A stretch of 52,630 bases of DNA from a virus, in IMG/VR virus record IMGVR_UViG_3300031111_000529, positions 1 to 52,630 of that record. One strand, given 5' to 3'. Made by a program: the position numbers and the translations under genes. Shown here one piece after another: positions 1 through 52,630 of this stretch. A model generated the notes under the pieces. That model was not told the DNA's origin. It saw nothing but the letters and a program-made list of their open reading frames with translations, and did not search any database. Positions within the stretch are counted from its first letter, which is position 1. Each line of letters opens with the position of its first letter.

Positions 1-67
1 CCTCACAGGGAGCTGATGTCGATCTTTTAGCAGTTGCACGATCCCTACCCAGTTCGAGTTGACATGT

Positions 68-1426
68 TCAGATTGCCGGCAACGCCGCGACCGCCCCGGC
101 CGTGTCGGCGAGGTCGAGGTGGGTGTAGGTGTTCATCGTCAGGCGGATGTCGCTGTGTCGCATGAGCTTCTGAGCCACGCTGGGTGAGACACCGTTGCGG
201 GCCAGCAGCGTGGCGAAGGTGTGCCGCAGGCAATGAACGTCCACGGTTCGGCCCTGAGCGTCACGCTTGGGTATCCCTGCGGCTTTCAGGTCAAGATTGA
301 ACCCTCGTAGGAAGTTCCGCCCTGCGTTGAACAGCGGCATGTCCTGGATGGCTTGGCCGCCACTGGCCAGCCGGTCAACGTGCCTTCGCAGGTCGTCGGC
401 GAGGTCGCCTCGCAGAGGCAACGTCGCAGCCCGGCCACTCTTGGCGTGCTTGCCTTCGATGCAAACGTACGGGTTGGCCTCGTCAAGGCACAGCGCACCG
501 ACGGTAAGCGAAGCCACCTCCCCACGGCGAAGACCGGTGAGGATCATGAACTTGTAGGTCAGCGCCCGCTCCTGCCCGAGGCGTTCCAGACGCCTCCGCT
601 CCTTCTCGCTTACCTTGGCCAGCGGCTTGCCCTTGTTCTTGCCGCGACGAATGGTGAGGGCATCCTGTAGCGGCCGCTCCTGCGCCGCCTTGAGCAGCTT
701 GGCGATCTCGTCCTCCGTCAGCGGGCGACGTTTCCTCGCCGGCTCGGCTTCCTCAGCTTTGGGTAGCCCAGCCAGCGGATTGGCCGTCAACCGTCCCTCT
801 GCCACGCACCAGTTACAGAATGCCACGGTTGCCGCCCGGTGCATGTTGATGGTTCGGGCCGACAATGGCTGGGAATCAGGATCGCTCGGCTCGCGAGGCG
901 TCTGTGCCAGCTTCACCATCCATCGCTGGAGCGTCTGGCGGCCGATGTCCTTCAGCGTTCGGAAGGCACACTCACGAACGACCCGCTCCAGTTCCGTCCG
1001 CACGTGGCGGACGTGCTTCGGCGAGACGCGCCTGCCACGGATCGTCTTGACGGCCAGTTGGGCCAGATAGTCTTTGGTGTGCTTGCCGATGGGCGTTTCG
1101 AGTTGGCTGGCGGCCGCCATCTCGCCCTGACTCATGACGCCCGCCTTGACCTTCTCCACGTCGGCCAGAATGTCCGCGAGTACCTTCTCCGCGGCTCGCT
1201 TGTCGCGGCAGCCGGTCGATTGTCGCCGCATCTTGCCAGAGGCGTCACGGTACCGGACGTACCAGCAGTCTGAGACAAACTGGACGCGCCCATCGTCGAG
1301 CAATTCCGCCGTCCGCAACTGGCCCTTGCCGTTGGTCCAGCGAGCCAGCTTCTTACCTCGCTGGGTGATGATATCCGCCTCGTCGGGCATGGGGATCGGA
1401 TAGCTCTTCTTGTAGATTGTTGCCAT
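68..1426 (-). CDS. int: Tyrosine recombinase / phage integrase
   Basis: A 452-residue site-specific recombinase that would integrate and excise the element. The catalytic set is visible: Arg300 in TGLRRGE, Lys329 in the beta-hairpin (KHAKSG), His398 and Arg401 in HCLRHTFAT, His424 in LMRHSD, and the nucleophile Tyr434 in NTYTH. An N-terminal AP2-like arm-binding region and a SAM-like core-binding domain (about residues 100-225) precede it. The ATG is preceded by GGAG at good spacing. The gene lies downstream of the excisionase-like gene on the same strand, and its 3' end points to the left edge of the window, the usual place for attL. All catalytic residues are intact, so I expect an active enzyme. 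Confidence 0.96.
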   Translation of the reverse strand: MATIYKKSYPIPMPDEADIITQRGKKLARWTNGKGQLRTAELLDDGRVQFVSDCWYVRYRDASGKMRRQSTGCRDKRAAEKVLADILADVEKVKAGVMSQGEMAAASQLETPIGKHTKDYLAQLAVKTIRGRRVSPKHVRHVRTELERVVRECAFRTLKDIGRQTLQRWMVKLAQTPREPSDPDSQPLSARTINMHRAATVAFCNWCVAEGRLTANPLAGLPKAEEAEPARKRRPLTEDEIAKLLKAAQERPLQDALTIRRGKNKGKPLAKVSEKERRRLERLGQERALTYKFMILTGLRRGEVASLTVGALCLDEANPYVCIEGKHAKSGRAATLPLRGDLADDLRRHVDRLASGGQAIQDMPLFNAGRNFLRGFNLDLKAAGIPKRDAQGRTVDVHCLRHTFATLLARNGVSPSVAQKLMRHSDIRLTMNTYTHLDLADTAGAVAALPAI

Positions 1427-1492
1427 CTGCGCTCCATTCCGCAGGCATCGCCGGCCCTGCGTGACACACTGAGCGGTGGTTCCGCCCCGGCC

Positions 1493-1780
1493 TCAAGGGC
1501 TTTCTGGCACAGGTCTTGGAGAGTTCTGCGGGCCTGTTCTGGGCCGCACGTTGGCCACTGTCGGCACCGGACAGCCTTCGGCGATCCAGCGTTCGAGGAC
1601 CTCACGGGGCCAGCGGATCAGCCCGCCAATTCGAGCGGGTCGAGGAATGCGCCCTTTGTCCACCAGGCGGTAGACGGTCCTTGGCGAGCAGGCCAGCAGT
1701 GTGGCCACGCCGTCGACGGTGAGCATGATGGACTGGGCGGGAAGATTCTGATCGTTGGGACGAGTGTGCTGCTCTTGCAT
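1493..1780 (-). CDS. Excisionase-like helix-turn-helix DNA-binding protein
   Basis: A 95-residue protein. Residues about 19-65 form a MerR/excisionase-type HTH (LTVDGVATLLACSPRTVYRL followed by VDKGRIPRPARIGGLIRWPRE), and the Pro/Arg-rich C-terminal tail has no clear fold. I chose the internal ATG at 1780 because GGAAGG lies just upstream; the longer open frame to 1885 has no comparable site. It is transcribed with the integrase, 66 bp away, as a xis-int pair. By family it probably bends DNA at the att site and sets the direction of recombination. A repressor role is also possible. Copy A of the TCCGACG...TAATAG element lies about 120 bp upstream, reading toward this gene. Confidence 0.85.
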   Translation of the reverse strand: MQEQHTRPNDQNLPAQSIMLTVDGVATLLACSPRTVYRLVDKGRIPRPARIGGLIRWPREVLERWIAEGCPVPTVANVRPRTGPQNSPRPVPESP

Positions 1781-2111
1781 GGTGACAATCCTTCCGTGGC
1801 GATGACGAAGCTCGCAGAGGGCAGCCGATCGTCGCTCTTCGCCAACGGCCTTCGACCAGCGACCAGTGCGCTGTCCGGCAAGCATTCGGACGGACCAGTC
1901 TCTATTAGTTACTTACCCCGTGGGGGCCAAAAACGTCGGACCGGCGTCCGAGGTGGACGGAGTTGTTGGCCCAGAGAGGGCGGTCGCCAGCTCCCTTCGT
2001 GACCACGCCCATAGGTGCTCCGCAGATTCTCTTGTTGAGAAAACCTGGCAAATGCGGACAATATCGGGTTCAACCTCGCGGGGTGCACGTCCCAGGGCTG
2101 AGGAGTCTTGA
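1781..2111. other. Divergent intergenic control region (331 bp)
   Basis: This stretch separates the leftward xis-int operon from the rightward cargo block. It contains copy A of the conserved bipartite element on the minus strand. No other gene, tRNA or strong hairpin was seen. Small open frames here (for example 1866-2111) are shadows. It should hold promoters for both directions. Confidence 0.6.
1902..1939 (-). promoter_or_regulatory. Bipartite conserved element, copy A
   Basis: Reading on the minus strand it is TCCGACG, 14 variable bases, then GGGGTAAGTAACTAATAG. The match to copies at 13231-13268 and 28070-28107 is exact in both boxes with identical spacing. It points toward the excisionase-like gene, whose ATG is about 120 bp downstream. 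Promoter, operator or leader RNA are all possible. Confidence 0.7.
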
Positions 2112-2291
2112 ATGGCAGTGGGATTTGGCGACATCCTGACGCTGTACGACGTGGAGGAGTCCTCTGAGACTCCCTGGTCCACGCTCCACAAGCTGGCCCA
2201 GGAGAACAAGCCCTGCGGCCAGCGGCGCCGCTTCCACAAGGAAGCCATCGATCCATGGATGAAGGCCGGAGCGAGGAAGGTTCTGAGGTAG
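2112..2291 (+). CDS. Small excisionase-type HTH protein heading the defence block
   Basis: A 59-residue open frame with AGGAG six bases before its ATG. The sequence (ILTLYDVEESSETPWSTLHKLAQENK, then QRRRFHKEAIDPWMK, quoted here in parts) has the outline of the short HTH proteins that often precede helicase or restriction genes. These read roughly LTLKEVAxxL...STLYKLAQ...WRFHKEAIDxWL. The first helix is poorly conserved, so the DNA-binding unit may be degenerate. It ends 4 bp before the helicase-nuclease gene and is very probably co-transcribed with it. A role as a regulator of the block is inferred from the family only. Confidence 0.7.
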   Translation: MAVGFGDILTLYDVEESSETPWSTLHKLAQENKPCGQRRRFHKEAIDPWMKAGARKVLR

Positions 2292-2295
2292 AAGC

Positions 2296-5200
2296 ATGCC
2301 GAGCAGGACAAGCAAGAGCGGCAGTGAACTGTTCATTGTGGACAACAGTGATGCAGACTGGAAGGTCCAGCGTTACCTGCGCGATTGGTGCCAGATCTCG
2401 AAGCAGTTGGATGTCGCTACGGGCTATTTTGAGATCGGTTCTCTATTGTCGCTGGGGGATGCTTGGGAGAGGGTGGATCATGTTCGCATCCTGATGGGCG
2501 ACGAGGTATCTCTTCGCACGAAGCGTGCCTTCGAAGAAGGGCTGGCGCACGCCACCGGAACACTGGATGAGAGCATTGAGGCCGCCAAGGAAACCAATGA
2601 CTTTCTGGTCGGCGTGCCAGCCATCGTTGAAGGGATCCGTAGTGGCAAGATAGCCTGCCGCGTGTACCGTAAGGACAAGTTCCACGCTAAGGCCTACATC
2701 ACGCACGGCCGGCTGGACGTGGTCGGGGCCTCCGCCTTGGTTGGGTCATCAAACTTCACGCACCCCGGGCTGACGGAAAACCTTGAACTCAACGTTCAGA
2801 TCACCGGCAGTCCGGTGAGTGTCCTTCAGGAGTGGTACGAGGAGCACTGGAACAATGCGGAAGACGTGACGCCGGAGATCCTCAGGACTATCGAACGCCA
2901 CACGCGGGAGTATCCCCCCTTCGAGGTCTACGCGCGAAGTCTGCAGGAGTACTTCCGCAGCCACGAGCTGACGGCCGACGAATGGGAACGGCGTGACTCA
3001 AAGATGTACCCGGTCCTGGCCACGTACCAGCGACATGGGTACCACGGCTTGCTGAAGAGAGCCAGGAAGTACGGCGGCGCCTTCCTTTGCGACGGCGTGG
3101 GTTTGGGCAAGACCTACATCGGACTAATGGCCATCGAGCGCCTTGTCCTCCACGAGAAGAAACGCGTCGCGCTCTTCGTCCCGAAGGCCGCACGGGAAGC
3201 CGTCTGGGAAAGCAAGATCAAGAAACACCTGCCGGAGATTCTCGGCGGGTTCCTGAGCTTCCGCATCTACAACCATACGGACCTGCTCCGTACAAACAGG
3301 CAGATTCGCCTCGAACTGGAGCAGATGAAGGAACAGGCGGACGTGGTGATGATCGATGAGGCCCATCACTTCCGCAACACCGGCATTCGCGGTGAGGATG
3401 AAGGTGATCGCAGAAGCCGTTACTGGGAAATGTTCGACATCTGCGATGGCAAGCAGCTCTTCCTGCTTACCGCCACGCCCGTCAACAACCGCCTGACCGA
3501 CTTCCAGCACATGACCGAATTGTTCTCGCGCCGGAAGGCGGAGTACTTCGGCATTGCTCCCCTTGGCATCCACAGCCTGCCCGGCCATGTCCGCACGTTG
3601 GAGAAACAGATTGAGGCCGCTGCCAAAGGACGCGAAGAGGAACTGAGCGAAGGCACGGCAGCCCTTGAGGAAGACAACGCTGAAACAAACCTGGCGGAAG
3701 CCGAGCAGATCCTGCGCGATGACTCACTCTTCGAGGAACTCGTCGTCCAGCGCAGCCGGGCTTACGTCAAGCAGTCCCTCGCCGAAGAGGACGGCCAAGT
3801 GCTTTTCCCGCAGTCCTCACCCCCGAAGGTCGTCCCCTACTCCGTCAAGCAGACCTACGGCAAACTGCTGAAGATGGTGGAGGATGCCTTCCACCAAAAG
3901 AAGCCGCTGTTCTCGCTGGCAATGTACTACCCATGGGACTACTACACCGGCGAACGTGACTTAACCGAGCAAGACGCCGCCATGACCGTTGGCCGCCAGA
4001 AGCAAGTAGCCCGACTGATTCGCACATCCTTCCTCAAGCGATTTGAGAGTTCGGTCTTCGCTTTCAAGGCGTCGTGCGAAACATTGATGAAGAAGCTGAT
4101 CGCCTTCTACCAAGTTCATGCCGAGGATCGCCACGACAAGGATCGCCTGGACAAGTGGCTCGGCCGCAACAAGGACATTACAGGCTTCGACCCGCACAAG
4201 CAGCACACCCTCTTCCCCGACCAGAAGGATCTGGAACTTGAGGAAGAGGACGTTGTGGAGCCGGAGTATTTCGAGAAGGCGTACAAGGATCGGCTCAGCC
4301 CGGATGAGTTCAACATTCCCGGTCTCCTGGCTGATGCCCTAAATGACCTGAACACTATCGCCGATTTCCTCAAGGAACTGGCCCTATTCGAGCCAAAGCA
4401 GGACAAGAAACTCCAGGCGCTCATCCAGCTGCTTCGCGGGCATACGCCGGGGTTGAAAGACGTTGCTCTCCAGCGCCACAAGCTGCTGGTCTTCACCGAG
4501 TTCAAGGACACGGCCCGTTATCTCGCTGAGCAACTCATCGAGGCCGGGTTCGCCGACGTGGTCGAGATCGACTCCCGCACACACTCCAACGGCCGGCTGG
4601 CCGTGATCCGAGCATTTGCTCCTTACTACAACGACTCATCCAGCGCGGACCTGGCCGCCAAAGGCCTGGACGAGACGCGCATCCTGATCTCGACGGATGT
4701 CCTCTCAGAAGGCCTGAACCTCCAGGACGCCACGCGTCTGGTCAACTACGACCTGCACTGGAACCCCGTGCGGCTCATGCAGCGCATTGGCCGAATCGAC
4801 CGGCGGCTAGACCCCGCTGTCGAGGCCCAGATGATCGCTGACCGCCCGGAGATCGAGAAGTTCCGCGGCATGATCCAGTACTACAACTTCCTCCCGCCGG
4901 ACGAATTGAACGAGCTTCTCAGTCTCTACAAGACCGTCACCCACAAGACGCTTCGCATCTCCAAGACCTTCGGCATCGAGAACGGCAAGCTGCTCCGCCC
5001 GGACGATGATTACGATATCCTCCGCGACTTCGTACGCCAGTGCGAGGGAACCGAATCGCAGAGCGAGGGCCTCAGCCTGGAGTTCCAGAAGCTGCTCAAG
5101 GACAACCCCGACATCGAGGCCAGAATCAGCCAATTCCCCAACCGCGTCTTCGCCGGTAAGGAATCGCTCAGTCCCGACACCACAGGCGTCTTCTTCTGCT

Positions 5201-5490
5201 ACGCCCGCCCAGCCAAGGATATAGACAGCGACGACTGGACCATCGAAGCCGGAGACGTGAGGTGGTATCTCTACGACCTTGCCACGGAGAAGATCATCGA
5301 AGACCCATACGAGATCGTCCAGCACATCCGCTCCGGCCCGGACACTCCGCGCGTTTGCCGCATGGGACAAGACGATCTCATCGAGATCCGTAAGAAGATG
5401 GACAAGTACATCAAGAACAGCTACCTCAAAAAGGTCCAGGCTCCAATCGGCGTGAAGCCGGTCCTCCGCACCTGGATGGAGCTAGCCTAG
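2296..5490 (+). CDS. SNF2-type helicase with N-terminal phospholipase-D-like nuclease domain
   Basis: A 1064-residue protein. Residues about 15-200 form a PLD-like domain with a single HxK motif (FHAKAYITH, about residue 130) followed by GSSNFT. A superfamily 2 SNF2-like helicase core follows: Walker A DGVGLGKTY (about 265), DEAH box VVMIDEAHHF (about 350), LLTATPVNN, motif IV LLVFTEFKDTARYL, and motifs V-VI running from STDVLSEGLN to IGRIDRR (about 798-835). Such fusions occur in DISARM-like and other restriction systems, where the helicase translocates on DNA and the PLD domain cuts. It lies 18 bp upstream of the methyltransferase gene in one operon. I infer that the two form a restriction-modification-like defence system. 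No frameshift or lost motif was seen. Confidence 0.92.
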   Translation: MPSRTSKSGSELFIVDNSDADWKVQRYLRDWCQISKQLDVATGYFEIGSLLSLGDAWERVDHVRILMGDEVSLRTKRAFEEGLAHATGTLDESIEAAKETNDFLVGVPAIVEGIRSGKIACRVYRKDKFHAKAYITHGRLDVVGASALVGSSNFTHPGLTENLELNVQITGSPVSVLQEWYEEHWNNAEDVTPEILRTIERHTREYPPFEVYARSLQEYFRSHELTADEWERRDSKMYPVLATYQRHGYHGLLKRARKYGGAFLCDGVGLGKTYIGLMAIERLVLHEKKRVALFVPKAAREAVWESKIKKHLPEILGGFLSFRIYNHTDLLRTNRQIRLELEQMKEQADVVMIDEAHHFRNTGIRGEDEGDRRSRYWEMFDICDGKQLFLLTATPVNNRLTDFQHMTELFSRRKAEYFGIAPLGIHSLPGHVRTLEKQIEAAAKGREEELSEGTAALEEDNAETNLAEAEQILRDDSLFEELVVQRSRAYVKQSLAEEDGQVLFPQSSPPKVVPYSVKQTYGKLLKMVEDAFHQKKPLFSLAMYYPWDYYTGERDLTEQDAAMTVGRQKQVARLIRTSFLKRFESSVFAFKASCETLMKKLIAFYQVHAEDRHDKDRLDKWLGRNKDITGFDPHKQHTLFPDQKDLELEEEDVVEPEYFEKAYKDRLSPDEFNIPGLLADALNDLNTIADFLKELALFEPKQDKKLQALIQLLRGHTPGLKDVALQRHKLLVFTEFKDTARYLAEQLIEAGFADVVEIDSRTHSNGRLAVIRAFAPYYNDSSSADLAAKGLDETRILISTDVLSEGLNLQDATRLVNYDLHWNPVRLMQRIGRIDRRLDPAVEAQMIADRPEIEKFRGMIQYYNFLPPDELNELLSLYKTVTHKTLRISKTFGIENGKLLRPDDDYDILRDFVRQCEGTESQSEGLSLEFQKLLKDNPDIEARISQFPNRVFAGKESLSPDTTGVFFCYARPAKDIDSDDWTIEAGDVRWYLYDLATEKIIEDPYEIVQHIRSGPDTPRVCRMGQDDLIEIRKKMDKYIKNSYLKKVQAPIGVKPVLRTWMELA

Positions 5491-5508
5491 GGACAAGGGG
5501 TGTGATCA

Positions 5509-8500
5509 ATGTCTGAAGAGATTCGAGAGCAGCTGCAGGCCATCAAGACGTTCCCTTCGCTGGTCAAGTACCTCCGAGATGAACTCGACTGGCCCATCGA
5601 AGCCGATGACTTCGATGACCTGACCTTTGACTACGAGCCCGAAGAACTGGGCATCGATGCCAAGACGGCCGCGAAGATCGAGTACGTCAAACAGCTCCGC
5701 CCCCTTGAGGACGGCCAGCCCTGGGGCATCTTCTTCGTCAAGTTCGAGCCCAAGCGGCTCCCCGTCGTCGCCATGCGCCGCATCCTCCGCGGCCTAGCTG
5801 TCAAGAAGCGTGCCTCCGCCAACCGGGCCGACAGGGCTGCCTGGGCCAGGACCGACCTGCTGTTTATCTCAGCCTACGGCGAGAACGAGCAACGTCACAT
5901 CAACTTCGCCCACTTCCACGAGAGTCCACAGAACGGCGACCTGCCCGTCCTGCGCGTTCTTGGCTGGGATGGCTCGGACACCGCCCTGCACATCGACCAC
6001 GTCCACGAGACGCTCACGAGCAGGCTGCGCTGGCCAGATGACGTTCTGGATGCCAATGCTTGGCGGGAGACCTGGGCCGGCGCCTTTACCCTTAAACACC
6101 GCGAGGTCATCACCACCAGCAAGCAGATGGCCATTCGTCTGGCCGACCTTGCCCGGCAGATCCGCAAGAAGATCAACTCCATCCTGGCCATCGAGAAACA
6201 AAGCGGTCCCATGCATAAACTCATGGCTGCCTTCAAGGAAGCCCTCATTCACGACCTGTCAGAAGATGACTTCGCCGATACTTTTGCTCAGACCATTAGC
6301 TATGGGCTTCTGATCGCAGGCATGTCTCGTACCGTCAACGGTGAAGGCACGGCTGTGATCGCGACCGATATTGTCGAGATGGTTCCCAGAACGAACCCCT
6401 TTCTCCGCGAAATGCTTGCGACATTCCTAACCGTCGGGGGGCGTAGAGGCAGGCTGGACTTCGATGAACTGGGCATCAGTGACGTCGTCGATGTTCTTCG
6501 CAGCCCGGATACGCACATGGAGGCCGTCAAACGCGACGTTGGCGACGCAAATGTACGAGAAGATCCTGCCCTCTATTTCTACGAGCTGTTCCTGAAAGAA
6601 TACGACGCTAAGAAGCGCATGCAGCGCGGCGTCTTCTACACCCCCCGGCCGGTCGTATCCTACATCGTCCGCTCCGTCCACGAGCTGCTCCAGACCGAGT
6701 TCGGCTTGGAAGACGGCCTTGCCGACACGACTACCTGGGGGGAGATGGTCGAGAGATGTCCCGACCTCAAGCTGCCGACCATCAAGGTCAAGAAGCCCGA
6801 CTTGCCTGACCTGGTGAATGAGCCCATTGATCCCTCCACCCCGTTTATCCAGATACTCGACCCGGCCACCGGCACCGGCACCTTCCTTGTCGAGGTCATC
6901 GACGTCGTCCACAAGACGATGAAGCAGAAGTGGCTCGATGGTGGCCACTTGCCTCTGCAGATTCCCGAACTGTGGAACGACTACGTGCCCGAGCACCTTC
7001 TGCCACGTCTGTACGGCTACGAACTCATGATGGCCCCATATGCCATCGCCCACATGAAGATCGGCCTGAAGCTCTTCGAGACCGGCTACCGCTTCGGAAC
7101 CGACGAGCGGGCCCGCATCTATCTCACCAACGCACTCGAGCCCGCGCAGGACTTCTCAGACACGTTCGAGCAGATGGCCCCCGCCCTAGCCCACGAAGCC
7201 CAGGCCGTCAACGACGTCAAGCGGCATCATCGCTTCACCGTAGTGATCGGGAATCCACCGTATTCCGCGCTATCCGCCAATCTGACCGAACAGGCGCGTC
7301 GACTCGTGACACGGTTTAAGTACATTGATGGCATCAAACTCCACGAACGCGGCGCGTTGCAGTTGGAGAAGAATCTTCAGGATGACTATGTCAAGTTCTT
7401 GGCCATTACCGAAGATCACTTGAGCGAAAGCGGGATTGGCGCTTGCGGCATCATCTGCAATCACGGTTTCATCGACAATCCCACTCTACGAGGTCTACGC
7501 TGGTCGCTGTTGGACCGTTTCAGCAACCAGTGGGTCCTGGATCTGCACGGCAATGTCAATCGCCGCGAAGTCGCGCCGGACGGCTCGCCCGATCAGAATA
7601 TCTTCGACATCAAGGACGCGGGGGTAGCAATCTTCCTCGCCACACGCGGCCAGCGCACATGTTCTGCGGACGCTGGACTGCGCCAAGCGGACCTCTGGGG
7701 GGGAGACCGTGTGACGCAGAAATACCCATTTCTGTCGACGGAGTCAGCCGCGACAACGCCGTGGGAATCGGTCTCGACCGGCCCCGAGCTGTACCTGTTC
7801 TGCAACATCGGTGGCCCCGACGCGGAAGAATACGCGGCTTGGCCTAAGGCTACGGAGGTCTTTCCGCTGCACAGTATCGGCATGATTACGGCGCGGGACG
7901 CGTACGTCATTGACTTCGAGCCGGGGCTGGTCTTAGAGCGGGCGAAGGCCTTCCGCGGCTCAACTTTGGATGACGAGGCGACGTGCCAGGCGCTGGGCAT
8001 TCCGTTAAAGAAAGGCTGGAACATTGCTCGGGCGCGCCAGCGGATTCAGCAAGTGACGAACCTGGCATCCTGCGTTCACCCGCTGCTGTACCGTCCGTTC
8101 GACATCCGGCCTGTGTTCTATCACGAATCGCTGATCTGGGGCATGGCCTGGCCAGTGATGCAGCACATGCTCGAAGGGCAGAACTTGGCCCTGATCACAT
8201 CGCGGATGACGAAGGGGGAGGACTTCCAGCATGTGTTGGTTAGCCGGGGTCTTTCCGAGGTGATTCTGCTTTCGTCGAAGACCTCCAACAACGCCTTCGT
8301 TTTCCCGTTGTACTTACGCAATCAGGAGGACATGCTTCATGCTGGCGGCACGACGAACATCAGCACGGAGTATACCCGAAGCATCTCGCAGGTCATCGGT
8401 GGCGCTGCACCTCCTCAAGCGATCTTTCAGTACATCTATGCCGTGCTGCACAGTCTAACGTACCGTAAGCGGTACGTGCATCTGCTGAAGCGCGACTTTC

Positions 8501-8991
8501 CGCGCATCCCGGTTCCAGCGACTGCGCATGTCTTCGACGGCCTGGCCGAATTGGGCGGGGAACTGGTTCCTCTGCACCTTCTGGAGTCCCCGCTGCTGGA
8601 CAAGCCGATTACCGCCTACACCGGCCCGGCAAATCCGGAGGTGGAGAAGGTCAGCTACAGCGACGAAACCGTCTGGCTGGACAGGGCCAAGACCCGTGGC
8701 TTTGAGGGCGTGCCGGAAGACGTCTGGAACTTCCACATCGGCGGGTACCAAGTCTGCCACAAGTGGCTCAAGGATCGCCAGGCCAAGGGCGGCAGGAACC
8801 CACGCCCCGGCCGCGTACTCAAGAAAGACGACGTCGAGCACTACCGCAAGATCGTCACGGCCCTCCACCACACCATCCGCCTCATGGGCGAGATCGACGA
8901 AGTCATCGAGCAGCACGGCGGCTGGCCCGACGCCTTCATCACTGACCCAAAGGTCTTGGAAGGCCTGAAATCAAGAGATGGGAAGCCATAG
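5509..8991 (+). CDS. Type ISP-like N6-adenine DNA methyltransferase
   Basis: A 1160-residue protein. The methyltransferase core has GVFYTPRPVVSYIV (about residue 376), motif I DPATGTGTFLVEV (about 450) and motif IV NPPYS (about 582), which is the gamma-type adenine methylase order. The C-terminal third resembles the target-recognition region of type ISP enzymes (HIGGYQVCHKWLKDRQ, then EHYRKIVTALHHTIRLMGEI). Classical type ISP enzymes carry nuclease, helicase and methylase on one chain. Here the nuclease-helicase is the separate upstream protein, so the pair looks like a split version. The methylase would protect host DNA and define the recognition site. It sits in an operon with the helicase. 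Confidence 0.92.
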   Translation: MSEEIREQLQAIKTFPSLVKYLRDELDWPIEADDFDDLTFDYEPEELGIDAKTAAKIEYVKQLRPLEDGQPWGIFFVKFEPKRLPVVAMRRILRGLAVKKRASANRADRAAWARTDLLFISAYGENEQRHINFAHFHESPQNGDLPVLRVLGWDGSDTALHIDHVHETLTSRLRWPDDVLDANAWRETWAGAFTLKHREVITTSKQMAIRLADLARQIRKKINSILAIEKQSGPMHKLMAAFKEALIHDLSEDDFADTFAQTISYGLLIAGMSRTVNGEGTAVIATDIVEMVPRTNPFLREMLATFLTVGGRRGRLDFDELGISDVVDVLRSPDTHMEAVKRDVGDANVREDPALYFYELFLKEYDAKKRMQRGVFYTPRPVVSYIVRSVHELLQTEFGLEDGLADTTTWGEMVERCPDLKLPTIKVKKPDLPDLVNEPIDPSTPFIQILDPATGTGTFLVEVIDVVHKTMKQKWLDGGHLPLQIPELWNDYVPEHLLPRLYGYELMMAPYAIAHMKIGLKLFETGYRFGTDERARIYLTNALEPAQDFSDTFEQMAPALAHEAQAVNDVKRHHRFTVVIGNPPYSALSANLTEQARRLVTRFKYIDGIKLHERGALQLEKNLQDDYVKFLAITEDHLSESGIGACGIICNHGFIDNPTLRGLRWSLLDRFSNQWVLDLHGNVNRREVAPDGSPDQNIFDIKDAGVAIFLATRGQRTCSADAGLRQADLWGGDRVTQKYPFLSTESAATTPWESVSTGPELYLFCNIGGPDAEEYAAWPKATEVFPLHSIGMITARDAYVIDFEPGLVLERAKAFRGSTLDDEATCQALGIPLKKGWNIARARQRIQQVTNLASCVHPLLYRPFDIRPVFYHESLIWGMAWPVMQHMLEGQNLALITSRMTKGEDFQHVLVSRGLSEVILLSSKTSNNAFVFPLYLRNQEDMLHAGGTTNISTEYTRSISQVIGGAAPPQAIFQYIYAVLHSLTYRKRYVHLLKRDFPRIPVPATAHVFDGLAELGGELVPLHLLESPLLDKPITAYTGPANPEVEKVSYSDETVWLDRAKTRGFEGVPEDVWNFHIGGYQVCHKWLKDRQAKGGRNPRPGRVLKKDDVEHYRKIVTALHHTIRLMGEIDEVIEQHGGWPDAFITDPKVLEGLKSRDGKP

Positions 8992-9027
8992 TCGCCTCTC
9001 ATCTGGAGCGACAGCCCACTAAGCCGC

Positions 9028-9349
9028 ATGGGAACACTTACCATAGACAATCAGGACGGCCTTCACTTGCGGACCAATGCTCCTGCTGAGCAGGCCCAAC
9101 GTTATGCGGCTGCGTTCCGCCAGGTATGGCAGACGATTCACCCAAATGACCGGCAGAGAGCCAAGGGCCACTGGCTCGGCAATAGCCCCACCGGACATCG
9201 AGCTGAGCGACCTGTGGCAACACAACGAGCGGGCTGGGCAACGGTATATTCTGGACCTGCTATTGAGCGTAACCAATCTGAGCGTTCAGACAATGGATAC
9301 CGTGGACAGCCTGCCGACGCTGGACCTCTCCGCGGGGGCGGAGAGATGA
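9028..9349 (+). pseudogene. Small gene apparently split by a frameshift
   Basis: The first part, from ATG at 9028, reads MGTLTIDNQDGLHLRTN and continues to a plausible RYAAAFRQVWQTIHPNDRQRAKGHW. Beyond about 9170 this frame turns into low-quality sequence, while the +1 frame becomes convincing (PPDIELSDLWQHNERAGQ, then RYILDLLLSV) and stops at 9349. Joining the two would give a protein of about 105 residues. I do not recognise the family. A real mutation, a sequencing indel and a chance pair of open frames are all possible. It lies between the methyltransferase and the 258-residue gene, in about 400 bp with no other gene. Confidence 0.4.
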
Positions 9350-9392
9350 TCCGAAACAGAAGCATGGAGTTGCCAGCGAAGGAGTAATCCTC

Positions 9393-10169
9393 ATGGGCCA
9401 CAACCGACTTCATGTAATCGCGCAGACGCGGCTTTGGCGCGAGGTGGTCGGCACGCTGGAAGACCACGACAGTGGGATGGCCGATGTTGCGTCGGCGACG
9501 GCGACGGCCGCGCAGACCGGCCTTCAACGGGCCAAGGGGGACGAAGGGCTTTCGTACGCATTCTGGCTTCTCTGCCAGATTCCGCTGGCCGCCAAGAAGG
9601 CCGACTTCGGCAAGGGCCTTCGCGGGCTGGGGCTGGACGTCCCCGACGCGCCTTCGACGTTCGACGTAGCCGCCGGTTTCACTGAGGCCGTCGAGTCCCA
9701 CCTTCGCCGGACCCGAGGCCGGACAGACATAGGTGAAATCGCCCAACTGGCCGCTGCCGAGTGCCTGACCGCCACGGCGACGCAGGCGCTGAAGGGCCTG
9801 TTCAGTTCAGAGGCCGAGAACGTCCAGAACACCTTCGGGGGGCAGGCGACGCAGAAGAACTTCGGCTTCTTCGCCCAGGACTTCTTCGCACGGTTTGCGA
9901 GCCGCTTCCTGGCATACCACCTCAGCCGGGAGCTTTCGAACCATGTCGGCGAAGGTCGTCGGTTTGCGAACATATCCGAGCATGAGCAGTTCAAGGAAGC
10001 GATGGAGCTTCATTGCCGCCAGACCGCCCGCATTGTGCGGGAGTATGCCGGGACCTGGCATTCGAAGACAAGCTATGAATCGGGAATCACGCCCCGGAAG
10101 GCCAAGCGATTCGTCGCCCATGCGATGACCAAGCTGAGCGATGAGCTTTCGCGAAGGGAGGGGCGATGA
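9393..10169 (+). CDS. Unknown protein coupled to a QatC/QueC-like enzyme
   Basis: A 258-residue, mostly helical, soluble protein with no motif I recognise. The start is sound: AAGGAG lies eight bases before the ATG. The chain begins Met-Gly-His-Asn, so methionine removal would expose an N-terminal glycine. Its stop codon overlaps the next gene's start in ATGA, which implies translational coupling and a shared function. In known QatABCD and type IV CBASS systems, QueC-like enzymes have, to my knowledge, been reported to attach a 7-deazaguanine to the N-terminus of a partner protein. By position this protein is the candidate partner or effector, comparable to QatB, but I see no clear sequence similarity. 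That role is inference. Confidence 0.75.
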   Translation: MGHNRLHVIAQTRLWREVVGTLEDHDSGMADVASATATAAQTGLQRAKGDEGLSYAFWLLCQIPLAAKKADFGKGLRGLGLDVPDAPSTFDVAAGFTEAVESHLRRTRGRTDIGEIAQLAAAECLTATATQALKGLFSSEAENVQNTFGGQATQKNFGFFAQDFFARFASRFLAYHLSRELSNHVGEGRRFANISEHEQFKEAMELHCRQTARIVREYAGTWHSKTSYESGITPRKAKRFVAHAMTKLSDELSRREGR

Positions 10170-11866
10170 AGCACGAACGCCTAATCCTTTGCGGCGGCGC
10201 ATCGGCCCCCCGAGGCGTGCGGGCTGAACGGCTTCACCTGGACCTTTGGGGCCGCGACCCGAACGTATTCCTGAAGATTCGCAATATCACCGACGCCGTG
10301 GCCAAGAACCCCCCGCCAGTCCTGCTGGACTTGCTGGACGTGGCCGCCTACCTGTACGCCGGCGATCAATGCGTTCCGCGCGGGGGGACGGCCAGCTTCG
10401 ACTACGGCGACCGATGGGACCGCCGATTGCGCTACGTGATTCCGCTTCGAAGGCCCAAGGTATGGCAACGCGCCAGAGTCAAAGAAGCCCTGGCCGACGT
10501 TCTCGGCTGGATGACCGATGACCAGTTTGAGTTCCGTTTTCCGCAACTGAAGAATCCCCCGAAGCTGCCGAGTTACCTTGAGTTCGACAAGGACACGGCG
10601 AACCCCACGGGCATTGAGGAAGTCTGCATGTTCTCGGGCGGGTTGGATTCGCTGGCGGGCGCGGTCAAAGAAGCCGTGGTGGACGGCCGGAAAGTTGCGC
10701 TGGTTGGCCACTGCCCCGCCCCGCAACTGCACAAGCGGCAGGACCAGCTTCTTGAGGCCCTGGCCGCAAAGTGCAAGCCGGCCAAGCGGCCGTTCTTTGT
10801 CCAAGTATGGGCAAACAAGGCTTCCAGCTTGACCAAAGACACGTCGCAGCGCATCAGGTCCTTCCTGTTCGCTTCGCTGGGCGCGGTGATTGCCGGCATG
10901 ATGAAGCTGAATCGCGTTCGGTTCTACGAGAACGGCCCGGTTTCGCTGAACCTTCCCCTTTGCGAACAGCTTGTTGGGGCGCGGGTCACGCGGACGACGC
11001 ACCCGAAGACGCTAGCCGGGATGAGTAAGCTGCTCAGCCTGTTGCTAGGAACCGACTTCGCGGTGGACAACCCGTTCCTGTGGAAGACGCGAACCGACAC
11101 TGTGCTTGACCTGAAAGCCGCGAAGGCCGAAGACCTGCTCCCCTACACCGTCAGTTGCAGCCATACGCGGGGAATGACAACGGGCTACCCGCATTGCGGT
11201 TGCTGTTCGCAGTGCATAGACAGGCGCTTCGCCGTCTTGGCCGCCGATTGTGGACAACACGACCCCGCCGATTCCTACCAACTGGACGTGCTCACCGACG
11301 GGCGAGACAAGACCGAAGACCGCACCATGCTGGAACGCTACTTGGGCTTCGCGGCCAAGGTCGAAGCCGTTAAGGACGAGAACACCTTCTTCACTGAGTT
11401 CCCCGAAGCCTATCGCACAATCAACGCCATGGACGGGGACCGGCGGGAATCGGCCAAACAGGTCATCGCACTGTGCAAACGACACGGGGAGCAGGTCAAC
11501 GGCGTTGTCGACCGCGCCTTGGCCGATGCGGCTGCAAGTGGAGCATTGCGGCGCGGGGAACTGCCAGGCAATTGTGCGCTCCTGCTGGTGGGAAGCAGGC
11601 ACTCGACCCCCGCGCCTACGACCGAAGCCACTGGGCAGGATAGTGCATCGCCTGCCGAACAGGATACCGACCGCCCACGCTGCGCGCCAATGACACGAAC
11701 CGAGATAGCCCGCCGGCTGCTAAACCGAACAGACGCCCGCGTTCGTCAAGCTGAAGGCATGATGAAGCGCCTTGGCTTGCGGCAGGAAGACGGCAAGTTC
11801 TACACGATCCTGGTTGACCAACTGGATCCTGCGACGAGGACACGCCTTCTGAAGCCAGCTTCTTGA
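10166..11866 (+). CDS. QatC-like / QueC-family (7-cyano-7-deazaguanine synthase-like) protein
   Basis: A 566-residue protein, more than twice the length of housekeeping QueC. Residues 1-150 form an N-terminal region of the QatC type (LLDVAAYLYAGDQCVPRGG, later WQRARVKEALADVLGWMTDD). A PP-loop ATPase motif SGGLDS occupies residues 157-162. The QueC zinc site is complete: Cys331, then Cys344, Cys346/347 and Cys350 in PHCGCCSQCIDRR. Residues about 500-566 look like a winged-helix or other small C-terminal domain. The gene starts inside the stop of the 258-residue gene. No other queuosine gene, TatD nuclease or KAP ATPase is nearby, so it is not a standard QatABCD operon. I expect ATP-dependent activation of a deazaguanine substrate used in anti-phage defence. 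Confidence 0.88.
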   Translation: MKHERLILCGGASAPRGVRAERLHLDLWGRDPNVFLKIRNITDAVAKNPPPVLLDLLDVAAYLYAGDQCVPRGGTASFDYGDRWDRRLRYVIPLRRPKVWQRARVKEALADVLGWMTDDQFEFRFPQLKNPPKLPSYLEFDKDTANPTGIEEVCMFSGGLDSLAGAVKEAVVDGRKVALVGHCPAPQLHKRQDQLLEALAAKCKPAKRPFFVQVWANKASSLTKDTSQRIRSFLFASLGAVIAGMMKLNRVRFYENGPVSLNLPLCEQLVGARVTRTTHPKTLAGMSKLLSLLLGTDFAVDNPFLWKTRTDTVLDLKAAKAEDLLPYTVSCSHTRGMTTGYPHCGCCSQCIDRRFAVLAADCGQHDPADSYQLDVLTDGRDKTEDRTMLERYLGFAAKVEAVKDENTFFTEFPEAYRTINAMDGDRRESAKQVIALCKRHGEQVNGVVDRALADAAASGALRRGELPGNCALLLVGSRHSTPAPTTEATGQDSASPAEQDTDRPRCAPMTRTEIARRLLNRTDARVRQAEGMMKRLGLRQEDGKFYTILVDQLDPATRTRLLKPAS

Positions 11867-11899
11867 CGCAGTTCCTTACGGCCATTTCCGACCATTTCC

Positions 11900-11931
11900 G
11901 ACCATCCCCGCCAGTTACGACCATCCCCGCC
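11900..11931. repeat. Short direct repeat downstream of the QueC-like gene
   Basis: The 13-mer GACCATCCCCGCC occurs at 11900-11912 and again at 11919-11931. A related GACCATTTCC sits just upstream. It may be a protein-binding site before the 12039 gene. It is short enough to be chance. Confidence 0.35.
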
Positions 11932-12038
11932 ACCACCCCATTCCGGACCTTGTCTGCGCACCATACTGTGGACCGTAGGACGCGGCAGGCAACGGACGCC
12001 TACGCGATTTCAACGGCGACGGACATGGAGCAGTGCTT

Positions 12039-12443
12039 ATGCAGCAAGTCAGGAGAAACGCCACCGACGGGCGTAACGTCGGCGGGGAATCGGCCCCCGC
12101 GCAACTGGCCGAAATGCCCAACGTGCAAGGGAAGGCCGACCTCATCCCTGCAGAGGCGCGGCTGGTAGAGATGATGCAGCGGATCAACTACGGCCGCATC
12201 CTGGGGCTATCGGTGCGCCACGGCGAGCCAGTGATGGACCCGCCGCCGCGCATCTTCCATGAGTACAAGTTTCCCGGTGATAACGGGGCGCGCCCCGAAG
12301 CCACCAAGGTCGACTTTGCCCTCAAGGCCCAGGTCCGCGACCTCTTCGCCCAACTGGAGGCGATGGGTAATGGAGTCGTTCGGTCCATCGAGATTCAGCG
12401 CGGTCTTCCGTTTCGGATGACCGTCGAGGAGGAGGCCGCCTAA
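12039..12443 (+). CDS. Conserved-looking hypothetical early phage protein
   Basis: A 134-residue protein. The ATG at 12039 has GGAG eight bases upstream and is preferred to a GTG two codons earlier. The central part (LVEMMQRINYGRILGL, then PPPRIFHEYKF and ATKVDFALKAQVRDLF) is compact and regularly patterned, as in a real small globular protein. I recognise no catalytic motif and cannot name a function. It is the first gene of the early region and lies about 190 bp before the sigma-like gene, with a strong hairpin between them. Confidence 0.75.
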   Translation: MQQVRRNATDGRNVGGESAPAQLAEMPNVQGKADLIPAEARLVEMMQRINYGRILGLSVRHGEPVMDPPPRIFHEYKFPGDNGARPEATKVDFALKAQVRDLFAQLEAMGNGVVRSIEIQRGLPFRMTVEEEAA

Positions 12444-12518
12444 GCACCGGGGTCCGGCTCCCCACATGACATGTGATCCAAACGAATTGAGTACCTGACA
12501 ACTAACCGGCCACGAAGT

Positions 12519-12598
12519 GGAGGCGTTGTGGGTGCCGCAGAAGCGGCAGTCCTGCAACGCCTCCCGTTCTATAGGTCGCAGCTTCGGTTGGCACCCAC
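12519..12598 (+). promoter_or_regulatory. Structured leader upstream of the sigma-like gene
   Basis: Two perfect 9-bp inverted repeats interlock here. GGAGGCGTT (12519-12527) pairs with AACGCCTCC (12556-12564). GTGGGTGCC (12528-12536) pairs with GGCACCCAC (12590-12598). Within the first loop, GCCGC-AGAA-GCGGC can form a capped hairpin. The order a-b-a'-b' allows either a pseudoknot or two mutually exclusive folds, just before the sigma gene at 12630. There is no U-run, so it is not a classical terminator. Confidence 0.5.
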
Positions 12599-12629
12599 GC
12601 GACGCCTTCCCGGCCAAAGGAAGGCACAA

Positions 12630-13226
12630 ATGGACGCCAACAAGAAGCAGCACGGAATCAATGACTATGCAGAGAATCTCATCCACCACAAGGCACGTCA
12701 GCTCGTCGGCACTGCCGGCTTCACCAGGGACGACGTCGAGGATCTGGAGCAGGAGATGAGGCTTGACCTGCTGCAACGCCTGCCGAACTTCGACCCGAGC
12801 AAGGCGACCTACAACACGTTCGTATCACGTCTCATCGAACGGAAAATCAGCAATCTCATCCGCCATCGAACCCAGGAGCTGCGCGACCACCGGTGTGAGG
12901 ACGGGTCGATACATGATCCGATCCCATCCAGCCATGGCGGCGATACTGAGGTCGAGCGCATCGAGACCGTCACTCAGGACGAGCAGGATTTCCGGTTGGG
13001 CAAACACACCCGCAGCGCTGAGGAGCGTCGCGACCTGAAGCTGGACATCTCGCTGGCCTTGGAAAAGCTTCCGGCAGACCTACGGGAACTGGCGGAAATC
13101 CTGCAGGCCATGTCGATCACCGAAGCGGCCTGCGAATTGGGCATCCCGCGCAGCACGCTCTATGAGCGGATCGCCAAGCTGCGCCGGGCATTAGAGGCCA
13201 TGGGTCTAAACGGCCAGTTTCGATGA
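12630..13226 (+). CDS. Sigma-70-family (ECF-like) RNA polymerase sigma factor
   Basis: A 198-residue protein. AAGGAAGG precedes the ATG at 12630, so I prefer this start to the longer open frame from 12528. Region 2 is seen at about residues 20-80 (DDVEDLEQEMRLDLLQRLP, FDPSKATYNTFVSRLIERKI). Region 4 is a C-terminal HTH (SITEAACELGIPRSTLYERI, then KLRRAL). The two regions are joined by an acidic linker, and there is no region 1 or 3, as in ECF and phage sigma factors. Five bases after its stop begins copy B of the bipartite element. I infer that this factor may direct RNA polymerase to phage promoters, possibly that element. A DNA-binding regulator of sigma-like fold is the alternative. Confidence 0.88.
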   Translation: MDANKKQHGINDYAENLIHHKARQLVGTAGFTRDDVEDLEQEMRLDLLQRLPNFDPSKATYNTFVSRLIERKISNLIRHRTQELRDHRCEDGSIHDPIPSSHGGDTEVERIETVTQDEQDFRLGKHTRSAEERRDLKLDISLALEKLPADLRELAEILQAMSITEAACELGIPRSTLYERIAKLRRALEAMGLNGQFR

Positions 13227-13230
13227 ATCT

Positions 13231-13268
13231 CCGACGTATTTCCCCTGCGCGGGGTAAGTAACTAATAG
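13231..13268 (+). promoter_or_regulatory. Bipartite conserved element, copy B
   Basis: TCCGACG (from 13230), N14, GGGGTAAGTAACTAATAG (13251-13268). It lies directly after the sigma gene and about 170 bp before the Sak4-like gene, in the direction of that operon. CCCC-TGCG-CGGGG can form a small hairpin over the second box. Confidence 0.72.
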
Positions 13269-13323
13269 GCGACCAGGATCGAACTCAAGGAGACAAGAGT
13301 GATCGATGTGTTGTGAGCATACC

Positions 13324-13379
13324 ACGCCCGGGCGGCTTGCGGCGGGTCCACCACACGCGACGGCCGCTCGCCCGGGCGT
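13324..13379 (+). promoter_or_regulatory. Large leader hairpin before the Sak4-like operon
   Basis: ACGCCCGGGCG (13324-13334) and CGCCCGGGCGT (13369-13379) are perfect 11-bp inverted arms. An inner GCGGC/GCCGC stem (13339-13343 with 13363-13367) extends the structure, and TTTCCC follows it. It sits between element B and the gene it would control, so it could act as an attenuator or as the terminator of the sigma transcript. Confidence 0.55.
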
Positions 13380-13435
13380 TTCCCATGCGACGGAACAGTC
13401 AGATAAACGTGAACACCAAGCATAAGGAAGACGCG

Positions 13436-14224
13436 ATGACATTACTGAAACAGATCCGAAGTGGCCCGCGCCACTCACCACCCCGGTTGCTGCTCTACGG
13501 CACCGAGGGCATCGGCAAGTCCACCACAGCATCGCAGGCTCCCAAGGCAATATTCGTCCCTACCGAGGACGGCCTCGACCAGATCGACTGCGATAGCTTC
13601 CCCCTCGCCAGGCGGTTCGACGAGGTCATGTCGGCCGTCTCGGCGCTGTACTCGGAACAGCACGATTACCAAAGCGTGGTGATCGACAGCCTGGATTGGC
13701 TGGAGCGGCTGATTTGGGACGAAGTCTGCCGTGAGTACGGCGTAAAGAGCATCGAGAAGGCCGACGGCGGATACGCCAAGGGTTACACCCATGCCCTGAC
13801 CCAGTGGAGAGAGGTGCTGGATGGCCTGGATGCGCTCCGCAACGAGCGCGGTATGGCCGTCATCCTGCTGGCCCACGCCAAGGTCGAGAAGTTCGAGGAT
13901 CCCGAGTCGGCCGCTTACGACCGCTATTCTCCCCGCCTGCACAAGCATGCGGCCGCCCTGGTGACGGAGTGGTGCGACGGTGTGCTGTTCGCCACGCGGA
14001 AGTTCCGCACCGAAAGCGAGGACGCAGGCTTCAATCGCACACGCTCCATAGCCGTCCCGCTCGGGGCCGACGGTGGTGAGCGCATCCTCCGCACCATCGG
14101 TGGACCGTCGTGCATCGCCAAGAACCGCTACTCCCTGCCGTCCGAGCTGCCCCTGTCGTGGCAGGCCCTCATGGCGGCAATGACCGAAGCCAACACCGAG
14201 ACCCAGGAGAACACCAATGGCTGA
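13436..14224 (+). CDS. Sak4-like RecA-fold ATPase (phage nucleotide-binding protein, AAA_24)
   Basis: A 262-residue P-loop ATPase. Walker A is LLLYGTEGIGKST (about residues 19-31) and a Walker B-like strand is VVIDSLDWLE. A later segment, GMAVILLAHAKVEKF, is typical of RecA-fold phage recombination proteins. AAGGAAG upstream selects the ATG at 13436 over the longer frame. The gene overlaps the DUF669-like ssDNA-binding gene by 8 bp, and that pairing is characteristic of Sak4 annealase modules. It probably promotes strand annealing during phage replication and recombination. Confidence 0.88.
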   Translation: MTLLKQIRSGPRHSPPRLLLYGTEGIGKSTTASQAPKAIFVPTEDGLDQIDCDSFPLARRFDEVMSAVSALYSEQHDYQSVVIDSLDWLERLIWDEVCREYGVKSIEKADGGYAKGYTHALTQWREVLDGLDALRNERGMAVILLAHAKVEKFEDPESAAYDRYSPRLHKHAAALVTEWCDGVLFATRKFRTESEDAGFNRTRSIAVPLGADGGERILRTIGGPSCIAKNRYSLPSELPLSWQALMAAMTEANTETQENTNG

Positions 14225-14669
14225 CCTGAACGGATTCAACGCCAACGAAGTCGAACCCAACACCAGCTTCGACCCGCTGCCGGCGGGCAAGTACCTGGCT
14301 GCCATCACCGCCTCGGAGATGAAGGCCACCAAGGCCGGAGATGGCAGCTACCTCGAAATCGAATTCACCGTCCTGGAAGGGCAATACAAGGAGCGCAAGC
14401 TCTGGGATCGTCTCTGCCTGAACCATTCCAACCCGCAGACGGTCAAGATCGCGCGCGGCAACCTGTCGGCGCTCTGCCGGGCGGTCGGTGTGATGCAGCC
14501 GACCGACAGCGTCGAGCTGCACAACCTGCCGCTGGTGATAACCGTCAAGGTCAAGAGGCGCGAGGACACCGGCGAGCTGACCAACGAGGTCAGGGGCTAC
14601 GCGGCCAAGGACACCGCAGCACAGCCCCAAGCGCCCGTGACAGACAGCACACCCCCGTGGAAGCGCTGA
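14217..14669 (+). CDS. DUF669-like single-stranded DNA-binding protein
   Basis: A 150-residue OB-fold-like protein with features of DUF669: the start PNTSFDPLPAGKYLAAITAS, GSYLEIEFTVLEGQYKERKLWDRLCL and KIARGNLSALCRAVGV. The C-terminus ends PPWKR, with a short Pro/Thr-rich tail. In other phages DUF669 proteins act as SSB partners of Sak4-type recombinases. The 8-bp overlap with the upstream Sak4-like gene fits that. It would coat ssDNA during replication and annealing. Confidence 0.85.
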   Translation: MADLNGFNANEVEPNTSFDPLPAGKYLAAITASEMKATKAGDGSYLEIEFTVLEGQYKERKLWDRLCLNHSNPQTVKIARGNLSALCRAVGVMQPTDSVELHNLPLVITVKVKRREDTGELTNEVRGYAAKDTAAQPQAPVTDSTPPWKR

Positions 14670-14679
14670 GGGCACAGCC

Positions 14680-15066
14680 GTGGTGCTGACACTGCCATAC
14701 CCGCCAAGCGTGAATCACTACTGGCGTCGAGTGGGGCCGCGCACGCTGATCAGCCGGGAGGGCCGGACGTTCCGCAGGGATGTCTGTGCCCTCCTGGGCG
14801 GGGGCGGCCCGCGCAGGCCGCCTTCGGGCGGACGGATCGCGCTGGCAATGGGTGCCTTCCCGCCGGATCGCAGGCGACGTGACCTGGACAATATCGCCAA
14901 GGCAGTGCTCGACGCGCTGGAACATGCGGGCGTCTACGCCGACGACAGCCAGATCGATCTACTGCTCACGCGCAGGCGCGAGCCTGTCAAGGGAGGCAGG
15001 CTCGACATTCATATCGATGAGTTCCCGCTGCGCCGCTGCCCGCTTTGCGGAGCGGAGATGAACTGA
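14680..15066 (+). CDS. rusA: RusA-family Holliday junction resolvase
   Basis: A 128-residue endonuclease starting at GTG 14680. RusA signatures are clear: PYPPSVNHYWRR at the N-terminus and the acidic cluster RDLDNIAKAVLDALEHAGVY, then ADDSQI, which supplies metal-binding aspartates. The C-terminus carries an unusual CPLCGAEMN tail with one CxxC pair, not needed for the family. It resolves branched DNA formed in replication and recombination, matching the Sak4/SSB genes before it. It abuts the next small gene. Confidence 0.93.
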   Translation: MVLTLPYPPSVNHYWRRVGPRTLISREGRTFRRDVCALLGGGGPRRPPSGGRIALAMGAFPPDRRRRDLDNIAKAVLDALEHAGVYADDSQIDLLLTRRREPVKGGRLDIHIDEFPLRRCPLCGAEMN

Positions 15067-15201
15067 ATGCAGAAGCTTTTTCCCACGATCCTGATCGTTC
15101 TGGATATCTGCGCCGCGCTGGCCTACGTGCCCACGGGCGACTGGCGAAGGGTGGTCTACTGGCTGGCAGCCGCGACGCTCACGACGGTGGTGACCTGGTG
15201 A
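15067..15201 (+). CDS. Small phage membrane protein (44 residues)
   Basis: The ATG immediately follows the RusA stop. The product has two hydrophobic helices (LFPTILIVLDICAALAYV and VVYWLAAATLTTVVTW) separated by PTGDWRR. Its stop TGA overlaps the GTG start of the downstream helicase as GTGA. Similar two-helix micro-proteins occur between replication genes of other phages, but I know no function. The tight coupling on both sides argues that it is real despite its size. Confidence 0.72.
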   Translation: MQKLFPTILIVLDICAALAYVPTGDWRRVVYWLAAATLTTVVTW

Positions 15202-16892
15202 TCCAGCTGCGCCCATACCAGGTCGAGGCCGTCAGTTCAGTCTATGAGCACCTGCAGCATAGAGATGACCATCCGTGTGTCGTGATCCCGACGGCTGGGG
15301 GTAAGACTCCGGTGATGGCCAGCATATGCCGAGACGCAGTGCAGCGCTGGGACGGGCGCGTGTTGATCCTGGCCCACGTGAAGGAACTGCTGGAGCAGGC
15401 CGTCGAGAAGCTCCACATCATGGCTCCTGATCTGTGGAATCGTATCGGGGTCTACTCGGCCGGCCTTCGCAGTCGCGACACCGACCACCCGATCATCGTC
15501 GCGGGCATCCAGAGCGTCTACCGCAGAGCTGCCCAGCTGGATCGCTTCGATCTCATCTGTATCGACGAGGCCCACATGCTTCCGCCGGACGGCGAGGGGA
15601 TGTATCGCACGTTCATGGCCGAGGCGCAAGTGGTCAACCCGAACGTCCGCCTCATCGGCCTGACTGCCACTCCGTACCGCATGACGACCGGCATGATCTG
15701 CTCACCGGACAATCTCCTTAACCACGTCTGCTACGAAGTGGGCGTCCGCGAGTTGATCGTGCAGGGATACCTGTGCCCGCTGAAGACCAAGGCAGGCAGG
15801 CGGAAGGTGGACACGTCTGGGCTGCACATACGGGGCGGTGAGTTCATCGCCGGCGAGGTAGAGGCGCTGATGGACGACGACTCGCTGGTTCAGTCGGCCT
15901 GTCAGGAGATCGTCGATCACGCGCGTGACAGGCATTCGGTGCTTATCTTCGCGTCCGGCGTCCAGCATGCCCTGCACGTCCAGCGCGTACTGGCCGAGAT
16001 AGGCCAGGAGTGCGGCTTCGTGTGCGGTGAGACGCTTCCCTACAGACGTGCGCAGACGCTGGAGCAGTTCAAGGCAGGCAAGCTGAAGTACTTGGTCAAC
16101 GTTAACGTGCTGACTACCGGGTTCGACGCGCCCAATATCGACTGCGTGGCCCTGCTGAGGCCGACGAACTCGCCGGGCCTGTACTACCAGATGGTAGGTC
16201 GAGGCTTCAGGCTCGACCCGTCGAAGGCAGACTGCCTGATCCTGGACTTCGGCGGCAACATCATGCGACACGGACCGGTCGATGCCCTCCAGATCAAGGA
16301 TCCCGCCAGCAGCGACGGCCAAGCTCCTGCTAAGGAGTGCCCGCAGTGTCAGGCCGTCATCCACGCCGCCTACGCCAATTGTCCGTACTGCGGCTACGAA
16401 TTCCCGCCGCGCCAGCACCGCGAGCACGACCGGCAGGCCACGACTGCCGGCATCCTATCCGGCGAGGTGACCGAGACGGACTGCGAGGTCAGCGAAGTCT
16501 ACTACAGCGTGCACGTCAAGCGCGATGCTCCGGAGGACCACCCGCACAGCATGCGCGTCGATTATCGTTGCGGCTTCAACGAGTACCACAGCGAGTGGGT
16601 CTGCTTCGAACACACCGGCTACGCCAGGGCGAAGGCCGAGGCGTGGTGGCGCGCCCGATCCAACGAGCCGGTCCCCAGTACCGTCGAGGAGGCGGTGGAT
16701 ATCTGTGAGGAAGGCGGGATAGCGCCGACGCTGGCCATCACGGTGCGTTCAGTGTCGGGCGAGAAGTTCGACCGGATTACAAACTACCAGCTCGGGCCCA
16801 TCCCGCCGCGCTTGGACGGCAGCGACGAGCGTGACGAGGGCGGTCTACCCATACACGACTGGCCGCCCGATGACTGCGAGGTGCCGTTCTAG
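15198..16892 (+). CDS. DEAD/DEAH-box superfamily 2 DNA helicase with C-terminal zinc finger
   Basis: A 564-residue helicase. I place the start at GTG 15198 (reads MIQLRPYQVEAV, a normal family start). Motifs in order: Walker A PTAGGKT, DEAH ICIDEAHMLP, LTATPYRMT, motif IV LIFASGVQHA, motif V TTGFDAPNID and motif VI YQMVGRGFRL. A four-cysteine zinc ribbon follows (CPQCQ...CPYCGYEFP). About 130 residues C-terminal to it are unassigned. This is the phage type of replicative or recombination helicase resembling SSL2/type III restriction helicases. It belongs to the Sak4-SSB-RusA operon and is convergent with the nuclease gene, overlapping by 4 bp. Confidence 0.93.
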   Translation: MIQLRPYQVEAVSSVYEHLQHRDDHPCVVIPTAGGKTPVMASICRDAVQRWDGRVLILAHVKELLEQAVEKLHIMAPDLWNRIGVYSAGLRSRDTDHPIIVAGIQSVYRRAAQLDRFDLICIDEAHMLPPDGEGMYRTFMAEAQVVNPNVRLIGLTATPYRMTTGMICSPDNLLNHVCYEVGVRELIVQGYLCPLKTKAGRRKVDTSGLHIRGGEFIAGEVEALMDDDSLVQSACQEIVDHARDRHSVLIFASGVQHALHVQRVLAEIGQECGFVCGETLPYRRAQTLEQFKAGKLKYLVNVNVLTTGFDAPNIDCVALLRPTNSPGLYYQMVGRGFRLDPSKADCLILDFGGNIMRHGPVDALQIKDPASSDGQAPAKECPQCQAVIHAAYANCPYCGYEFPPRQHREHDRQATTAGILSGEVTETDCEVSEVYYSVHVKRDAPEDHPHSMRVDYRCGFNEYHSEWVCFEHTGYARAKAEAWWRARSNEPVPSTVEEAVDICEEGGIAPTLAITVRSVSGEKFDRITNYQLGPIPPRLDGSDERDEGGLPIHDWPPDDCEVPF

Positions 16893-17827
16893 AGATGTTC
16901 TATCTGACCGAAGTCAAGATACCGTTGTTGGAAGCGTTCCAGGTGGCGGGCCAACGCGCTGCCTTGACAGGAACGGCCGCGTTCTATGACCTGTTCCAGC
17001 GTGAGCAGTCTGATCCGGTCCTTGAAGGCCGGCACAAGTCGATCTGTCAGTTGGCTCACCAGCTCAGGGGACTCGGTGTCCTGCTCGGGCGCCAGGACGT
17101 AGTTGATGGCGCTGGTCAGCGCGTGCTTCTTTGCATATGCAAGCGTGAGGAGCAGGTTGCGTGCGATCTGGTCGAAGCCATTCTGCCGGTACCAGCCAAG
17201 CCCTTCGTCGGTGAACATCTCCAGTTTCAGAGCGAGGGCGAACTTCTTGTCCTGTTTCGTTGCCGCGTTGCCGCCAAGCTTATCTGTGTACTTGGTCTCT
17301 ATGCTGACCAGGCCGGGCCGGCCCTGCGGATCGGCGAAGAAGATTGCCGCGTCGAAGGCCGTCTTGTCGTCTATGTAGTCTTCAATGGGCGTGGGGATCA
17401 TCTCCACGATGACATCCTGGACCTTTGCGATGGGCGACAAGGGGAACATTGCCGCGAGCACAGATGTGGCATCAGGATGGCTATCGCGGACGGCCGCCCG
17501 AAAGTCAGCGAACAGATTGAAACACATGGGCATGCTGGAGAGCATGTTGTTGAAGAGGCGGAATTCATCGATGGTCAGGGCTGGGTTGTCCTCCTTGTCA
17601 GAGACGCGCTTTTTGGCGTATGCGAAGGCTTGGGGACTGATGAAGTTAGCACCAGTCAGATGTCCGTCGACCAATGCGCTACCTACAGGCCGAGCGCCCT
17701 TGCGCCAGGGGCCGCATGCCGATATCCCCAAGACCTCGACGCGATACCAGCTCTGCAGAAGACGGCATTGGCGTGTGAATGTGTTCTTGTCGTTGGGAAG
17801 CGGACCGTATCTATCATCGATGACCAT
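16889..17827 (-). CDS. PD-(D/E)XK restriction endonuclease-like protein (PGN_0703-like)
   Basis: A 312-residue protein on the strand opposite to the replication genes. A nuclease core is visible: Asp159 in AFDAAIFFADPQG and Glu177-x-Lys179 in GLVSIETKY, the D...ExK pattern. It resembles the PGN_0703 family of putative restriction endonucleases. The frame stays open upstream of the ATG for about 18 codons (ending ARNSNGWT before MVIDDRYG) without a start codon and then meets TAG. This suggests a 5' truncation or a nonsense change. Its 3' end overlaps the helicase gene by 4 bp. With the 17919 gene it forms a reversed two-gene insert, likely a defence moron. Confidence 0.8.
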   Translation of the reverse strand: MVIDDRYGPLPNDKNTFTRQCRLLQSWYRVEVLGISACGPWRKGARPVGSALVDGHLTGANFISPQAFAYAKKRVSDKEDNPALTIDEFRLFNNMLSSMPMCFNLFADFRAAVRDSHPDATSVLAAMFPLSPIAKVQDVIVEMIPTPIEDYIDDKTAFDAAIFFADPQGRPGLVSIETKYTDKLGGNAATKQDKKFALALKLEMFTDEGLGWYRQNGFDQIARNLLLTLAYAKKHALTSAINYVLAPEQDTESPELVSQLTDRLVPAFKDRIRLLTLEQVIERGRSCQGSALARHLERFQQRYLDFGQIEHL

Positions 17828-17918
17828 GGTCCAGCCATTAGAGTTACGTGCGGCACACGGTGCAAGTACGTCCCCGTCAGGGAGCTACCCAACTGTGCCA
17901 GACGTGCCGTCTTGATGC

Positions 17919-18362
17919 CTATCTGTACTGTATCTTCTGAGCCTCGAGGAGTCGCCGCCGAGTCTCGGGAGTTATCTCAACAACAACTACTTCGATTCCG
18001 AATTCCCGCGCGAAGCTTCCTTGCCAAGAGTTCTTCAGGAATCCGACGGCCTCCTCGTCGCAGACGGCCAGTATCTTCCGACACGGCTTTCGCAAGACCT
18101 TCTCGACCAGGAGCAGCTTGCACATGTCCATCATCAGCTTTCTGCGCTGACCGGACTTCGCTGGGCCCTGGTGCGCGAAGGCCTCCACGCAAACGGGTGT
18201 TGGGCCGTCCTGGAATCCATCCAGCTGAACACGGGAATCGATGTCCAGATCGTCGTCGAGACGGGCACCGATCTGCTGCTCCAGCTGCTCAAGTATCCCT
18301 AGCTCAGCAGAGCGCTGGGCGGAACTGTCGCTGGGATGTGATTGCGATGGAGTCTTGCCCAT
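17919..18362 (-). CDS. Hypothetical nuclease-like partner of the PGN_0703-like gene
   Basis: A 147-residue protein from ATG 18362. The core has alternating strands and a basic segment (VQLDGFQDGPTPVCVEAFAH, then KSGQRRKLMMDMCKLLLVEK and RKILAVCDEEAVGFL). The D-x13-E spacing resembles a PD-(D/E)XK fold, but the usual lysine of ExK is not seen, so catalytic status is unclear. Its start codon overlaps the start codon of the divergent primase by two bases, so any promoter must lie inside the primase gene. It precedes the endonuclease-like gene by about 90 bp on the same strand. Confidence 0.65.
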   Translation of the reverse strand: MGKTPSQSHPSDSSAQRSAELGILEQLEQQIGARLDDDLDIDSRVQLDGFQDGPTPVCVEAFAHQGPAKSGQRRKLMMDMCKLLLVEKVLRKPCRKILAVCDEEAVGFLKNSWQGSFAREFGIEVVVVEITPETRRRLLEAQKIQYR

Positions 18363-20736
18363 GACGGGCGCCAGAATACCGGGCGAATGCAGTGTGGGCA
18401 AGCAGGCCCACGTTTACTTAAGCGCCGGCCTGTGCGTCCTGCCCGCCCGTCGCGACCAGAAGCGCCCGACAGTGGCGTGGAAGGCGTTCCAGAAGCGTCT
18501 GCCCACCTCCAGCGAGATCGACGCATGGTTCGCCAACGGCCACAGTGCGCTATGCCTGCTCACCGGCGAGGTGTCGGGTCGGCTGGAGTTGATCGATTTC
18601 GACAACGGCGGCGAACTCTTCCAACAGTGGTGTGATAAGGTCCGCGCGGTGGCGCCCGGTCTGCTGGAGCGGCTTGTTCTGTCCAGGACTCAGTCCGACG
18701 GACGCCACGCCGTCTACCGCCATGAGGCGGAGATCTGCGGCAACCTGAAGCTGGCCCAACGCCGCAGTGGTGACAAGATTACCACGCTCATCGAGACTCG
18801 TGGCGAGGGCGGGCTGTTCCTGTGCGCCCCGACGGATGGGTACGAGCTGATCCAGGGCGACCTGTGTGACCTGCCCGTCCTGACCGAACCCGAGCGCGAC
18901 GTTCTCCTGCAGGCGGCCTGGGATCTGAACGAATACATGCCGCCGGTGGTCGATGGTCCGAAGGGATCGGCGAATCTTGGCCACAGGGGGCCACTGTCGG
19001 CCCACAGTTCGAATAACTCGCCCTTATCGGCCCACCCGGCCAACAATCCACCGATCTCCGCCCACGACGCCGACAGTGCGCCCATGTCGGCGGATAATTC
19101 GCACAGGCCCGGCGATGATTTCAATGATCGCGGAGATGTGGGGTCCATGCTCGAACAATACGGATGGGTTCGCACCAAGGGCGGAGAGAACGAATACTGG
19201 CGACGACCGGGCAAGGAATCGGGCACATCGGCCACCCTCAAGGACCGGGTCTTCTACGTCTTCTCGTCCAATGCCTCGCCGTTCGAGCCCAACCAGGCCT
19301 ATTCTCCGTTTGCGGTCTGCGCATTGCTTGATCATGGCGGAGATTACGAACAGGCAGCCAGTTCTCTGCGACAGCTGGGATACGGAGGCGATGGTCCGCC
19401 AGATGTTCCCACAGGTGTGGACATCTCGGCCATCGTTCAGGCATGTGGCCCACGGCCGCCCGATGATTCGGAAGGTCCGCCACCTGCGTCGAACATCGCC
19501 GACCCCGGGCCGATGTCCGCCGACATGCTGCGGGTGCCCGGCTTTGTCGGCGAGGTAATAGACCACTGCCTGGACACCGCGCCATATCCCAGCCCTGTAA
19601 TGGCCTTCTGCGGCGCGCTATCGCTGCTGGCTTTCCTGGCCGGGCGCAAGGTGCGTGACAACGGCGATAACCGCACGAACATCTACCTGCTGGGCCTGGC
19701 GCACTCCGCTGCCGGCAAGGACTGGCCACGCAAGGTCAACACCCGCATCGTCCATGAGGTGGGTCTGGCCAACTGCCTCGGCGAACGGTTCGCATCAGGC
19801 GAAGGCATCCAGGACGCGCTATTTCAGACCCCGAGCATGCTCTTCCAGACCGACGAGATCGACAGCATGCTCCAGTCGATCAACAAGGCCAAGGACGCCC
19901 GGCATGAAGCGATCATGAGTACGCTGCTGACGATGTACTCGTCGGCCAACAGCGTCTTCCCCATGCGGCGCAAGGCGGGCAAGGAATCGCCTGGCGTCAT
20001 CGATCAGCCCAGCCTGGTCATCTTCGGCACGGCCATTCCGAACCACTACTACAAGGCCCTGAGCGAGCGGATGCTCACCAACGGCTTCTTCGCCCGCATG
20101 ATCATCCTCGAGGCCGGGCCGCGCGGCATGGGCCAAGAGCCGAGTATCCGCGACCTACCACCACGCGTGTTGGCGACGGCCAAATGGTGGGCCGACTACC
20201 AGACTGGCACGGGCAACCTCCAAGACTGGCATCCGGTGCCAGCGATGATTGAGCATACGGCCGAAGCCAAGCGGCTGCTCGTCGAGACCCGCGAGCAAGC
20301 GGAGGCCGAGTATGCCAAGGCCGAGGCGGGTAGCGATCCGGTGGGTACAACCGTCTGGGGACGGGTCAGTGAGCAGACTCGTAAGTTGGCCCTGCTCTAT
20401 GCCATCAGTGAGAACCACGTCTCGCCGCGCATCGGCCTGGCGGCCGTGCAATGGGCATCGGCGTTCGTGATGCACCAGACACGCCGAATGCTGTTCATGG
20501 CGGCCTCTCACGTGGCGGACAGTCCCTTTCACGCCGAATGCCTGAAGGTGATCGAGAAGCTGCGTGAAGCGCCGGGGTGTGAGTTGTCGCACAGCGTGAT
20601 GCTGAAGCGGATGAAGATGAAGGCGAAGGAATTCCACGATCTGATCGAAACGCTGGTGCAGCGAGGCGAGGTGCAGGTGGTTACCACGCCGAAGCCCGGC
20701 TGGCATATGCGGTCGTACCGGCTGATCGGGGGGTGA
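18361..20736 (+). CDS. Prim-Pol primase fused to DUF3987-type helicase/ATPase
   Basis: A 791-residue replication protein. GGAG before ATG 18361 fixes the start. The N-terminal ~200 residues are a bifunctional primase-polymerase domain (GLCVLPARRDQKRPTVAWKA, ALCLLTGEVSGRLELIDFDN with the acidic DFD). A low-complexity linker with four 10-residue repeats follows, then a region with RVFYVFSSNASPFEP (about residues 300-320). The C-terminal half is DUF3987-like, with a P-loop-like AHSAAGKDWPRK and an acidic FQTDEID. It probably primes DNA and unwinds the origin. An iteron/AT-rich region begins at its stop codon, the arrangement expected of an initiator next to its origin. Confidence 0.9.
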   Translation: MTGARIPGECSVGKQAHVYLSAGLCVLPARRDQKRPTVAWKAFQKRLPTSSEIDAWFANGHSALCLLTGEVSGRLELIDFDNGGELFQQWCDKVRAVAPGLLERLVLSRTQSDGRHAVYRHEAEICGNLKLAQRRSGDKITTLIETRGEGGLFLCAPTDGYELIQGDLCDLPVLTEPERDVLLQAAWDLNEYMPPVVDGPKGSANLGHRGPLSAHSSNNSPLSAHPANNPPISAHDADSAPMSADNSHRPGDDFNDRGDVGSMLEQYGWVRTKGGENEYWRRPGKESGTSATLKDRVFYVFSSNASPFEPNQAYSPFAVCALLDHGGDYEQAASSLRQLGYGGDGPPDVPTGVDISAIVQACGPRPPDDSEGPPPASNIADPGPMSADMLRVPGFVGEVIDHCLDTAPYPSPVMAFCGALSLLAFLAGRKVRDNGDNRTNIYLLGLAHSAAGKDWPRKVNTRIVHEVGLANCLGERFASGEGIQDALFQTPSMLFQTDEIDSMLQSINKAKDARHEAIMSTLLTMYSSANSVFPMRRKAGKESPGVIDQPSLVIFGTAIPNHYYKALSERMLTNGFFARMIILEAGPRGMGQEPSIRDLPPRVLATAKWWADYQTGTGNLQDWHPVPAMIEHTAEAKRLLVETREQAEAEYAKAEAGSDPVGTTVWGRVSEQTRKLALLYAISENHVSPRIGLAAVQWASAFVMHQTRRMLFMAASHVADSPFHAECLKVIEKLREAPGCELSHSVMLKRMKMKAKEFHDLIETLVQRGEVQVVTTPKPGWHMRSYRLIGG
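18991..19110 (+). repeat. Four 30-bp tandem repeats inside the primase linker
   Basis: Units start at 18991, 19021, 19051 and 19081, exactly 30 bp apart. They encode ten-residue repeats beginning PLSAH, PLSAH, PISAH and PMSAD. A related PMSAD recurs at 19510. They form a flexible linker between the Prim-Pol and helicase domains and could vary in number by slippage. Confidence 0.85.
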
Positions 20737-20993
20737 ATCTCAAGGTGAAACTTGGCGGTGAGGTGAAACATGACAATGAACGCAGGCAAGAAAACGAGGG
20801 TTTGGGGTGGTGAAGATTCCCAAGATTCACCCAAGATTCACCCCCCAAAGGTGAAACTTCAGATCGAAGGAAATGCCCTATATATAAAGAGAAACAACAA
20901 CTCTCTCTTTATGTTTCACCCTTTCACCCCCATCCCCCCACACGCGATGCCCGCACGCGTATATGTGCGTGTGTGCGTGAGGGGGGGTGAAAC
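20732..20993. repeat. Iteron cluster and AT-rich hairpin: candidate replication origin
   Basis: Ten octamers of the form GGTGAA(A/T/G)(C/A) lie in 262 bp. Forward copies start at 20732, 20744, 20762, 20809, 20850 and 20986. Reverse copies start at 20824, 20835, 20913 and 20921 (one mismatch). Between them is the most AT-rich tract of the area (20878-20912) with a perfect 9-bp inverted repeat, ATAAAGAGA (20884-20892) and TCTCTTTAT (20904-20912). Iterons flanking an AT-rich hairpin beside a primase-helicase gene match the origin plan known from SaPI elements. The stretch 20737-21127 contains no convincing gene. An operator array for a phage repressor is the alternative. Confidence 0.65.
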
Positions 20994-21127
20994 TTCGAAT
21001 CTTCAGATTAGGTACTTCCCGGCCAGAGGGCCAGGAGATGCCAGCGGGAACAGTCGCGCCCATAGGCAGAGTTAGTTTGTGATGTCCGGTTTTTCTACAT
21101 GACCCCAACTTACATGGAGGTGCACCC

Positions 21128-22474
21128 ATGACGACAAAGACGTTCGACGTAGAGCTTCGCAAGATCGACGACATCCGCCCGTATGAGCGGAACCCACGCG
21201 TCAATGACCAAGCCGTGGACGCCGTGGCGGCCAGCCTGAAGGAGTTCGGCTTCCGCCAGCCGATCGTGGTGGACACCAATGGCGTGATCCTCGCCGGCCA
21301 CACAAGATGGAAGGCCGCGAGGAAGCTCGGGCTTGCCAAGGTGCCGGTCCACGTCGCCACGGATCTGACACCTGAGCAGATCAAGGCGTACAGGATCGCA
21401 GATAACCAGACCGCGACGCTGGCCGAGTGGGACTTCGACCTGCTGCCAATCGAGCTGAAGGACCTGCAGGGCGTGGACTACGATCTGAATCTGCTCGGCT
21501 TCGACGGGGACGAACTGGCCCATCTGCTCGACGGCGATCTGGCCGAGGGCCTGACCGACCCAGACCAGATTCCTGAGCCGCCCGACGAGGCCATCACCAA
21601 GCCGGGCGACCTGTGGATTCTGGGCGAGCACCGGCTGTTGTGTGGCGACAGCGGCAACGAGGTCGACCTCGACCGCCTGCTGGACGGGGCGACCATCGAT
21701 CTTCTGGCGTGCGATCCGCCGTATAACGTGAAGGTCGAACCGCGTAGCAGCACGGCCATCGCCGCCGGACTCAGTTCCCACCCCGACCTTTCGAAGCCTT
21801 CTGGAAAAATGCACCACCAGAGCTTTGACGTTGCACGCGGTGTGACCGACCCGAAAAAGGCCCGCAAGAAGATGCGTGCTAAGGACCGACCGCTGGAGAA
21901 CGACTTCCTCAGCGACGAGGCGTTCGACGAGATGCTCATGGCGTGGTTTGGCAATGCCTCGCGCGTGCTCAAGCCTGGTGGGTCGTTCTACATCTGGGGC
22001 GGGTATGCCAACCTCGGCAACTACCCCGCGCCGCTGAAGGCCGCCGGGCTGTACTTTTCACAGGGAATCGTCTGGGACAAGCAGCACCCGGTTCTAACGC
22101 GCAAGGACTTCATGGGCGCTTTCGAGATCTGTTTCTACGGATGGAAGGAGGGCGCGGGCCATAAGTTCTTCGGCCCCAACAACGCTACGGACTTGTGGCA
22201 CGTCAAGAAGGTCAACCCACAGTCGATGGTGCACTTGACGGAGAAGCCCGTCGAGTTGGCCGTGCGCTCGGTTCAGTATTCCAGCCGTCCCGGAGAGAAC
22301 GTCCTAGATCTGTTCGGCGGATCGGGCTCGACGCTCATCGGGTGCGAGCAGACGAACCGCAAGGCATTCCTGATGGAACTCGACGCGTTGTACTGCGATG
22401 TGATCGTGCAGCGATGGGAGGAGTTCACGGGCAGGAAGGCAGAGCGAGTGAAGCAAGAGCAGGCAGTTACCTGA
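21128..22474 (+). CDS. ParB-like domain fused to DNA methyltransferase
   Basis: A 448-residue protein. Residues about 8-110 are a ParB/Srx-like nuclease domain (IRPYERNPRVNDQAVDAVAA, ILAGHTRWKAARKLG). The methyltransferase has motif IV DPPY at about 196-199, then HLTEKPVEL and motif I DLFGGSGSTLIG at about 394, the beta-class order of N6-adenine or N4-cytosine enzymes. AGGTGCACCC precedes the ATG. This fusion is common in prophages and acts as an orphan methyltransferase protecting phage DNA from restriction. No cognate nuclease lies beside it. It follows the candidate origin. Confidence 0.93.
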   Translation: MTTKTFDVELRKIDDIRPYERNPRVNDQAVDAVAASLKEFGFRQPIVVDTNGVILAGHTRWKAARKLGLAKVPVHVATDLTPEQIKAYRIADNQTATLAEWDFDLLPIELKDLQGVDYDLNLLGFDGDELAHLLDGDLAEGLTDPDQIPEPPDEAITKPGDLWILGEHRLLCGDSGNEVDLDRLLDGATIDLLACDPPYNVKVEPRSSTAIAAGLSSHPDLSKPSGKMHHQSFDVARGVTDPKKARKKMRAKDRPLENDFLSDEAFDEMLMAWFGNASRVLKPGGSFYIWGGYANLGNYPAPLKAAGLYFSQGIVWDKQHPVLTRKDFMGAFEICFYGWKEGAGHKFFGPNNATDLWHVKKVNPQSMVHLTEKPVELAVRSVQYSSRPGENVLDLFGGSGSTLIGCEQTNRKAFLMELDALYCDVIVQRWEEFTGRKAERVKQEQAVT

Positions 22475-22488
22475 CCGTATGTAAGAGT

Positions 22489-23034
22489 TCAGAGTGTTGA
22501 TTCAACCGCGCGGACTACGAGGCCATCTTCGAATGCGTTCCAAGCCCGAAAGTTCCGCAGAACGAATGCACGCAGAAAGAGCGTCGCCGCCTCATAGAGC
22601 AGACGGTTCAGCCACAAGGAAAGAAGAAATGCAATGAGGAATAGGTTTACCCATAGCTCATCTATGACTCTGGAGACGGCTACGGCAATTGCACCAACAA
22701 GCAGTAGTGTAATCAGACCGATCTTGGCGCTACCACGTGCGGACATTGAGGAATACACGAACCAAGCAATGACTACGCCGGGAACGGCGAGGAAGGCCCA
22801 CCAGTGGAAGGCGAGAACTGCGAAGAGGCAACTGGCAACTAGAACCAAAGGTGTGCCGAGGAAAGTAATCCACACGACCGCTTTCTCAATGTACACAGGT
22901 TCTCCTGTGAGCCCTTCAACGCGCCGAAGAGAGACATCGGTGTACATCTTCCTCGCATATGTGCGATCAACACCAACTAGAACGCTGCCCTGTTTCTCAG
23001 CCTCAACAAGCTCTCTGTGCTCCCGTTCGGTCAT
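22489..23034 (-). CDS. Hypothetical multi-pass membrane protein
   Basis: A 181-residue protein. The start is ATG 23034 after AGAAAGGA; the frame continues upstream but without a better site. A soluble N-terminal segment of about 50 residues (MTEREHRELVEAEKQGSV...) is followed by roughly four hydrophobic helices (AVVWITFLGTPLVLVASCLF, WWAFLAVPGVVIAWFV, IGLITLLLVGAIAVAV, VNLFLIAFLLSLWL). No functional motif is recognised. It is convergent with the methyltransferase, 14 bp apart, and is probably a lysogenic or accessory gene such as superinfection exclusion; that function is a guess. Confidence 0.7.
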   Translation of the reverse strand: MTEREHRELVEAEKQGSVLVGVDRTYARKMYTDVSLRRVEGLTGEPVYIEKAVVWITFLGTPLVLVASCLFAVLAFHWWAFLAVPGVVIAWFVYSSMSARGSAKIGLITLLLVGAIAVAVSRVIDELWVNLFLIAFLLSLWLNRLLYEAATLFLRAFVLRNFRAWNAFEDGLVVRAVESTL

Positions 23035-23173
23035 GATTCCTTTCTCAAGTCTCGGCGTTTGTAGTTCGTGCATCCGGACCATGAGGTCTGCTGGGCAGTG
23101 TAAACCCCGATTCCCTGCACTGCAAGAGAGGGACTCAATGCCTTGCCAGCGGCAAGCCACGAAGCCCCAAGAG

Positions 23174-23198
23174 CACCCCGGCCAAGGTGACCGGGGTG
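23174..23198 (-). terminator. GC-rich hairpin downstream of the HARE-HTH operon
   Basis: CACCCCGG (23174-23181) and CCGGGGTG (23191-23198) form a perfect 8-bp stem with a 9-base loop. It lies just past the last gene of the minus-strand operon. There is no T-run, so termination is plausible but not typical. Confidence 0.5.
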
Positions 23199-23221
23199 GA
23201 GGAGGAGGTGTGAGACTGGCG

Positions 23222-23797
23222 CTACTTGGCCAGCTCGAACTTGCCCCGCTCGACCTTGCGGAACCGTGCGGCGTCGCCCTTGGTGGCGATCTCACGGATG
23301 ATGGCAGCATAGATGGTTGCTGCCGGTGTCTTGCCCTTGGTCTGCCAGAGGCCCTTGGCCAGCATCTGTTCGACCATGTCCTTGGCTCCAAGAGGCCCCT
23401 TGGCATCGGCCAGCACCTGCGCGGCTGCGTCAAGGCCGCTGGAGCGTTTCTTCTTGTCCTTCTCAACTGCCACCATCGCGGCGCTGACGGCGTCGGCCTT
23501 GTTGGCCTCGGTGATGCGGCCGCGTTTCTTCTTCGACGTCGGTACGGTGACGCCCTTGGCCAGATCGCCTTTCTGGACGGCCTCGACCGTCTTGGCGATG
23601 TCGGGCTTGATCTTGCCAGGCGCCCTCGTCTCGTGACGGAGGCGCTGGGCGGACCTGATGCGAATCTTCTTGTTCGTTCGCATGTTGGTGGCATCCCAGC
23701 CGCCGCGCGGGTTGGCCGCGTCGATGCGGACGGTAGCCATGTTGCCGCTGACCTTCGCTGCGTAGTGCTTGCCAATCTTGATCTCGCTCTTCTTCAT
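23222..23797 (-). CDS. HARE-HTH domain protein
   Basis: A 191-residue basic protein. Residues about 118-188 match the HARE-HTH winged helix (GLDAAAQVLADAKGPLGAKD, then MVEQMLAKGLW and TPAATIYAAIIREI). The N-terminal ~50 residues look like a small beta-rich domain (IKIGKHYAAKVSGNMATVRI), and the linker is Lys/Arg-rich. AAAGGAAAG precedes the ATG. HARE-HTH domains link DNA-binding or modification enzymes to DNA and occur in many phages as small accessory regulators. It is the last gene of a five-gene minus-strand operon. Confidence 0.85.
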   Translation of the reverse strand: MKKSEIKIGKHYAAKVSGNMATVRIDAANPRGGWDATNMRTNKKIRIRSAQRLRHETRAPGKIKPDIAKTVEAVQKGDLAKGVTVPTSKKKRGRITEANKADAVSAAMVAVEKDKKKRSSGLDAAAQVLADAKGPLGAKDMVEQMLAKGLWQTKGKTPAATIYAAIIREIATKGDAARFRKVERGKFELAK

Positions 23798-23836
23798 GAT
23801 GCTTTCCTTTCTGCTGGGCCCGGTTGGCCCGGTGTC

Positions 23837-24115
23837 CTAAAATCCGACCTCTTCGCAGAGGCGGTTCTGCTGGTCGCCGCCGCCGACCACGTCGGTCAGC
23901 AGATCGGCGAACCACTGAATTTGCCGGTTTACGTCGTCGCTCTTGGTGCTGCCTGCTCGAAGCAGCGATGCGATGGCAGCCACCGCATGTGGCGAAAGCT
24001 TGTCACGGACAGCGCCGGCCAGGATGTCCTTGGGCTCTGGGTCTTCAGGCACGGTCACGCGCGTCTTGCGGCCTCGGATCGTTGCCTCGTATGTCTTGGA
24101 TCTCTTCTGCTTCAC
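23837..24115 (-). CDS. Small hypothetical protein in the minus-strand operon
   Basis: A 92-residue soluble protein from a GTG start with AAGGAG upstream. The sequence has a basic N-terminus (KRSKTYEATIRGRKTRVTVP) and a helical C-terminal half. No family recognised. It is spaced 39 bp from the HARE-HTH gene and 15 bp from the 24131 gene, consistent with one transcript. Confidence 0.7.
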   Translation of the reverse strand: MKQKRSKTYEATIRGRKTRVTVPEDPEPKDILAGAVRDKLSPHAVAAIASLLRAGSTKSDDVNRQIQWFADLLTDVVGGGDQQNRLCEEVGF

Positions 24116-24130
24116 GGTTGCTCTCCTTGC

Positions 24131-24532
24131 TCAGCGGCTCTGGACGATGGTCAGCTGGAACTCGCTGCCGTCGTCTGTGGTGATGACCAGACCGGCGCTA
24201 TCGGTCAGTACGCCGGCCTCGTCGAAGGTGCTGACGCGCTCGATCTGGGCCAGGTCTTCCGGCATGTCGAAGTGGTCGAGATCGTCGATATCCATGTTGG
24301 ATACCTCCTCGAGCAGCGTCTTCAGGCTGCCCTGGAACTTTGTTGGGCTCGTTGTCTCGCCATAGCTCTGCAGCATTCGTCGCCAGAGTGTTTCGCTCAT
24401 AGGCTCGTGGGCCTCCAGCAGGCCGTCGCCTTCGACCTGCCAGAGCGTGGGGTCTACCGGGTTGGTCGAGACGGTCACCAGCCCGTCTGCGATGCGGTTG
24501 GCTTGGTCGATGGTCAGCTTTCTGTCTGTCAC
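24131..24532 (-). CDS. Small acidic hypothetical protein
   Basis: A 133-residue acidic protein starting at GTG after AAAGGAGA. It contains an Asp-rich stretch (EEVSNMDIDDLDHFDMPEDL) and a beta-like C-terminus (GLVITTDDGSEFQLTIVQS). I do not recognise it. It is the middle gene of the minus-strand operon 23222-25090. Small acidic phage proteins of this sort can be inhibitors of host DNA-binding proteins, but nothing here proves that. Confidence 0.7.
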   Translation of the reverse strand: MTDRKLTIDQANRIADGLVTVSTNPVDPTLWQVEGDGLLEAHEPMSETLWRRMLQSYGETTSPTKFQGSLKTLLEEVSNMDIDDLDHFDMPEDLAQIERVSTFDEAGVLTDSAGLVITTDDGSEFQLTIVQSR

Positions 24533-24544
24533 GATGGTCTCCTT

Positions 24545-24832
24545 TCACCCAGCGAAGTGCTGGATTGCCCTGTAGTAGTCGTCGATCTCGCTGTTGGTGC
24601 CCTCGTAGCCGTCGAGGGCGTGCTGAAGGATCTCGGCCATCGACCATTGGTCGTCGCTGTCGCCGGCCTGGACCTGGTGGGTGCGTTCGCTGCCGGGCAT
24701 GAGCAATTCGACCGTGATGTACTCGTCGCCCGGCTTGCGGCCGATGCGTGCGAAGGCTCGCGGAAGGCCGGGCGTGCCGTCGCCAAGCGTGGTCTTGCTC
24801 TCGCCTGCCAGTTCGATGCTCGTGATTCTCAT
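24545..24832 (-). CDS. Small hypothetical protein
   Basis: A 95-residue protein with AAGGAG before its ATG. The N-terminal half is beta-rich (MRITSIELAGESKTTLG, GDEYITVELLMPGSE) and the C-terminal half helical (MAEILQHALDGYEG). No family recognised. Operon spacing is 12 bp to the next gene. Confidence 0.7.
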   Translation of the reverse strand: MRITSIELAGESKTTLGDGTPGLPRAFARIGRKPGDEYITVELLMPGSERTHQVQAGDSDDQWSMAEILQHALDGYEGTNSEIDDYYRAIQHFAG

Positions 24833-24862
24833 GGTCGTGCTCCTTGTCTCTTGGGTTGGTGG

Positions 24863-25090
24863 CTACTCAGCGTTGAGTGCCAGGATGGTGCTGGGCGTGT
24901 AGCCGCAACGTCGCGCCTCGGCGTTGATGGCCTTGCGGATTCGGCTGCCCGACCGGTTGGCGTAGTAGATCCTCGCCAGTCGCTTCCAGCCGAGCGTCTC
25001 GATCCGCCTGCGTCCATTCCTCATGGTCGCGGTGAGCCATTCGTAGCTTTCTGTGGTGCTGTTCGTCGTCTTCTTCGTGTTCGCCGTCAT
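24863..25090 (-). CDS. Small basic hypothetical protein, first gene of the minus-strand operon
   Basis: A 75-residue basic protein. I choose ATG 25090 because AAAGGA lies just upstream; an ATG at 25111 is also in frame. Residues about 15-65 (YEWLTATMRNGRRRIETLGW, ARIYYANRSGSRIRKAINAE) suggest a compact helical, nucleic-acid-binding protein. No family recognised. It leads the operon opposite the terminase operon, so it is a candidate early regulator. Confidence 0.65.
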   Translation of the reverse strand: MTANTKKTTNSTTESYEWLTATMRNGRRRIETLGWKRLARIYYANRSGSRIRKAINAEARRCGYTPSTILALNAE

Positions 25091-25193
25091 CGTTATTCCT
25101 TTCTTGTTCATGGTTTATGTTCGTTCTTAACAGACACACATTACCTCGATATGGCGACATCACGAAGGGGAATAACATCTTTCTGGCAAAGGA

Positions 25194-25262
25194 GTTACGC
25201 CCGTAACCATCGACAGTGTCGCAGCCTAGGACATGGGCGGAAGATTCTCGGCGGAATCCGCC
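25194..25262. promoter_or_regulatory. Palindromes in the divergent promoter region before the terminase operon
   Basis: GTTACG-CC-CGTAAC (25194-25207) is a perfect 14-bp operator-like palindrome. GGCGGA-A-TCCGCC (25250-25262) is a second one, close to the start of the packaging operon. The region 25091-25287 lies between divergent operons and contains no gene, so repressor or activator sites are expected here. Confidence 0.5.
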
Positions 25263-25287
25263 AAGTTCCTGCATGGAGGACGGCCGC

Positions 25288-25512
25288 TTGAGCGAAACGA
25301 CGCCCAGCCTGACGGCGCTGACGGTGGCCCAGGTGAGCCAGGTGCTATCCGCTGCCGGCGGCCGGCGGATCACCGAGGATATGCTCCGCGCCGACATTGA
25401 CGCCGGATCGCCCGTCAACGCCGACGGCACGCTGAACCTGGTCCACTACGCCGCCTGGCTCGTGCGGGAGGTGAGCCGCGGCGGAGGCAGAGGAGAAGCC
25501 GGTGGCGATTGA
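25288..25512 (+). CDS. Small protein preceding terminase (possible small terminase-like)
   Basis: A 74-residue protein. I favour TTG 25288, eight bases after GGAGG; ATG 25273 is in frame but has no site. The chain (LTVAQVSQVLSAAGGRRITE, then LNLVHYAAWLVREV) resembles the N-terminal part of the next protein (VDLFRYAAWLAWL), suggesting a shared short DNA-binding module. It overlaps the terminase gene by 11 bp. A role as small terminase subunit or accessory DNA-binding protein is inferred from position. Confidence 0.7.
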   Translation: MSETTPSLTALTVAQVSQVLSAAGGRRITEDMLRADIDAGSPVNADGTLNLVHYAAWLVREVSRGGGRGEAGGD

Positions 25513-27766
25513 CCCCCGCAAACTTCGCCCGTCGATGCTGACGCGGATGCTGAACTCCACGCCGTTGGGCGAGGTGGTCAGCGAACGGCAGCTGCGCCGC
25601 CATCGCAACCGGGCCGGCTACCGCATCGGCGACGAGAAGCACGTGGACCTATTCCGCTACGCCGCCTGGCTGGCGTGGCTGCGCCACAATCCCGATCCTG
25701 AAAAGCAGCCCGCCGACTACGAGGCGATGAAGGAGGCCGCCCGCGCCCGCAACGCCGAACTGTCGGCCATCGGCCGTGACATCGGGCCGATCCCCGAGGT
25801 GGTCGACCCGGAGCGGAAGGCGCGGGCAGAGACGGACTTCCGCTTCTTCTGCGAGGCGTACTTCCCGCAGACGTTCTGCCTGCCGTGGTCGGACGACCAC
25901 CTGAAGGTGATCGGTAGGATCGAGCAGGCGGTCCTGCATGGCGGGCTGTTCGCCATGGCGATGCCACGCGGCAGCGGCAAGACATCGCTGGCCGAGACGG
26001 CCTGCATCTGGGCGATGCTTACCGGTGCGCAGGAGTTCGTCTGTCTGATCGGCTCGGACGCCGGTCACGCCCGCAGCATGCTCGAGAGTATCAAGGTCGA
26101 GATGGAGACCAACGATCGGCTTCTGGAGGACTACCCCGAGGCGGTATTCCCCATCCACGCATTGGAGCGGATTCATAACCGGGCCAAGGGCCAGCTCTGT
26201 AACGGGCAACATACCCGGATCGTCTGGACGGCCGACGAGATCGTCCTGCCGACCATCCCGGGCTCGACGGCGTCGGGTGCGATCATCCGCGTGGCCGGCA
26301 TCGAGAGCCGCATTCGCGGCATGAAGTCCAAACGTGCCGATGGCAGGGCGGTTCGGCCCTCGCTGGTGGTGCTGGACGATCCGCAAACTGATGAATCTGC
26401 TCGAAGCGATCCGCAGACGCGCGCCAGGATGGAGACGCTCAACGGCGCGATCCTCAACCTGGCCGGGCCAGGCCAGAAGATCTCCGGCATCATGCCGTGC
26501 ACGGTGATTCGCCCGGGCGACATGGCCGACCATATCCTCGACCGCGATAAGCATCCCACCTGGCAAGGCGAACGCACCAAGCTGGTCTACTCCTTCCCGA
26601 CCAACGAGAAGCTCTGGGAGCGATACGCCCAGATTCGGGCCGACAGCTTCCGCAACGATGGCGACGGCCGCGAGGCCACCGAGTTCTATCGCGCCCGTCG
26701 CGAGGCAATGGACGCCGGGTCTGCCGTTGCTTGGCCCGAAAGGCACAACACCGATGAGCTATCCGCCATCCAGCATGCGATGAACCTGAAGCTCCAGGAT
26801 GAGCGGGCCTTCTGGGCGGAGTATCAGAATGAACCCCTGCCGGAAGATGAGGGCGATACCGACATGCTCACAGCTGATCAAGTTGCAGCGAAGGTCAATG
26901 GCCGGGCCAAGGGCGAGGTGCCCATGGGGGCGAGCCATCTGACGATGTTCATCGATGTGCAGGGCAAGGCCCTGTTCCACGCTGTGGTTGCCTGGGAGGA
27001 CAACTTCACGGGGTACGTCATCGATTATGGGACCTATCCCGACCAACGGCGCGCACACTTTGCGCTTAGGGACATCCAGAAGACGCTTGGCAGGGCCGCG
27101 CCCGGGTCTGGGCTGGAGGGCTCGATCTACGCTGGGCTGGAGAAGCTTACCGGCCAGTATCTGGCCCGAAGGTGGCGGCGCGATGACGGCGCCGAGTTGC
27201 GGATCGAACGGTGCCTGATCGACGCCAACTGGGGCCAGAGCACCGACGTGGTCTACCAGTTCTGCCGGCAGAGCGCCCATTCGGCTATCGTGATGCCCAG
27301 CCACGGCCGCTTCGTTGGGGCGTCGAGCGTGCCGTTTTCCGAGTACAAGCGTAAGCGCGGGGAGCGCGTCGGCCACCACTGGCGGATTCCCAACACCCAG
27401 GTCCGACGACAGGTCCGACACGTCCTGATCGACACCAATTACTGGAAGAGCTTTATCCACGCCCGTCTGGCCGTGGCGATGGGCGACCCCGGATGCCTGT
27501 CGCTGTTGGGCCGCGATGCAAACAGACACCAACTCCTGGCCGAGCACGTCGCCGCCGAGTATCGGGTCCGGACTGAGGCGAGGGGAAGGGTCGTCGATGA
27601 GTGGAAGCTACGGGCAGGCAGCCCGGACAACCACTGGCTGGACTGTCTGGTCGGCTGCGCGGTAGCGGCCTCCATCCAGGGCGCCGTGCTGTTTGGGACG
27701 GAGGCGTCTGGGCGCACGCCGCGCAAGCCCATGAAGCTTTCCGAACTCCAAAGGGGGCGACGGTAG
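25502..27766 (+). CDS. terL: Phage terminase large subunit
   Basis: A 754-residue DNA-packaging motor starting at GTG 25502. The ATPase has Walker A AMPRGSGKTS (about residues 153-161) and Walker B PSLVVLDDPQTDE (about 286-298). A long C-terminal half should contain the RNase H-like nuclease (MTMFIDVQGKALFHAVVAWE begins it). The N-terminal ~65 residues are an HTH-like extension (SERQLRRHRNRAGYRI) that may supply a small-subunit function. The length exceeds the usual 400-600 residues and fits the GpA-like class. It cuts concatemers and pumps DNA through the portal encoded about 600 bp downstream. Confidence 0.93.
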   Translation: MAIDPRKLRPSMLTRMLNSTPLGEVVSERQLRRHRNRAGYRIGDEKHVDLFRYAAWLAWLRHNPDPEKQPADYEAMKEAARARNAELSAIGRDIGPIPEVVDPERKARAETDFRFFCEAYFPQTFCLPWSDDHLKVIGRIEQAVLHGGLFAMAMPRGSGKTSLAETACIWAMLTGAQEFVCLIGSDAGHARSMLESIKVEMETNDRLLEDYPEAVFPIHALERIHNRAKGQLCNGQHTRIVWTADEIVLPTIPGSTASGAIIRVAGIESRIRGMKSKRADGRAVRPSLVVLDDPQTDESARSDPQTRARMETLNGAILNLAGPGQKISGIMPCTVIRPGDMADHILDRDKHPTWQGERTKLVYSFPTNEKLWERYAQIRADSFRNDGDGREATEFYRARREAMDAGSAVAWPERHNTDELSAIQHAMNLKLQDERAFWAEYQNEPLPEDEGDTDMLTADQVAAKVNGRAKGEVPMGASHLTMFIDVQGKALFHAVVAWEDNFTGYVIDYGTYPDQRRAHFALRDIQKTLGRAAPGSGLEGSIYAGLEKLTGQYLARRWRRDDGAELRIERCLIDANWGQSTDVVYQFCRQSAHSAIVMPSHGRFVGASSVPFSEYKRKRGERVGHHWRIPNTQVRRQVRHVLIDTNYWKSFIHARLAVAMGDPGCLSLLGRDANRHQLLAEHVAAEYRVRTEARGRVVDEWKLRAGSPDNHWLDCLVGCAVAASIQGAVLFGTEASGRTPRKPMKLSELQRGRR

Positions 27767-27949
27767 ATGGCCGACCGAACTGAAACACGCAAGCCCGCTG
27801 AGAAACGCGGCCTCGAATGCCCCCGCTGCGGGTGCGGGCATTTCCGGGTGCTCTATACTCGCCCCGCCTGGGGCGGGCGGCTACTGCGTCGGCGCGAGTG
27901 CCGTTACTGTGGCCGGCGGATGACGACCTACGAACAAACGGCGCCGTAA
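27767..27949 (+). CDS. Small zinc-ribbon protein
   Basis: A 60-residue protein whose ATG directly follows the terminase stop. Two CxxC knuckles are visible (CPRCGC and CRYCGRR, about 33 residues apart), forming a zinc ribbon like that at the N-terminus of NrdR. The rest is basic. It probably binds nucleic acid. Similar micro-proteins follow terminase genes in related phages, but no role is known to me. Confidence 0.8.
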   Translation: MADRTETRKPAEKRGLECPRCGCGHFRVLYTRPAWGGRLLRRRECRYCGRRMTTYEQTAP

Positions 27950-28069
27950 TGTGGAGACGTCTGACTTGAGACCATGTGCCGAAAGGGCTAAGCCCATTAG
28001 CCCATACGGCCAGTAACGTCAAGTTTAAGCCCCTCCAAGTTCTACATGCGTAACGATTTCCCACCTCTT

Positions 28070-28107
28070 CCGACGGTTTCCGCTTCGACGGGGTAAGTAA
28101 CTAATAG
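28070..28107 (+). promoter_or_regulatory. Bipartite conserved element, copy C
   Basis: TCCGACG (from 28069), N14, GGGGTAAGTAACTAATAG (28090-28107). It lies in a 192-bp gap that otherwise contains no gene, 34 bp before the first head gene, in the direction of the structural operon. Confidence 0.72.
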
Positions 28108-28141
28108 GCGGCCATGGTGCGGCTGCCATACGGGAGACCCG

Positions 28142-28339
28142 ATGGCTGAGGACCTCGACAGCACGATTCGCGATAACGCCGCCGGGCCCAAGCGTGCCGC
28201 AGGCGACGCAGGCAGTGTCGAGCAACACGGCCTGGCCGACCAGATCGCCGCCGACAAATACCTGGAGAGCAGGAAGGCCAGCCGCACGAAGGGGCTTGGT
28301 GTCAAGCTGGCCAAGATCTCGCCCGGAGGGACCGTCTGA
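28142..28339 (+). CDS. Small head-region protein between terminase and portal
   Basis: A 65-residue helical protein (MAEDLDSTIRDNAAGPKRAA, then QHGLADQIAADKYL). The position between terminase and portal is that of gpW-like or head-completion proteins, and proteins of this length and pattern occur there in other planctomycete prophages as far as I recall. No motif is decisive. It is the first gene after copy C of the bipartite element. A hairpin overlaps the end of its message. Confidence 0.75.
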   Translation: MAEDLDSTIRDNAAGPKRAAGDAGSVEQHGLADQIAADKYLESRKASRTKGLGVKLAKISPGGTV

Positions 28340-28365
28340 CCCGCCTTCGCCAAGGCTTCGGCGGG
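28340..28365. repeat. REP-like GC hairpin
   Basis: CCCGCC (28340-28345) pairs with GGCGGG (28360-28365) around TTCGCCAAGGCTTC. It directly follows the stop of the 65-residue gene. The core CGCCTTCGCCAAGGCTTCGGCG is familiar as a dispersed palindrome of planctomycete and related genomes, so it may be a REP/MITE-type unit. Confidence 0.5.
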
Positions 28366-28382
28366 CAGGTGTGGCAACATAC

Positions 28383-29831
28383 ATGCTGAACTTCCTCAAA
28401 CAACTAGGTCGCAGCCGCAAGGCCAGGCGACAGCCGCGAATGGTCCGGGCGCGATACGACGCCGCCCAGACCACGGCCGAGAACGCCCGGCATTGGGCGA
28501 TGGCAGATTCGCTGTCGGCTGACAGCGCCGCCTCAGCGGACGTTCGCCGCAAGCTGCGGCAGCGCGCCCGCTACGAGGTGGCGAACAACTCCTACGCCAA
28601 GGGGATCGTGCTGACGCTGGCCAACGACTGCATCGGCACCGGTCCGAGGCTGCAGCTTCTGTCAGGCGACGACGAGACCAACCGGCGCGTCGAGGCCGCC
28701 TTCGCCCACTGGGCGAAGGCCGTCGACCTTGCCGGCAAGCTCCGCACCATGCGGATGGCCAAGGCGGCCGACGGCGAGACGTTCGCCGTGCTGACGGCCA
28801 ACCCGATGGTCGACTCACCGGTGATGCTGGATTTGCAGCTGGTCGAGGCCGATCGCGTGGCTTCACCCCTCGGTGTGCGGAGCAGTCTCCTGAGCGATGG
28901 CGGCATCGACGGCATCATTCTGGATGCCTACGGCAACCCGCAGACCTACACGATCCTGCGGCAGCACCCGGGTGGGCTGAGCGCCTGGCGGAACGACGCC
29001 GACTTGGTGGACGCGGGCGCCGTGGTCCACTGGTTCCGCGCCGACCGGCCTGGCCAGCATCGAGGCATCCCGGAGATCACGCCCGCGCTGCCGCTATTCG
29101 CCCAACTGCGGCGCTACACCTTGGCGGTGCTGGGTGCGGCCGAGACTGCCGCCGACTTCGCGGCGGTACTATTCACCGACGCACCGGCCAGCGGCGAGGC
29201 TGCGGCCGTAGAGCCGATGGATATCGTCGAGCTCGAGAGGCGCATGGCCACCGTCCTGCCCGACGGCTGGAAGCTAGGGCAGATCAAGGCCGAACAGCCC
29301 GGCACGACCTACGGCGAGTTCAAGCGGGAGATCCTCAACGAGATCGCCCGCTGCCTGAACCTGCCCTACAACATCGCCGCCTGCAATTCCTCAGGCTACA
29401 ACTACGCCTCGGGGAGGCTCGACCACCAGACTTACTACAAATCGATCCGTGTCGAACAGGCACATCTGGCCGAGGGGGTACTTGACCGCATCCTTGCCGC
29501 ATGGATCGGCGAAGCACAGCTACTGACGGAGTTCGCCTACCTTCGCACGGCCGATGCTGCCCCGCACCAGTGGTTCTTCGACGGCACAGAGCACGTCGAC
29601 CCGGCCAAGGAGGCCAACGCCCAGGCCACCCGCCTGGCCAGCAATGCGACGACGCTTGCGGCTGAGTACGCCCGCCAGGGCAAGGATTGGGAGACCGAGC
29701 TGCGCCAACGCGCAAAAGAGAAGGCATTGATTAAAGAATTGGGGCTCGCGGCTCCAGATGCGGCGCCGCGACCTGCGGACCAGGACGAAGAGGAGGCCGA
29801 CACGGATGTCGAACAGCAGCAAGCAGCTTGA
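28383..29831 (+). CDS. Portal protein (lambda GpB family)
   Basis: A 482-residue protein beginning MLNFLKQLGRSRKARR. Typical lambda-type portal segments are seen: ARYDAAQTTAENARHW near the N-terminus, RARYEVANNSYAKGIVLTLA, GTGPRLQL, VHWFRADRPGQHRGIPEITP and LNLPYNIAACNSSGYNYASG. The portal forms the dodecameric ring at the capsid vertex through which DNA passes. The 3' end overlaps the protease-capsid gene by 26 bp. The C-terminal ~30 residues are Asp/Glu-rich. The upstream ribosome site is weak, so translation may be coupled. Confidence 0.93.
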   Translation: MLNFLKQLGRSRKARRQPRMVRARYDAAQTTAENARHWAMADSLSADSAASADVRRKLRQRARYEVANNSYAKGIVLTLANDCIGTGPRLQLLSGDDETNRRVEAAFAHWAKAVDLAGKLRTMRMAKAADGETFAVLTANPMVDSPVMLDLQLVEADRVASPLGVRSSLLSDGGIDGIILDAYGNPQTYTILRQHPGGLSAWRNDADLVDAGAVVHWFRADRPGQHRGIPEITPALPLFAQLRRYTLAVLGAAETAADFAAVLFTDAPASGEAAAVEPMDIVELERRMATVLPDGWKLGQIKAEQPGTTYGEFKREILNEIARCLNLPYNIAACNSSGYNYASGRLDHQTYYKSIRVEQAHLAEGVLDRILAAWIGEAQLLTEFAYLRTADAAPHQWFFDGTEHVDPAKEANAQATRLASNATTLAAEYARQGKDWETELRQRAKEKALIKELGLAAPDAAPRPADQDEEEADTDVEQQQAA

Positions 29832-31896
29832 CTATCTCACCTTCCGCTGCCCGCTGACCGTCGAGGCAGCTGACGGCGCGGACAAGAAAATGCCTCACTT
29901 CCGCATGGTTGCCTACACCGGCGGGCTGATGCGGATCGCGGGCTTCCCACACCCAGTCGTGGTCGATCTGGAGGGCCTGGCCGTCGAGCGTCAGGACATC
30001 CCGGTTCGCCTGGACCACAGCCCGCGCCAGGGGGTGGGCCACACCCAGCGGGTGGTGATCGAGAACGGCCAGGTCATCGCTGAGGGACTCATCAGCCGCG
30101 ATACATCCTGGGCTCGCGACGTAGCGAAGTCCGGCGTGAACGGCTTCCCGTGGCAGGCCAGCATCGGCGCTGCCGTCGTGGACGCCGAGTTTATCCCTAA
30201 CGGCCAGCAAGTAACAGTCAACGGAAGGACCTTTGGCGGGCCGCTTCATGTGGTCCGCAAGGCCATCCTCAAGGAAATCTCGTTCGTCGACAGCGGCGCG
30301 GACATCAATACCAGCGCCAAGGTCGCCGCCCGCCGTCGTCAAGACTATGGCGGACAAGCAAACAGTAAGGAGCCCCATTCCATGGACGGTAACGACAGCA
30401 AGACCACGCAGGACCAGACCGCACAGGACGCGCCGCAGAAGGGCACCCAGGTGCCCGACACCGACGCGCCCAAGGATACCACCCAAGCGCCCGAGCCTGA
30501 CGCGCCCCCGGCACAGGATGCCAAGCCGCAGGCCAAGCCAACGCCCGCACCCGAGACCGTTAATGCGTCCGCTAGCGGCAACGCAGATCCAGTGACGCAG
30601 ATGCGCCAGCGGATGGCGGCCGAGACGCGCCGCGTCGAGGCGATCCGCAAGCTCTGCGCCGGCAAGTACCCGGACATCGAGGCCCAAGCCATCGAGGAGG
30701 GCTGGGACGAGACGCGCACGGAGCTGCATATCCTGCGCGCCAGTCGACCTAAGGTCGCGGCCGCAAGCGCCCCCCAGCGTCCCGCCACACCGCAGGTCTT
30801 CGAGGCCATCGCGCTGATGGCCAGTGGGTTGCCCAACTCGCGGATCGAGGCCGCCTACGCCGAGCCGGTGCTCGAGGCCGCCGACAAGCTGCGTGGCGTA
30901 GGCATCCAGGAGTTCTGCGAGCTGGCCTCGGGGATGCAACTGCCGCGTTTCAGACGTGACGCCGCCGGATGGCTCCAAGCCGCCTTCAGCACCACGTCGC
31001 TGCCGGGCATCCTGAGCAACATCGCCAACAAAATGCTCCTAGAGGGGTACAACTACGTCGAGGACGCATGGCGGCAGACCGCCAAGATCGCCAGCGTCAA
31101 CGATTTCAAGGAACACAGTCGCTATCGCATGACCGGCTCGTTCAAGTTCGAGCAAGTCGGCCCTGACGGTGAGCTCAAGCACGGCAAGCTGGACGAGCAG
31201 AAGTTCGGCCAGAAGGCCGACACCCACGGGATCATGTTCGCCCTGACGCGCCAGATGATCATCAACGATGACATGGGCGCGTTTACCGACATCCCGCGCC
31301 AGATCGGCATGGGCGCCGCCGAGTCCATCGCCGACGCCGTTTGGGGCCTGTGGCTGGCCAATCCCGTGCAGGCCGACGGCAAGGCGTTCTTCCACGCCGA
31401 CCACAAGAACTACTCCGAGGGGGCCGACACCGCGCTTACGGTCGACGGTCTGACCGACGCCGAGGTGCTCTTCGGCCAGCAGATCAAGCCCGATGGCCGG
31501 CCGCTGGGCATCCCGGCCAGCATCCTTCTGGTGCCCACGGCGCTGAAGGTCCCGGCCGAGATGCTGATGAAGAGCCTGCAGCTCAACGAGACCACCACGG
31601 CCAACAAGGCCAAGCCCTCGGCTAACCCGCACGTCGGTAAGTTCGACGTGGTCAGCTCGGTCTACCTGGCCAACGCCAGCTTCACGGGCTCGTCTAGCAA
31701 GGCGTGGTATCTGCTGGCCGATCCGAACCGTCTGCCGGCCATCGAGATCGCGTTCCTCAATGGCGTGGACAGGCCGACCGTGGAGAAGACCGACGCCGAC
31801 TTCAACACGCTGGGAATCCAGTTCCGAGGCTACATCGACTTCGGCGTCCGTGAACAGGACCATCGCGGCGCGCTGAAGATGAAGGGCGAAGCGTAA
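29806..31896 (+). CDS. Prohead protease fused to Mu gpT-like major capsid protein
   Basis: A 696-residue fusion. Residues about 1-190 form a prohead-protease domain (RLDHSPRQGVGHT with candidate catalytic His, FPWQASIGA, LKEISFVDSGAD). A disordered Pro/Asp/Thr/Gln-rich segment of about 80 residues (DTDAPKDTTQAPEPDAPPAQ) probably serves as scaffold or delta region. The C-terminal ~450 residues match the Mu gpT-like major head subunit (RYRMTGSFKFEQVG, FALTRQMIINDDMGAFTDIP, GKAFFHADHKNY). One chain therefore supplies protease, scaffold and shell, and cleavage would release mature capsid. The ATG at 29806 lies within the portal 3' end. Confidence 0.92.
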   Translation: MSNSSKQLDYLTFRCPLTVEAADGADKKMPHFRMVAYTGGLMRIAGFPHPVVVDLEGLAVERQDIPVRLDHSPRQGVGHTQRVVIENGQVIAEGLISRDTSWARDVAKSGVNGFPWQASIGAAVVDAEFIPNGQQVTVNGRTFGGPLHVVRKAILKEISFVDSGADINTSAKVAARRRQDYGGQANSKEPHSMDGNDSKTTQDQTAQDAPQKGTQVPDTDAPKDTTQAPEPDAPPAQDAKPQAKPTPAPETVNASASGNADPVTQMRQRMAAETRRVEAIRKLCAGKYPDIEAQAIEEGWDETRTELHILRASRPKVAAASAPQRPATPQVFEAIALMASGLPNSRIEAAYAEPVLEAADKLRGVGIQEFCELASGMQLPRFRRDAAGWLQAAFSTTSLPGILSNIANKMLLEGYNYVEDAWRQTAKIASVNDFKEHSRYRMTGSFKFEQVGPDGELKHGKLDEQKFGQKADTHGIMFALTRQMIINDDMGAFTDIPRQIGMGAAESIADAVWGLWLANPVQADGKAFFHADHKNYSEGADTALTVDGLTDAEVLFGQQIKPDGRPLGIPASILLVPTALKVPAEMLMKSLQLNETTTANKAKPSANPHVGKFDVVSSVYLANASFTGSSSKAWYLLADPNRLPAIEIAFLNGVDRPTVEKTDADFNTLGIQFRGYIDFGVREQDHRGALKMKGEA

Positions 31897-32149
31897 GCAA
31901 TGATTGAGAGCGGACACAGAATGAGCCGCCTGGTGGCGGGCCCAGACGGCTCTCATACCTTGCCTTGCCGCACGCCCACATCATCCGAGGCCCATTTCGG
32001 CCCCCGCCGGCTGCGGGTGGGCTGTGGTTATCCCCGCGGTGGGGTGTTTCCCGGAAGGGTCAATATGGCCTTCAACGGCCACCTCCTTCCGGCCGCATCT
32101 GCGCAGCGTAACTTCATGATAACGCAGACAGAGCAGAGAGGACATGAAA

Positions 32150-32485
32150 ATGGCAATCTTCGTACATAACGGCAATAGCATCGACTACACGCCGGGTACA
32201 GATGTATCCGCTGGCGATGTGGTCGTGCAAGGTGAGCTGGTCGGCATCTCCAAGCTGGACATCGCCGCCAACGCGCTCGGCGCGCTGGCGGTCGTAGGCG
32301 TGTTCGACTTCCCTAAGACCGCGGGCGTCGGTGAGGCAATCACCATCGGTTCCAAGGTGTATTGGGACGTAGCCGACAGCGTCGCCAAGACGGATGACGA
32401 GTCCGGTGCCAACAAGCTGATCGGCAAGATCATTGTGGCTGCCGGCGACGACGATGCCACGGTCCGCGTGCGGCTGAACCAGTAG
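32150..32485 (+). CDS. DUF2190-type capsid cement/decoration protein
   Basis: A 111-residue beta-rich protein. GAGG eight bases upstream favours ATG 32150 over the one two codons earlier. The sequence (IDYTPGTDVSAGDVVVQGEL, VGVFDFPKTAGVGEAITIGS, KVYWD) is typical of DUF2190, a capsid-stabilising decoration protein. It follows the capsid gene after 253 bp of untranslated sequence in which no gene is convincing, only GC-rich dyads. Confidence 0.88.
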   Translation: MAIFVHNGNSIDYTPGTDVSAGDVVVQGELVGISKLDIAANALGALAVVGVFDFPKTAGVGEAITIGSKVYWDVADSVAKTDDESGANKLIGKIIVAAGDDDATVRVRLNQ

Positions 32486-32498
32486 GCACGGAGGCCCT

Positions 32499-32861
32499 GT
32501 GGTGGGTGACCTGCTCAGGCAAGGAAGCCAGTGGCTGGGGGGCATGCTCAAACAGCACGCCTCCAGCCCGGTCACCTACCGGCGCCGCGAGGCCGAGCTG
32601 GAAGTCAACGCCACGTTCGGCCGGACGGAGTACGAGGTCGAGGACGATTACGGCCTGCGTGTCGGAGCCGAGGTGACGGACTTCCTGATTCTCGGCCAAG
32701 ACCTGTCGCCGACGTTCGGCGAGCCGGAGCCGGGAGACCAGATCGTGACAGACGGCGCGGTCCACGAGGTGATGAGCTTGGCCGGGCAAGGACATTGGCG
32801 ATGGAGCGGTCCGCACAGGACCACCATGCGGATTCACGCGAAGGAAACCGGAAGCGAATGA
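32499..32861 (+). CDS. Hypothetical head-tail connector region protein
   Basis: A 120-residue protein starting at GTG after GGAGG. The sequence is beta-rich (ELEVNATFGRTEYEVEDDYG, VTDFLILGQDLSPTFGEPEP). Its place after the capsid genes suggests a head-closure or adaptor protein. No diagnostic motif was recognised. It overlaps the next start as ATGA. Confidence 0.72.
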   Translation: MVGDLLRQGSQWLGGMLKQHASSPVTYRRREAELEVNATFGRTEYEVEDDYGLRVGAEVTDFLILGQDLSPTFGEPEPGDQIVTDGAVHEVMSLAGQGHWRWSGPHRTTMRIHAKETGSE

Positions 32862-33094
32862 GCGGATGCAGTGAGCAATTCGAGCAGTTCTGCAAGCCCG
32901 AGTTCACGTCCATCCACGCCAAGCTCGACCGGATGGACGAGGCGATTCGCGGCAACGGCAAGCCGGGCATTCAGCTTCGCCTGGACCGGCTGGAGTCGGC
33001 CGAGATGACTCGGTCGCGGCTGCTTTGGATCATCGCCGGCTCGACTGTGACGCTGGCCGTCGGTGCTATCTGGACACTGGTGTTCGGAGCGTAG
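32858..33094 (+). CDS. Small coiled-coil membrane protein (XhlA-like)
   Basis: A 78-residue protein with a helical N-terminus (HAKLDRMDEAIRGNGKPGIQ, RLDRLESAEMTRSRL) and one C-terminal membrane helix (LWIIAGSTVTLAVGAIWTLV). This shape resembles XhlA/hemolysin-like phage proteins that associate with holins. Its start overlaps the previous stop. A lysis or tail-anchoring role is inferred only from the shape. Confidence 0.72.
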   Translation: MSGCSEQFEQFCKPEFTSIHAKLDRMDEAIRGNGKPGIQLRLDRLESAEMTRSRLLWIIAGSTVTLAVGAIWTLVFGA

Positions 33095-33109
33095 GAGCAA
33101 TACGAAAAA

Positions 33110-33544
33110 GTGTCCACCATCATCGACATAGCTGATGCGGTCGCAGCGGAACTGGCAAGCGGCGAGTTCAGCGAGAGCTTCACGCCGGAGCGGCGTGTGC
33201 TGCCTGACTATGAACTTGCCGACCTGAAGGACCTGCATGTGACTGTCGTTCCGCGAGGCGTGGAGATAAGCGGCGCTTCGCGTGCGCTCTGTCAGCATGA
33301 CTTCCAGATCGACGTGGGCGTGCAGAAGAAGCTTTCGGCAGGCGCCGACATCGACACCGAGGTAGCCGAGTTGATCGGCCTGGTCGAGGAGATCGCCGAG
33401 TTCCTTCAGCGTCGCAGGCTGGCGGATGTTCCCGAGGCGGCCTGGGTCAAGACGGCTAACGACCCAGTCTACGCACCCGAACACCTGGCCGAGAAGCGGC
33501 TGTTCACTTCCGTTGTGACAGTGACCTACAGACTCCTGAAGTAA
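33110..33544 (+). CDS. Tail-terminator-like / minor head-tail protein
   Basis: A 144-residue protein starting at GTG 33110 with GGAG upstream. The sequence IIDIADAVAAELASGEFSES, LKDLHVTVVPRGVEI and HDFQIDVGVQKKL resembles the small alpha-beta proteins that cap the tail tube or join it to the head. Position, after head genes and before the tail tube, agrees. Identification is by context and pattern. Confidence 0.72.
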   Translation: MSTIIDIADAVAAELASGEFSESFTPERRVLPDYELADLKDLHVTVVPRGVEISGASRALCQHDFQIDVGVQKKLSAGADIDTEVAELIGLVEEIAEFLQRRRLADVPEAAWVKTANDPVYAPEHLAEKRLFTSVVTVTYRLLK

Positions 33545-33556
33545 GGACTCAACAAC

Positions 33557-33919
33557 ATGGCCAAGCGATGGCTCAATTCCGCTGACGTGCAGATAGACGA
33601 AGAGACCGGCGCGCTGATGGTGAAGTTGGCCTGCGGATACCGCGCTATATCGGCACCGACGGCAGTGACGGCCACTGCGGGCCAGTGGACCGCAATCGAC
33701 CTGCCCACCGGCAGCGAGTACATCCACGTCGGCGTCTCTGAGGAAACCTACCTGGTGGCGAAGGTCGAGGATGGCAATCCGGCCGGTGTCGGCTGCGCAT
33801 ACGGCAGTGTGGGCAACCACCAGATCGACTGTGCCGGCTGCACGAAACTCTACGCCAAACCGACCGGCGGCAGCAATTCGACGGTGACCTGGACGCCCTT
33901 TGAACTTGTGAGCGACTGA
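33557..33919 (+). CDS. Hypothetical structural protein, beta-rich
   Basis: A 120-residue protein (QIDEETGALMVKLACGYRAI, TGSEYIHVGVSEETYLVAKV) with four cysteines, two in DCAGC. It looks like a small beta-sandwich, perhaps a decoration or adaptor protein. It ends in TGATG, overlapping the next start by one base. Confidence 0.68.
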   Translation: MAKRWLNSADVQIDEETGALMVKLACGYRAISAPTAVTATAGQWTAIDLPTGSEYIHVGVSEETYLVAKVEDGNPAGVGCAYGSVGNHQIDCAGCTKLYAKPTGGSNSTVTWTPFELVSD

Positions 33920-34248
33920 TGAGCGAATGCGCCATGGAAGAGCTCGACACGGACTGGGCTCGCATCCCGATCGGCGTGCCCGAGGGGCGCGACTTGCCGT
34001 CCGACCTGCTGGCCTACACGCGACAGCACGGCATGGTCGCGGGCTTCATTCATTCCCCCGTCTGCCACCAGAGGCGGGAGAACTGCTACACCGTCACGCT
34101 GATGAACTTCAATCCCATTCAAGCTCAAGCCAGGCGGCTTCGCGGCGACGCGGTGAAGCTCGCCGGTCATTTCGCCCGGCTCTACGGCCAGACGGTGGTG
34201 ACGGTGGTCTTCCCGGACGAGACAGTCAACGTAAGGGTCGGCGCATGA
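33919..34248 (+). CDS. Hypothetical protein in the head-tail region
   Basis: A 109-residue protein containing several cysteines (CHQRRENCYTVTLMNF) and a helical middle. No family recognised. It is tightly packed, overlapping both neighbours, so it belongs to the morphogenesis operon. Confidence 0.68.
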   Translation: MSECAMEELDTDWARIPIGVPEGRDLPSDLLAYTRQHGMVAGFIHSPVCHQRRENCYTVTLMNFNPIQAQARRLRGDAVKLAGHFARLYGQTVVTVVFPDETVNVRVGA

Positions 34249-35399
34249 TCCTGAACTCGCACACAGCCCGACGCGGAAATAAGGTCACCGTCTATTCGAT
34301 CTGCCGCAACGTGCAGATTCGCGGACGATGGCGCGCCATCGAGGATGTGCTGTCGGTCCAGCGTGCCGGCGGGGTGTACGAAGTCCGACTCGGGGACGAG
34401 TGGATTCGCTTCCAGCCTCGCGCACAACAAGACTCCGAGATCATCGCCGCGAGTCAGGTAGGCGACCAGCTCAATCCGTGGCACGTTGGCCCGCTGCTGG
34501 CGATCGATCAGCTCGGCGCCGACAGCCTGCGGTTCCTCGTCACGCGGAGCGACGGCGTCGAGTACGACTCGGCCCGCGACGTGCTGTGCTTCAAGGAATG
34601 TCGCGAGCTCGGACTGGCGTTCGACGTGTGGAAGGGCAACTGGCCCGAGGACGTGACTATTGATCTGGCCAGTGGCGAGGCAAGCCTTCAGCTTGCGGCC
34701 ATCCGCGAACTCGACGCGGAAGCGGATGGTTTGAGTCGGCCGCTCGACCTCGACCCCGAGCCGGTTCTGGTTCCCGGGACGTTCCGTTACCACCAAATGA
34801 CCACGAGCCCGGCTGGCGATCCGGAGCTTGCATGGGGGATTCTACACGACACAGCAAACTCCAGCAGTTCTGGAGCGAGTGTCAGAGCTACGGTTACATG
34901 GGTTCCGGGATGCGCTTACTACCTGCGGCGCTCAATCTTCAACTTCGACACCTCCGGCCTGGATGAACCGTTGGAAGCCTACTTTAAGCTGCACCGGGTC
35001 GGGGCGGCGGCGGGCGAGAATCGTGTGATAGGTGGCAGCTACGGTGAAGCGGCCCTCGCGACCCCGAGCCTGTATGGTGCCATTGCGAACAACGTCGCCG
35101 CTCACACAGTCGGTGCAATGACTGAGCCGGTGACAAATACGCTGATGTCGCCTGAACTGGTGGGGAGCGGGCACTGGCAGGCGTTGGCCCTCTTTCGGCT
35201 TGGTTTGATGCTGTACCCGTACGACTACAACGACGCCGAGCCGGGCGGGCCGATGGATGTTGCCTATATCTACACCATTTCGGGCGACAACGCACCTCGC
35301 CTCGAACTGACGTATCCAGAGACAGCCGTGCCAGGCGGGACCTCCACTTCCACCGGCACGGCGAGGCCGAAGGTCCCTGCGGGAGGACACCGCCGATGA
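34245..35399 (+). CDS. Hypothetical virion protein, possible DNRLRE-like domain
   Basis: A 384-residue protein beginning MILNSHTARRGNKVTV, whose ATGA overlaps the previous stop. Residues about 1-150 are a beta-rich domain. A second region (CAYYLRRSIFNFDTSGLDEP, then LEAYFKLHRVG) resembles the start of DNRLRE-type carbohydrate- or surface-associated domains. It lacks membrane segments and probably forms part of the virion surface or neck. It overlaps the next gene by 4 bp. The assignment of the second domain is tentative. Confidence 0.7.
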   Translation: MILNSHTARRGNKVTVYSICRNVQIRGRWRAIEDVLSVQRAGGVYEVRLGDEWIRFQPRAQQDSEIIAASQVGDQLNPWHVGPLLAIDQLGADSLRFLVTRSDGVEYDSARDVLCFKECRELGLAFDVWKGNWPEDVTIDLASGEASLQLAAIRELDAEADGLSRPLDLDPEPVLVPGTFRYHQMTTSPAGDPELAWGILHDTANSSSSGASVRATVTWVPGCAYYLRRSIFNFDTSGLDEPLEAYFKLHRVGAAAGENRVIGGSYGEAALATPSLYGAIANNVAAHTVGAMTEPVTNTLMSPELVGSGHWQALALFRLGLMLYPYDYNDAEPGGPMDVAYIYTISGDNAPRLELTYPETAVPGGTSTSTGTARPKVPAGGHRR

Positions 35400-35833
35400 T
35401 CCGCTTTGTGACCAAGGGCATGTTCTTCGACAGCAAGGCCGTCACCGGCGCGGTGGACAAGGCCGCGCGGCGCGTGCTGAGCCGCTTCGGTGCGTTCGTG
35501 CGGACAACGGCCAGGCACAGCATCCGCAAGCGGAAGCGTGTCAGCTCACCGGGCGAGCCGCCGAGCAGCCATGCTGGCCTGCTCAAGCGACTGATCTATT
35601 TCGGCTACGACCGCCAGAGGCGAAGCGTGGTGATTGGCCCGCAGAGACTGAACCAGAAGGTCGGCCAAGCACCGGAGGCGTTGGAGTACGGCGGCACTTC
35701 CACCGTCGTCGAGGGCCTGCGCGGCCGTCGGAAGAAACGACACGTGCGAATAAGGGCTCGCCCGTATATGGGGCCTGCCTTCCAGAAGGAACAACCGAAG
35801 CTGCCCGCCATGTGGGCCGGCAGCGTGCGGTAG
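35396..35833 (+). CDS. HK97 gp10-like neck / tail completion protein
   Basis: A 145-residue basic protein. The layout fits HK97 gp10-like proteins: DSKAVTGAVDKAARRVLSRF, a basic patch with RHSIRKRKR, SSPGEPPSSHAGLLKR, then EYGGTSTVVE and RARPYMGPAFQKEQPKLP. In this family PYM(G)PA is typical of the C-terminal end. It links head and tail and precedes the tail tube gene. Confidence 0.85.
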   Translation: MIRFVTKGMFFDSKAVTGAVDKAARRVLSRFGAFVRTTARHSIRKRKRVSSPGEPPSSHAGLLKRLIYFGYDRQRRSVVIGPQRLNQKVGQAPEALEYGGTSTVVEGLRGRRKKRHVRIRARPYMGPAFQKEQPKLPAMWAGSVR

Positions 35834-35845
35834 GGAGACACAACT

Positions 35846-36283
35846 ATGGCAACCTACGTACTCGGCATGAACGCCGGGCTCTACCAGGGAGCGGCCGGAG
35901 TGACTGACCCCGCCACGATGACCGAGGTGGACAACGTCCGCGACGTGACGCTCAACCTGGAGGCCGGCGAGGCGGACATCACCACACGTGGCAACTCCGG
36001 CTGGCGGGCCACCGCCCCGACGCTCCGCGAGTGCAGCGTCGAGTTCCAGATGGTCTGGAACCCATCGGACGCGGTGTTCACGGCCATCAAGAACGCCTTC
36101 CTGGGCGCCAGCACCGTCGCGCTAGCGATCCTCGACCAGTTGCGGACGGTCTCCGGCGCGCAGGGACCGCTGGGTGACTTCGCCATCACCAACTTCAGCC
36201 GCAACGAGGCGCTGGAGGAGGCCATCGTCGCCGACGTGACGGCCAAGCTGAGCCGGTTCGAGGAATGGCACACGGTGTCTTAA
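35846..36283 (+). CDS. Major tail (tube) protein
   Basis: A 145-residue protein (VDNVRDVTLNLEAGEADITT, RGNSGWRATAPTLRECSVEF, QMVWNPSD) that matches the beta-barrel tail tube proteins of siphoviruses. The position between neck protein and tail chaperones agrees. No sheath gene follows, so a long non-contractile tail is expected. Confidence 0.88.
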   Translation: MATYVLGMNAGLYQGAAGVTDPATMTEVDNVRDVTLNLEAGEADITTRGNSGWRATAPTLRECSVEFQMVWNPSDAVFTAIKNAFLGASTVALAILDQLRTVSGAQGPLGDFAITNFSRNEALEEAIVADVTAKLSRFEEWHTVS

Positions 36284-36300
36284 CGGCAGACTGCAGGCTC

Positions 36301-36342
36301 CAGACCTCAGGCGCTGCCCTTTGAGGCCGTCCCTGAAGTCTG
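36301..36342 (+). terminator. Hairpin between tail tube and tail chaperone genes
   Basis: CAGACCTCAGG (36301-36311) pairs with CCTGAAGTCTG (36332-36342), ten of eleven positions, loop 20 bases. The tandem GAGGACT GAGGACT follows. A partial terminator here would give high tube expression relative to downstream genes. Confidence 0.45.
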
Positions 36343-36372
36343 AGGACTGAGGACTGAAGAAGGAGAGCTGCA

Positions 36373-36705
36373 ATGGCAGAACTGACGAAGCAGGCAGCCG
36401 CACGCGCGGCCAACGATCTGGACTGGACCACGTCGAGCGACGACGGCGACACCTTCGAGACCAACGGGACCGAGGCGCTGCTGGTCCGCAACAACGGGGT
36501 CGGCGCCATCACCTTGACCGTCACCACGGTGAAGAAGGTCGACGGCCTGGACGTTGACGACCTGACCATCGAGGTCGCCGCGAGCGAGGTGGCTCTGCTG
36601 GGGCCGTGGCCCGCGTCGATCTACGGCGACGCCGACCGCATCGTGAGCATGGACGCCGGCGCGGACTACGCCGACGTGGAGTACGCGCTTATCTCGATCG
36701 GGTGA
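36373..36705 (+). CDS. Hypothetical small tail-region protein
   Basis: A 110-residue beta-rich protein (NGTEALLVRNNGVGAITLTV, DDLTIEVAASEVALLGPWPA). GGAG precedes the ATG. The pattern is of a small Ig-like or decoration domain. It lies 6 bp before the tail chaperone gene. Confidence 0.72.
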   Translation: MAELTKQAAARAANDLDWTTSSDDGDTFETNGTEALLVRNNGVGAITLTVTTVKKVDGLDVDDLTIEVAASEVALLGPWPASIYGDADRIVSMDAGADYADVEYALISIG

Positions 36706-36710
36706 GGACC

Positions 36711-37181
36711 ATGAAGACATTCAAAGACGCGGCCGAACGCGAGTGGACCGTCAGCTTGAACCTCGGCACGGCGATGGCCGTCAAGGACAAGCTGGATATC
36801 GACCTGCTCCAGCCGGAAGCGGGTGATCCGCCTCTGCTGACTCGCCTGGGCACGGATGAGATGCTGCTCGGCGAGGTGCTGTGCGCATTGATGGCCGGCC
36901 AGTTCGAGACGCACAAGGTCACCGCCGACGACGTGCGGGCGGGCTTCGACGGCGCGACGCTGCTGGCCGCCCAAAGCGCGTTCTATGAGGAGCTCGTGGA
37001 TTTTTTCCGCAGCCGCGGCCGGGCCGACCGGGCTCGCGCCGTGGAGACCCAGGCGGCGATGATCGAAGCAGCCGTGAAGGCCATCGAAGAGAAGATCGGC
37101 GGCATGAACGTTCAGGAAGTGATCGCTGGCGCGATGTCTGGCTCATCGCCGGAAGCCTCGGAGTCGATCCCCGGCCGCTGA
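36711..37181 (+). CDS. Tail assembly chaperone, short form (gpG-like)
   Basis: A 156-residue, mainly helical protein located between the tail tube and tape measure genes, the standard site of tail assembly chaperones. The sequence (KTFKDAAEREWTVSLNLGTA, LDIDLLQPEAGDPPLL, FYEELVDFFRSRGR) fits the short G-like form. Codons 97-99 (GAT TTT TTC) contain a slippery heptamer, and the -1 frame is open from there to 37411, so a longer GT-like product is expected. The zero frame runs on to a TGA at 37179-37181. Confidence 0.85.
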   Translation: MKTFKDAAEREWTVSLNLGTAMAVKDKLDIDLLQPEAGDPPLLTRLGTDEMLLGEVLCALMAGQFETHKVTADDVRAGFDGATLLAAQSAFYEELVDFFRSRGRADRARAVETQAAMIEAAVKAIEEKIGGMNVQEVIAGAMSGSSPEASESIPGR

Positions 37182-37411
37182 CGTTGCGGCAACTGCTGTG
37201 GATGGCCGAAGGCCACGGCCGGGACGAGTGGAGCAGGCTGTCGGTCCTGCTGGCGTTGACGGCCAACTGCCATCGCGACCCGACCAAGGGCCGGGCATTG
37301 AAGCCGAGCGACTACGACCCCTTTTGCAGAAAGGGCAAGGAGCGGGACAGGCTGATTGAAGTGAACAGCGAAACAATCGGCGACCTGAAGGTCGCCTTCG
37401 AGACCATGTGA
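36711..37411 (+). CDS. Tail assembly chaperone, long form made by -1 frameshift (gpGT-like)
   Basis: Predicted 233-residue product: 99 residues in the zero frame, then a -1 slip at 37001-37007 and 134 residues in the new frame, with no stop until TGA 37409-37411. The -1 frame part carries family-like sequence (WLIAGSLGVDPRPLTLRQLL, WMAEGHGRDEWSRLSVLLAL, TANCHRDP). This resembles the T domain of phage tail chaperones. It has no start codon before TTG 37184, although conserved-looking sequence starts well upstream of that. The long form would bind the tape measure protein and the short form would bind tube subunits. Confidence 0.82.
37001..37007 (+). promoter_or_regulatory. -1 ribosomal frameshift slippery site T_TTT_TTC
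   Basis: The heptamer TTTTTTC lies in the zero frame of the chaperone gene as GAT TTT TTC, a canonical X_XXY_YYZ site. It is followed at once by GC-rich sequence (CGCAGCCGCGGCCGGGCC) able to form a stimulatory stem. Confidence 0.82.
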
Positions 37412-37422
37412 AGGAGACGGAA

Positions 37423-37980
37423 ATGACGCCACGATGGATCGTAGGACTGCTGCTGTTGGCACTGGCGGCGACGCTTTGTGTGGGTTGCACCGACGCAAGC
37501 ACGAAGATTGACGGTCAGACAAGGAACGTCGACTTGAAGAGCACCCCGGCCAACGTCGGCACGGTCGAGCCCGACGGCGGGATCGTCGCCGCCTACCACG
37601 GCCTGGGCGGCACGGCCATGAACATCGACGAGGCGGGCAGCTACATGGCCACTCCCGGCGACGGCGGATGGATGGTCTACAACCCCCAGACCGGCACCAT
37701 CGTCCTGTGGTCGCCCAAGGACTCGGTCATGAAGGGCGTGAAGTTCACACCCGCGCCTGAGCCTGGCCAGCCAGCGCTGTCCGCCGACGAGATCACGATG
37801 AACATCAGCGTTCCGCGCGAGCAGCTTGTGGCCGGCCTGGCTGAGGTCATCGAGGCGATCATCGCTCTGCCGAAGGATCAGGCTGAGGCGAAGGTCAAGG
37901 AGCTGGAAGCAGCGGGGGAGATCACCTCCGACATTGCCAACCTGCTGCTGACCTACGTCGTGCCGATGCTGGCGGGCTGA
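37423..37980 (+). CDS. Phage-encoded lipoprotein
   Basis: A 185-residue protein with AAGGAG before ATG 37423. It starts with a lipoprotein signal peptide (RWIVGLLLLALAATLCVGC; lipobox LCVGC, Cys22). The mature part contains GGWMVYNPQTGTIVLWSPKD and helical segments near the C-terminus. It would be exported and anchored. Being set between tail chaperones and tape measure is unusual. It might act in superinfection exclusion or lysis, but nothing fixes the role. Confidence 0.8.
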   Translation: MTPRWIVGLLLLALAATLCVGCTDASTKIDGQTRNVDLKSTPANVGTVEPDGGIVAAYHGLGGTAMNIDEAGSYMATPGDGGWMVYNPQTGTIVLWSPKDSVMKGVKFTPAPEPGQPALSADEITMNISVPREQLVAGLAEVIEAIIALPKDQAEAKVKELEAAGEITSDIANLLLTYVVPMLAG

Positions 37981-38066
37981 TGGCGAGTCCGTGATTCGAC
38001 CTGCTGCAGGCGGTGGTCGCGGCGATGGCGTCCCTGTCGTAACCGCAGACGAGAAAGGACAAAACG

Positions 38067-38291
38067 ATGGAGAGCTTCCTCAAGAGAATCAGCAGCCGGA
38101 AGTTCCTGGTCGCCGTGGCGGTGCAGATCGCTTCGGTGGCGGCCATCTTCTGGCCGCAACACGAAGCGACGATCTCAACAGCCGCCGTGCGCATTGCGGC
38201 GCTGGCGACGTTACTGCTGGCAGCGATCGGCTACGGCAAGATCGAGGCGGCGCTCGACAGCAACCCGGACGTCACGCGTCCGGACGGGTAG
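38067..38291 (+). CDS. Two-helix membrane protein, holin-like
   Basis: A 74-residue protein with AAAGGA upstream. It has a charged N-terminus (MESFLKRISSRK), two hydrophobic helices (FLVAVAVQIASVAAIFW and AVRIAALATLLLAAIGY) and a polar tail (KIEAALDSNPDVTRPDG). Size and layout fit a small holin. No endolysin gene lies beside it, so the assignment stays tentative. Confidence 0.68.
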   Translation: MESFLKRISSRKFLVAVAVQIASVAAIFWPQHEATISTAAVRIAALATLLLAAIGYGKIEAALDSNPDVTRPDG

Positions 38292-38294
38292 GCG

Positions 38295-40079
38295 ATGGCC
38301 AGCACAAAAGGCATTCGAGCGGGACGGGCGTTCGTGGAACTCTTCACGGATGACAAGAGGCTCGTGCGCGGGCTTCGTGCGGCGGAGCGGAAGCTCAAGG
38401 CGTTCGGCGCGAGCGTTCGCAACATGGGTCTGAAGATGGCCGGTTTGGGCGCGGTCGTGCTTGGGCCCATGCTCGCAGCGGCCAAGGCGTTCAGCTCGAT
38501 GGGCGACCAGGTCGCCAAGATGGCCAAGCGGACCGGCCTGTCTGTAGAGACGCTCAGCGAGCTTCGCTTCGTCGCCAGCCAGACCGGCACGGAGTTCGAG
38601 TCGCTGGAGAACGGTTTCCGGCGCATGCAGCGGAGCATCTACGACGCGGGTCGCGGACTGTCCACGGCCAAGGATGCCCTGGCCGACCTGGGCCTGACGT
38701 ACAAGGACCTCGAGGGCCTCTCGCCGGAAGAGCAGTTCAAGAAGCTGGCCGACAGCCTGGGCCAGATCTCCGACCCGACCAAGAAGGCTGCCATCGCCAT
38801 GACGCTGTTCGGCAGGACAGGCACGAACCTGCTGCCGATGTTCGCCCAGGGCTCCAAGGGCATCGAGGCGCTGCAGCAGAAGGCCCGGGCGCTGGGGCTG
38901 ACGATGTCGGGCGAGGACGCCAAGGCTGCGGAAGACTTCACCGACGCGATGGACGCCCTCTGGAAGGTGGTCAAGATGGGCGTCTTCCAGGTCGGGGCCG
39001 CACTGGCGCCCGCCCTCCAGCAGCTTGCGGGCATATTCACCTCCATAGCGATCAAGGCCAAGTCGTGGATAGAGGCCAACAGACAAGTGGTGGTCTCCGT
39101 CGCGAAGATCGCCGCCATGGTCTTGGCTGGCGGCGTTGCACTGATGGCTCTCGGCACGGCCATATCGCTTGCGGGCACTGTTCTCGGCGGCCTGGCCACG
39201 GTGCTGGCCTTCGTCCTGTCGCCCCTGGGCCTCGTGATCGCGGCGGTGGTCGCGCTGGGCGCTGTGCTGATCAAGGCCACCGGCAGCGGCGGCAAGGCCG
39301 TCGAGTGGCTGGGTAAGGCGTTCGGCTGGTTCAAGGGCGCCGTGGTTACTGCCATCTCGGCCGTGGTCTTCGCCGTTAAGAACTGGCGACAGGTGCTGGA
39401 ATACGCAGCCGTAGCGGGCGTGCTGAACATCGTGCGGTTCGCATCGCAGGTGAAGCACTTCTTCGTCGAGGTGATCCCGGCCACGCTTAAGTGGTTCTGG
39501 CAGAACTGGCGTGACATCTTCACCACGATGTGGAACTTCACGAAGACCGTCGTGACGAACATCGGCCGTAACCTGAAGGCCCTGTGGGACGCCATCGTCG
39601 GCTTCGCCAAGGGCGAGGGCTGGAATTTTCAGTGGACGCCCCTGCTGGAAGGCTTCGAGTCGGCCGTCAAGGAGATGCCCAAGATCGCCGCCAGGCAGAT
39701 CGGCCCGCTGGAGAAAGAGCTTCAGAGCCGCGTGGACGCGCTTGGCGAGCAGCTCGGCAGGGACTGGCAGGCCCACAACGTGGAGTTCCGCGAGAAGCTC
39801 TCCGGATCTCCGTTGGGCAAGCTGCTGGGCCTGGAAGGAGCCGTCGAGATCAAGGCGCCGGACCTGTCCGGCCTACAGGACGCGGCCGAACTCGGCGGTG
39901 TGGAGCTGTCACAGCAGGCAGCGAAGATCGGTGTTACCGGAACGTTCAACGCGGCATCGCTGCTCGGCCTCCAATCCGGCGATGCTTCCGACCGCACAGC
40001 CAAGGCGACCGAGGAAACCGCCAAGAACACAAAGAAGCTGCTCGACGAGGCCCGCAACGGCGGATTGGCATTCTCATGA
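38295..40079 (+). CDS. Tail tape measure protein
   Basis: A 594-residue protein, the longest helical protein of the tail region. The N-terminus GRAFVELFTDDKRLVRGLRA, AERKLKAFGASVRNMGLKMA is typical of phage tape measure proteins. Hydrophobic membrane-active stretches lie at about residues 275-340 (KIAAMVLAGGVALMALGTAI, VLAFVLSPLGLVIAAVVALG). It sets tail length and is ejected with DNA. At 594 residues (about 0.15 nm per residue in general) it implies a short siphovirus tail of roughly 90 nm. Confidence 0.92.
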   Translation: MASTKGIRAGRAFVELFTDDKRLVRGLRAAERKLKAFGASVRNMGLKMAGLGAVVLGPMLAAAKAFSSMGDQVAKMAKRTGLSVETLSELRFVASQTGTEFESLENGFRRMQRSIYDAGRGLSTAKDALADLGLTYKDLEGLSPEEQFKKLADSLGQISDPTKKAAIAMTLFGRTGTNLLPMFAQGSKGIEALQQKARALGLTMSGEDAKAAEDFTDAMDALWKVVKMGVFQVGAALAPALQQLAGIFTSIAIKAKSWIEANRQVVVSVAKIAAMVLAGGVALMALGTAISLAGTVLGGLATVLAFVLSPLGLVIAAVVALGAVLIKATGSGGKAVEWLGKAFGWFKGAVVTAISAVVFAVKNWRQVLEYAAVAGVLNIVRFASQVKHFFVEVIPATLKWFWQNWRDIFTTMWNFTKTVVTNIGRNLKALWDAIVGFAKGEGWNFQWTPLLEGFESAVKEMPKIAARQIGPLEKELQSRVDALGEQLGRDWQAHNVEFREKLSGSPLGKLLGLEGAVEIKAPDLSGLQDAAELGGVELSQQAAKIGVTGTFNAASLLGLQSGDASDRTAKATEETAKNTKKLLDEARNGGLAFS

Positions 40080-40089
40080 CCGGCACTTC

Positions 40090-40098
40090 TGCTAAAAT
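40090..40098 (+). promoter_or_regulatory. Extended -10-like promoter motif before the 40127 gene
   Basis: TGCTAAAAT (40090-40098) matches an extended -10 box (TGn plus TAAAAT). It begins 11 bp after the tape measure stop and 29 bp before the chosen start. No -35 box at good spacing was found. It may give the 40127 gene its own promoter. Confidence 0.4.
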
Positions 40099-40126
40099 GT
40101 CGCTTTGCGCAAAGGGAGATGGAACG

Positions 40127-40648
40127 ATGCGGCCCCAACCTACCAATATTGCATCCATCGAGGTCACCAATGCCATCTTGGCCATCGAGCCTTCCTTCCA
40201 GAGCACCCAGGATGTCGTCCGTCCGTGTTCACTGGTGCTGAAGACCGGGGAAGTCCTTCCACGCGCATATTGCCGCGAGACACCTCGATGGTCAGAAGAT
40301 GTGGGTGACTGGGTGAACCCCAAAGATGTCCTTGTTGTCCAGGATAGCCCCTTCAGACTACCAGCACATCTTGCCCGCAAGCTGTATGCAGCGGGCGAGT
40401 CGGGCATGGGATACGTCCGGTTTCTTGCCAAGCTCCGTTCGGGGCAAGACTGTGTTTGTGTGGTGAACAGCTTCTTATTGGACTTCCCTGAACTCCCGGA
40501 CGGAGTTACTTGTGGAGACATTGTCAAGGTCATCCCACACGCAGGTGAGGAACGCACCAGGAGAGGACGGTGGTACCGAGGTGCGCCCTTCCGGTTCTGT
40601 GACTACCTCCCACACGGCTGGACCGGGTCTGGGAAAGGCAATCCGTAG
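40127..40648 (+). CDS. Hypothetical protein after tape measure, possible moron
   Basis: A 173-residue protein. GGGAG precedes ATG 40127; an in-frame ATG at 40076 overlaps the tape measure stop and would add 17 residues. The sequence (VTNAILAIEPSFQSTQDVVR, PRAYCRETPRWSEDVGDWVN, VLVVQDSPFRLPAHL) is rich in beta segments and resembles no tail protein I know. The base composition before it is more AT-rich than the neighbours, and it has an extended -10-like motif, so it may be separately expressed. Confidence 0.7.
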   Translation: MRPQPTNIASIEVTNAILAIEPSFQSTQDVVRPCSLVLKTGEVLPRAYCRETPRWSEDVGDWVNPKDVLVVQDSPFRLPAHLARKLYAAGESGMGYVRFLAKLRSGQDCVCVVNSFLLDFPELPDGVTCGDIVKVIPHAGEERTRRGRWYRGAPFRFCDYLPHGWTGSGKGNP

Positions 40649-40677
40649 GGCCCGACCGAACGCAGAGGAAGGCAAGG

Positions 40678-41508
40678 ATGCCCATAACAGTCGAAGAACT
40701 TCCCGACAGCAGGCAGTGGACGACGGGTGCGAACCTGTCCGTCGAGTTCAGCTACCAGGTTCGCGGCACGGCCAGCGACGTGGACGCCAAGAACGCCATG
40801 CTCGGGGAGGCACCATCGAGCTATCAGTACCTTGCCCGCCAGTCCAGCCAGATCGAGCCGGTCGTGATGGACACGGCCAACCCGGACGGCTGCATCTGGA
40901 AGGGCATGGTCCGCTACGCCAGGGCTTCCCAGACCTCCGAGCCGCCGGAGACGGGCGAATCGACGTTCTCATTCGACACCGGCGGCGGGATGCAGCACAT
41001 CACGCAGTCCATCAGCACCGTCAGCAAGTACGCCCCGGCCGGCAAGACAGCGCCCGACTTCAAGGGCGCGGTCGGCGTCACGCACGATTCGGTCGAGGGC
41101 GTGGACATCACCGTGCCGGTCTACAACTTCTCCGAGACGCATTACCTGGCCGACAGCGTTGTGACCGGCGCCTACAAGGCGACGCTGTTCAACCTGACCG
41201 GCAAGACCAACAACGCTTCCTGGAATGGCTTCGCAGCCGGCGAGTGTCTGTTCCTGGGCGCTGCCGGCTCGAAGCGCGGCGACGACGATTGGGAGATCAC
41301 GTTCCGCTTCGCGGCCAGCCCGAACAAGACCGGCCTGACCGTCGGGGACATAACCGGCATCGACAAGAAGGGCTGGGAGTACATGTGGGTCCGCTACGCC
41401 GACGCAGAGGACGCCACCGCCAAGGCCATCGTCAAGAAGCCCGTGGCCGTCTACGTCGAGAAGGTCTACGAGGAAGGCGAGTTCTCAGGGCTGGGGATAG
41501 GGACGTGA
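40678..41508 (+). CDS. Minor tail / distal tail-like structural protein
   Basis: A 276-residue beta-rich protein (SVEFSYQVRGTASDVDAKNA, CIWKGMVRYARASQTSEPPE, GWEYMWVRYADAED). GAGGAAGG precedes the ATG. It follows the tape measure region, where distal tail and baseplate proteins lie. I recognise no carbohydrate-binding or enzymatic motif. Its structural role is inferred from position and composition. Confidence 0.75.
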   Translation: MPITVEELPDSRQWTTGANLSVEFSYQVRGTASDVDAKNAMLGEAPSSYQYLARQSSQIEPVVMDTANPDGCIWKGMVRYARASQTSEPPETGESTFSFDTGGGMQHITQSISTVSKYAPAGKTAPDFKGAVGVTHDSVEGVDITVPVYNFSETHYLADSVVTGAYKATLFNLTGKTNNASWNGFAAGECLFLGAAGSKRGDDDWEITFRFAASPNKTGLTVGDITGIDKKGWEYMWVRYADAEDATAKAIVKKPVAVYVEKVYEEGEFSGLGIGT

Positions 41509-41520
41509 GATGCTTGTCAG

Positions 41521-42009
41521 TCAGTATCCGTCATGGCAGCTGTTTGGAGAGGAGAATACTTGCCGCCCACATTCATGACAGAACCGATCGGCTGGCTTCT
41601 GAAGACGGCCCTGCCAGATCCAGATGATCCGCCCGCAGTAGGGACAGCAAAGGCCATAGTGACGCGTAACTGCTTCGAAAATCACGAGCATCGGCCCAAA
41701 CAGGCCTATCAAGAGAAGCATGAATAATCCCATCCACACACTGTTTTCAGTTAAGGAGACCAAGACAAAAAAGAGACCAAACCAAAGCGGCAAGAACGCC
41801 ATACAGACCCACCTCATTCTTCGGGAGCGACGGGCGCGTTCCTGCCATTCCTTTGGCGTGATCAGCGGCACGTTGTTGGGAGGCTGTGCGTACGCTTCCC
41901 CTGTAAGGCATCCGAACGGACGCCGTATGCGTGGAACGAGCAACAGGAAGAAAACAGGAGGGATTGCGATTAGGAAACTGGCCAGACATTTCAGCAACAC
42001 CTTCCTCAT
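41521..42009 (-). CDS. Membrane protein with zinc ribbon, moron on the opposite strand
   Basis: A 162-residue protein lying against the direction of the tail genes. It has an N-terminal hydrophobic segment (LLKCLASFLIAIPPVFFLLL), two or three further helices (WVCMAFLPLWFGLFFVLVSL, WMGLFMLLLIGLFGPMLVIF) and a C-terminal cytosolic zinc ribbon (CCPYCGRIIW ... CHECGRQVF). The DNA is more AT-rich than the flanking tail genes. This is the usual picture of a moron expressed from the prophage, perhaps altering the host envelope. It separates two structural genes, and the downstream one has an odd start codon. Confidence 0.75.
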   Translation of the reverse strand: MRKVLLKCLASFLIAIPPVFFLLLVPRIRRPFGCLTGEAYAQPPNNVPLITPKEWQERARRSRRMRWVCMAFLPLWFGLFFVLVSLTENSVWMGLFMLLLIGLFGPMLVIFEAVTRHYGLCCPYCGRIIWIWQGRLQKPADRFCHECGRQVFSSPNSCHDGY

Positions 42010-42025
42010 CTAGAGGAGTATACCC

Positions 42026-42841
42026 ATAGCAAACAACCTGCGAAAGGTCAGGTCTGGCGATCCGCTTAGGATACCGGCCGCGACGTTCAACACGTTCGTT
42101 GATTCGGCGCAGGACTACCTTCAGCGCCAGCAGGGAACGGGCGGCAAGCCGACGCAGGCGTTTCGGCAGACCGGCATCGTGCATGTCAAGAACGCCAGCG
42201 GGGCCGACCGCGCCCGCTTTGCGGTGCTCGGCATCGACTCACCCATCTTCTCACCAAGTGAGGCGGCAGACAACTTCGCCAACCAGGTGGCGTTGGTCGG
42301 CGTGACGCCCACAGCAGACCATGCCGGCAAGTTCGTCGTCCTGTTGGAACCGATCGCCGACGGCGAGATCGGTCAGGCCGTTGTCAGCGGCGTGACGCCC
42401 GTCAAGGTCAACGTCACCGACGAAGCTCACACCCGCGCCGACGTCCAGGCGGGGCAGGCGGGCTATCTGGCCAGCGGCGACTCGGGATCGGCGCTGATCC
42501 TGTGGAAAGAAGCCGGCACGGGCGAGAAGTGGGCGCTGGTCAACCTTGGCATGCCGTCGGGCGAGGCCGGCAGCACCGTGTTCCCCGCCAAGGTAATCAG
42601 CTCGCAGGGAAGCGCCGTCTACACCGTGCGAGAGCAGGTGCACACGGCTCAGGGCGGGCTCATCGACAAGCCGGGCGTCGATGACGTGTCGGCGACGAAC
42701 CTGGCGGAGCTTTCCCAGGGGACGGGATCGGCGGTGGACGACGGGGCGGTGGTGCTGGTGGCGAGGTGTCTGGACCAGGCCGACCCGCCGGGCGAGCGAT
42801 ACGTGTTCGATCGGGCGGTGTACGCCAAGTATCTGGACTGA
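42026..42841 (+). CDS. Minor structural protein with probable non-standard ATA start
   Basis: A 271-residue structural protein. GTG 42179 is the first standard start, but clearly protein-like sequence continues upstream in frame (NNLRKVRSGDPLRIPAATFN, TFVDSAQDYLQRQQGTG, KPTQAFRQTGIVHVKNASG). It reaches ATA at 42026, seven bases after a perfect GAGGAG, and the frame is closed by TAG at 42011. The natural start would be ATG, so ATA looks like a single-base change. A CTG at 42038 could also serve. The C-terminal part is mixed alpha-beta. The mutation may lower expression. Confidence 0.72.
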   Translation: MANNLRKVRSGDPLRIPAATFNTFVDSAQDYLQRQQGTGGKPTQAFRQTGIVHVKNASGADRARFAVLGIDSPIFSPSEAADNFANQVALVGVTPTADHAGKFVVLLEPIADGEIGQAVVSGVTPVKVNVTDEAHTRADVQAGQAGYLASGDSGSALILWKEAGTGEKWALVNLGMPSGEAGSTVFPAKVISSQGSAVYTVREQVHTAQGGLIDKPGVDDVSATNLAELSQGTGSAVDDGAVVLVARCLDQADPPGERYVFDRAVYAKYLD

Positions 42842-42846
42842 CCGCC

Positions 42847-43884
42847 ATGGCCTACAGCGCGACCTGGGAGAACGGCAACGCACAGGGCAGGCTGGACGCC
42901 GGCGTGCACTTCGCCTGCCTGTCCGACGCCGACGAGCTGGCCGAGAGGGTGAACCGACGCAGGCGGCTGGTGTACCAGTACGGGCAGGACTTCTCATCGG
43001 CAATCTACAGCGGCGCGTGGGTGGAGAACGACTTGCTGGCCGAGGAGACCGTTCCTCCCTTTACCAACCTTCGCGCGAACATAACCGGCACGATACTTGA
43101 GCCGGCCGTGGGTGGCCTGGGTGGGACGCCTGCCACGCCGCAGGACATGGACTGGCTCTGGCCGGTAGGCGACGGGGATCAGGGCAAGATTATTGTCGGG
43201 AGTGCCGCCGGCGAAGGCGAGGTCAACCTATTCCAGAAGCTCAACGGTACGACCTACTGGACGGATACCAACCTCCTTCCTGGGCAGACGGGGGTGCGGG
43301 CGGTGCACTTCAATGAGCTTCGCCAAGCCATCGAGTGGATACACCGCGGCCGATGGCGGCTGCCGATCTACTTCTCGGCAGGGATCTTCTCGATCCTGCC
43401 GGATACGCCGTGGCTCGACCAGGCCGTCGCCAACAACGGCTCAGACGAGGTCAGAAGCATCGGCTTTGCACTGCTCGTGCCATCTGGGACGCCCATCCGC
43501 GGGCCTATCGACGTGGACGTGCGCAACGCCAGCGCGCTCTCCATCACCGCCGACAAGGACTGCACCATCCAGGCATATCACTGCCTCCGACCGATCGTGT
43601 GGGATACCGATCCGCCGTCCTGGAATGAGTATCAGCCCAACGCCAACAAGGCATGGACGACTGCGGGCGGCGTGGGCGAGGGCGACTCGACGCTGATCGG
43701 TTCCGTTGCCTTGACGGCCGACGAGCCGGGGAGCATATCGAACTCCGCACTTGCTTCGGCACTGCAGGCCATGGTCGATGGGGCCGAGACGAACTTCCTC
43801 CTCCGCCGCGCCGACACCGGCTCACCGACCATCAACATATCCGGCGAAGTTACCATCGAGTTCGATCTGGACCCCGATGGGTGA
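42847..43884 (+). CDS. Last structural gene: hypothetical minor tail / receptor-binding region protein
   Basis: A 345-residue protein starting MAYSATWENGNAQGRLDAG, five bases after the preceding stop. Beta-rich segments (PIDVDVRNASALSITADKDC, RWRLPIYFSAGIFSILPDTP) suggest a virion surface protein. Being the last gene of the late operon, it is in the position of tail fibre or receptor-binding proteins. No trimeric repeat or chaperone domain is seen. A long hairpin overlaps its stop codon. Confidence 0.72.
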   Translation: MAYSATWENGNAQGRLDAGVHFACLSDADELAERVNRRRRLVYQYGQDFSSAIYSGAWVENDLLAEETVPPFTNLRANITGTILEPAVGGLGGTPATPQDMDWLWPVGDGDQGKIIVGSAAGEGEVNLFQKLNGTTYWTDTNLLPGQTGVRAVHFNELRQAIEWIHRGRWRLPIYFSAGIFSILPDTPWLDQAVANNGSDEVRSIGFALLVPSGTPIRGPIDVDVRNASALSITADKDCTIQAYHCLRPIVWDTDPPSWNEYQPNANKAWTTAGGVGEGDSTLIGSVALTADEPGSISNSALASALQAMVDGAETNFLLRRADTGSPTINISGEVTIEFDLDPDG

Positions 43885-43927
43885 TGTGGGCTAGGACGAC
43901 CGGCCCACTTGCGTCGTCCCCCATCAC
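43881..43927 (+). terminator. Long hairpin overlapping the end of the late operon
   Basis: TGATGTGGG (43882-43890) pairs with CCCCCATCA (43918-43926), eight of nine positions. ACGAC/GTCGT form an inner stem, and GTGGGC/GCCCAC is an alternative pairing. It starts at the stop codon of the last structural gene, so it is likely the late terminator although no U-run follows. Confidence 0.55.
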
Positions 43928-43979
43928 TGTGGCCCGTCCAGTCTCGGCCGCCTTACCGCCCGCCAGGAAGACTACCGAC

Positions 43980-43995
43980 GCCCCCGGCGGGGGGC
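43980..43995. terminator. Short GC hairpin in the convergent region
   Basis: GCCCCC (43980-43985) and GGGGGC (43990-43995) around GGCG. It lies between the late operon and the convergent LEPR-XLL gene and could stop transcription from either side. The right attachment site may lie near here. Confidence 0.45.
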
Positions 43996-44116
43996 ACTCT
44001 TCGCAGTAGTTGCTGTTGGTGCTGCCCCAGACTCATGCACAAGCCAACGTAGACGTAAGGCAGTGCGAATCGTACCTACATAGGATGGACCTTTCCTCAT
44101 ATCTGGTCCATTCCCG

Positions 44117-47100
44117 CTACACCGACTCAATAACGAACCATTCGCCATTGGCCAATTCGAAGGTGCCGCTTAGGCAATTCGCGCAGCTTACTATTGCGCT
44201 GCCGGTCACCTGCAACGAAGGGATGTTCGGACCACCGACCCACGGGCCGTAGAGCAGTCCGCAGCCCAGGCCTAGTCTCTTCGCGTCCCCGTCGATCACC
44301 AGCTTGCAGTCCAGGTCTCCCAAGAACAGGCTACCCACGTCGCCCGCAATATAGCTCGTGCCGCCGTTGCCCAGCCGGCCGGCTATCTTGCCTCTCCTCA
44401 AAGCAACACTATCCGTCGAGGAGAGTTCGAAGTGGGCCTGGAGGTCACCGGCAATCGCCTCAAGCCCTCTCCGACGGTTAGCCCTACGGCCTGTCGTCAT
44501 GATCGTACCGATCCAAGGTGCGCGAATGACATCGATCTGGTCGTCTGTGTCAAGCCACTCGATGGCCCTAAGGGACTGTATAGGCAATCCATGCGTGTCG
44601 ATGCTGGTATCTGCCAAGCGGCCGAACTGCATGGTGACCTTGTCCCGCCGGGATATCGGCCCACCACTCGCGTTGATTTCTATCAGGTGCGAATCGGCGA
44701 CATTCCGCAGCGTCATCCTCTTTAGTAGTCCGTCCACGCGCATGTTGCCCAGCAGATCAGTTGTCTGAGCCAGCAGATTCTTGAGCGAGCCATATACGAT
44801 GATGTCGCCAACTGTGGTGGACGAGCCGGCTCCTCTTGTCTGAATCTTCAGTGATGAGGTCAAGTCTGTCTCGGCGAGCATGATCTGGCCTATGTCGCTA
44901 TTGCCACTTCGATCAAAACTCAGCCACGCTCTGCCTTTGCATGACAGAGACACGATCACCAGATCCCCGCTGGCGTCATAGAACGAGTACCTCTCGCCTG
45001 CCGCCAGCTCAATTACTGGCCCCACGTCAATGGTCACAGTGGCCGGTGAGCTGGCGAGAACGTTGCCGCTGCTGCCGGCAGGATCACCAGTATCTGTGAC
45101 AGTGAAGCTGAAGGTGTCGATCCCAGCGAAGCCGGCGTCCGGCACATAGCGGAAAAGCCCATGCCCGATGTCCTCCAGTGAACCATGCTGAGGCCCGCTG
45201 GTTACTGTGAAGGTCAAGTTGGCAAATGGGGTCTCCAGATCGCTGCCTTCGAGGTCCATAGAAATAGATTGCCCGCCCGGCCCGTTCAGAGCCAGATTCT
45301 GCGCAGTCGGCAAGTCATTCACTGGGCTGACAGTGATATGGACCGTGGCTGTATCTGACACGCCATCGGCTGAGATTGTGTAAGTGAAGCTATCCTCACC
45401 GTTGAAGTCTGGGTCCGGCTGGTACGTGAACGTCTCGTCGGGCGAATGAACGAGGCTGCCGTGAGCAGGCTGAGACCACTCAGTCAGGTTCTGTGCGTTC
45501 GTATCATCAGCCAGGAAGTCGATCTCCTGATGGCCGCCATCCTCATCAAAGGTGAAGTGATCATCGACGGCGTCAATCACGGGGATGGTCATTGCCGACA
45601 TCGCCGCCGAAGGAGTGGTTTCGTTCGCGTTGGCGGACCTGTCCCTGGTCTTGACGAGATAGGTGTAGGTTGTGCCTGGCGACAACTCCAGATCCTCGTA
45701 GACAGGATTGTCCTGCCACTCGCTGTCGTTTCCGCCTGGATTCCCCGAGGTCTCCTCGAAGTAGTATTCGACGCCACTGGGATCGTCGGCTGTCGTCGCA
45801 ACCATCCTGATCGAAGTATGACCTGTTGCATACGGTGCTGTCTCCCACGTACTGGGATCCGGATACGGAGCAAGGTCATCCGGCTCCTCATCAGGTGTGG
45901 CCGGCAGCTCTGTTGACGGGCCTGCTTCGTTCAGATTGGCTGACATATCCCGGGTCCAGATCCTGTAGGCGTAGGTCGTGCCCGGCAGCAAGCCACCGTC
46001 CTGATATACCGGGTCGGACTGCCAACCGCTGTCGTCTCCGCCGGGATTGCCGGTAGTCTCCTCGAAGAAGTACTCAACTCCGCTTGGGTCCGTCACTACG
46101 ATCGACGCCATCTCGATCGACGTGGGGCCCGTCGCATAGGGGACAGTCTGCCAGCTTGGGGCGGGTGTCGGCGGAGTTTCGTCCTCATCATTGACGATGG
46201 TTACCTGGTGCGTTGTGTCTATGCCTGCATAGGAAGCAGTTATTGTGCACACCTGATCCGACGGCACCGACGAGGCCGTGAGCTTGCCAGTGTGATTGAT
46301 GGTGGCATACTGCGAATCCGTCTCCCAGGAAACCGAGTTCGTTATGTCCTGGTCGCTGCCATCGTCATAGAAGGCCGTGCAAGTGTAGTTGGCAGAGCCG
46401 TTCTCGGTTGCCTCTGTCGGGCCGGTGATGGCAATGCCGGTGAGACTGATGTCGTCATCGAAGATATTGACGGTTGCGCCAGCCGATGAGCCGACGGCAT
46501 AGCCTGCCCCATCAGTCACCGTCAGCTCGAGCAGCTCAACCTGTTCGCCAACAGCGTCGTCCACCGGTACCACGATGATGCTGGCAGTGGACGAGTTGAC
46601 TACGATGCTCGCCGTACCTGCAGTTACATCCAGGTTCGTGATCGACGCGCCAGGAGTGTCTGTAGTAAGGGTGAAATCATCTCCGTAGAGCGGCACAGCA
46701 GTGCCGACCGTCGGCCAGGCAAAGTTGATGGTTAGGGGCCAGCTGTCATCGCCGTCTGCGATATTGATGGTGAACGCTCCGGTATCTGCGCCCGGTTCCG
46801 ATGCGTCGGCATCACTGGCTTCGATCTGGACCGTCGGCAGGGCTGGCTCAGTGGCAAGGACCGAGATTGTGTAGCTGTCTATCGTGTCGTTGTTGTTGTA
46901 TTCATCGATCTTGACATAATAGATGCCTGGATCGAGAGCGTCTCCGCCGGTCCGCACGATGCGCGAGAAGTTGTCATTCCCGCCGTCGTCGTCATATTCG
47001 ATCTCATTGGACCAGTTGTTCGGCCCATACAGCCACATGCGGGTGTCTCCGGAGGAGCCATCCGTCTCTATTGTGATATTGGACCTTTCTGCGAGCGTGA

Positions 47101-50100
47101 AGCTGACCCAGTCCACATCGGAGCCGACGTGTATGCTGTGTTCCTGCGGCGTGCCATCAGTGGGTATTGCCGTTGCCCGGCTGGCAAGATCGTCATCTTC
47201 ATAGTCATCGCCGGGGTCTATGATCACGCCCGTGCCGGTCAGACTGATCTGGTAGCTTCCTTCGTCGGGGTCGTCACTGTGTAGCGTCAGAATATCGGTG
47301 AATTCGTCTTCGTCGGTCGGTGAGAAGGTGACGGTGAAGGTCTGTGTACCGCCAGGTGCGATGACCCAGTTATCGCCGGGCCCGCTTCCGTTGGTGGGGT
47401 CGATCTCGAACGGCTGTCCGAGCCCGGAAGCCCATTGGACGGTGAGATCGCCATCCCCTTGATTGCGGATCGTGAAGGTCTCCGCATCGCTACTGCTGGC
47501 CTCAACATTGCCGAAGCTATAGTCGTGCACACCGTCCGGGCGGCCAGGCAGTTCGACGTCGATATCTGGCGTGAGCACATAGGCTGTTCCGTAAAGCTCC
47601 ACATCATGCCTTACGTAATCCCGACCAGGTTTCGTCTCAAGATACAGCCTCAGTTCTCCTTGGTGATCCCCCTCGCTTTGGGGCGAGTATGTAATGGTGA
47701 ACGCCCGGGACTCGCCTGGAGAAAGCAGCTCATCATCTTGCTCGTCAGTGGGATCAAGGGCAGCCAGTATCCCGAAGGGCAAGCCATGTATTGATGCTCC
47801 AGTCAAGATTACGTCTTCGTTGCTCTCGTTGGTGATGAGGACAGTCGCCGAGGTGCTGTCTCCCACGAGGACGTACCCGAAGTCATGTGCCTGGATGCCC
47901 AGCAGTCCATCTGTCTGGACCGTGAACTCCAGCTGGTCGAACCCCGACGACCATTGCCAGGGATCAAGCCAGCGTAGCCCATCACCGCCAAACACGAGGC
48001 CGAATGGGCCATTGTCCCCGATCTCGGCCCACCCATACAGACTGGGTTGCCCCCATGTTCCGGGGAAGAGGCCCCAGCTTGACGATGTACCAGCAAGTTC
48101 CGGTGCTCGACCAACAACCTGTAGGCCAAAGTCGTCCCATGGCAACGCTTGAAGATTTCCCCAGTGATACTCCGTGTCGTGCGAGTTTCCTTGATGCCCT
48201 GGCGTAAACCAGTCTGTTTCGCCTGCTGAGTAATAGCTCGCGTGTCCCCCGAGCCCGACAAACACATCCGGATGCCCATCCGCGCCCGCTGCCATTTCCC
48301 ACGGAACCGTCTGTCCGCCGTCAAGCATCCACGGCTCGAGCCCGGGCACAGTTGTTGACCATCCCTCCCAGTGCCTTTCGTGCTGGGCGCAGGCAAGCCT
48401 TGTCGGTGCAAAAAACGGACCCGCTGGATCCCGCTCAAGGAATACGGTGATGCCCTCCCAATCGCCTTCGTGAGTATTGTAGCCGCCGTGGTCCTTCCAA
48501 TTACTGTACTCGTAGAGGAACCAGTAGTTGATCGCTATGGTGCCCTCCTCCCATAGGTCAGAAACGATGGACGAATATATGACCCGCGGTGTGTTGTCGG
48601 GGACAGTGCGGGAAAACTCTAGATCCAGATAGGCATTCGCGTCCGCGACGGTGCCCAGGGACCCAGACAACTCAACGTCCTGTCCGTCAACAACAAGATT
48701 CGCGGTTTGGATAAAGGCCTCTGCGGATATCGGGACGTAGTCTTCACTGCCGTTGAAGTAAAGGTTCGGTGCATAAGCACTGGCCAGGTCGCCGAAGTCG
48801 GTCACGCCGAAGGAGTTGCCCAGCCCGTCCTCAAAGACGAGTTCAGATAGGACGCCCTGACTCATCGAGGGGCGATCACTTACGAAGGACGTTTCTAGCC
48901 TATCCTCCGAATGCGGGCCAGTGAGGGTAAACGTCACCCCTTCAATCATGTAGGCATCTGGTGCCTGGATGTACTGGATCTGCAACATGTATTGATCAGC
49001 ATCCAGATAGGGGATCGTGGCGACCCACCAAGTGCCGATTCCGAAGACTCGCTCAAAGGCATAGGAGTCATTTCCGATGGTCACGTAGGGGACGTAGGGG
49101 TCGTCAACCAGGTCGAATCCGCTCCCCGAGCCCTCGAAGGTAACTTTGAGTGTATACTCCCCGCTTGATCCTGCAGTGATGTCCACATCGACGGCGAACA
49201 CGTCAGACGCATACGCCCACCAACGGCTGATGGTATCAATCATGCTGACGCCGGATTCTACCGTGATGGGTATGGACAGTTCGTTGTTGTCCTCGTCGCT
49301 CTCATCAACTGTCTTATAGACATGGCTGCCCGTATAATCGGCAACGGCAGTCAGGTAATAGGTCCCTGGCGCGACGTCAGGGATCACGAAGTTTGGCTCT
49401 AGTGGTGCTTGCGTTGGGCTATCGGGGGATTCCTGAAGATAGCTCAAGACGCCGACGTTGGGGATGTTCCCTTCGCCGATGAATACCTCGCGGCTACCCT
49501 GTGTTGATCCCCACCAGTAGCCTATCTGGCTCTTGGGGGCGTCGCCCAGATCGAAGTTCTTGACGATGGCATCGATTTCAATGTCGTCCCCGGGAATCAC
49601 TGTTGTCTTGGATGGTACCAGTGATATCACGCGGAGGTCCGGCTTTGGAGGCTCACTCACATCGAAGATCACGGACTTACTATCGTTCTCCGCACCATCC
49701 GGCTCGTCGATGTCGTCATCGGCGTCCGCCACCGCCGTAATGTAGTAGCGACCAGGATCGAGGCCGGCATCGACTGCCCATGAGATGCTGTCCTCTTCTT
49801 CCTCGCCTACCGATATCCCGTTGATCTCATACAGATTGGGCGTCCAACCCCATCCGATCTCCTGCCACAACTCTCCAGAACTTCGGCCGATGTAGTATCG
49901 GACCTTGCACCACTTGTTCCAACCGGTATCCACTTCCCCATCATTCTTGGTATCTGATGTAATGGAGATGCTCTGACCGACATGGCCACTGCTTTCAGAC
50001 AGGATCAGCCTGCTAATGACCAAGTCAGGCTTGGGTGGCTCATTGACATGGATCGACCAACTGACACTAGCGGTATCCCCACTCTCATCAGCAAATACAC

Positions 50101-50836
50101 AAGTCAGCGCATAGTCTCCAGCAACATCGAAGCGATGAGAGTAGCTACTTATGATGTCTGACTCGTGCCCCATGTAATCGTGGTCTGAATCGTTCTCTGG
50201 GCCCGACAATGTCCAATCCGCATAGTCGATATCGCCACCAGCATCTTGGCCGCGCGCTTGGAACGTGTAGTTCGTATCATAGTCAAGAGTCTTAGAACTG
50301 TCTTCAGGCGAGTATCTGGACGCCGTCGGATCAGGGTCCCGGACAGAAACTTGATGCACTGTAGAGCTGCCATCCGGATTGGAGCCATTCCAGTCGTTAT
50401 CATCAATCTCGGCCCACACAAACAACTCAACGCCATTGCCGCCGTCGTCATGGGCGCTCAGATCGATGTCGTAGAACCAATCGTAGTACCAAGTGTCTTG
50501 GCTGGAGATTTCAAACGGGTTGTCCTTCTGCGAGATGTTGTTGTAGATGTTGCTCCAATCTGCATTGTTGGAAGAGTTCCCGTCATCATCGTCGCGAAGA
50601 TCCAAGTCGGTGACTTGCCAAGGGCCATCGTTGTCATCACCGCTGAGTTTGATGCGCACCCTCACGTCGACTAGTTCGCCCGGATCAACTTGAGTGGGAC
50701 AAGAGTAGATTTCTGCGGTGACCGTGCCATCGAGCAGCAATCTAGGTTCAAGCTGTTCGAGAAGCGGAGATGCTTCACAGGAGTCCGGATTCTCTGATAG
50801 TGTGACTCGTCGTTGTCTCAACCCATCAAGACCCAT
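44117..50836 (-). CDS. Giant multidomain LEPR-XLL surface protein with Vps62/NPP1-like domain
   Basis: A 2239-residue protein. GAAAGGG before ATG 50836 selects this start. The LEPR-XLL motif LEPRLLLDG is at residues 29-37, a planctomycete export-associated signature. Then follow an Ig-like region, two CARDB domains (PDLVISRLILSES, PDLRVISLVPSKT), a Vps62/NPP1-like domain with HEGDWE near residue 790 and GGHASYYS, HYDIN-like choice-of-anchor modules (FGNVEASSSDAETF), a PPC domain (SDVDWVSFTLAE), Calx-beta, a BIG2-like domain, two near-identical FN3-like modules (SGVEYFFEET) and VCBS/cadherin-like repeats (DSFTYTIS). The C-terminus is beta-rich without an obvious anchor. It is probably a host adhesin lying just outside the prophage. 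Confidence 0.9.
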   Translation of the reverse strand: MGLDGLRQRRVTLSENPDSCEASPLLEQLEPRLLLDGTVTAEIYSCPTQVDPGELVDVRVRIKLSGDDNDGPWQVTDLDLRDDDDGNSSNNADWSNIYNNISQKDNPFEISSQDTWYYDWFYDIDLSAHDDGGNGVELFVWAEIDDNDWNGSNPDGSSTVHQVSVRDPDPTASRYSPEDSSKTLDYDTNYTFQARGQDAGGDIDYADWTLSGPENDSDHDYMGHESDIISSYSHRFDVAGDYALTCVFADESGDTASVSWSIHVNEPPKPDLVISRLILSESSGHVGQSISITSDTKNDGEVDTGWNKWCKVRYYIGRSSGELWQEIGWGWTPNLYEINGISVGEEEEDSISWAVDAGLDPGRYYITAVADADDDIDEPDGAENDSKSVIFDVSEPPKPDLRVISLVPSKTTVIPGDDIEIDAIVKNFDLGDAPKSQIGYWWGSTQGSREVFIGEGNIPNVGVLSYLQESPDSPTQAPLEPNFVIPDVAPGTYYLTAVADYTGSHVYKTVDESDEDNNELSIPITVESGVSMIDTISRWWAYASDVFAVDVDITAGSSGEYTLKVTFEGSGSGFDLVDDPYVPYVTIGNDSYAFERVFGIGTWWVATIPYLDADQYMLQIQYIQAPDAYMIEGVTFTLTGPHSEDRLETSFVSDRPSMSQGVLSELVFEDGLGNSFGVTDFGDLASAYAPNLYFNGSEDYVPISAEAFIQTANLVVDGQDVELSGSLGTVADANAYLDLEFSRTVPDNTPRVIYSSIVSDLWEEGTIAINYWFLYEYSNWKDHGGYNTHEGDWEGITVFLERDPAGPFFAPTRLACAQHERHWEGWSTTVPGLEPWMLDGGQTVPWEMAAGADGHPDVFVGLGGHASYYSAGETDWFTPGHQGNSHDTEYHWGNLQALPWDDFGLQVVGRAPELAGTSSSWGLFPGTWGQPSLYGWAEIGDNGPFGLVFGGDGLRWLDPWQWSSGFDQLEFTVQTDGLLGIQAHDFGYVLVGDSTSATVLITNESNEDVILTGASIHGLPFGILAALDPTDEQDDELLSPGESRAFTITYSPQSEGDHQGELRLYLETKPGRDYVRHDVELYGTAYVLTPDIDVELPGRPDGVHDYSFGNVEASSSDAETFTIRNQGDGDLTVQWASGLGQPFEIDPTNGSGPGDNWVIAPGGTQTFTVTFSPTDEDEFTDILTLHSDDPDEGSYQISLTGTGVIIDPGDDYEDDDLASRATAIPTDGTPQEHSIHVGSDVDWVSFTLAERSNITIETDGSSGDTRMWLYGPNNWSNEIEYDDDGGNDNFSRIVRTGGDALDPGIYYVKIDEYNNNDTIDSYTISVLATEPALPTVQIEASDADASEPGADTGAFTINIADGDDSWPLTINFAWPTVGTAVPLYGDDFTLTTDTPGASITNLDVTAGTASIVVNSSTASIIVVPVDDAVGEQVELLELTVTDGAGYAVGSSAGATVNIFDDDISLTGIAITGPTEATENGSANYTCTAFYDDGSDQDITNSVSWETDSQYATINHTGKLTASSVPSDQVCTITASYAGIDTTHQVTIVNDEDETPPTPAPSWQTVPYATGPTSIEMASIVVTDPSGVEYFFEETTGNPGGDDSGWQSDPVYQDGGLLPGTTYAYRIWTRDMSANLNEAGPSTELPATPDEEPDDLAPYPDPSTWETAPYATGHTSIRMVATTADDPSGVEYYFEETSGNPGGNDSEWQDNPVYEDLELSPGTTYTYLVKTRDRSANANETTPSAAMSAMTIPVIDAVDDHFTFDEDGGHQEIDFLADDTNAQNLTEWSQPAHGSLVHSPDETFTYQPDPDFNGEDSFTYTISADGVSDTATVHITVSPVNDLPTAQNLALNGPGGQSISMDLEGSDLETPFANLTFTVTSGPQHGSLEDIGHGLFRYVPDAGFAGIDTFSFTVTDTGDPAGSSGNVLASSPATVTIDVGPVIELAAGERYSFYDASGDLVIVSLSCKGRAWLSFDRSGNSDIGQIMLAETDLTSSLKIQTRGAGSSTTVGDIIVYGSLKNLLAQTTDLLGNMRVDGLLKRMTLRNVADSHLIEINASGGPISRRDKVTMQFGRLADTSIDTHGLPIQSLRAIEWLDTDDQIDVIRAPWIGTIMTTGRRANRRRGLEAIAGDLQAHFELSSTDSVALRRGKIAGRLGNGGTSYIAGDVGSLFLGDLDCKLVIDGDAKRLGLGCGLLYGPWVGGPNIPSLQVTGSAIVSCANCLSGTFELANGEWFVIESV

Positions 50837-51439
50837 TTCGTAGCCCTTTCGTGCCAACAGCCGCCCTGACCAGTGGCGTAGCGACGCCCACCGGCAATCA
50901 GGAACAGTATCCCCTGGTAGAGGCGCACCCACTCCCCAGGCCACATCACGTCGGACAGGTAGAATGCTGTGGGAAACAGATAGGATCGGCCCTCAGTCTG
51001 GACTTCCCGGCTGAGGCCCCAACTCCCACGCTGTAAGACACATGTGAAAAGCATCTTACCACGGCAATGGGAAATGTCAACGGTTTTCCCTAGATTGAGA
51101 TCAGCTCAATCATCAGCGGCGGTCTTCAGCGACTTGTCCACCCGTAGCTCGGGGGGTGCCACTGTTGCTTCTCGTCGAGGATAGATGGTGAGGCCCCCTT
51201 CTCGGACAAGAGCGGCGCTAATGCAGAACGAGCAGGGGACGGGTGTTCAGGTTGTTCCAGGGCAAAGGGCCACCTAATCGGGGTGGCTGGTGAACAAGGC
51301 AGGCCGAGGCACCGCAGATTGGGGGGGCGAAGGGAGCCCGCGACATGGACTTTGGGCAGTTCCGGAGTTACGATTCGTTCCCGATGTGCTCTGGCACCTG
51401 CTGGTCCGACTGACCAGAACGACGTCGAAAGGGAAGCAT
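50837..51439. other. Divergent intergenic region (603 bp)
   Basis: This stretch separates the divergent LEPR-XLL and lipoprotein genes. No gene is convincing. Dyads seen are GATTGAG-ATCAG-CTCAATC (51093-51111) and GTAAGA/TCTTAC (51033-51038 with 51054-51059) enclosing the palindrome CACATGTG (51039-51046). These look like operator sites for the two promoters expected here. Confidence 0.5.
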
Positions 51440-52630
51440 ATGGTCAAGCGAGTAGCACTGGCCGGCGTGGTGTGCCAGTTGTGCGCACTACTGTTCACCG
51501 GCTGCACCAATACTCTCCGGGAGATACCGACAGGGGAATGGCGTGGCCGCGGGGCCTTCGTGGACTATGAAGCGTCGTTCAGGAAAGGCGGAGCCCGTCA
51601 GCCACGGACGCGCACGAACACCCGCTCGTATGATACGTTCCTGAAGATCACCAAGACACGAGCATACGGCCGTGACACAGTGGTACTGTCCATCCGATCC
51701 GACCGTGGGCCGCTCTTCAATGTCCCGTTCGATAGGACTGAGGGTGAGGTAGGACTGGTGGAGATGGCGATGCTTCCTGGTGGAGTAGTATTGTACGCGG
51801 TCCTGTCGAGCGACGACCTGCATGAAGGATATGCAGACGACGCGGCTCTGCCAGAGGATACGGTCGCCTTCGCGACACTGATTCCGGTGGACCAAGGAGT
51901 TGTATTGCAGGTTGGTTATGACAGGCTGGCCTCTGACATGTGCTTCATTGACACCTACACATTCGCCCACGGGCAAGTCTCCAAGACAGGGAACGCACGA
52001 TTTGAGAAGACCAGCAATGGCGAGAAGTACATCGAGGTATTCTGGGCAGAGGAGTTCAAGCTAGTCGGCACAACGGGGGAACTTGGCCCGTTTCCTGGTT
52101 CCGATCCGCAGTGGCAGGCGTATGTGGCTGCTGAGGAGGAGGCATACAGGTTCGCATCAGAGGTGCTGAAGCGGGATCCTGATGACTTCGTCAAGGACGT
52201 GCATCTGGGAGGCATGATCTATCATGATAGGGATCTTGAAGTAAATGACGGGAAGTTCGTTGCCAAAGGTTCGTCAGACGCGGGAAGGCAAGTAGTCATG
52301 GTGGACCAGGCTCACCATAGCCTCTTGGTCGGGGTGCCCCTTGAGGGACCACCCAGCGGCACCTATGGCTTCCAGGTCCGGTTTGGCTACATCAACCATG
52401 CTGGAACGCAGAGGGTCTTCCTCAGCAAGGGAAGCCTGGGAGTGCTATACGAGCGAGAGACTGGAAGATGGACCAGGCAATACGTTGACATCATCGATCT
52501 AGCGAATGACAGAGCATTCGACGCCGGGAACATACGCGCACGAGGCAAGACTGAGACACCCGAGCAAGAGATCGCCAGATACCTAAAGCTGGCCCGCGAA
52601 CTGGAGAGCCGCTATCCGGGCGGCGGCTGA
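51440..52630 (+). CDS. Large lipoprotein, probably host-encoded
   Basis: A 396-residue protein. AAAGGGA lies just before ATG 51440, and a longer open frame from 51290 lacks a site. The signal peptide VKRVALAGVVCQLCALLFTGC has a lipobox ending in Cys22. The mature protein (TFLKITKTRAYGRDTVVLSI, MAMLPGGVVLYAVLSSDDLH, FAHGQVSKTGNARFEK) is beta-rich and of unknown family. Its TGA coincides with the last bases of the window. Its place beyond the LEPR-XLL gene suggests host chromosome. Confidence 0.8.
   Translation: MVKRVALAGVVCQLCALLFTGCTNTLREIPTGEWRGRGAFVDYEASFRKGGARQPRTRTNTRSYDTFLKITKTRAYGRDTVVLSIRSDRGPLFNVPFDRTEGEVGLVEMAMLPGGVVLYAVLSSDDLHEGYADDAALPEDTVAFATLIPVDQGVVLQVGYDRLASDMCFIDTYTFAHGQVSKTGNARFEKTSNGEKYIEVFWAEEFKLVGTTGELGPFPGSDPQWQAYVAAEEEAYRFASEVLKRDPDDFVKDVHLGGMIYHDRDLEVNDGKFVAKGSSDAGRQVVMVDQAHHSLLVGVPLEGPPSGTYGFQVRFGYINHAGTQRVFLSKGSLGVLYERETGRWTRQYVDIIDLANDRAFDAGNIRARGKTETPEQEIARYLKLARELESRYPGGG

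What the first reader, a model, noticed from the sequence alone, without database searches (positions are those of the whole stretch)
1902..28107. Three exact copies of a directional bipartite element upstream of phage operons
TCCGACG-N14-GGGGTAAGTAACTAATAG occurs at 1902-1939 (minus), 13231-13268 (plus) and 28070-28107 (plus). Twenty-five positions in 39 are identical and the 14-base spacer is always the same length but differs in sequence. Every copy points toward the nearest downstream phage gene group: xis-int, Sak4 replication operon, head genes. From TCCGACG to GTAAGT is 17 bases, the spacing of -35 and -10 boxes. A phage sigma-like gene ends five bases before copy B. I infer a phage-specific promoter family, perhaps read by that sigma factor. 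On the reverse strand the copies all translate to LVTYP, but the variable codons change non-synonymously, so nucleotide rather than protein conservation is the better explanation.
Basis: partly seen in the sequence, partly recalled or inferred. Interest (0 to 1): 0.85.

Follow-up and report, generated by a model that had tools for sequence, protein, structure and literature searches.

The report
Promoters of a phage's own sigma
Three identical DNA signals in this virus of bacteria look like start switches read only by a switch-reading protein that the virus itself encodes, and in related viruses the signals and that protein change together, so one viral protein probably coordinates leaving the host chromosome, copying the viral DNA and building new particles.

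Summary
In detail: three exact copies of TCCGACG-N14-GGGGTAAGTAACTAATAG at 1902-1940 (-), 13230-13268 (+) and 28069-28107 (+), none expected by chance. They are best read as promoters of a phage-encoded ECF-like sigma factor (gene 12630-13226). Related planctomycete prophages and viral contigs keep the element at the same places: right behind the sigma gene, before the gpW/portal genes, and before the integration module, even where a serine recombinase replaces the tyrosine integrase. Each phage has its own version of the -35/-10 boxes, shared by its copies and different between phages (box identity 0.87 within, 0.65 between; 0/5000 permutations); spacers do not follow this. In 2.9 million viral contigs, 33 of 37 matches to the generalised pattern sit at the sigma or gpW position, all correctly oriented. 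The sigma gene is itself preceded by a covarying RNA leader absent from Rfam that can form two mutually exclusive helices, a candidate translational switch. No transcript has been mapped. Phage sigma regulons are a known kind (phage 7-11, phiEco32); this is a new temperate variant with an added RNA layer.

The parts
1902..1940 (-). Element A: promoter candidate for the excision/integration module (TCCGACG 1940-1934 as -35 box; GTAAGT 1916-1911 inside the -10 block)
   Evidence: orthologous A elements before integration modules in G001, G002, G094, G037, G064, G044, G077, G375, G080
1493..1780 (-). Excisionase-like HTH gene (longest ORF 1493-1885; likely start ATG near 1780)
   Evidence: HTH_17, phrog_66 excisionase, TIGR01764 above cut-off
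68..1426 (-). Tyrosine integrase
   Evidence: PF00589, phrog_1
12033..12443 (+). Small conserved gene upstream of the RNA leader, no known family
   Evidence: homologues in front of sigma in most relatives; no Pfam match
12495..12632 (+). Structured RNA leader of the sigma gene (covers the ATG at 12630)
   Evidence: near-identical in phages with ~50% identical sigma proteins; covariance model match 142 bits, window is a member of the training set; no Rfam family
12519..12564 (+). Proximal hairpin of the leader: GGAGGCGTTGTGGG-TGCCGC/GCGGCA-CCTGCAACGCCTCC
   Evidence: 19 pairs, 96.1% of cells paired, 6 pairs with change on both sides, 0/500 shuffles
12590..12598 (+). Distal strand GGCACCCAC, able to pair with 12528-12536 (GTGGGTGCC) in competition with the proximal hairpin
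   Evidence: 9 pairs, 97.8% paired, 5 pairs with change on both sides, 0/500 shuffles
12604..12625 (+). Hairpin holding the sigma ribosome-binding sequence (GCCTTCC...GGAAGGC)
   Evidence: sequence; predicted folds; alignment weak here
12630..13226 (+). Phage sigma-70 family (ECF-like) sigma factor, 198 aa
   Evidence: TIGR02937 57.4 bits vs cut-off 42.9; Sigma70_r2; phrog_1740; Foldseek best matches are ECF sigma factors
13230..13268 (+). Element B: promoter candidate for the recombination/replication operon, three bases after the sigma stop (-35 box 13230-13236, GTAAGT 13254-13259)
   Evidence: same place in about 30 relatives and 13-15 IMG/VR contigs
13313..14224 (+). Sak4-like ATPase (longest ORF; likely start near 13436), first full-size gene of the replication operon
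   Evidence: AAA_24, phrog_124
28069..28107 (+). Element C: promoter candidate for the head gene group (-35 box 28069-28075, GTAAGT 28093-28098)
   Evidence: 70-72 bases before gpW in 16 IMG/VR contigs
28142..28339 (+). Small gpW-like gene, first gene after element C, with SD GGGAG
   Evidence: sequence; orthologues keep place before portal; no Pfam match, so the gpW name rests on size and position
28194..29831 (+). Portal protein (longest ORF)
   Evidence: PF05136, phrog_21

Best explanation
The three elements are promoters of one class, read by host RNA polymerase carrying the phage's own ECF-like sigma factor. TCCGACG is the -35 box (contacted by sigma region 4), GGGGTAAGTAACTAATAG contains the -10 box (region 2), and the 14-base spacer with its GGG places them 17 bases apart. 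When sigma protein is made, transcription starts a few bases after each element, some 30-40 bases before a start codon with a ribosome-binding site at B and C, and switches on together the excision/integration genes (A), the recombination/replication operon (B) and the packaging/head genes (C). Sigma is not under its own promoter class: no copy lies upstream of it, and its translation is probably gated by a two-state RNA leader. Shown: copies, position, orientation, conservation, box co-variation per phage, sigma family. Inferred: promoter activity, sigma dependence, timing, the RNA switch.
For: Exact copies against 0 expected. Whole-genome scans of two Phycisphaerales genomes: 3 and 4 matches, all on the prophage contigs at phage gene groups. 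Element B follows the sigma stop in about 30 homologues, also where the next gene is unrelated. Swap test: a phage's own B element finds the best second sites in its own genome; in 9 of 20 phages the second copy beats all 300 shuffled elements (several contigs are partial). Boxes agree within a phage (0.87) more than between phages (0.65), 0/5000; spacers instead follow position (0.55 same place vs 0.43). G094 carries GTAATTGA(C/T) and G037 GTATGAAAC at all their sites. 33 of 37 IMG/VR matches at B or C, all oriented. A elements precede integration modules of two unrelated recombinase types. Sigma identity.
Against: No transcript data. Some relatives with the sigma gene and element B lack a recognisable element C upstream of gpW (G386, G101, G074) or any second copy in the sequence held (G386, G101, G353, G038). 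Across all phages sigma divergence correlates with the boxes (r = 0.59) but equally with the spacer (r = 0.57), so that test does not separate sigma specificity from shared descent. The structure model is of middling confidence (pLDDT 71).
Confidence: 0.86

Rival explanations
1. The elements are binding sites (operators or activator sites) of another phage DNA-binding protein, such as a repressor or antirepressor, overlapping ordinary host-sigma promoters.
For: Phage-specific co-variation of boxes would also follow a phage-specific repressor; spacers of A elements share TTTCGAACT or a near form across several phages, which could be an operator.
Against: The element is not palindromic, is strictly directional, has -35/-10 geometry with invariant spacing, lies at a fixed distance from the first gene, and its most constant neighbour is a sigma gene. 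No sigma-70-like promoter was found in 11800-14000.
Confidence: 0.08
2. The elements are promoters, but for a host alternative sigma factor, as in Staphylococcus aureus prophages whose int promoter is read by host sigma-H (PMC2869324); the phage sigma does something else.
For: Planctomycetota hosts encode many ECF sigma factors (general knowledge); a host-read int promoter is a proven precedent.
Against: Box versions change from phage to phage within one host class; host genomes carry the pattern only in the prophages.
Confidence: 0.05
3. The elements are a DNA-level signal (recombination, replication or packaging site) or a dispersed repeat without a regulatory role.
For: Exact repetition within one genome.
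Against: Spacers differ between copies, copies always point into a gene group, and places are kept when neighbouring genes are replaced.
Confidence: 0.01

Closest known systems
Salmonella phage 7-11 sigma factor SaPh711_gp47 and its late promoters (PMC8948821)
   Same: Phage-encoded, divergent sigma that redirects host RNA polymerase to several bipartite promoters (GTAAtg-16-aCTA) ahead of phage gene groups; promoter sequence changed along with sigma between related phages.
   Different: 7-11 belongs to a lytic phage group; here the phages integrate, the promoters also precede the excision/integration module, the boxes are CCGACG-17-GTAAGT, and a promoter sits directly behind the sigma gene. 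A stem-loop near 7-11 gene 47 is reported, but no conserved two-state leader like the one here.
phiEco32 gp36 sigma factor (described in PMC8948821)
   Same: Phage sigma with middle and late phage promoters.
   Different: Single-element promoter tAATGTAtA without a -35 box, explained there by the lack of region 4 homology; here both boxes are conserved and region 4 is present.
Bacillus phage SPO1 sigma cascade and sporulation-like phage sigmas (PMC9429907)
   Same: Phage-encoded sigma factors steering transcription.
   Different: Sporulation-like and SPO1-type sigmas in Bacillota phages; no sequence link to this ECF-like family was tested.
Staphylococcus aureus sigma-H and the conserved 40-bp prophage int promoter (PMC2869324)
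   Same: An alternative sigma factor drives the prophage integrase gene from a conserved upstream block.
   Different: The sigma there is the host's; here it is the phage's and also serves replication and head genes.
Wolbachia phage WO sigma-70 domain protein (tblastn)
   Same: Nearest match in named phages, 23-27% identity, temperate phage.
   Different: Very distant; no promoter family or leader RNA was examined there.

Membership tests
Phage-encoded sigma factor regulon (phage 7-11 / phiEco32 type) | Sigma factor encoded by the phage | tested here: met
   TIGR02937 above cut-off; phrog_1740
Phage-encoded sigma factor regulon (phage 7-11 / phiEco32 type) | Several copies of one promoter-like motif, oriented into phage gene groups and absent from the rest of the host genome | tested here: met
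Phage-encoded sigma factor regulon (phage 7-11 / phiEco32 type) | Transcript starts at the motif and sigma holoenzyme needed for them | not testable with these tools
   no transcript data or biochemistry
ECF (group IV) sigma factors | Sigma regions 2 and 4 without regions 1.1 and 3 | tested here: met
   197-198 aa; Sigma70_r2 above cut-off, Sigma70_r4_2 below cut-off; superfamily model TIGR02937 covers residues 15-188; Foldseek top hits M. tuberculosis sigma-H and other ECF sigmas
ECF (group IV) sigma factors | Membership in a named ECF group | tested here: inconclusive
   No NCBIfam subfamily model reached its cut-off; the ECF group classification itself was not available
ECF (group IV) sigma factors | Adjacent anti-sigma factor | tested here: inconclusive
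   The conserved upstream gene 12033-12443 has no Pfam match; its function is unknown
Cis-regulatory RNA (switch-type leader) | Conserved secondary structure supported by covariation | tested here: met
Cis-regulatory RNA (switch-type leader) | Two mutually exclusive structures, one exposing the ribosome-binding site | tested here: inconclusive
   Both helices covary and share a strand; forced folding frees part of the ribosome-binding site in many, not all, members
Known Rfam families | Match at or near the gathering score | tested here: not met
   No relevant hit in 11800-13700 up to E = 1
Dispersed repeat | Copies scattered without orientation to genes | tested here: not met

The most novel reading that the evidence does not exclude
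A widespread temperate phage family of Planctomycetota runs its lysis-lysogeny decision through a phage sigma factor whose translation is gated by a new two-state RNA switch; the same RNA motif recurs in the leader of the integration operon behind the sigma-dependent promoter, so one signal would act both on sigma and on one of its targets.
Probability: 0.4. Interest if true: 0.8.

Novelty: new variant of a known kind. Interest (0 to 1): 0.62.

Why it matters
Phage sigma regulons are known from a few cultured phages, mostly lytic. Here sequence alone gives a whole family of sigma-promoter pairs that appear to have changed together, in a phylum with few studied phages. That makes sigma-promoter specificity testable by swapping natural pairs, offers orthogonal transcription parts, and gives an entry into how Planctomycetota prophages switch from dormancy to replication. 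The leader RNA is a separate, testable candidate for a new regulatory RNA.

Tried and rejected
Coding explanation (LVTYP on the reverse strand): rejected, since copies keep DNA positions and spacing while the spacer varies, and the elements lie at gene-group starts. Sigma start at GTG 12528: rejected, since relatives read that stretch in another frame. The first 15-base scan of viral contigs returned mostly AT-rich chance matches; only 6 of the 58 fetched stretches carry the full element. A Mantel test of sigma versus promoter divergence was positive but equally so for the spacer, so it was not used as evidence for specificity. One pattern scan was written with a spacer one base too long and returned one stretch; repeated correctly. 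One hairpin count was given off by one column and repeated. A search for an extra conserved upstream block of element C found nothing in the window. Rfam gave only a chance hit.

Full report
Observation. The pattern TCCGACG-N14-GGGGTAAGTAACTAATAG occurs three times, exactly, at 1902-1940 (-), 13230-13268 (+) and 28069-28107 (+), with 0 expected in shuffled sequence.

Setting. The window is a 52.6-kb virus record of a temperate tailed phage: tyrosine integrase and excisionase, a sigma factor, a Sak4/DUF669/RusA/helicase/Prim-Pol replication operon, GpA-type terminase, portal and head protease. The closest relatives in named genomes are prophages of Phycisphaerales metagenome genomes, so the host is probably a planctomycete; this is inference.

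The sigma factor. The gene is 12630-13226. It exceeds the cut-off of the sigma70-ECF superfamily model (57.4 vs 42.9 bits) and has region 2 above its Pfam cut-off. A model of pLDDT 71 is closest to ECF sigma factors such as M. tuberculosis sigma-H. No named ECF subfamily fits.

Conservation of place. In about 30 homologues an element of the general form (t)CCGACA-N17-GTAnGTAAC follows the sigma stop, also in phages whose next gene is unrelated. Element C lies just before the gpW-like gene and portal in G001, G002, G011, G094, G003 and G006. Element A precedes the integration module: excisionase and tyrosine integrase in the window, a similar integrase in G044, and a large serine recombinase in G001, G002, G094, G037, G064, G077, G375 and G080 (recombinase type read from the sequences, not from a family search). 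The regulatory element thus stayed while the recombinase was replaced. G002 and G080 have an extra copy, before a gene ahead of the ParB-methylase and before a Prim-Pol-like gene respectively.

Specificity. Whole-genome scans of G001 (3.6 Mb) and G002 (4.7 Mb) with a loose pattern gave 3 and 4 matches, all on the prophage contigs; the reversed control pattern gave 2 and 1. In 2.9 million viral contigs the generalised pattern gave 37 stretches: 16 at 70-72 bases before gpW, 2 at 672 bases before gpW, 13 directly behind a sigma gene, 2 before Sak4 at a contig edge, and 4 elsewhere, two of which are the same sequence near a terminase of this family. All 33 point into the gene group. Some contigs are near-identical, so these are not 33 independent events.

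Co-variation. Each phage has its own box version, carried by its copies: CCGACG/GTAAGTAACtaatag (window), CCGCCA/GTAAGTAA (G001), CCGTCA/GTAnGTATC (G002), GTAATTGA (G094), GTATGAAAC (G037), CGnGCAA/GTAGGTATCCAGTAG (G375). With the post-sigma element as query, the phage's own element finds the best second site in its own genome; in 9 of 20 phages the best second site beats all 300 shuffled elements, and in three more it is near that. For seven phages with two or more sites, box identity is 0.87 within a phage and 0.65 between phages (0/5000 permutations), while spacer identity is higher at the same place in different phages (0.55) than at different places (0.43). Sites were found partly through similarity to element B, which biases the first number; the C sites found by synteny and the swap test are less exposed to that bias. 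Boxes following the phage and spacers following the place is what a phage-specific trans-acting reader predicts. The Mantel test does not help, since sigma divergence correlates with boxes and spacers alike.

Mechanism. The 17-base spacing from CCGACG to GTAAGT, the direction, and the short distance to a start codon with a ribosome-binding site at B and C fit a promoter. The most likely reader is the phage sigma, because it is the constant neighbour of element B and belongs to the right family. No copy lies upstream of sigma, so sigma must be made first from another promoter, and A, B and C follow as one class. Transcript starts and sigma dependence are inferred, not shown.

RNA leader. Between the gene at 12033-12443 and sigma lies a leader (12495-12632) with 91% mean column identity across phages with about 50% identical sigma proteins. 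It forms a 19-pair hairpin (96.1% of cells paired, 6 pairs changed on both sides, 0/500 shuffles). A distal strand pairs with part of the same 5' strand (9 pairs, 97.8%, 5 pairs changed on both sides, 0/500). The two helices exclude each other, and a last hairpin holds the ribosome-binding sequence. Forcing the distal helix costs 5 kcal/mol in the window and frees part of that sequence in many members. A covariance model finds the leader before sigma genes not used to build it and, more weakly, in the leader of the integration operon just behind element A in G094, G064, G037 and G002 (E 0.0001 to 0.02). Rfam has no such family. I take it as a candidate translational switch; its signal is unknown.

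Comparison. Phage 7-11 has a phage sigma with bipartite late promoters, and phiEco32 a phage sigma with single-element promoters. Staphylococcus prophages use a host alternative sigma for int. The kind is therefore known; new are the temperate Planctomycetota family, inclusion of the integration module, the family-wide box co-variation, and the leader RNA. Searches of open papers for phage sigmas in Planctomycetota found nothing on this system, but most subscription papers and preprints were not searchable.

Noticed in passing
window 12495-12632: Structured, covarying RNA leader of the sigma gene with two mutually exclusive helices and a hairpin over the ribosome-binding site; no Rfam family.
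   Followed up: yes
L149:16535-16669 (-), L160:2432-2601 (+), L153:4684-4820 (-), L091:7844-7908 (+): Weaker copies of the same RNA motif in the leader of the integration operon, just behind the A-type element, in four relatives.
   Followed up: partly
L095:3123-3831 (-) (G011): A second, 26% identical sigma-like gene upstream of the first, also preceded by a (cut-off) copy of the leader RNA.
   Followed up: no
window 2296-8991: PLD-nuclease/SNF2 helicase and a type ISP restriction-methylation enzyme side by side, between the integration module and the sigma region: probable defence cargo.
   Followed up: partly
window 9393-11866: A QueC/QatC-like protein (QatC model E = 5e-52) with an uncharacterised 258-aa partner; possibly a second defence cargo, without the other Qat genes.
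   Followed up: no
window 13302-13319: A five-codon open frame with a good ribosome-binding site directly after element B (GTGATCGATGTGTTGTGA), followed by a GC-rich hairpin before the Sak4 gene; its start is conserved in L021.
   Followed up: no
window 12033-12443: Small gene of unknown family conserved immediately upstream of the leader and sigma gene in most relatives; an anti-sigma role is possible but untested.
   Followed up: partly
window 44117-50944: A 2275-aa open frame on the minus strand, opposite to the late genes; not examined.
   Followed up: no

What the first reader, a model, noticed from the sequence alone, without database searches (positions are those of the whole stretch)
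20732..20993. Candidate replication origin with ten GGTGAA iterons around an AT-rich hairpin
Iterons on both sides of an AT-rich palindrome directly after a Prim-Pol/helicase gene follow the known SaPI origin plan. The iterons start at the primase stop codon itself. The longest shared form is GGTGAAACTT at 20744, 20850 and 20986. An array of repressor sites would be a different reading.
Basis: partly seen in the sequence, partly recalled or inferred. Interest (0 to 1): 0.7.

Follow-up and report, generated by a model that had tools for sequence, protein, structure and literature searches.

The report
Phage replication origin with readable code
The ten repeats are very probably the binding sites where this planctomycete-type phage's own primase-helicase starts copying its DNA, and comparing relatives shows that the repeat sequence changes in step with a few amino acids at the end of that protein.

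Summary
Confirmed: ten GGTGAA copies on both strands lie in 20732-20991, at the primase stop codon. About 0.17 would be expected. The window is a 52.6-kb IMG/VR phage record; most related genome loci lie in Planctomycetota. The upstream gene is Prim-Pol + AAA+ (DUF3987) + C-terminal winged helix (AlphaFold pLDDT 87).

In most relatives the same frame follows the primase stop: iterons on both strands, an AT-rich core, then a GC-rich alternating purine-pyrimidine hairpin. The iteron letters follow the winged helix, not the protein body (Mantel partial r 0.76 against 0.13). Wing residue 781 carries 0.7-0.85 bit on iteron positions 8-10; no body column exceeds 0.23. W gives CT/CA, S/T mostly CG, R gives GA. 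On loci fetched after the rule was written down, positions 8 and 9 were right in 21/21 each. Near-identical primases with different winged helices have different iterons; in three pairs profiled, similarity returns downstream, so winged helix and origin swap as one cassette.

The plan is that of PICI/SaPI and P4 origins (P4 also uses GGTGAA), but in a whole tailed phage with a different motor. The window's AT palindrome is not conserved. Origin activity and binding are inferred, not shown. New variant of a known kind.

The parts
18361..20736 (+). Prim-Pol + DUF3987 (AAA+) + C-terminal winged helix: presumed origin-binding initiator, primase and helicase (791 aa)
   Evidence: Pfam PF09250 and PF13148; PHROG DNA primase; AF2 pLDDT 86.6; Foldseek to pRN1 Prim-Pol, MCM/ORC, PriRep1 with dsDNA
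20524..20724 (+). Codons of the winged helix, residues 722-788
   Evidence: a1 722-736, a2 744-751, a3 755-767, b2 771-778, b3 781-788 in the AF2 model; domain alone pLDDT 86
20593..20595 (+). Codon of S745 (start of helix a2); Q here goes with G at iteron position 7
20692..20703 (+). Codons of wing tip K778-P779-G780-W781; W781 goes with iteron 3' half C(T/A)T
   Evidence: Residue 781 is the top protein column for iteron positions 8-10
20732..20742 (+). Iteron 1 GGTGAATCTCA, containing the primase stop codon
20744..20754 (+). Iteron 2 GGTGAAACTTG
20762..20772 (+). Iteron 3 GGTGAAACATG
20809..20819 (+). Iteron 4 GGTGAAGATTC (poor 3' half)
20821..20831 (-). Iteron 5 GGTGAATCTTG
20832..20842 (-). 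Iteron 6 GGTGAATCTTG
20850..20860 (+). Iteron 7 GGTGAAACTTC, left border of the AT core
20876..20914 (.). AT-rich core, presumed melting site; conserved part AAACAACAACTCTCTC
   Evidence: 40-nt GC 0.25, lower than any sampled window of the record; conserved in relatives; median minimum GC 0.34 over 119 relatives
20910..20920 (-). Iteron 8 GGTGAAACATA
20918..20928 (-). Iteron 9 GGTGAAAGGGT
20922..20992 (.). GC-rich inverted pair (arms 20922-20946 and 20968-20992) with iterons at its base and an alternating purine-pyrimidine run 20952-20979
   Evidence: conserved layout in 38 relatives; run longer than the longest of 20 shuffles in 87 of 119 relatives
20986..20996 (+). Iteron 10 GGTGAAACTTC
21005..21095 (+). 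Conserved single-copy element to the right of the origin; belongs to the methyltransferase/terminase module rather than to the origin
   Evidence: one copy in 61 of 192 loci; followed by the methyltransferase in 84 of 95 contigs, 38 of those 84 without this primase in the stretch held

Best explanation
The region is the replication origin of this tailed phage. The primase-helicase encoded just upstream binds the eleven-base iterons through its C-terminal winged helix: the helix-turn-helix reads the GGTGAA half and the wing tip reads the other half (for W781, ACTTG/TCTTG). Copies on both strands load rings of the protein on either side of the AT-rich core, the AAA+ motor melts it, and the fused Prim-Pol primes DNA synthesis. 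Because the winged-helix codons and the iterons are adjacent, they form one specificity cassette that recombination can exchange while the rest of the protein and the neighbouring gene stay. Shown here by sequence: the array, its conserved frame, its co-variation with the winged helix, the cassette swaps. Inferred: binding, melting, priming, origin activity.
For: Array far above chance. Among loci with an HS/HQ-xLLKRM-type winged helix, the densest GGTGAA cluster begins within -60..+250 nt of the primase stop in 77 of 102. Loci with other winged helices have other repeats in the same frame: GTGAAGGATT, GTGACGGATT, TGCTAAACGTG, GCGCAACAGGTT, CAATAGGTT. Mantel: iteron vs winged helix r 0.80, partial given body 0.76, 0 of 500 permutations; iteron vs body given winged helix 0.13. 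Residue 781: 0.84/0.84/0.71 bit on iteron positions 8/9/10 using post-stop sites only, best body column 0.16-0.23; shuffling 781 within clusters of similar bodies reaches the observed value 0 of 1000 times. New loci fetched after the rule was noted: >=3 GGTGAA in 25 of 29 of that class; >=4 in 0 of 12 others; positions 8 and 9 right in 21/21 each, position 10 in 14/21. Swaps with flanks restored: L223/L262, L223/L259, L168/L228. AF2 places 778 and 781 at the wing tip. P4 crr, annotated as required in cis for replication and next to its primase gene, holds GGTGAA-core repeats on both strands beside an AT-rich stretch.
Against: No replication or binding data. A closely related group (L035, L041, L079, L222) has a GGTGAA-type winged helix but no array of four or more copies in the sequence held, and L196 has its array 1.8 kb downstream. 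Co-variation shows that the protein reads the sites, not that they are the start point; an autoregulatory or copy-control array would co-vary too. The rule written for wings of the TxTK type was not confirmed. In that test set 15 of 21 loci carry R at 781, and loci are related, so they are not fully independent.
Confidence: 0.87

Rival explanations
1. Operator array of a phage repressor (CI-like) that controls the methyltransferase/late genes downstream.
For: Arrays of inverted short sites in a non-coding gap upstream of a gene can be operators; the gap lies in front of the methyltransferase.
Against: The site sequence follows the primase's own winged helix even between nearly identical bodies. 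Layout and AT core fit an origin. The conserved element in front of the methyltransferase (21005-21095) is separate and does not change with iteron class.
Confidence: 0.04
2. The array is a primase-bound control site (autorepression, copy control or incompatibility, like P4 crr as a second site) and replication starts elsewhere.
For: P4 has both crr next to the primase gene and a separate ori with the same repeats. Some relatives lack the adjacent array or have it at a distance.
Against: No second GGTGAA cluster in this record: the other 34 copies are scattered. The most AT-rich sampled stretch of the record lies inside the array.
Confidence: 0.08
3. A structured RNA or terminator/attenuator after the primase gene, the repeats being by-products of RNA hairpins.
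For: Strong folding energy; GC-rich inverted pair.
Against: In alignments only the iteron arms pair consistently, and they barely vary; single iterons and direct copies are not explained; no credible Rfam match.
Confidence: 0.02

Closest known systems
PICI/SaPI origins (pri-rep-ori)
   [quoted passage not shown]).
   Different: Here in a complete tailed phage with its own terminase, portal, head and tape-measure genes; motor is DUF3987-type, not DUF927 or D5-type; iterons run into or over the stop codon. [quoted passage not shown]
Phage P4 alpha protein with crr/ori type 1 repeats
   Same: Primase-helicase gene followed at once by repeats with the same GGTGAA core on both strands and an AT-rich stretch.
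   Different: P4 alpha has a different primase and an SF3-type helicase (own knowledge) and no evident sequence similarity in the C-terminus (by eye); its repeat continues CAGT; its ori proper is a separate region.
Vibrio PLE RepA_N/ori modules
   Same: DNA-binding domain of the initiator co-varies with the origin and the two are exchanged as modules (PMC8263062).
   Different: PLE has two alleles with about 30-bp semi-palindromic iterons read by the RepA_N domain; here many iteron types, a C-terminal winged helix adjacent to the origin, and a residue-level rule.
pRN1 plasmid ORF904 and its downstream stem-loop
   Same: Same Prim-Pol fold (1rni is the top PDB match) and an essential element directly 3' of the replication gene (PMC4234260).
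   Different: pRN1 uses one roughly 100-nt stem-loop and an SF3 helicase; no iterons reported in the passages read.
SCCmec Cch2 and its AAGTG iterons
   Same: Initiator helicase whose C-terminal domain binds short repeats downstream of its gene (PMC7581432).
   Different: Separate primase-polymerase subunit, three 5-nt iterons.

Membership tests
PICI/SaPI-type origin | Origin immediately 3' of the initiator gene | tested here: met
   First iteron contains the primase stop codon; same place in most relatives
[quoted passage not shown]
   Seven iterons left and three right of the AT core
PICI/SaPI-type origin | Rep C-terminal domain recognises the iterons | tested here: inconclusive
   Strong co-variation; binding itself not testable here
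PICI/SaPI-type origin | Region supports autonomous replication | not testable with these tools
   Needs a plasmid assay
PICI (the element itself) | Satellite without its own structural phage genes | tested here: not met
   TerL, portal, head protease/capsid and tape measure present
P4 alpha/crr system | GGTGAA-core repeats next to the initiator gene | tested here: met
P4 alpha/crr system | Alpha-type initiator (SF3/D5 helicase, different primase domain) | tested here: not met
   Window protein is Prim-Pol + DUF3987, AAA+ of MCM/ORC type by fold
pRN1-type stem-loop origin | Large conserved stem-loop 3' of the Prim-Pol gene | tested here: not met
   Only the iteron arms of the inverted pair pair consistently in 38 relatives
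Repressor operator array | Sites track a repressor rather than the initiator | tested here: not met
   Sites track the primase winged helix
Host-type origin with DnaA boxes | DnaA boxes beside the AT-rich core | tested here: not met
   None in the window region; DnaA-box-like sites in 5 of 192 loci

The most novel reading that the evidence does not exclude
These phages carry a natural, readable amino-acid-to-base code between the winged helix of their initiator and its iterons (wing residue 781: W, S/T or R for CT/CA, CG or GA; residue 745 S or Q for A or G at position 7). The winged helix plus origin is one exchangeable cassette, and even the whole initiator is replaced in the same genomic slot, several times with fresh iterons, as expected if origin identity is under strong diversifying selection.
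Probability: 0.7. Interest if true: 0.75.

Novelty: new variant of a known kind. Interest (0 to 1): 0.64.

Why it matters
It gives a likely function, origin-specific initiator, to a widespread primase family whose AAA+ part is still listed as DUF3987, and locates a likely origin in phages of a phylum whose phages are little studied. The many natural variants turn the question of how initiators switch origin specificity into a direct binding test, and the cassette swaps suggest selection on origin identity like that proposed for PLE and its origin-directed nuclease.

Tried and rejected
AT palindrome as a conserved cruciform: rejected, relatives do not keep it. Structured RNA: no stem outside the iteron arms, no credible Rfam match. 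DnaA boxes: absent. RNA structure for the downstream element: only three pairs, no compensatory change. Other proteins carrying this winged helix (for example an origin-directed nuclease) near the loci held: none. Different iterons in co-resident prophages as a rule: not general; some genomes carry two of the same class. Rule for TxTK wings: not confirmed in new loci. Link of the winged helix to P4 alpha by fold: the top PDB matches are generic winged helices, P4 alpha not among those listed. A literature search for GGTGAACAG gave only unrelated hits among those listed. The iteron classes were grouped after looking at the proteins; an unsupervised version and a version with post-stop sites only gave the same answer.

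Full report
OBSERVATION. Ten GGTGAA copies occur on both strands in 20732-20991. Outside the array the window has 34 copies, 0.17 per 262 nt; P(>=10) is about 5e-15, and shuffles of the array itself never exceed 3. The first copy contains the stop codon of the primase gene. Extended to eleven bases the copies read mostly GGTGAA(A/T)C(T/A)T(G/C). The stretch 20879-20918 inside the array has 25% GC, lower than any of 10,518 sampled windows of the record.

CONTEXT. The record is an IMG/VR virus of 52,630 bases. The upstream protein is Prim-Pol (PF09250) plus DUF3987 (PF13148). Downstream are a ParB-N/DNA methyltransferase, terminase, portal, head protease/capsid and tape measure, so this is a full tailed phage. 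The AlphaFold model (pLDDT 86.6) shows a Prim-Pol domain, an AAA+ domain and a C-terminal winged helix; Foldseek finds pRN1 Prim-Pol, MCM/ORC subunits and PriRep1 with dsDNA (that PriRep1 is a SaPI protein is own knowledge). Relatives were found in viral contigs and mainly in Planctomycetota genomes; 73 of 392 sampled genomes of that phylum have a match to at least part of the protein.

CONSERVED FRAME. After the primase stop most relatives show iterons on both strands, an AT-rich core ending AAACAACAACTCTCTC or similar, inverted iterons, a GC-rich inverted pair with a run of alternating purine and pyrimidine, and a last iteron. Several keep the window's spacing (11, 13, 65, 8, 63). In 71 of 92 GGTGAA-class loci iterons reach back into the last 60 nt of the primase ORF, and in 32 one overlaps the stop codon. 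The alternating run beats the longest of 20 shuffles in 87 of 119 loci; its meaning is unknown (a Z-DNA-prone tract is a speculation).

CO-VARIATION. Relatives with a different winged helix have different iterons in the same frame. Over 101 loci, iteron similarity correlates with winged-helix similarity (0.80) and hardly with body similarity once the winged helix is allowed for (0.13). Within the GGTGAA class, residue 781 at the wing tip is the best column of the protein for iteron positions 8, 9 and 10. In one cluster of 50 loci with similar bodies, W goes with C(T/A) 14 of 14, R with GA 26 of 26, S with CG 4 of 4, T with (C/G)G 3 of 3. Residue 745 Q goes with G at position 7 in 8 of 8. In the window the codons concerned lie upstream of the iterons, and counting post-stop sites only does not weaken the signal.

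PROSPECTIVE TEST. The rules were written down before new loci were fetched. Of 29 new loci with the GGTGAA-type helix, 25 have three or more copies, against 0 of 12 other loci with four or more; positions 8 and 9 were as predicted in 21 of 21 each and position 10 in 14 of 21. Fisher's exact P for position 9 is about 2e-5. Fifteen of the 21 carry R, so the test of W and S/T rests on six loci. A GGTPQR-type wing in a new locus (L399) came with AATAGGT as predicted. The TxTK rule was not confirmed.

CASSETTE EXCHANGE. Pairs such as L223/L262, L223/L259 and L168/L228 are about 70-97% identical through the primase body, fall to background from 150-300 nt before the stop through the origin, and rise again to about 60-93% from 525-600 nt after it. 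Other pairs (L216/L221, L054/L107) lose similarity at the winged helix and do not regain it within about 900 nt. In further contigs with the same right-hand module the slot holds other initiators (Prim-Pol + PriCT-1 + AAA_25; AAA_25; NrS-1-like), several with their own repeats after the stop: GGGTTGA, CGCAACG, CGAGGTTA.

COMPARISON. The plan matches PICI/SaPI origins (PMC6092414, PMC7581432) and P4 crr, whose repeats share the GGTGAA core. Because the motors differ, the shared core may be convergence. Modular exchange of origin and binding domain is known from PLE (PMC8263062). In the papers searched I found no description of this family's origin or of a residue-level rule; most subscription journals were not covered.

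LIMITS. No binding or replication data; loci are related; a subgroup (L035, L041, L079, L222) has the winged helix without an adjacent array. The step from iterons to origin is inference from anatomy and from the named precedents.

Noticed in passing
window 21005-21095; also L003, L033, L059, L242 and others: Single-copy element of about 75-90 nt (GGTACTTCCC...GCGGGAACAGYCGC...GCAGAGTTTGTTT...TGTCCGG) in 61 of 192 loci, always on the + strand; it precedes the ParB-N/methyltransferase gene whether or not the DUF3987 primase is found upstream. No RNA-stem covariation; possibly a promoter/leader or packaging site. Function unknown.
   Followed up: partly
L478:9128-11119, L486:3-1022, L488:5337-8015, L473:3893-6508: Other initiator types occupy the same slot before the same methyltransferase module, several with their own repeat arrays directly after the stop codon (GGGTTGA, CGCAACG x12, CGAGGTTA).
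   Followed up: partly
window 20952-20979 and the same place in relatives: Alternating purine-pyrimidine run within a GC-rich inverted pair, kept while its letters change.
   Followed up: partly
window 2296-11866 and 16889-17827 (-): Apparent defence cargo: SNF2-type helicase, type IIG restriction-methyltransferase, QatC-like gene, PDDEXK nuclease.
   Followed up: no
L415 3857-4100 (Sphingomonas phage Kharn): A cultured phage with a related (DUF3987-region match) primase has nine ATACAAC repeats around an AT-rich stretch after the primase stop: a laboratory model for the same plan.
   Followed up: no
C-terminal tails of relatives, e.g. L002, L007, L201: Tails such as GVKPDGETSDGGET appear to be in-frame translations of iterons, i.e. 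the origin overlaps the coding sequence.
   Followed up: partly
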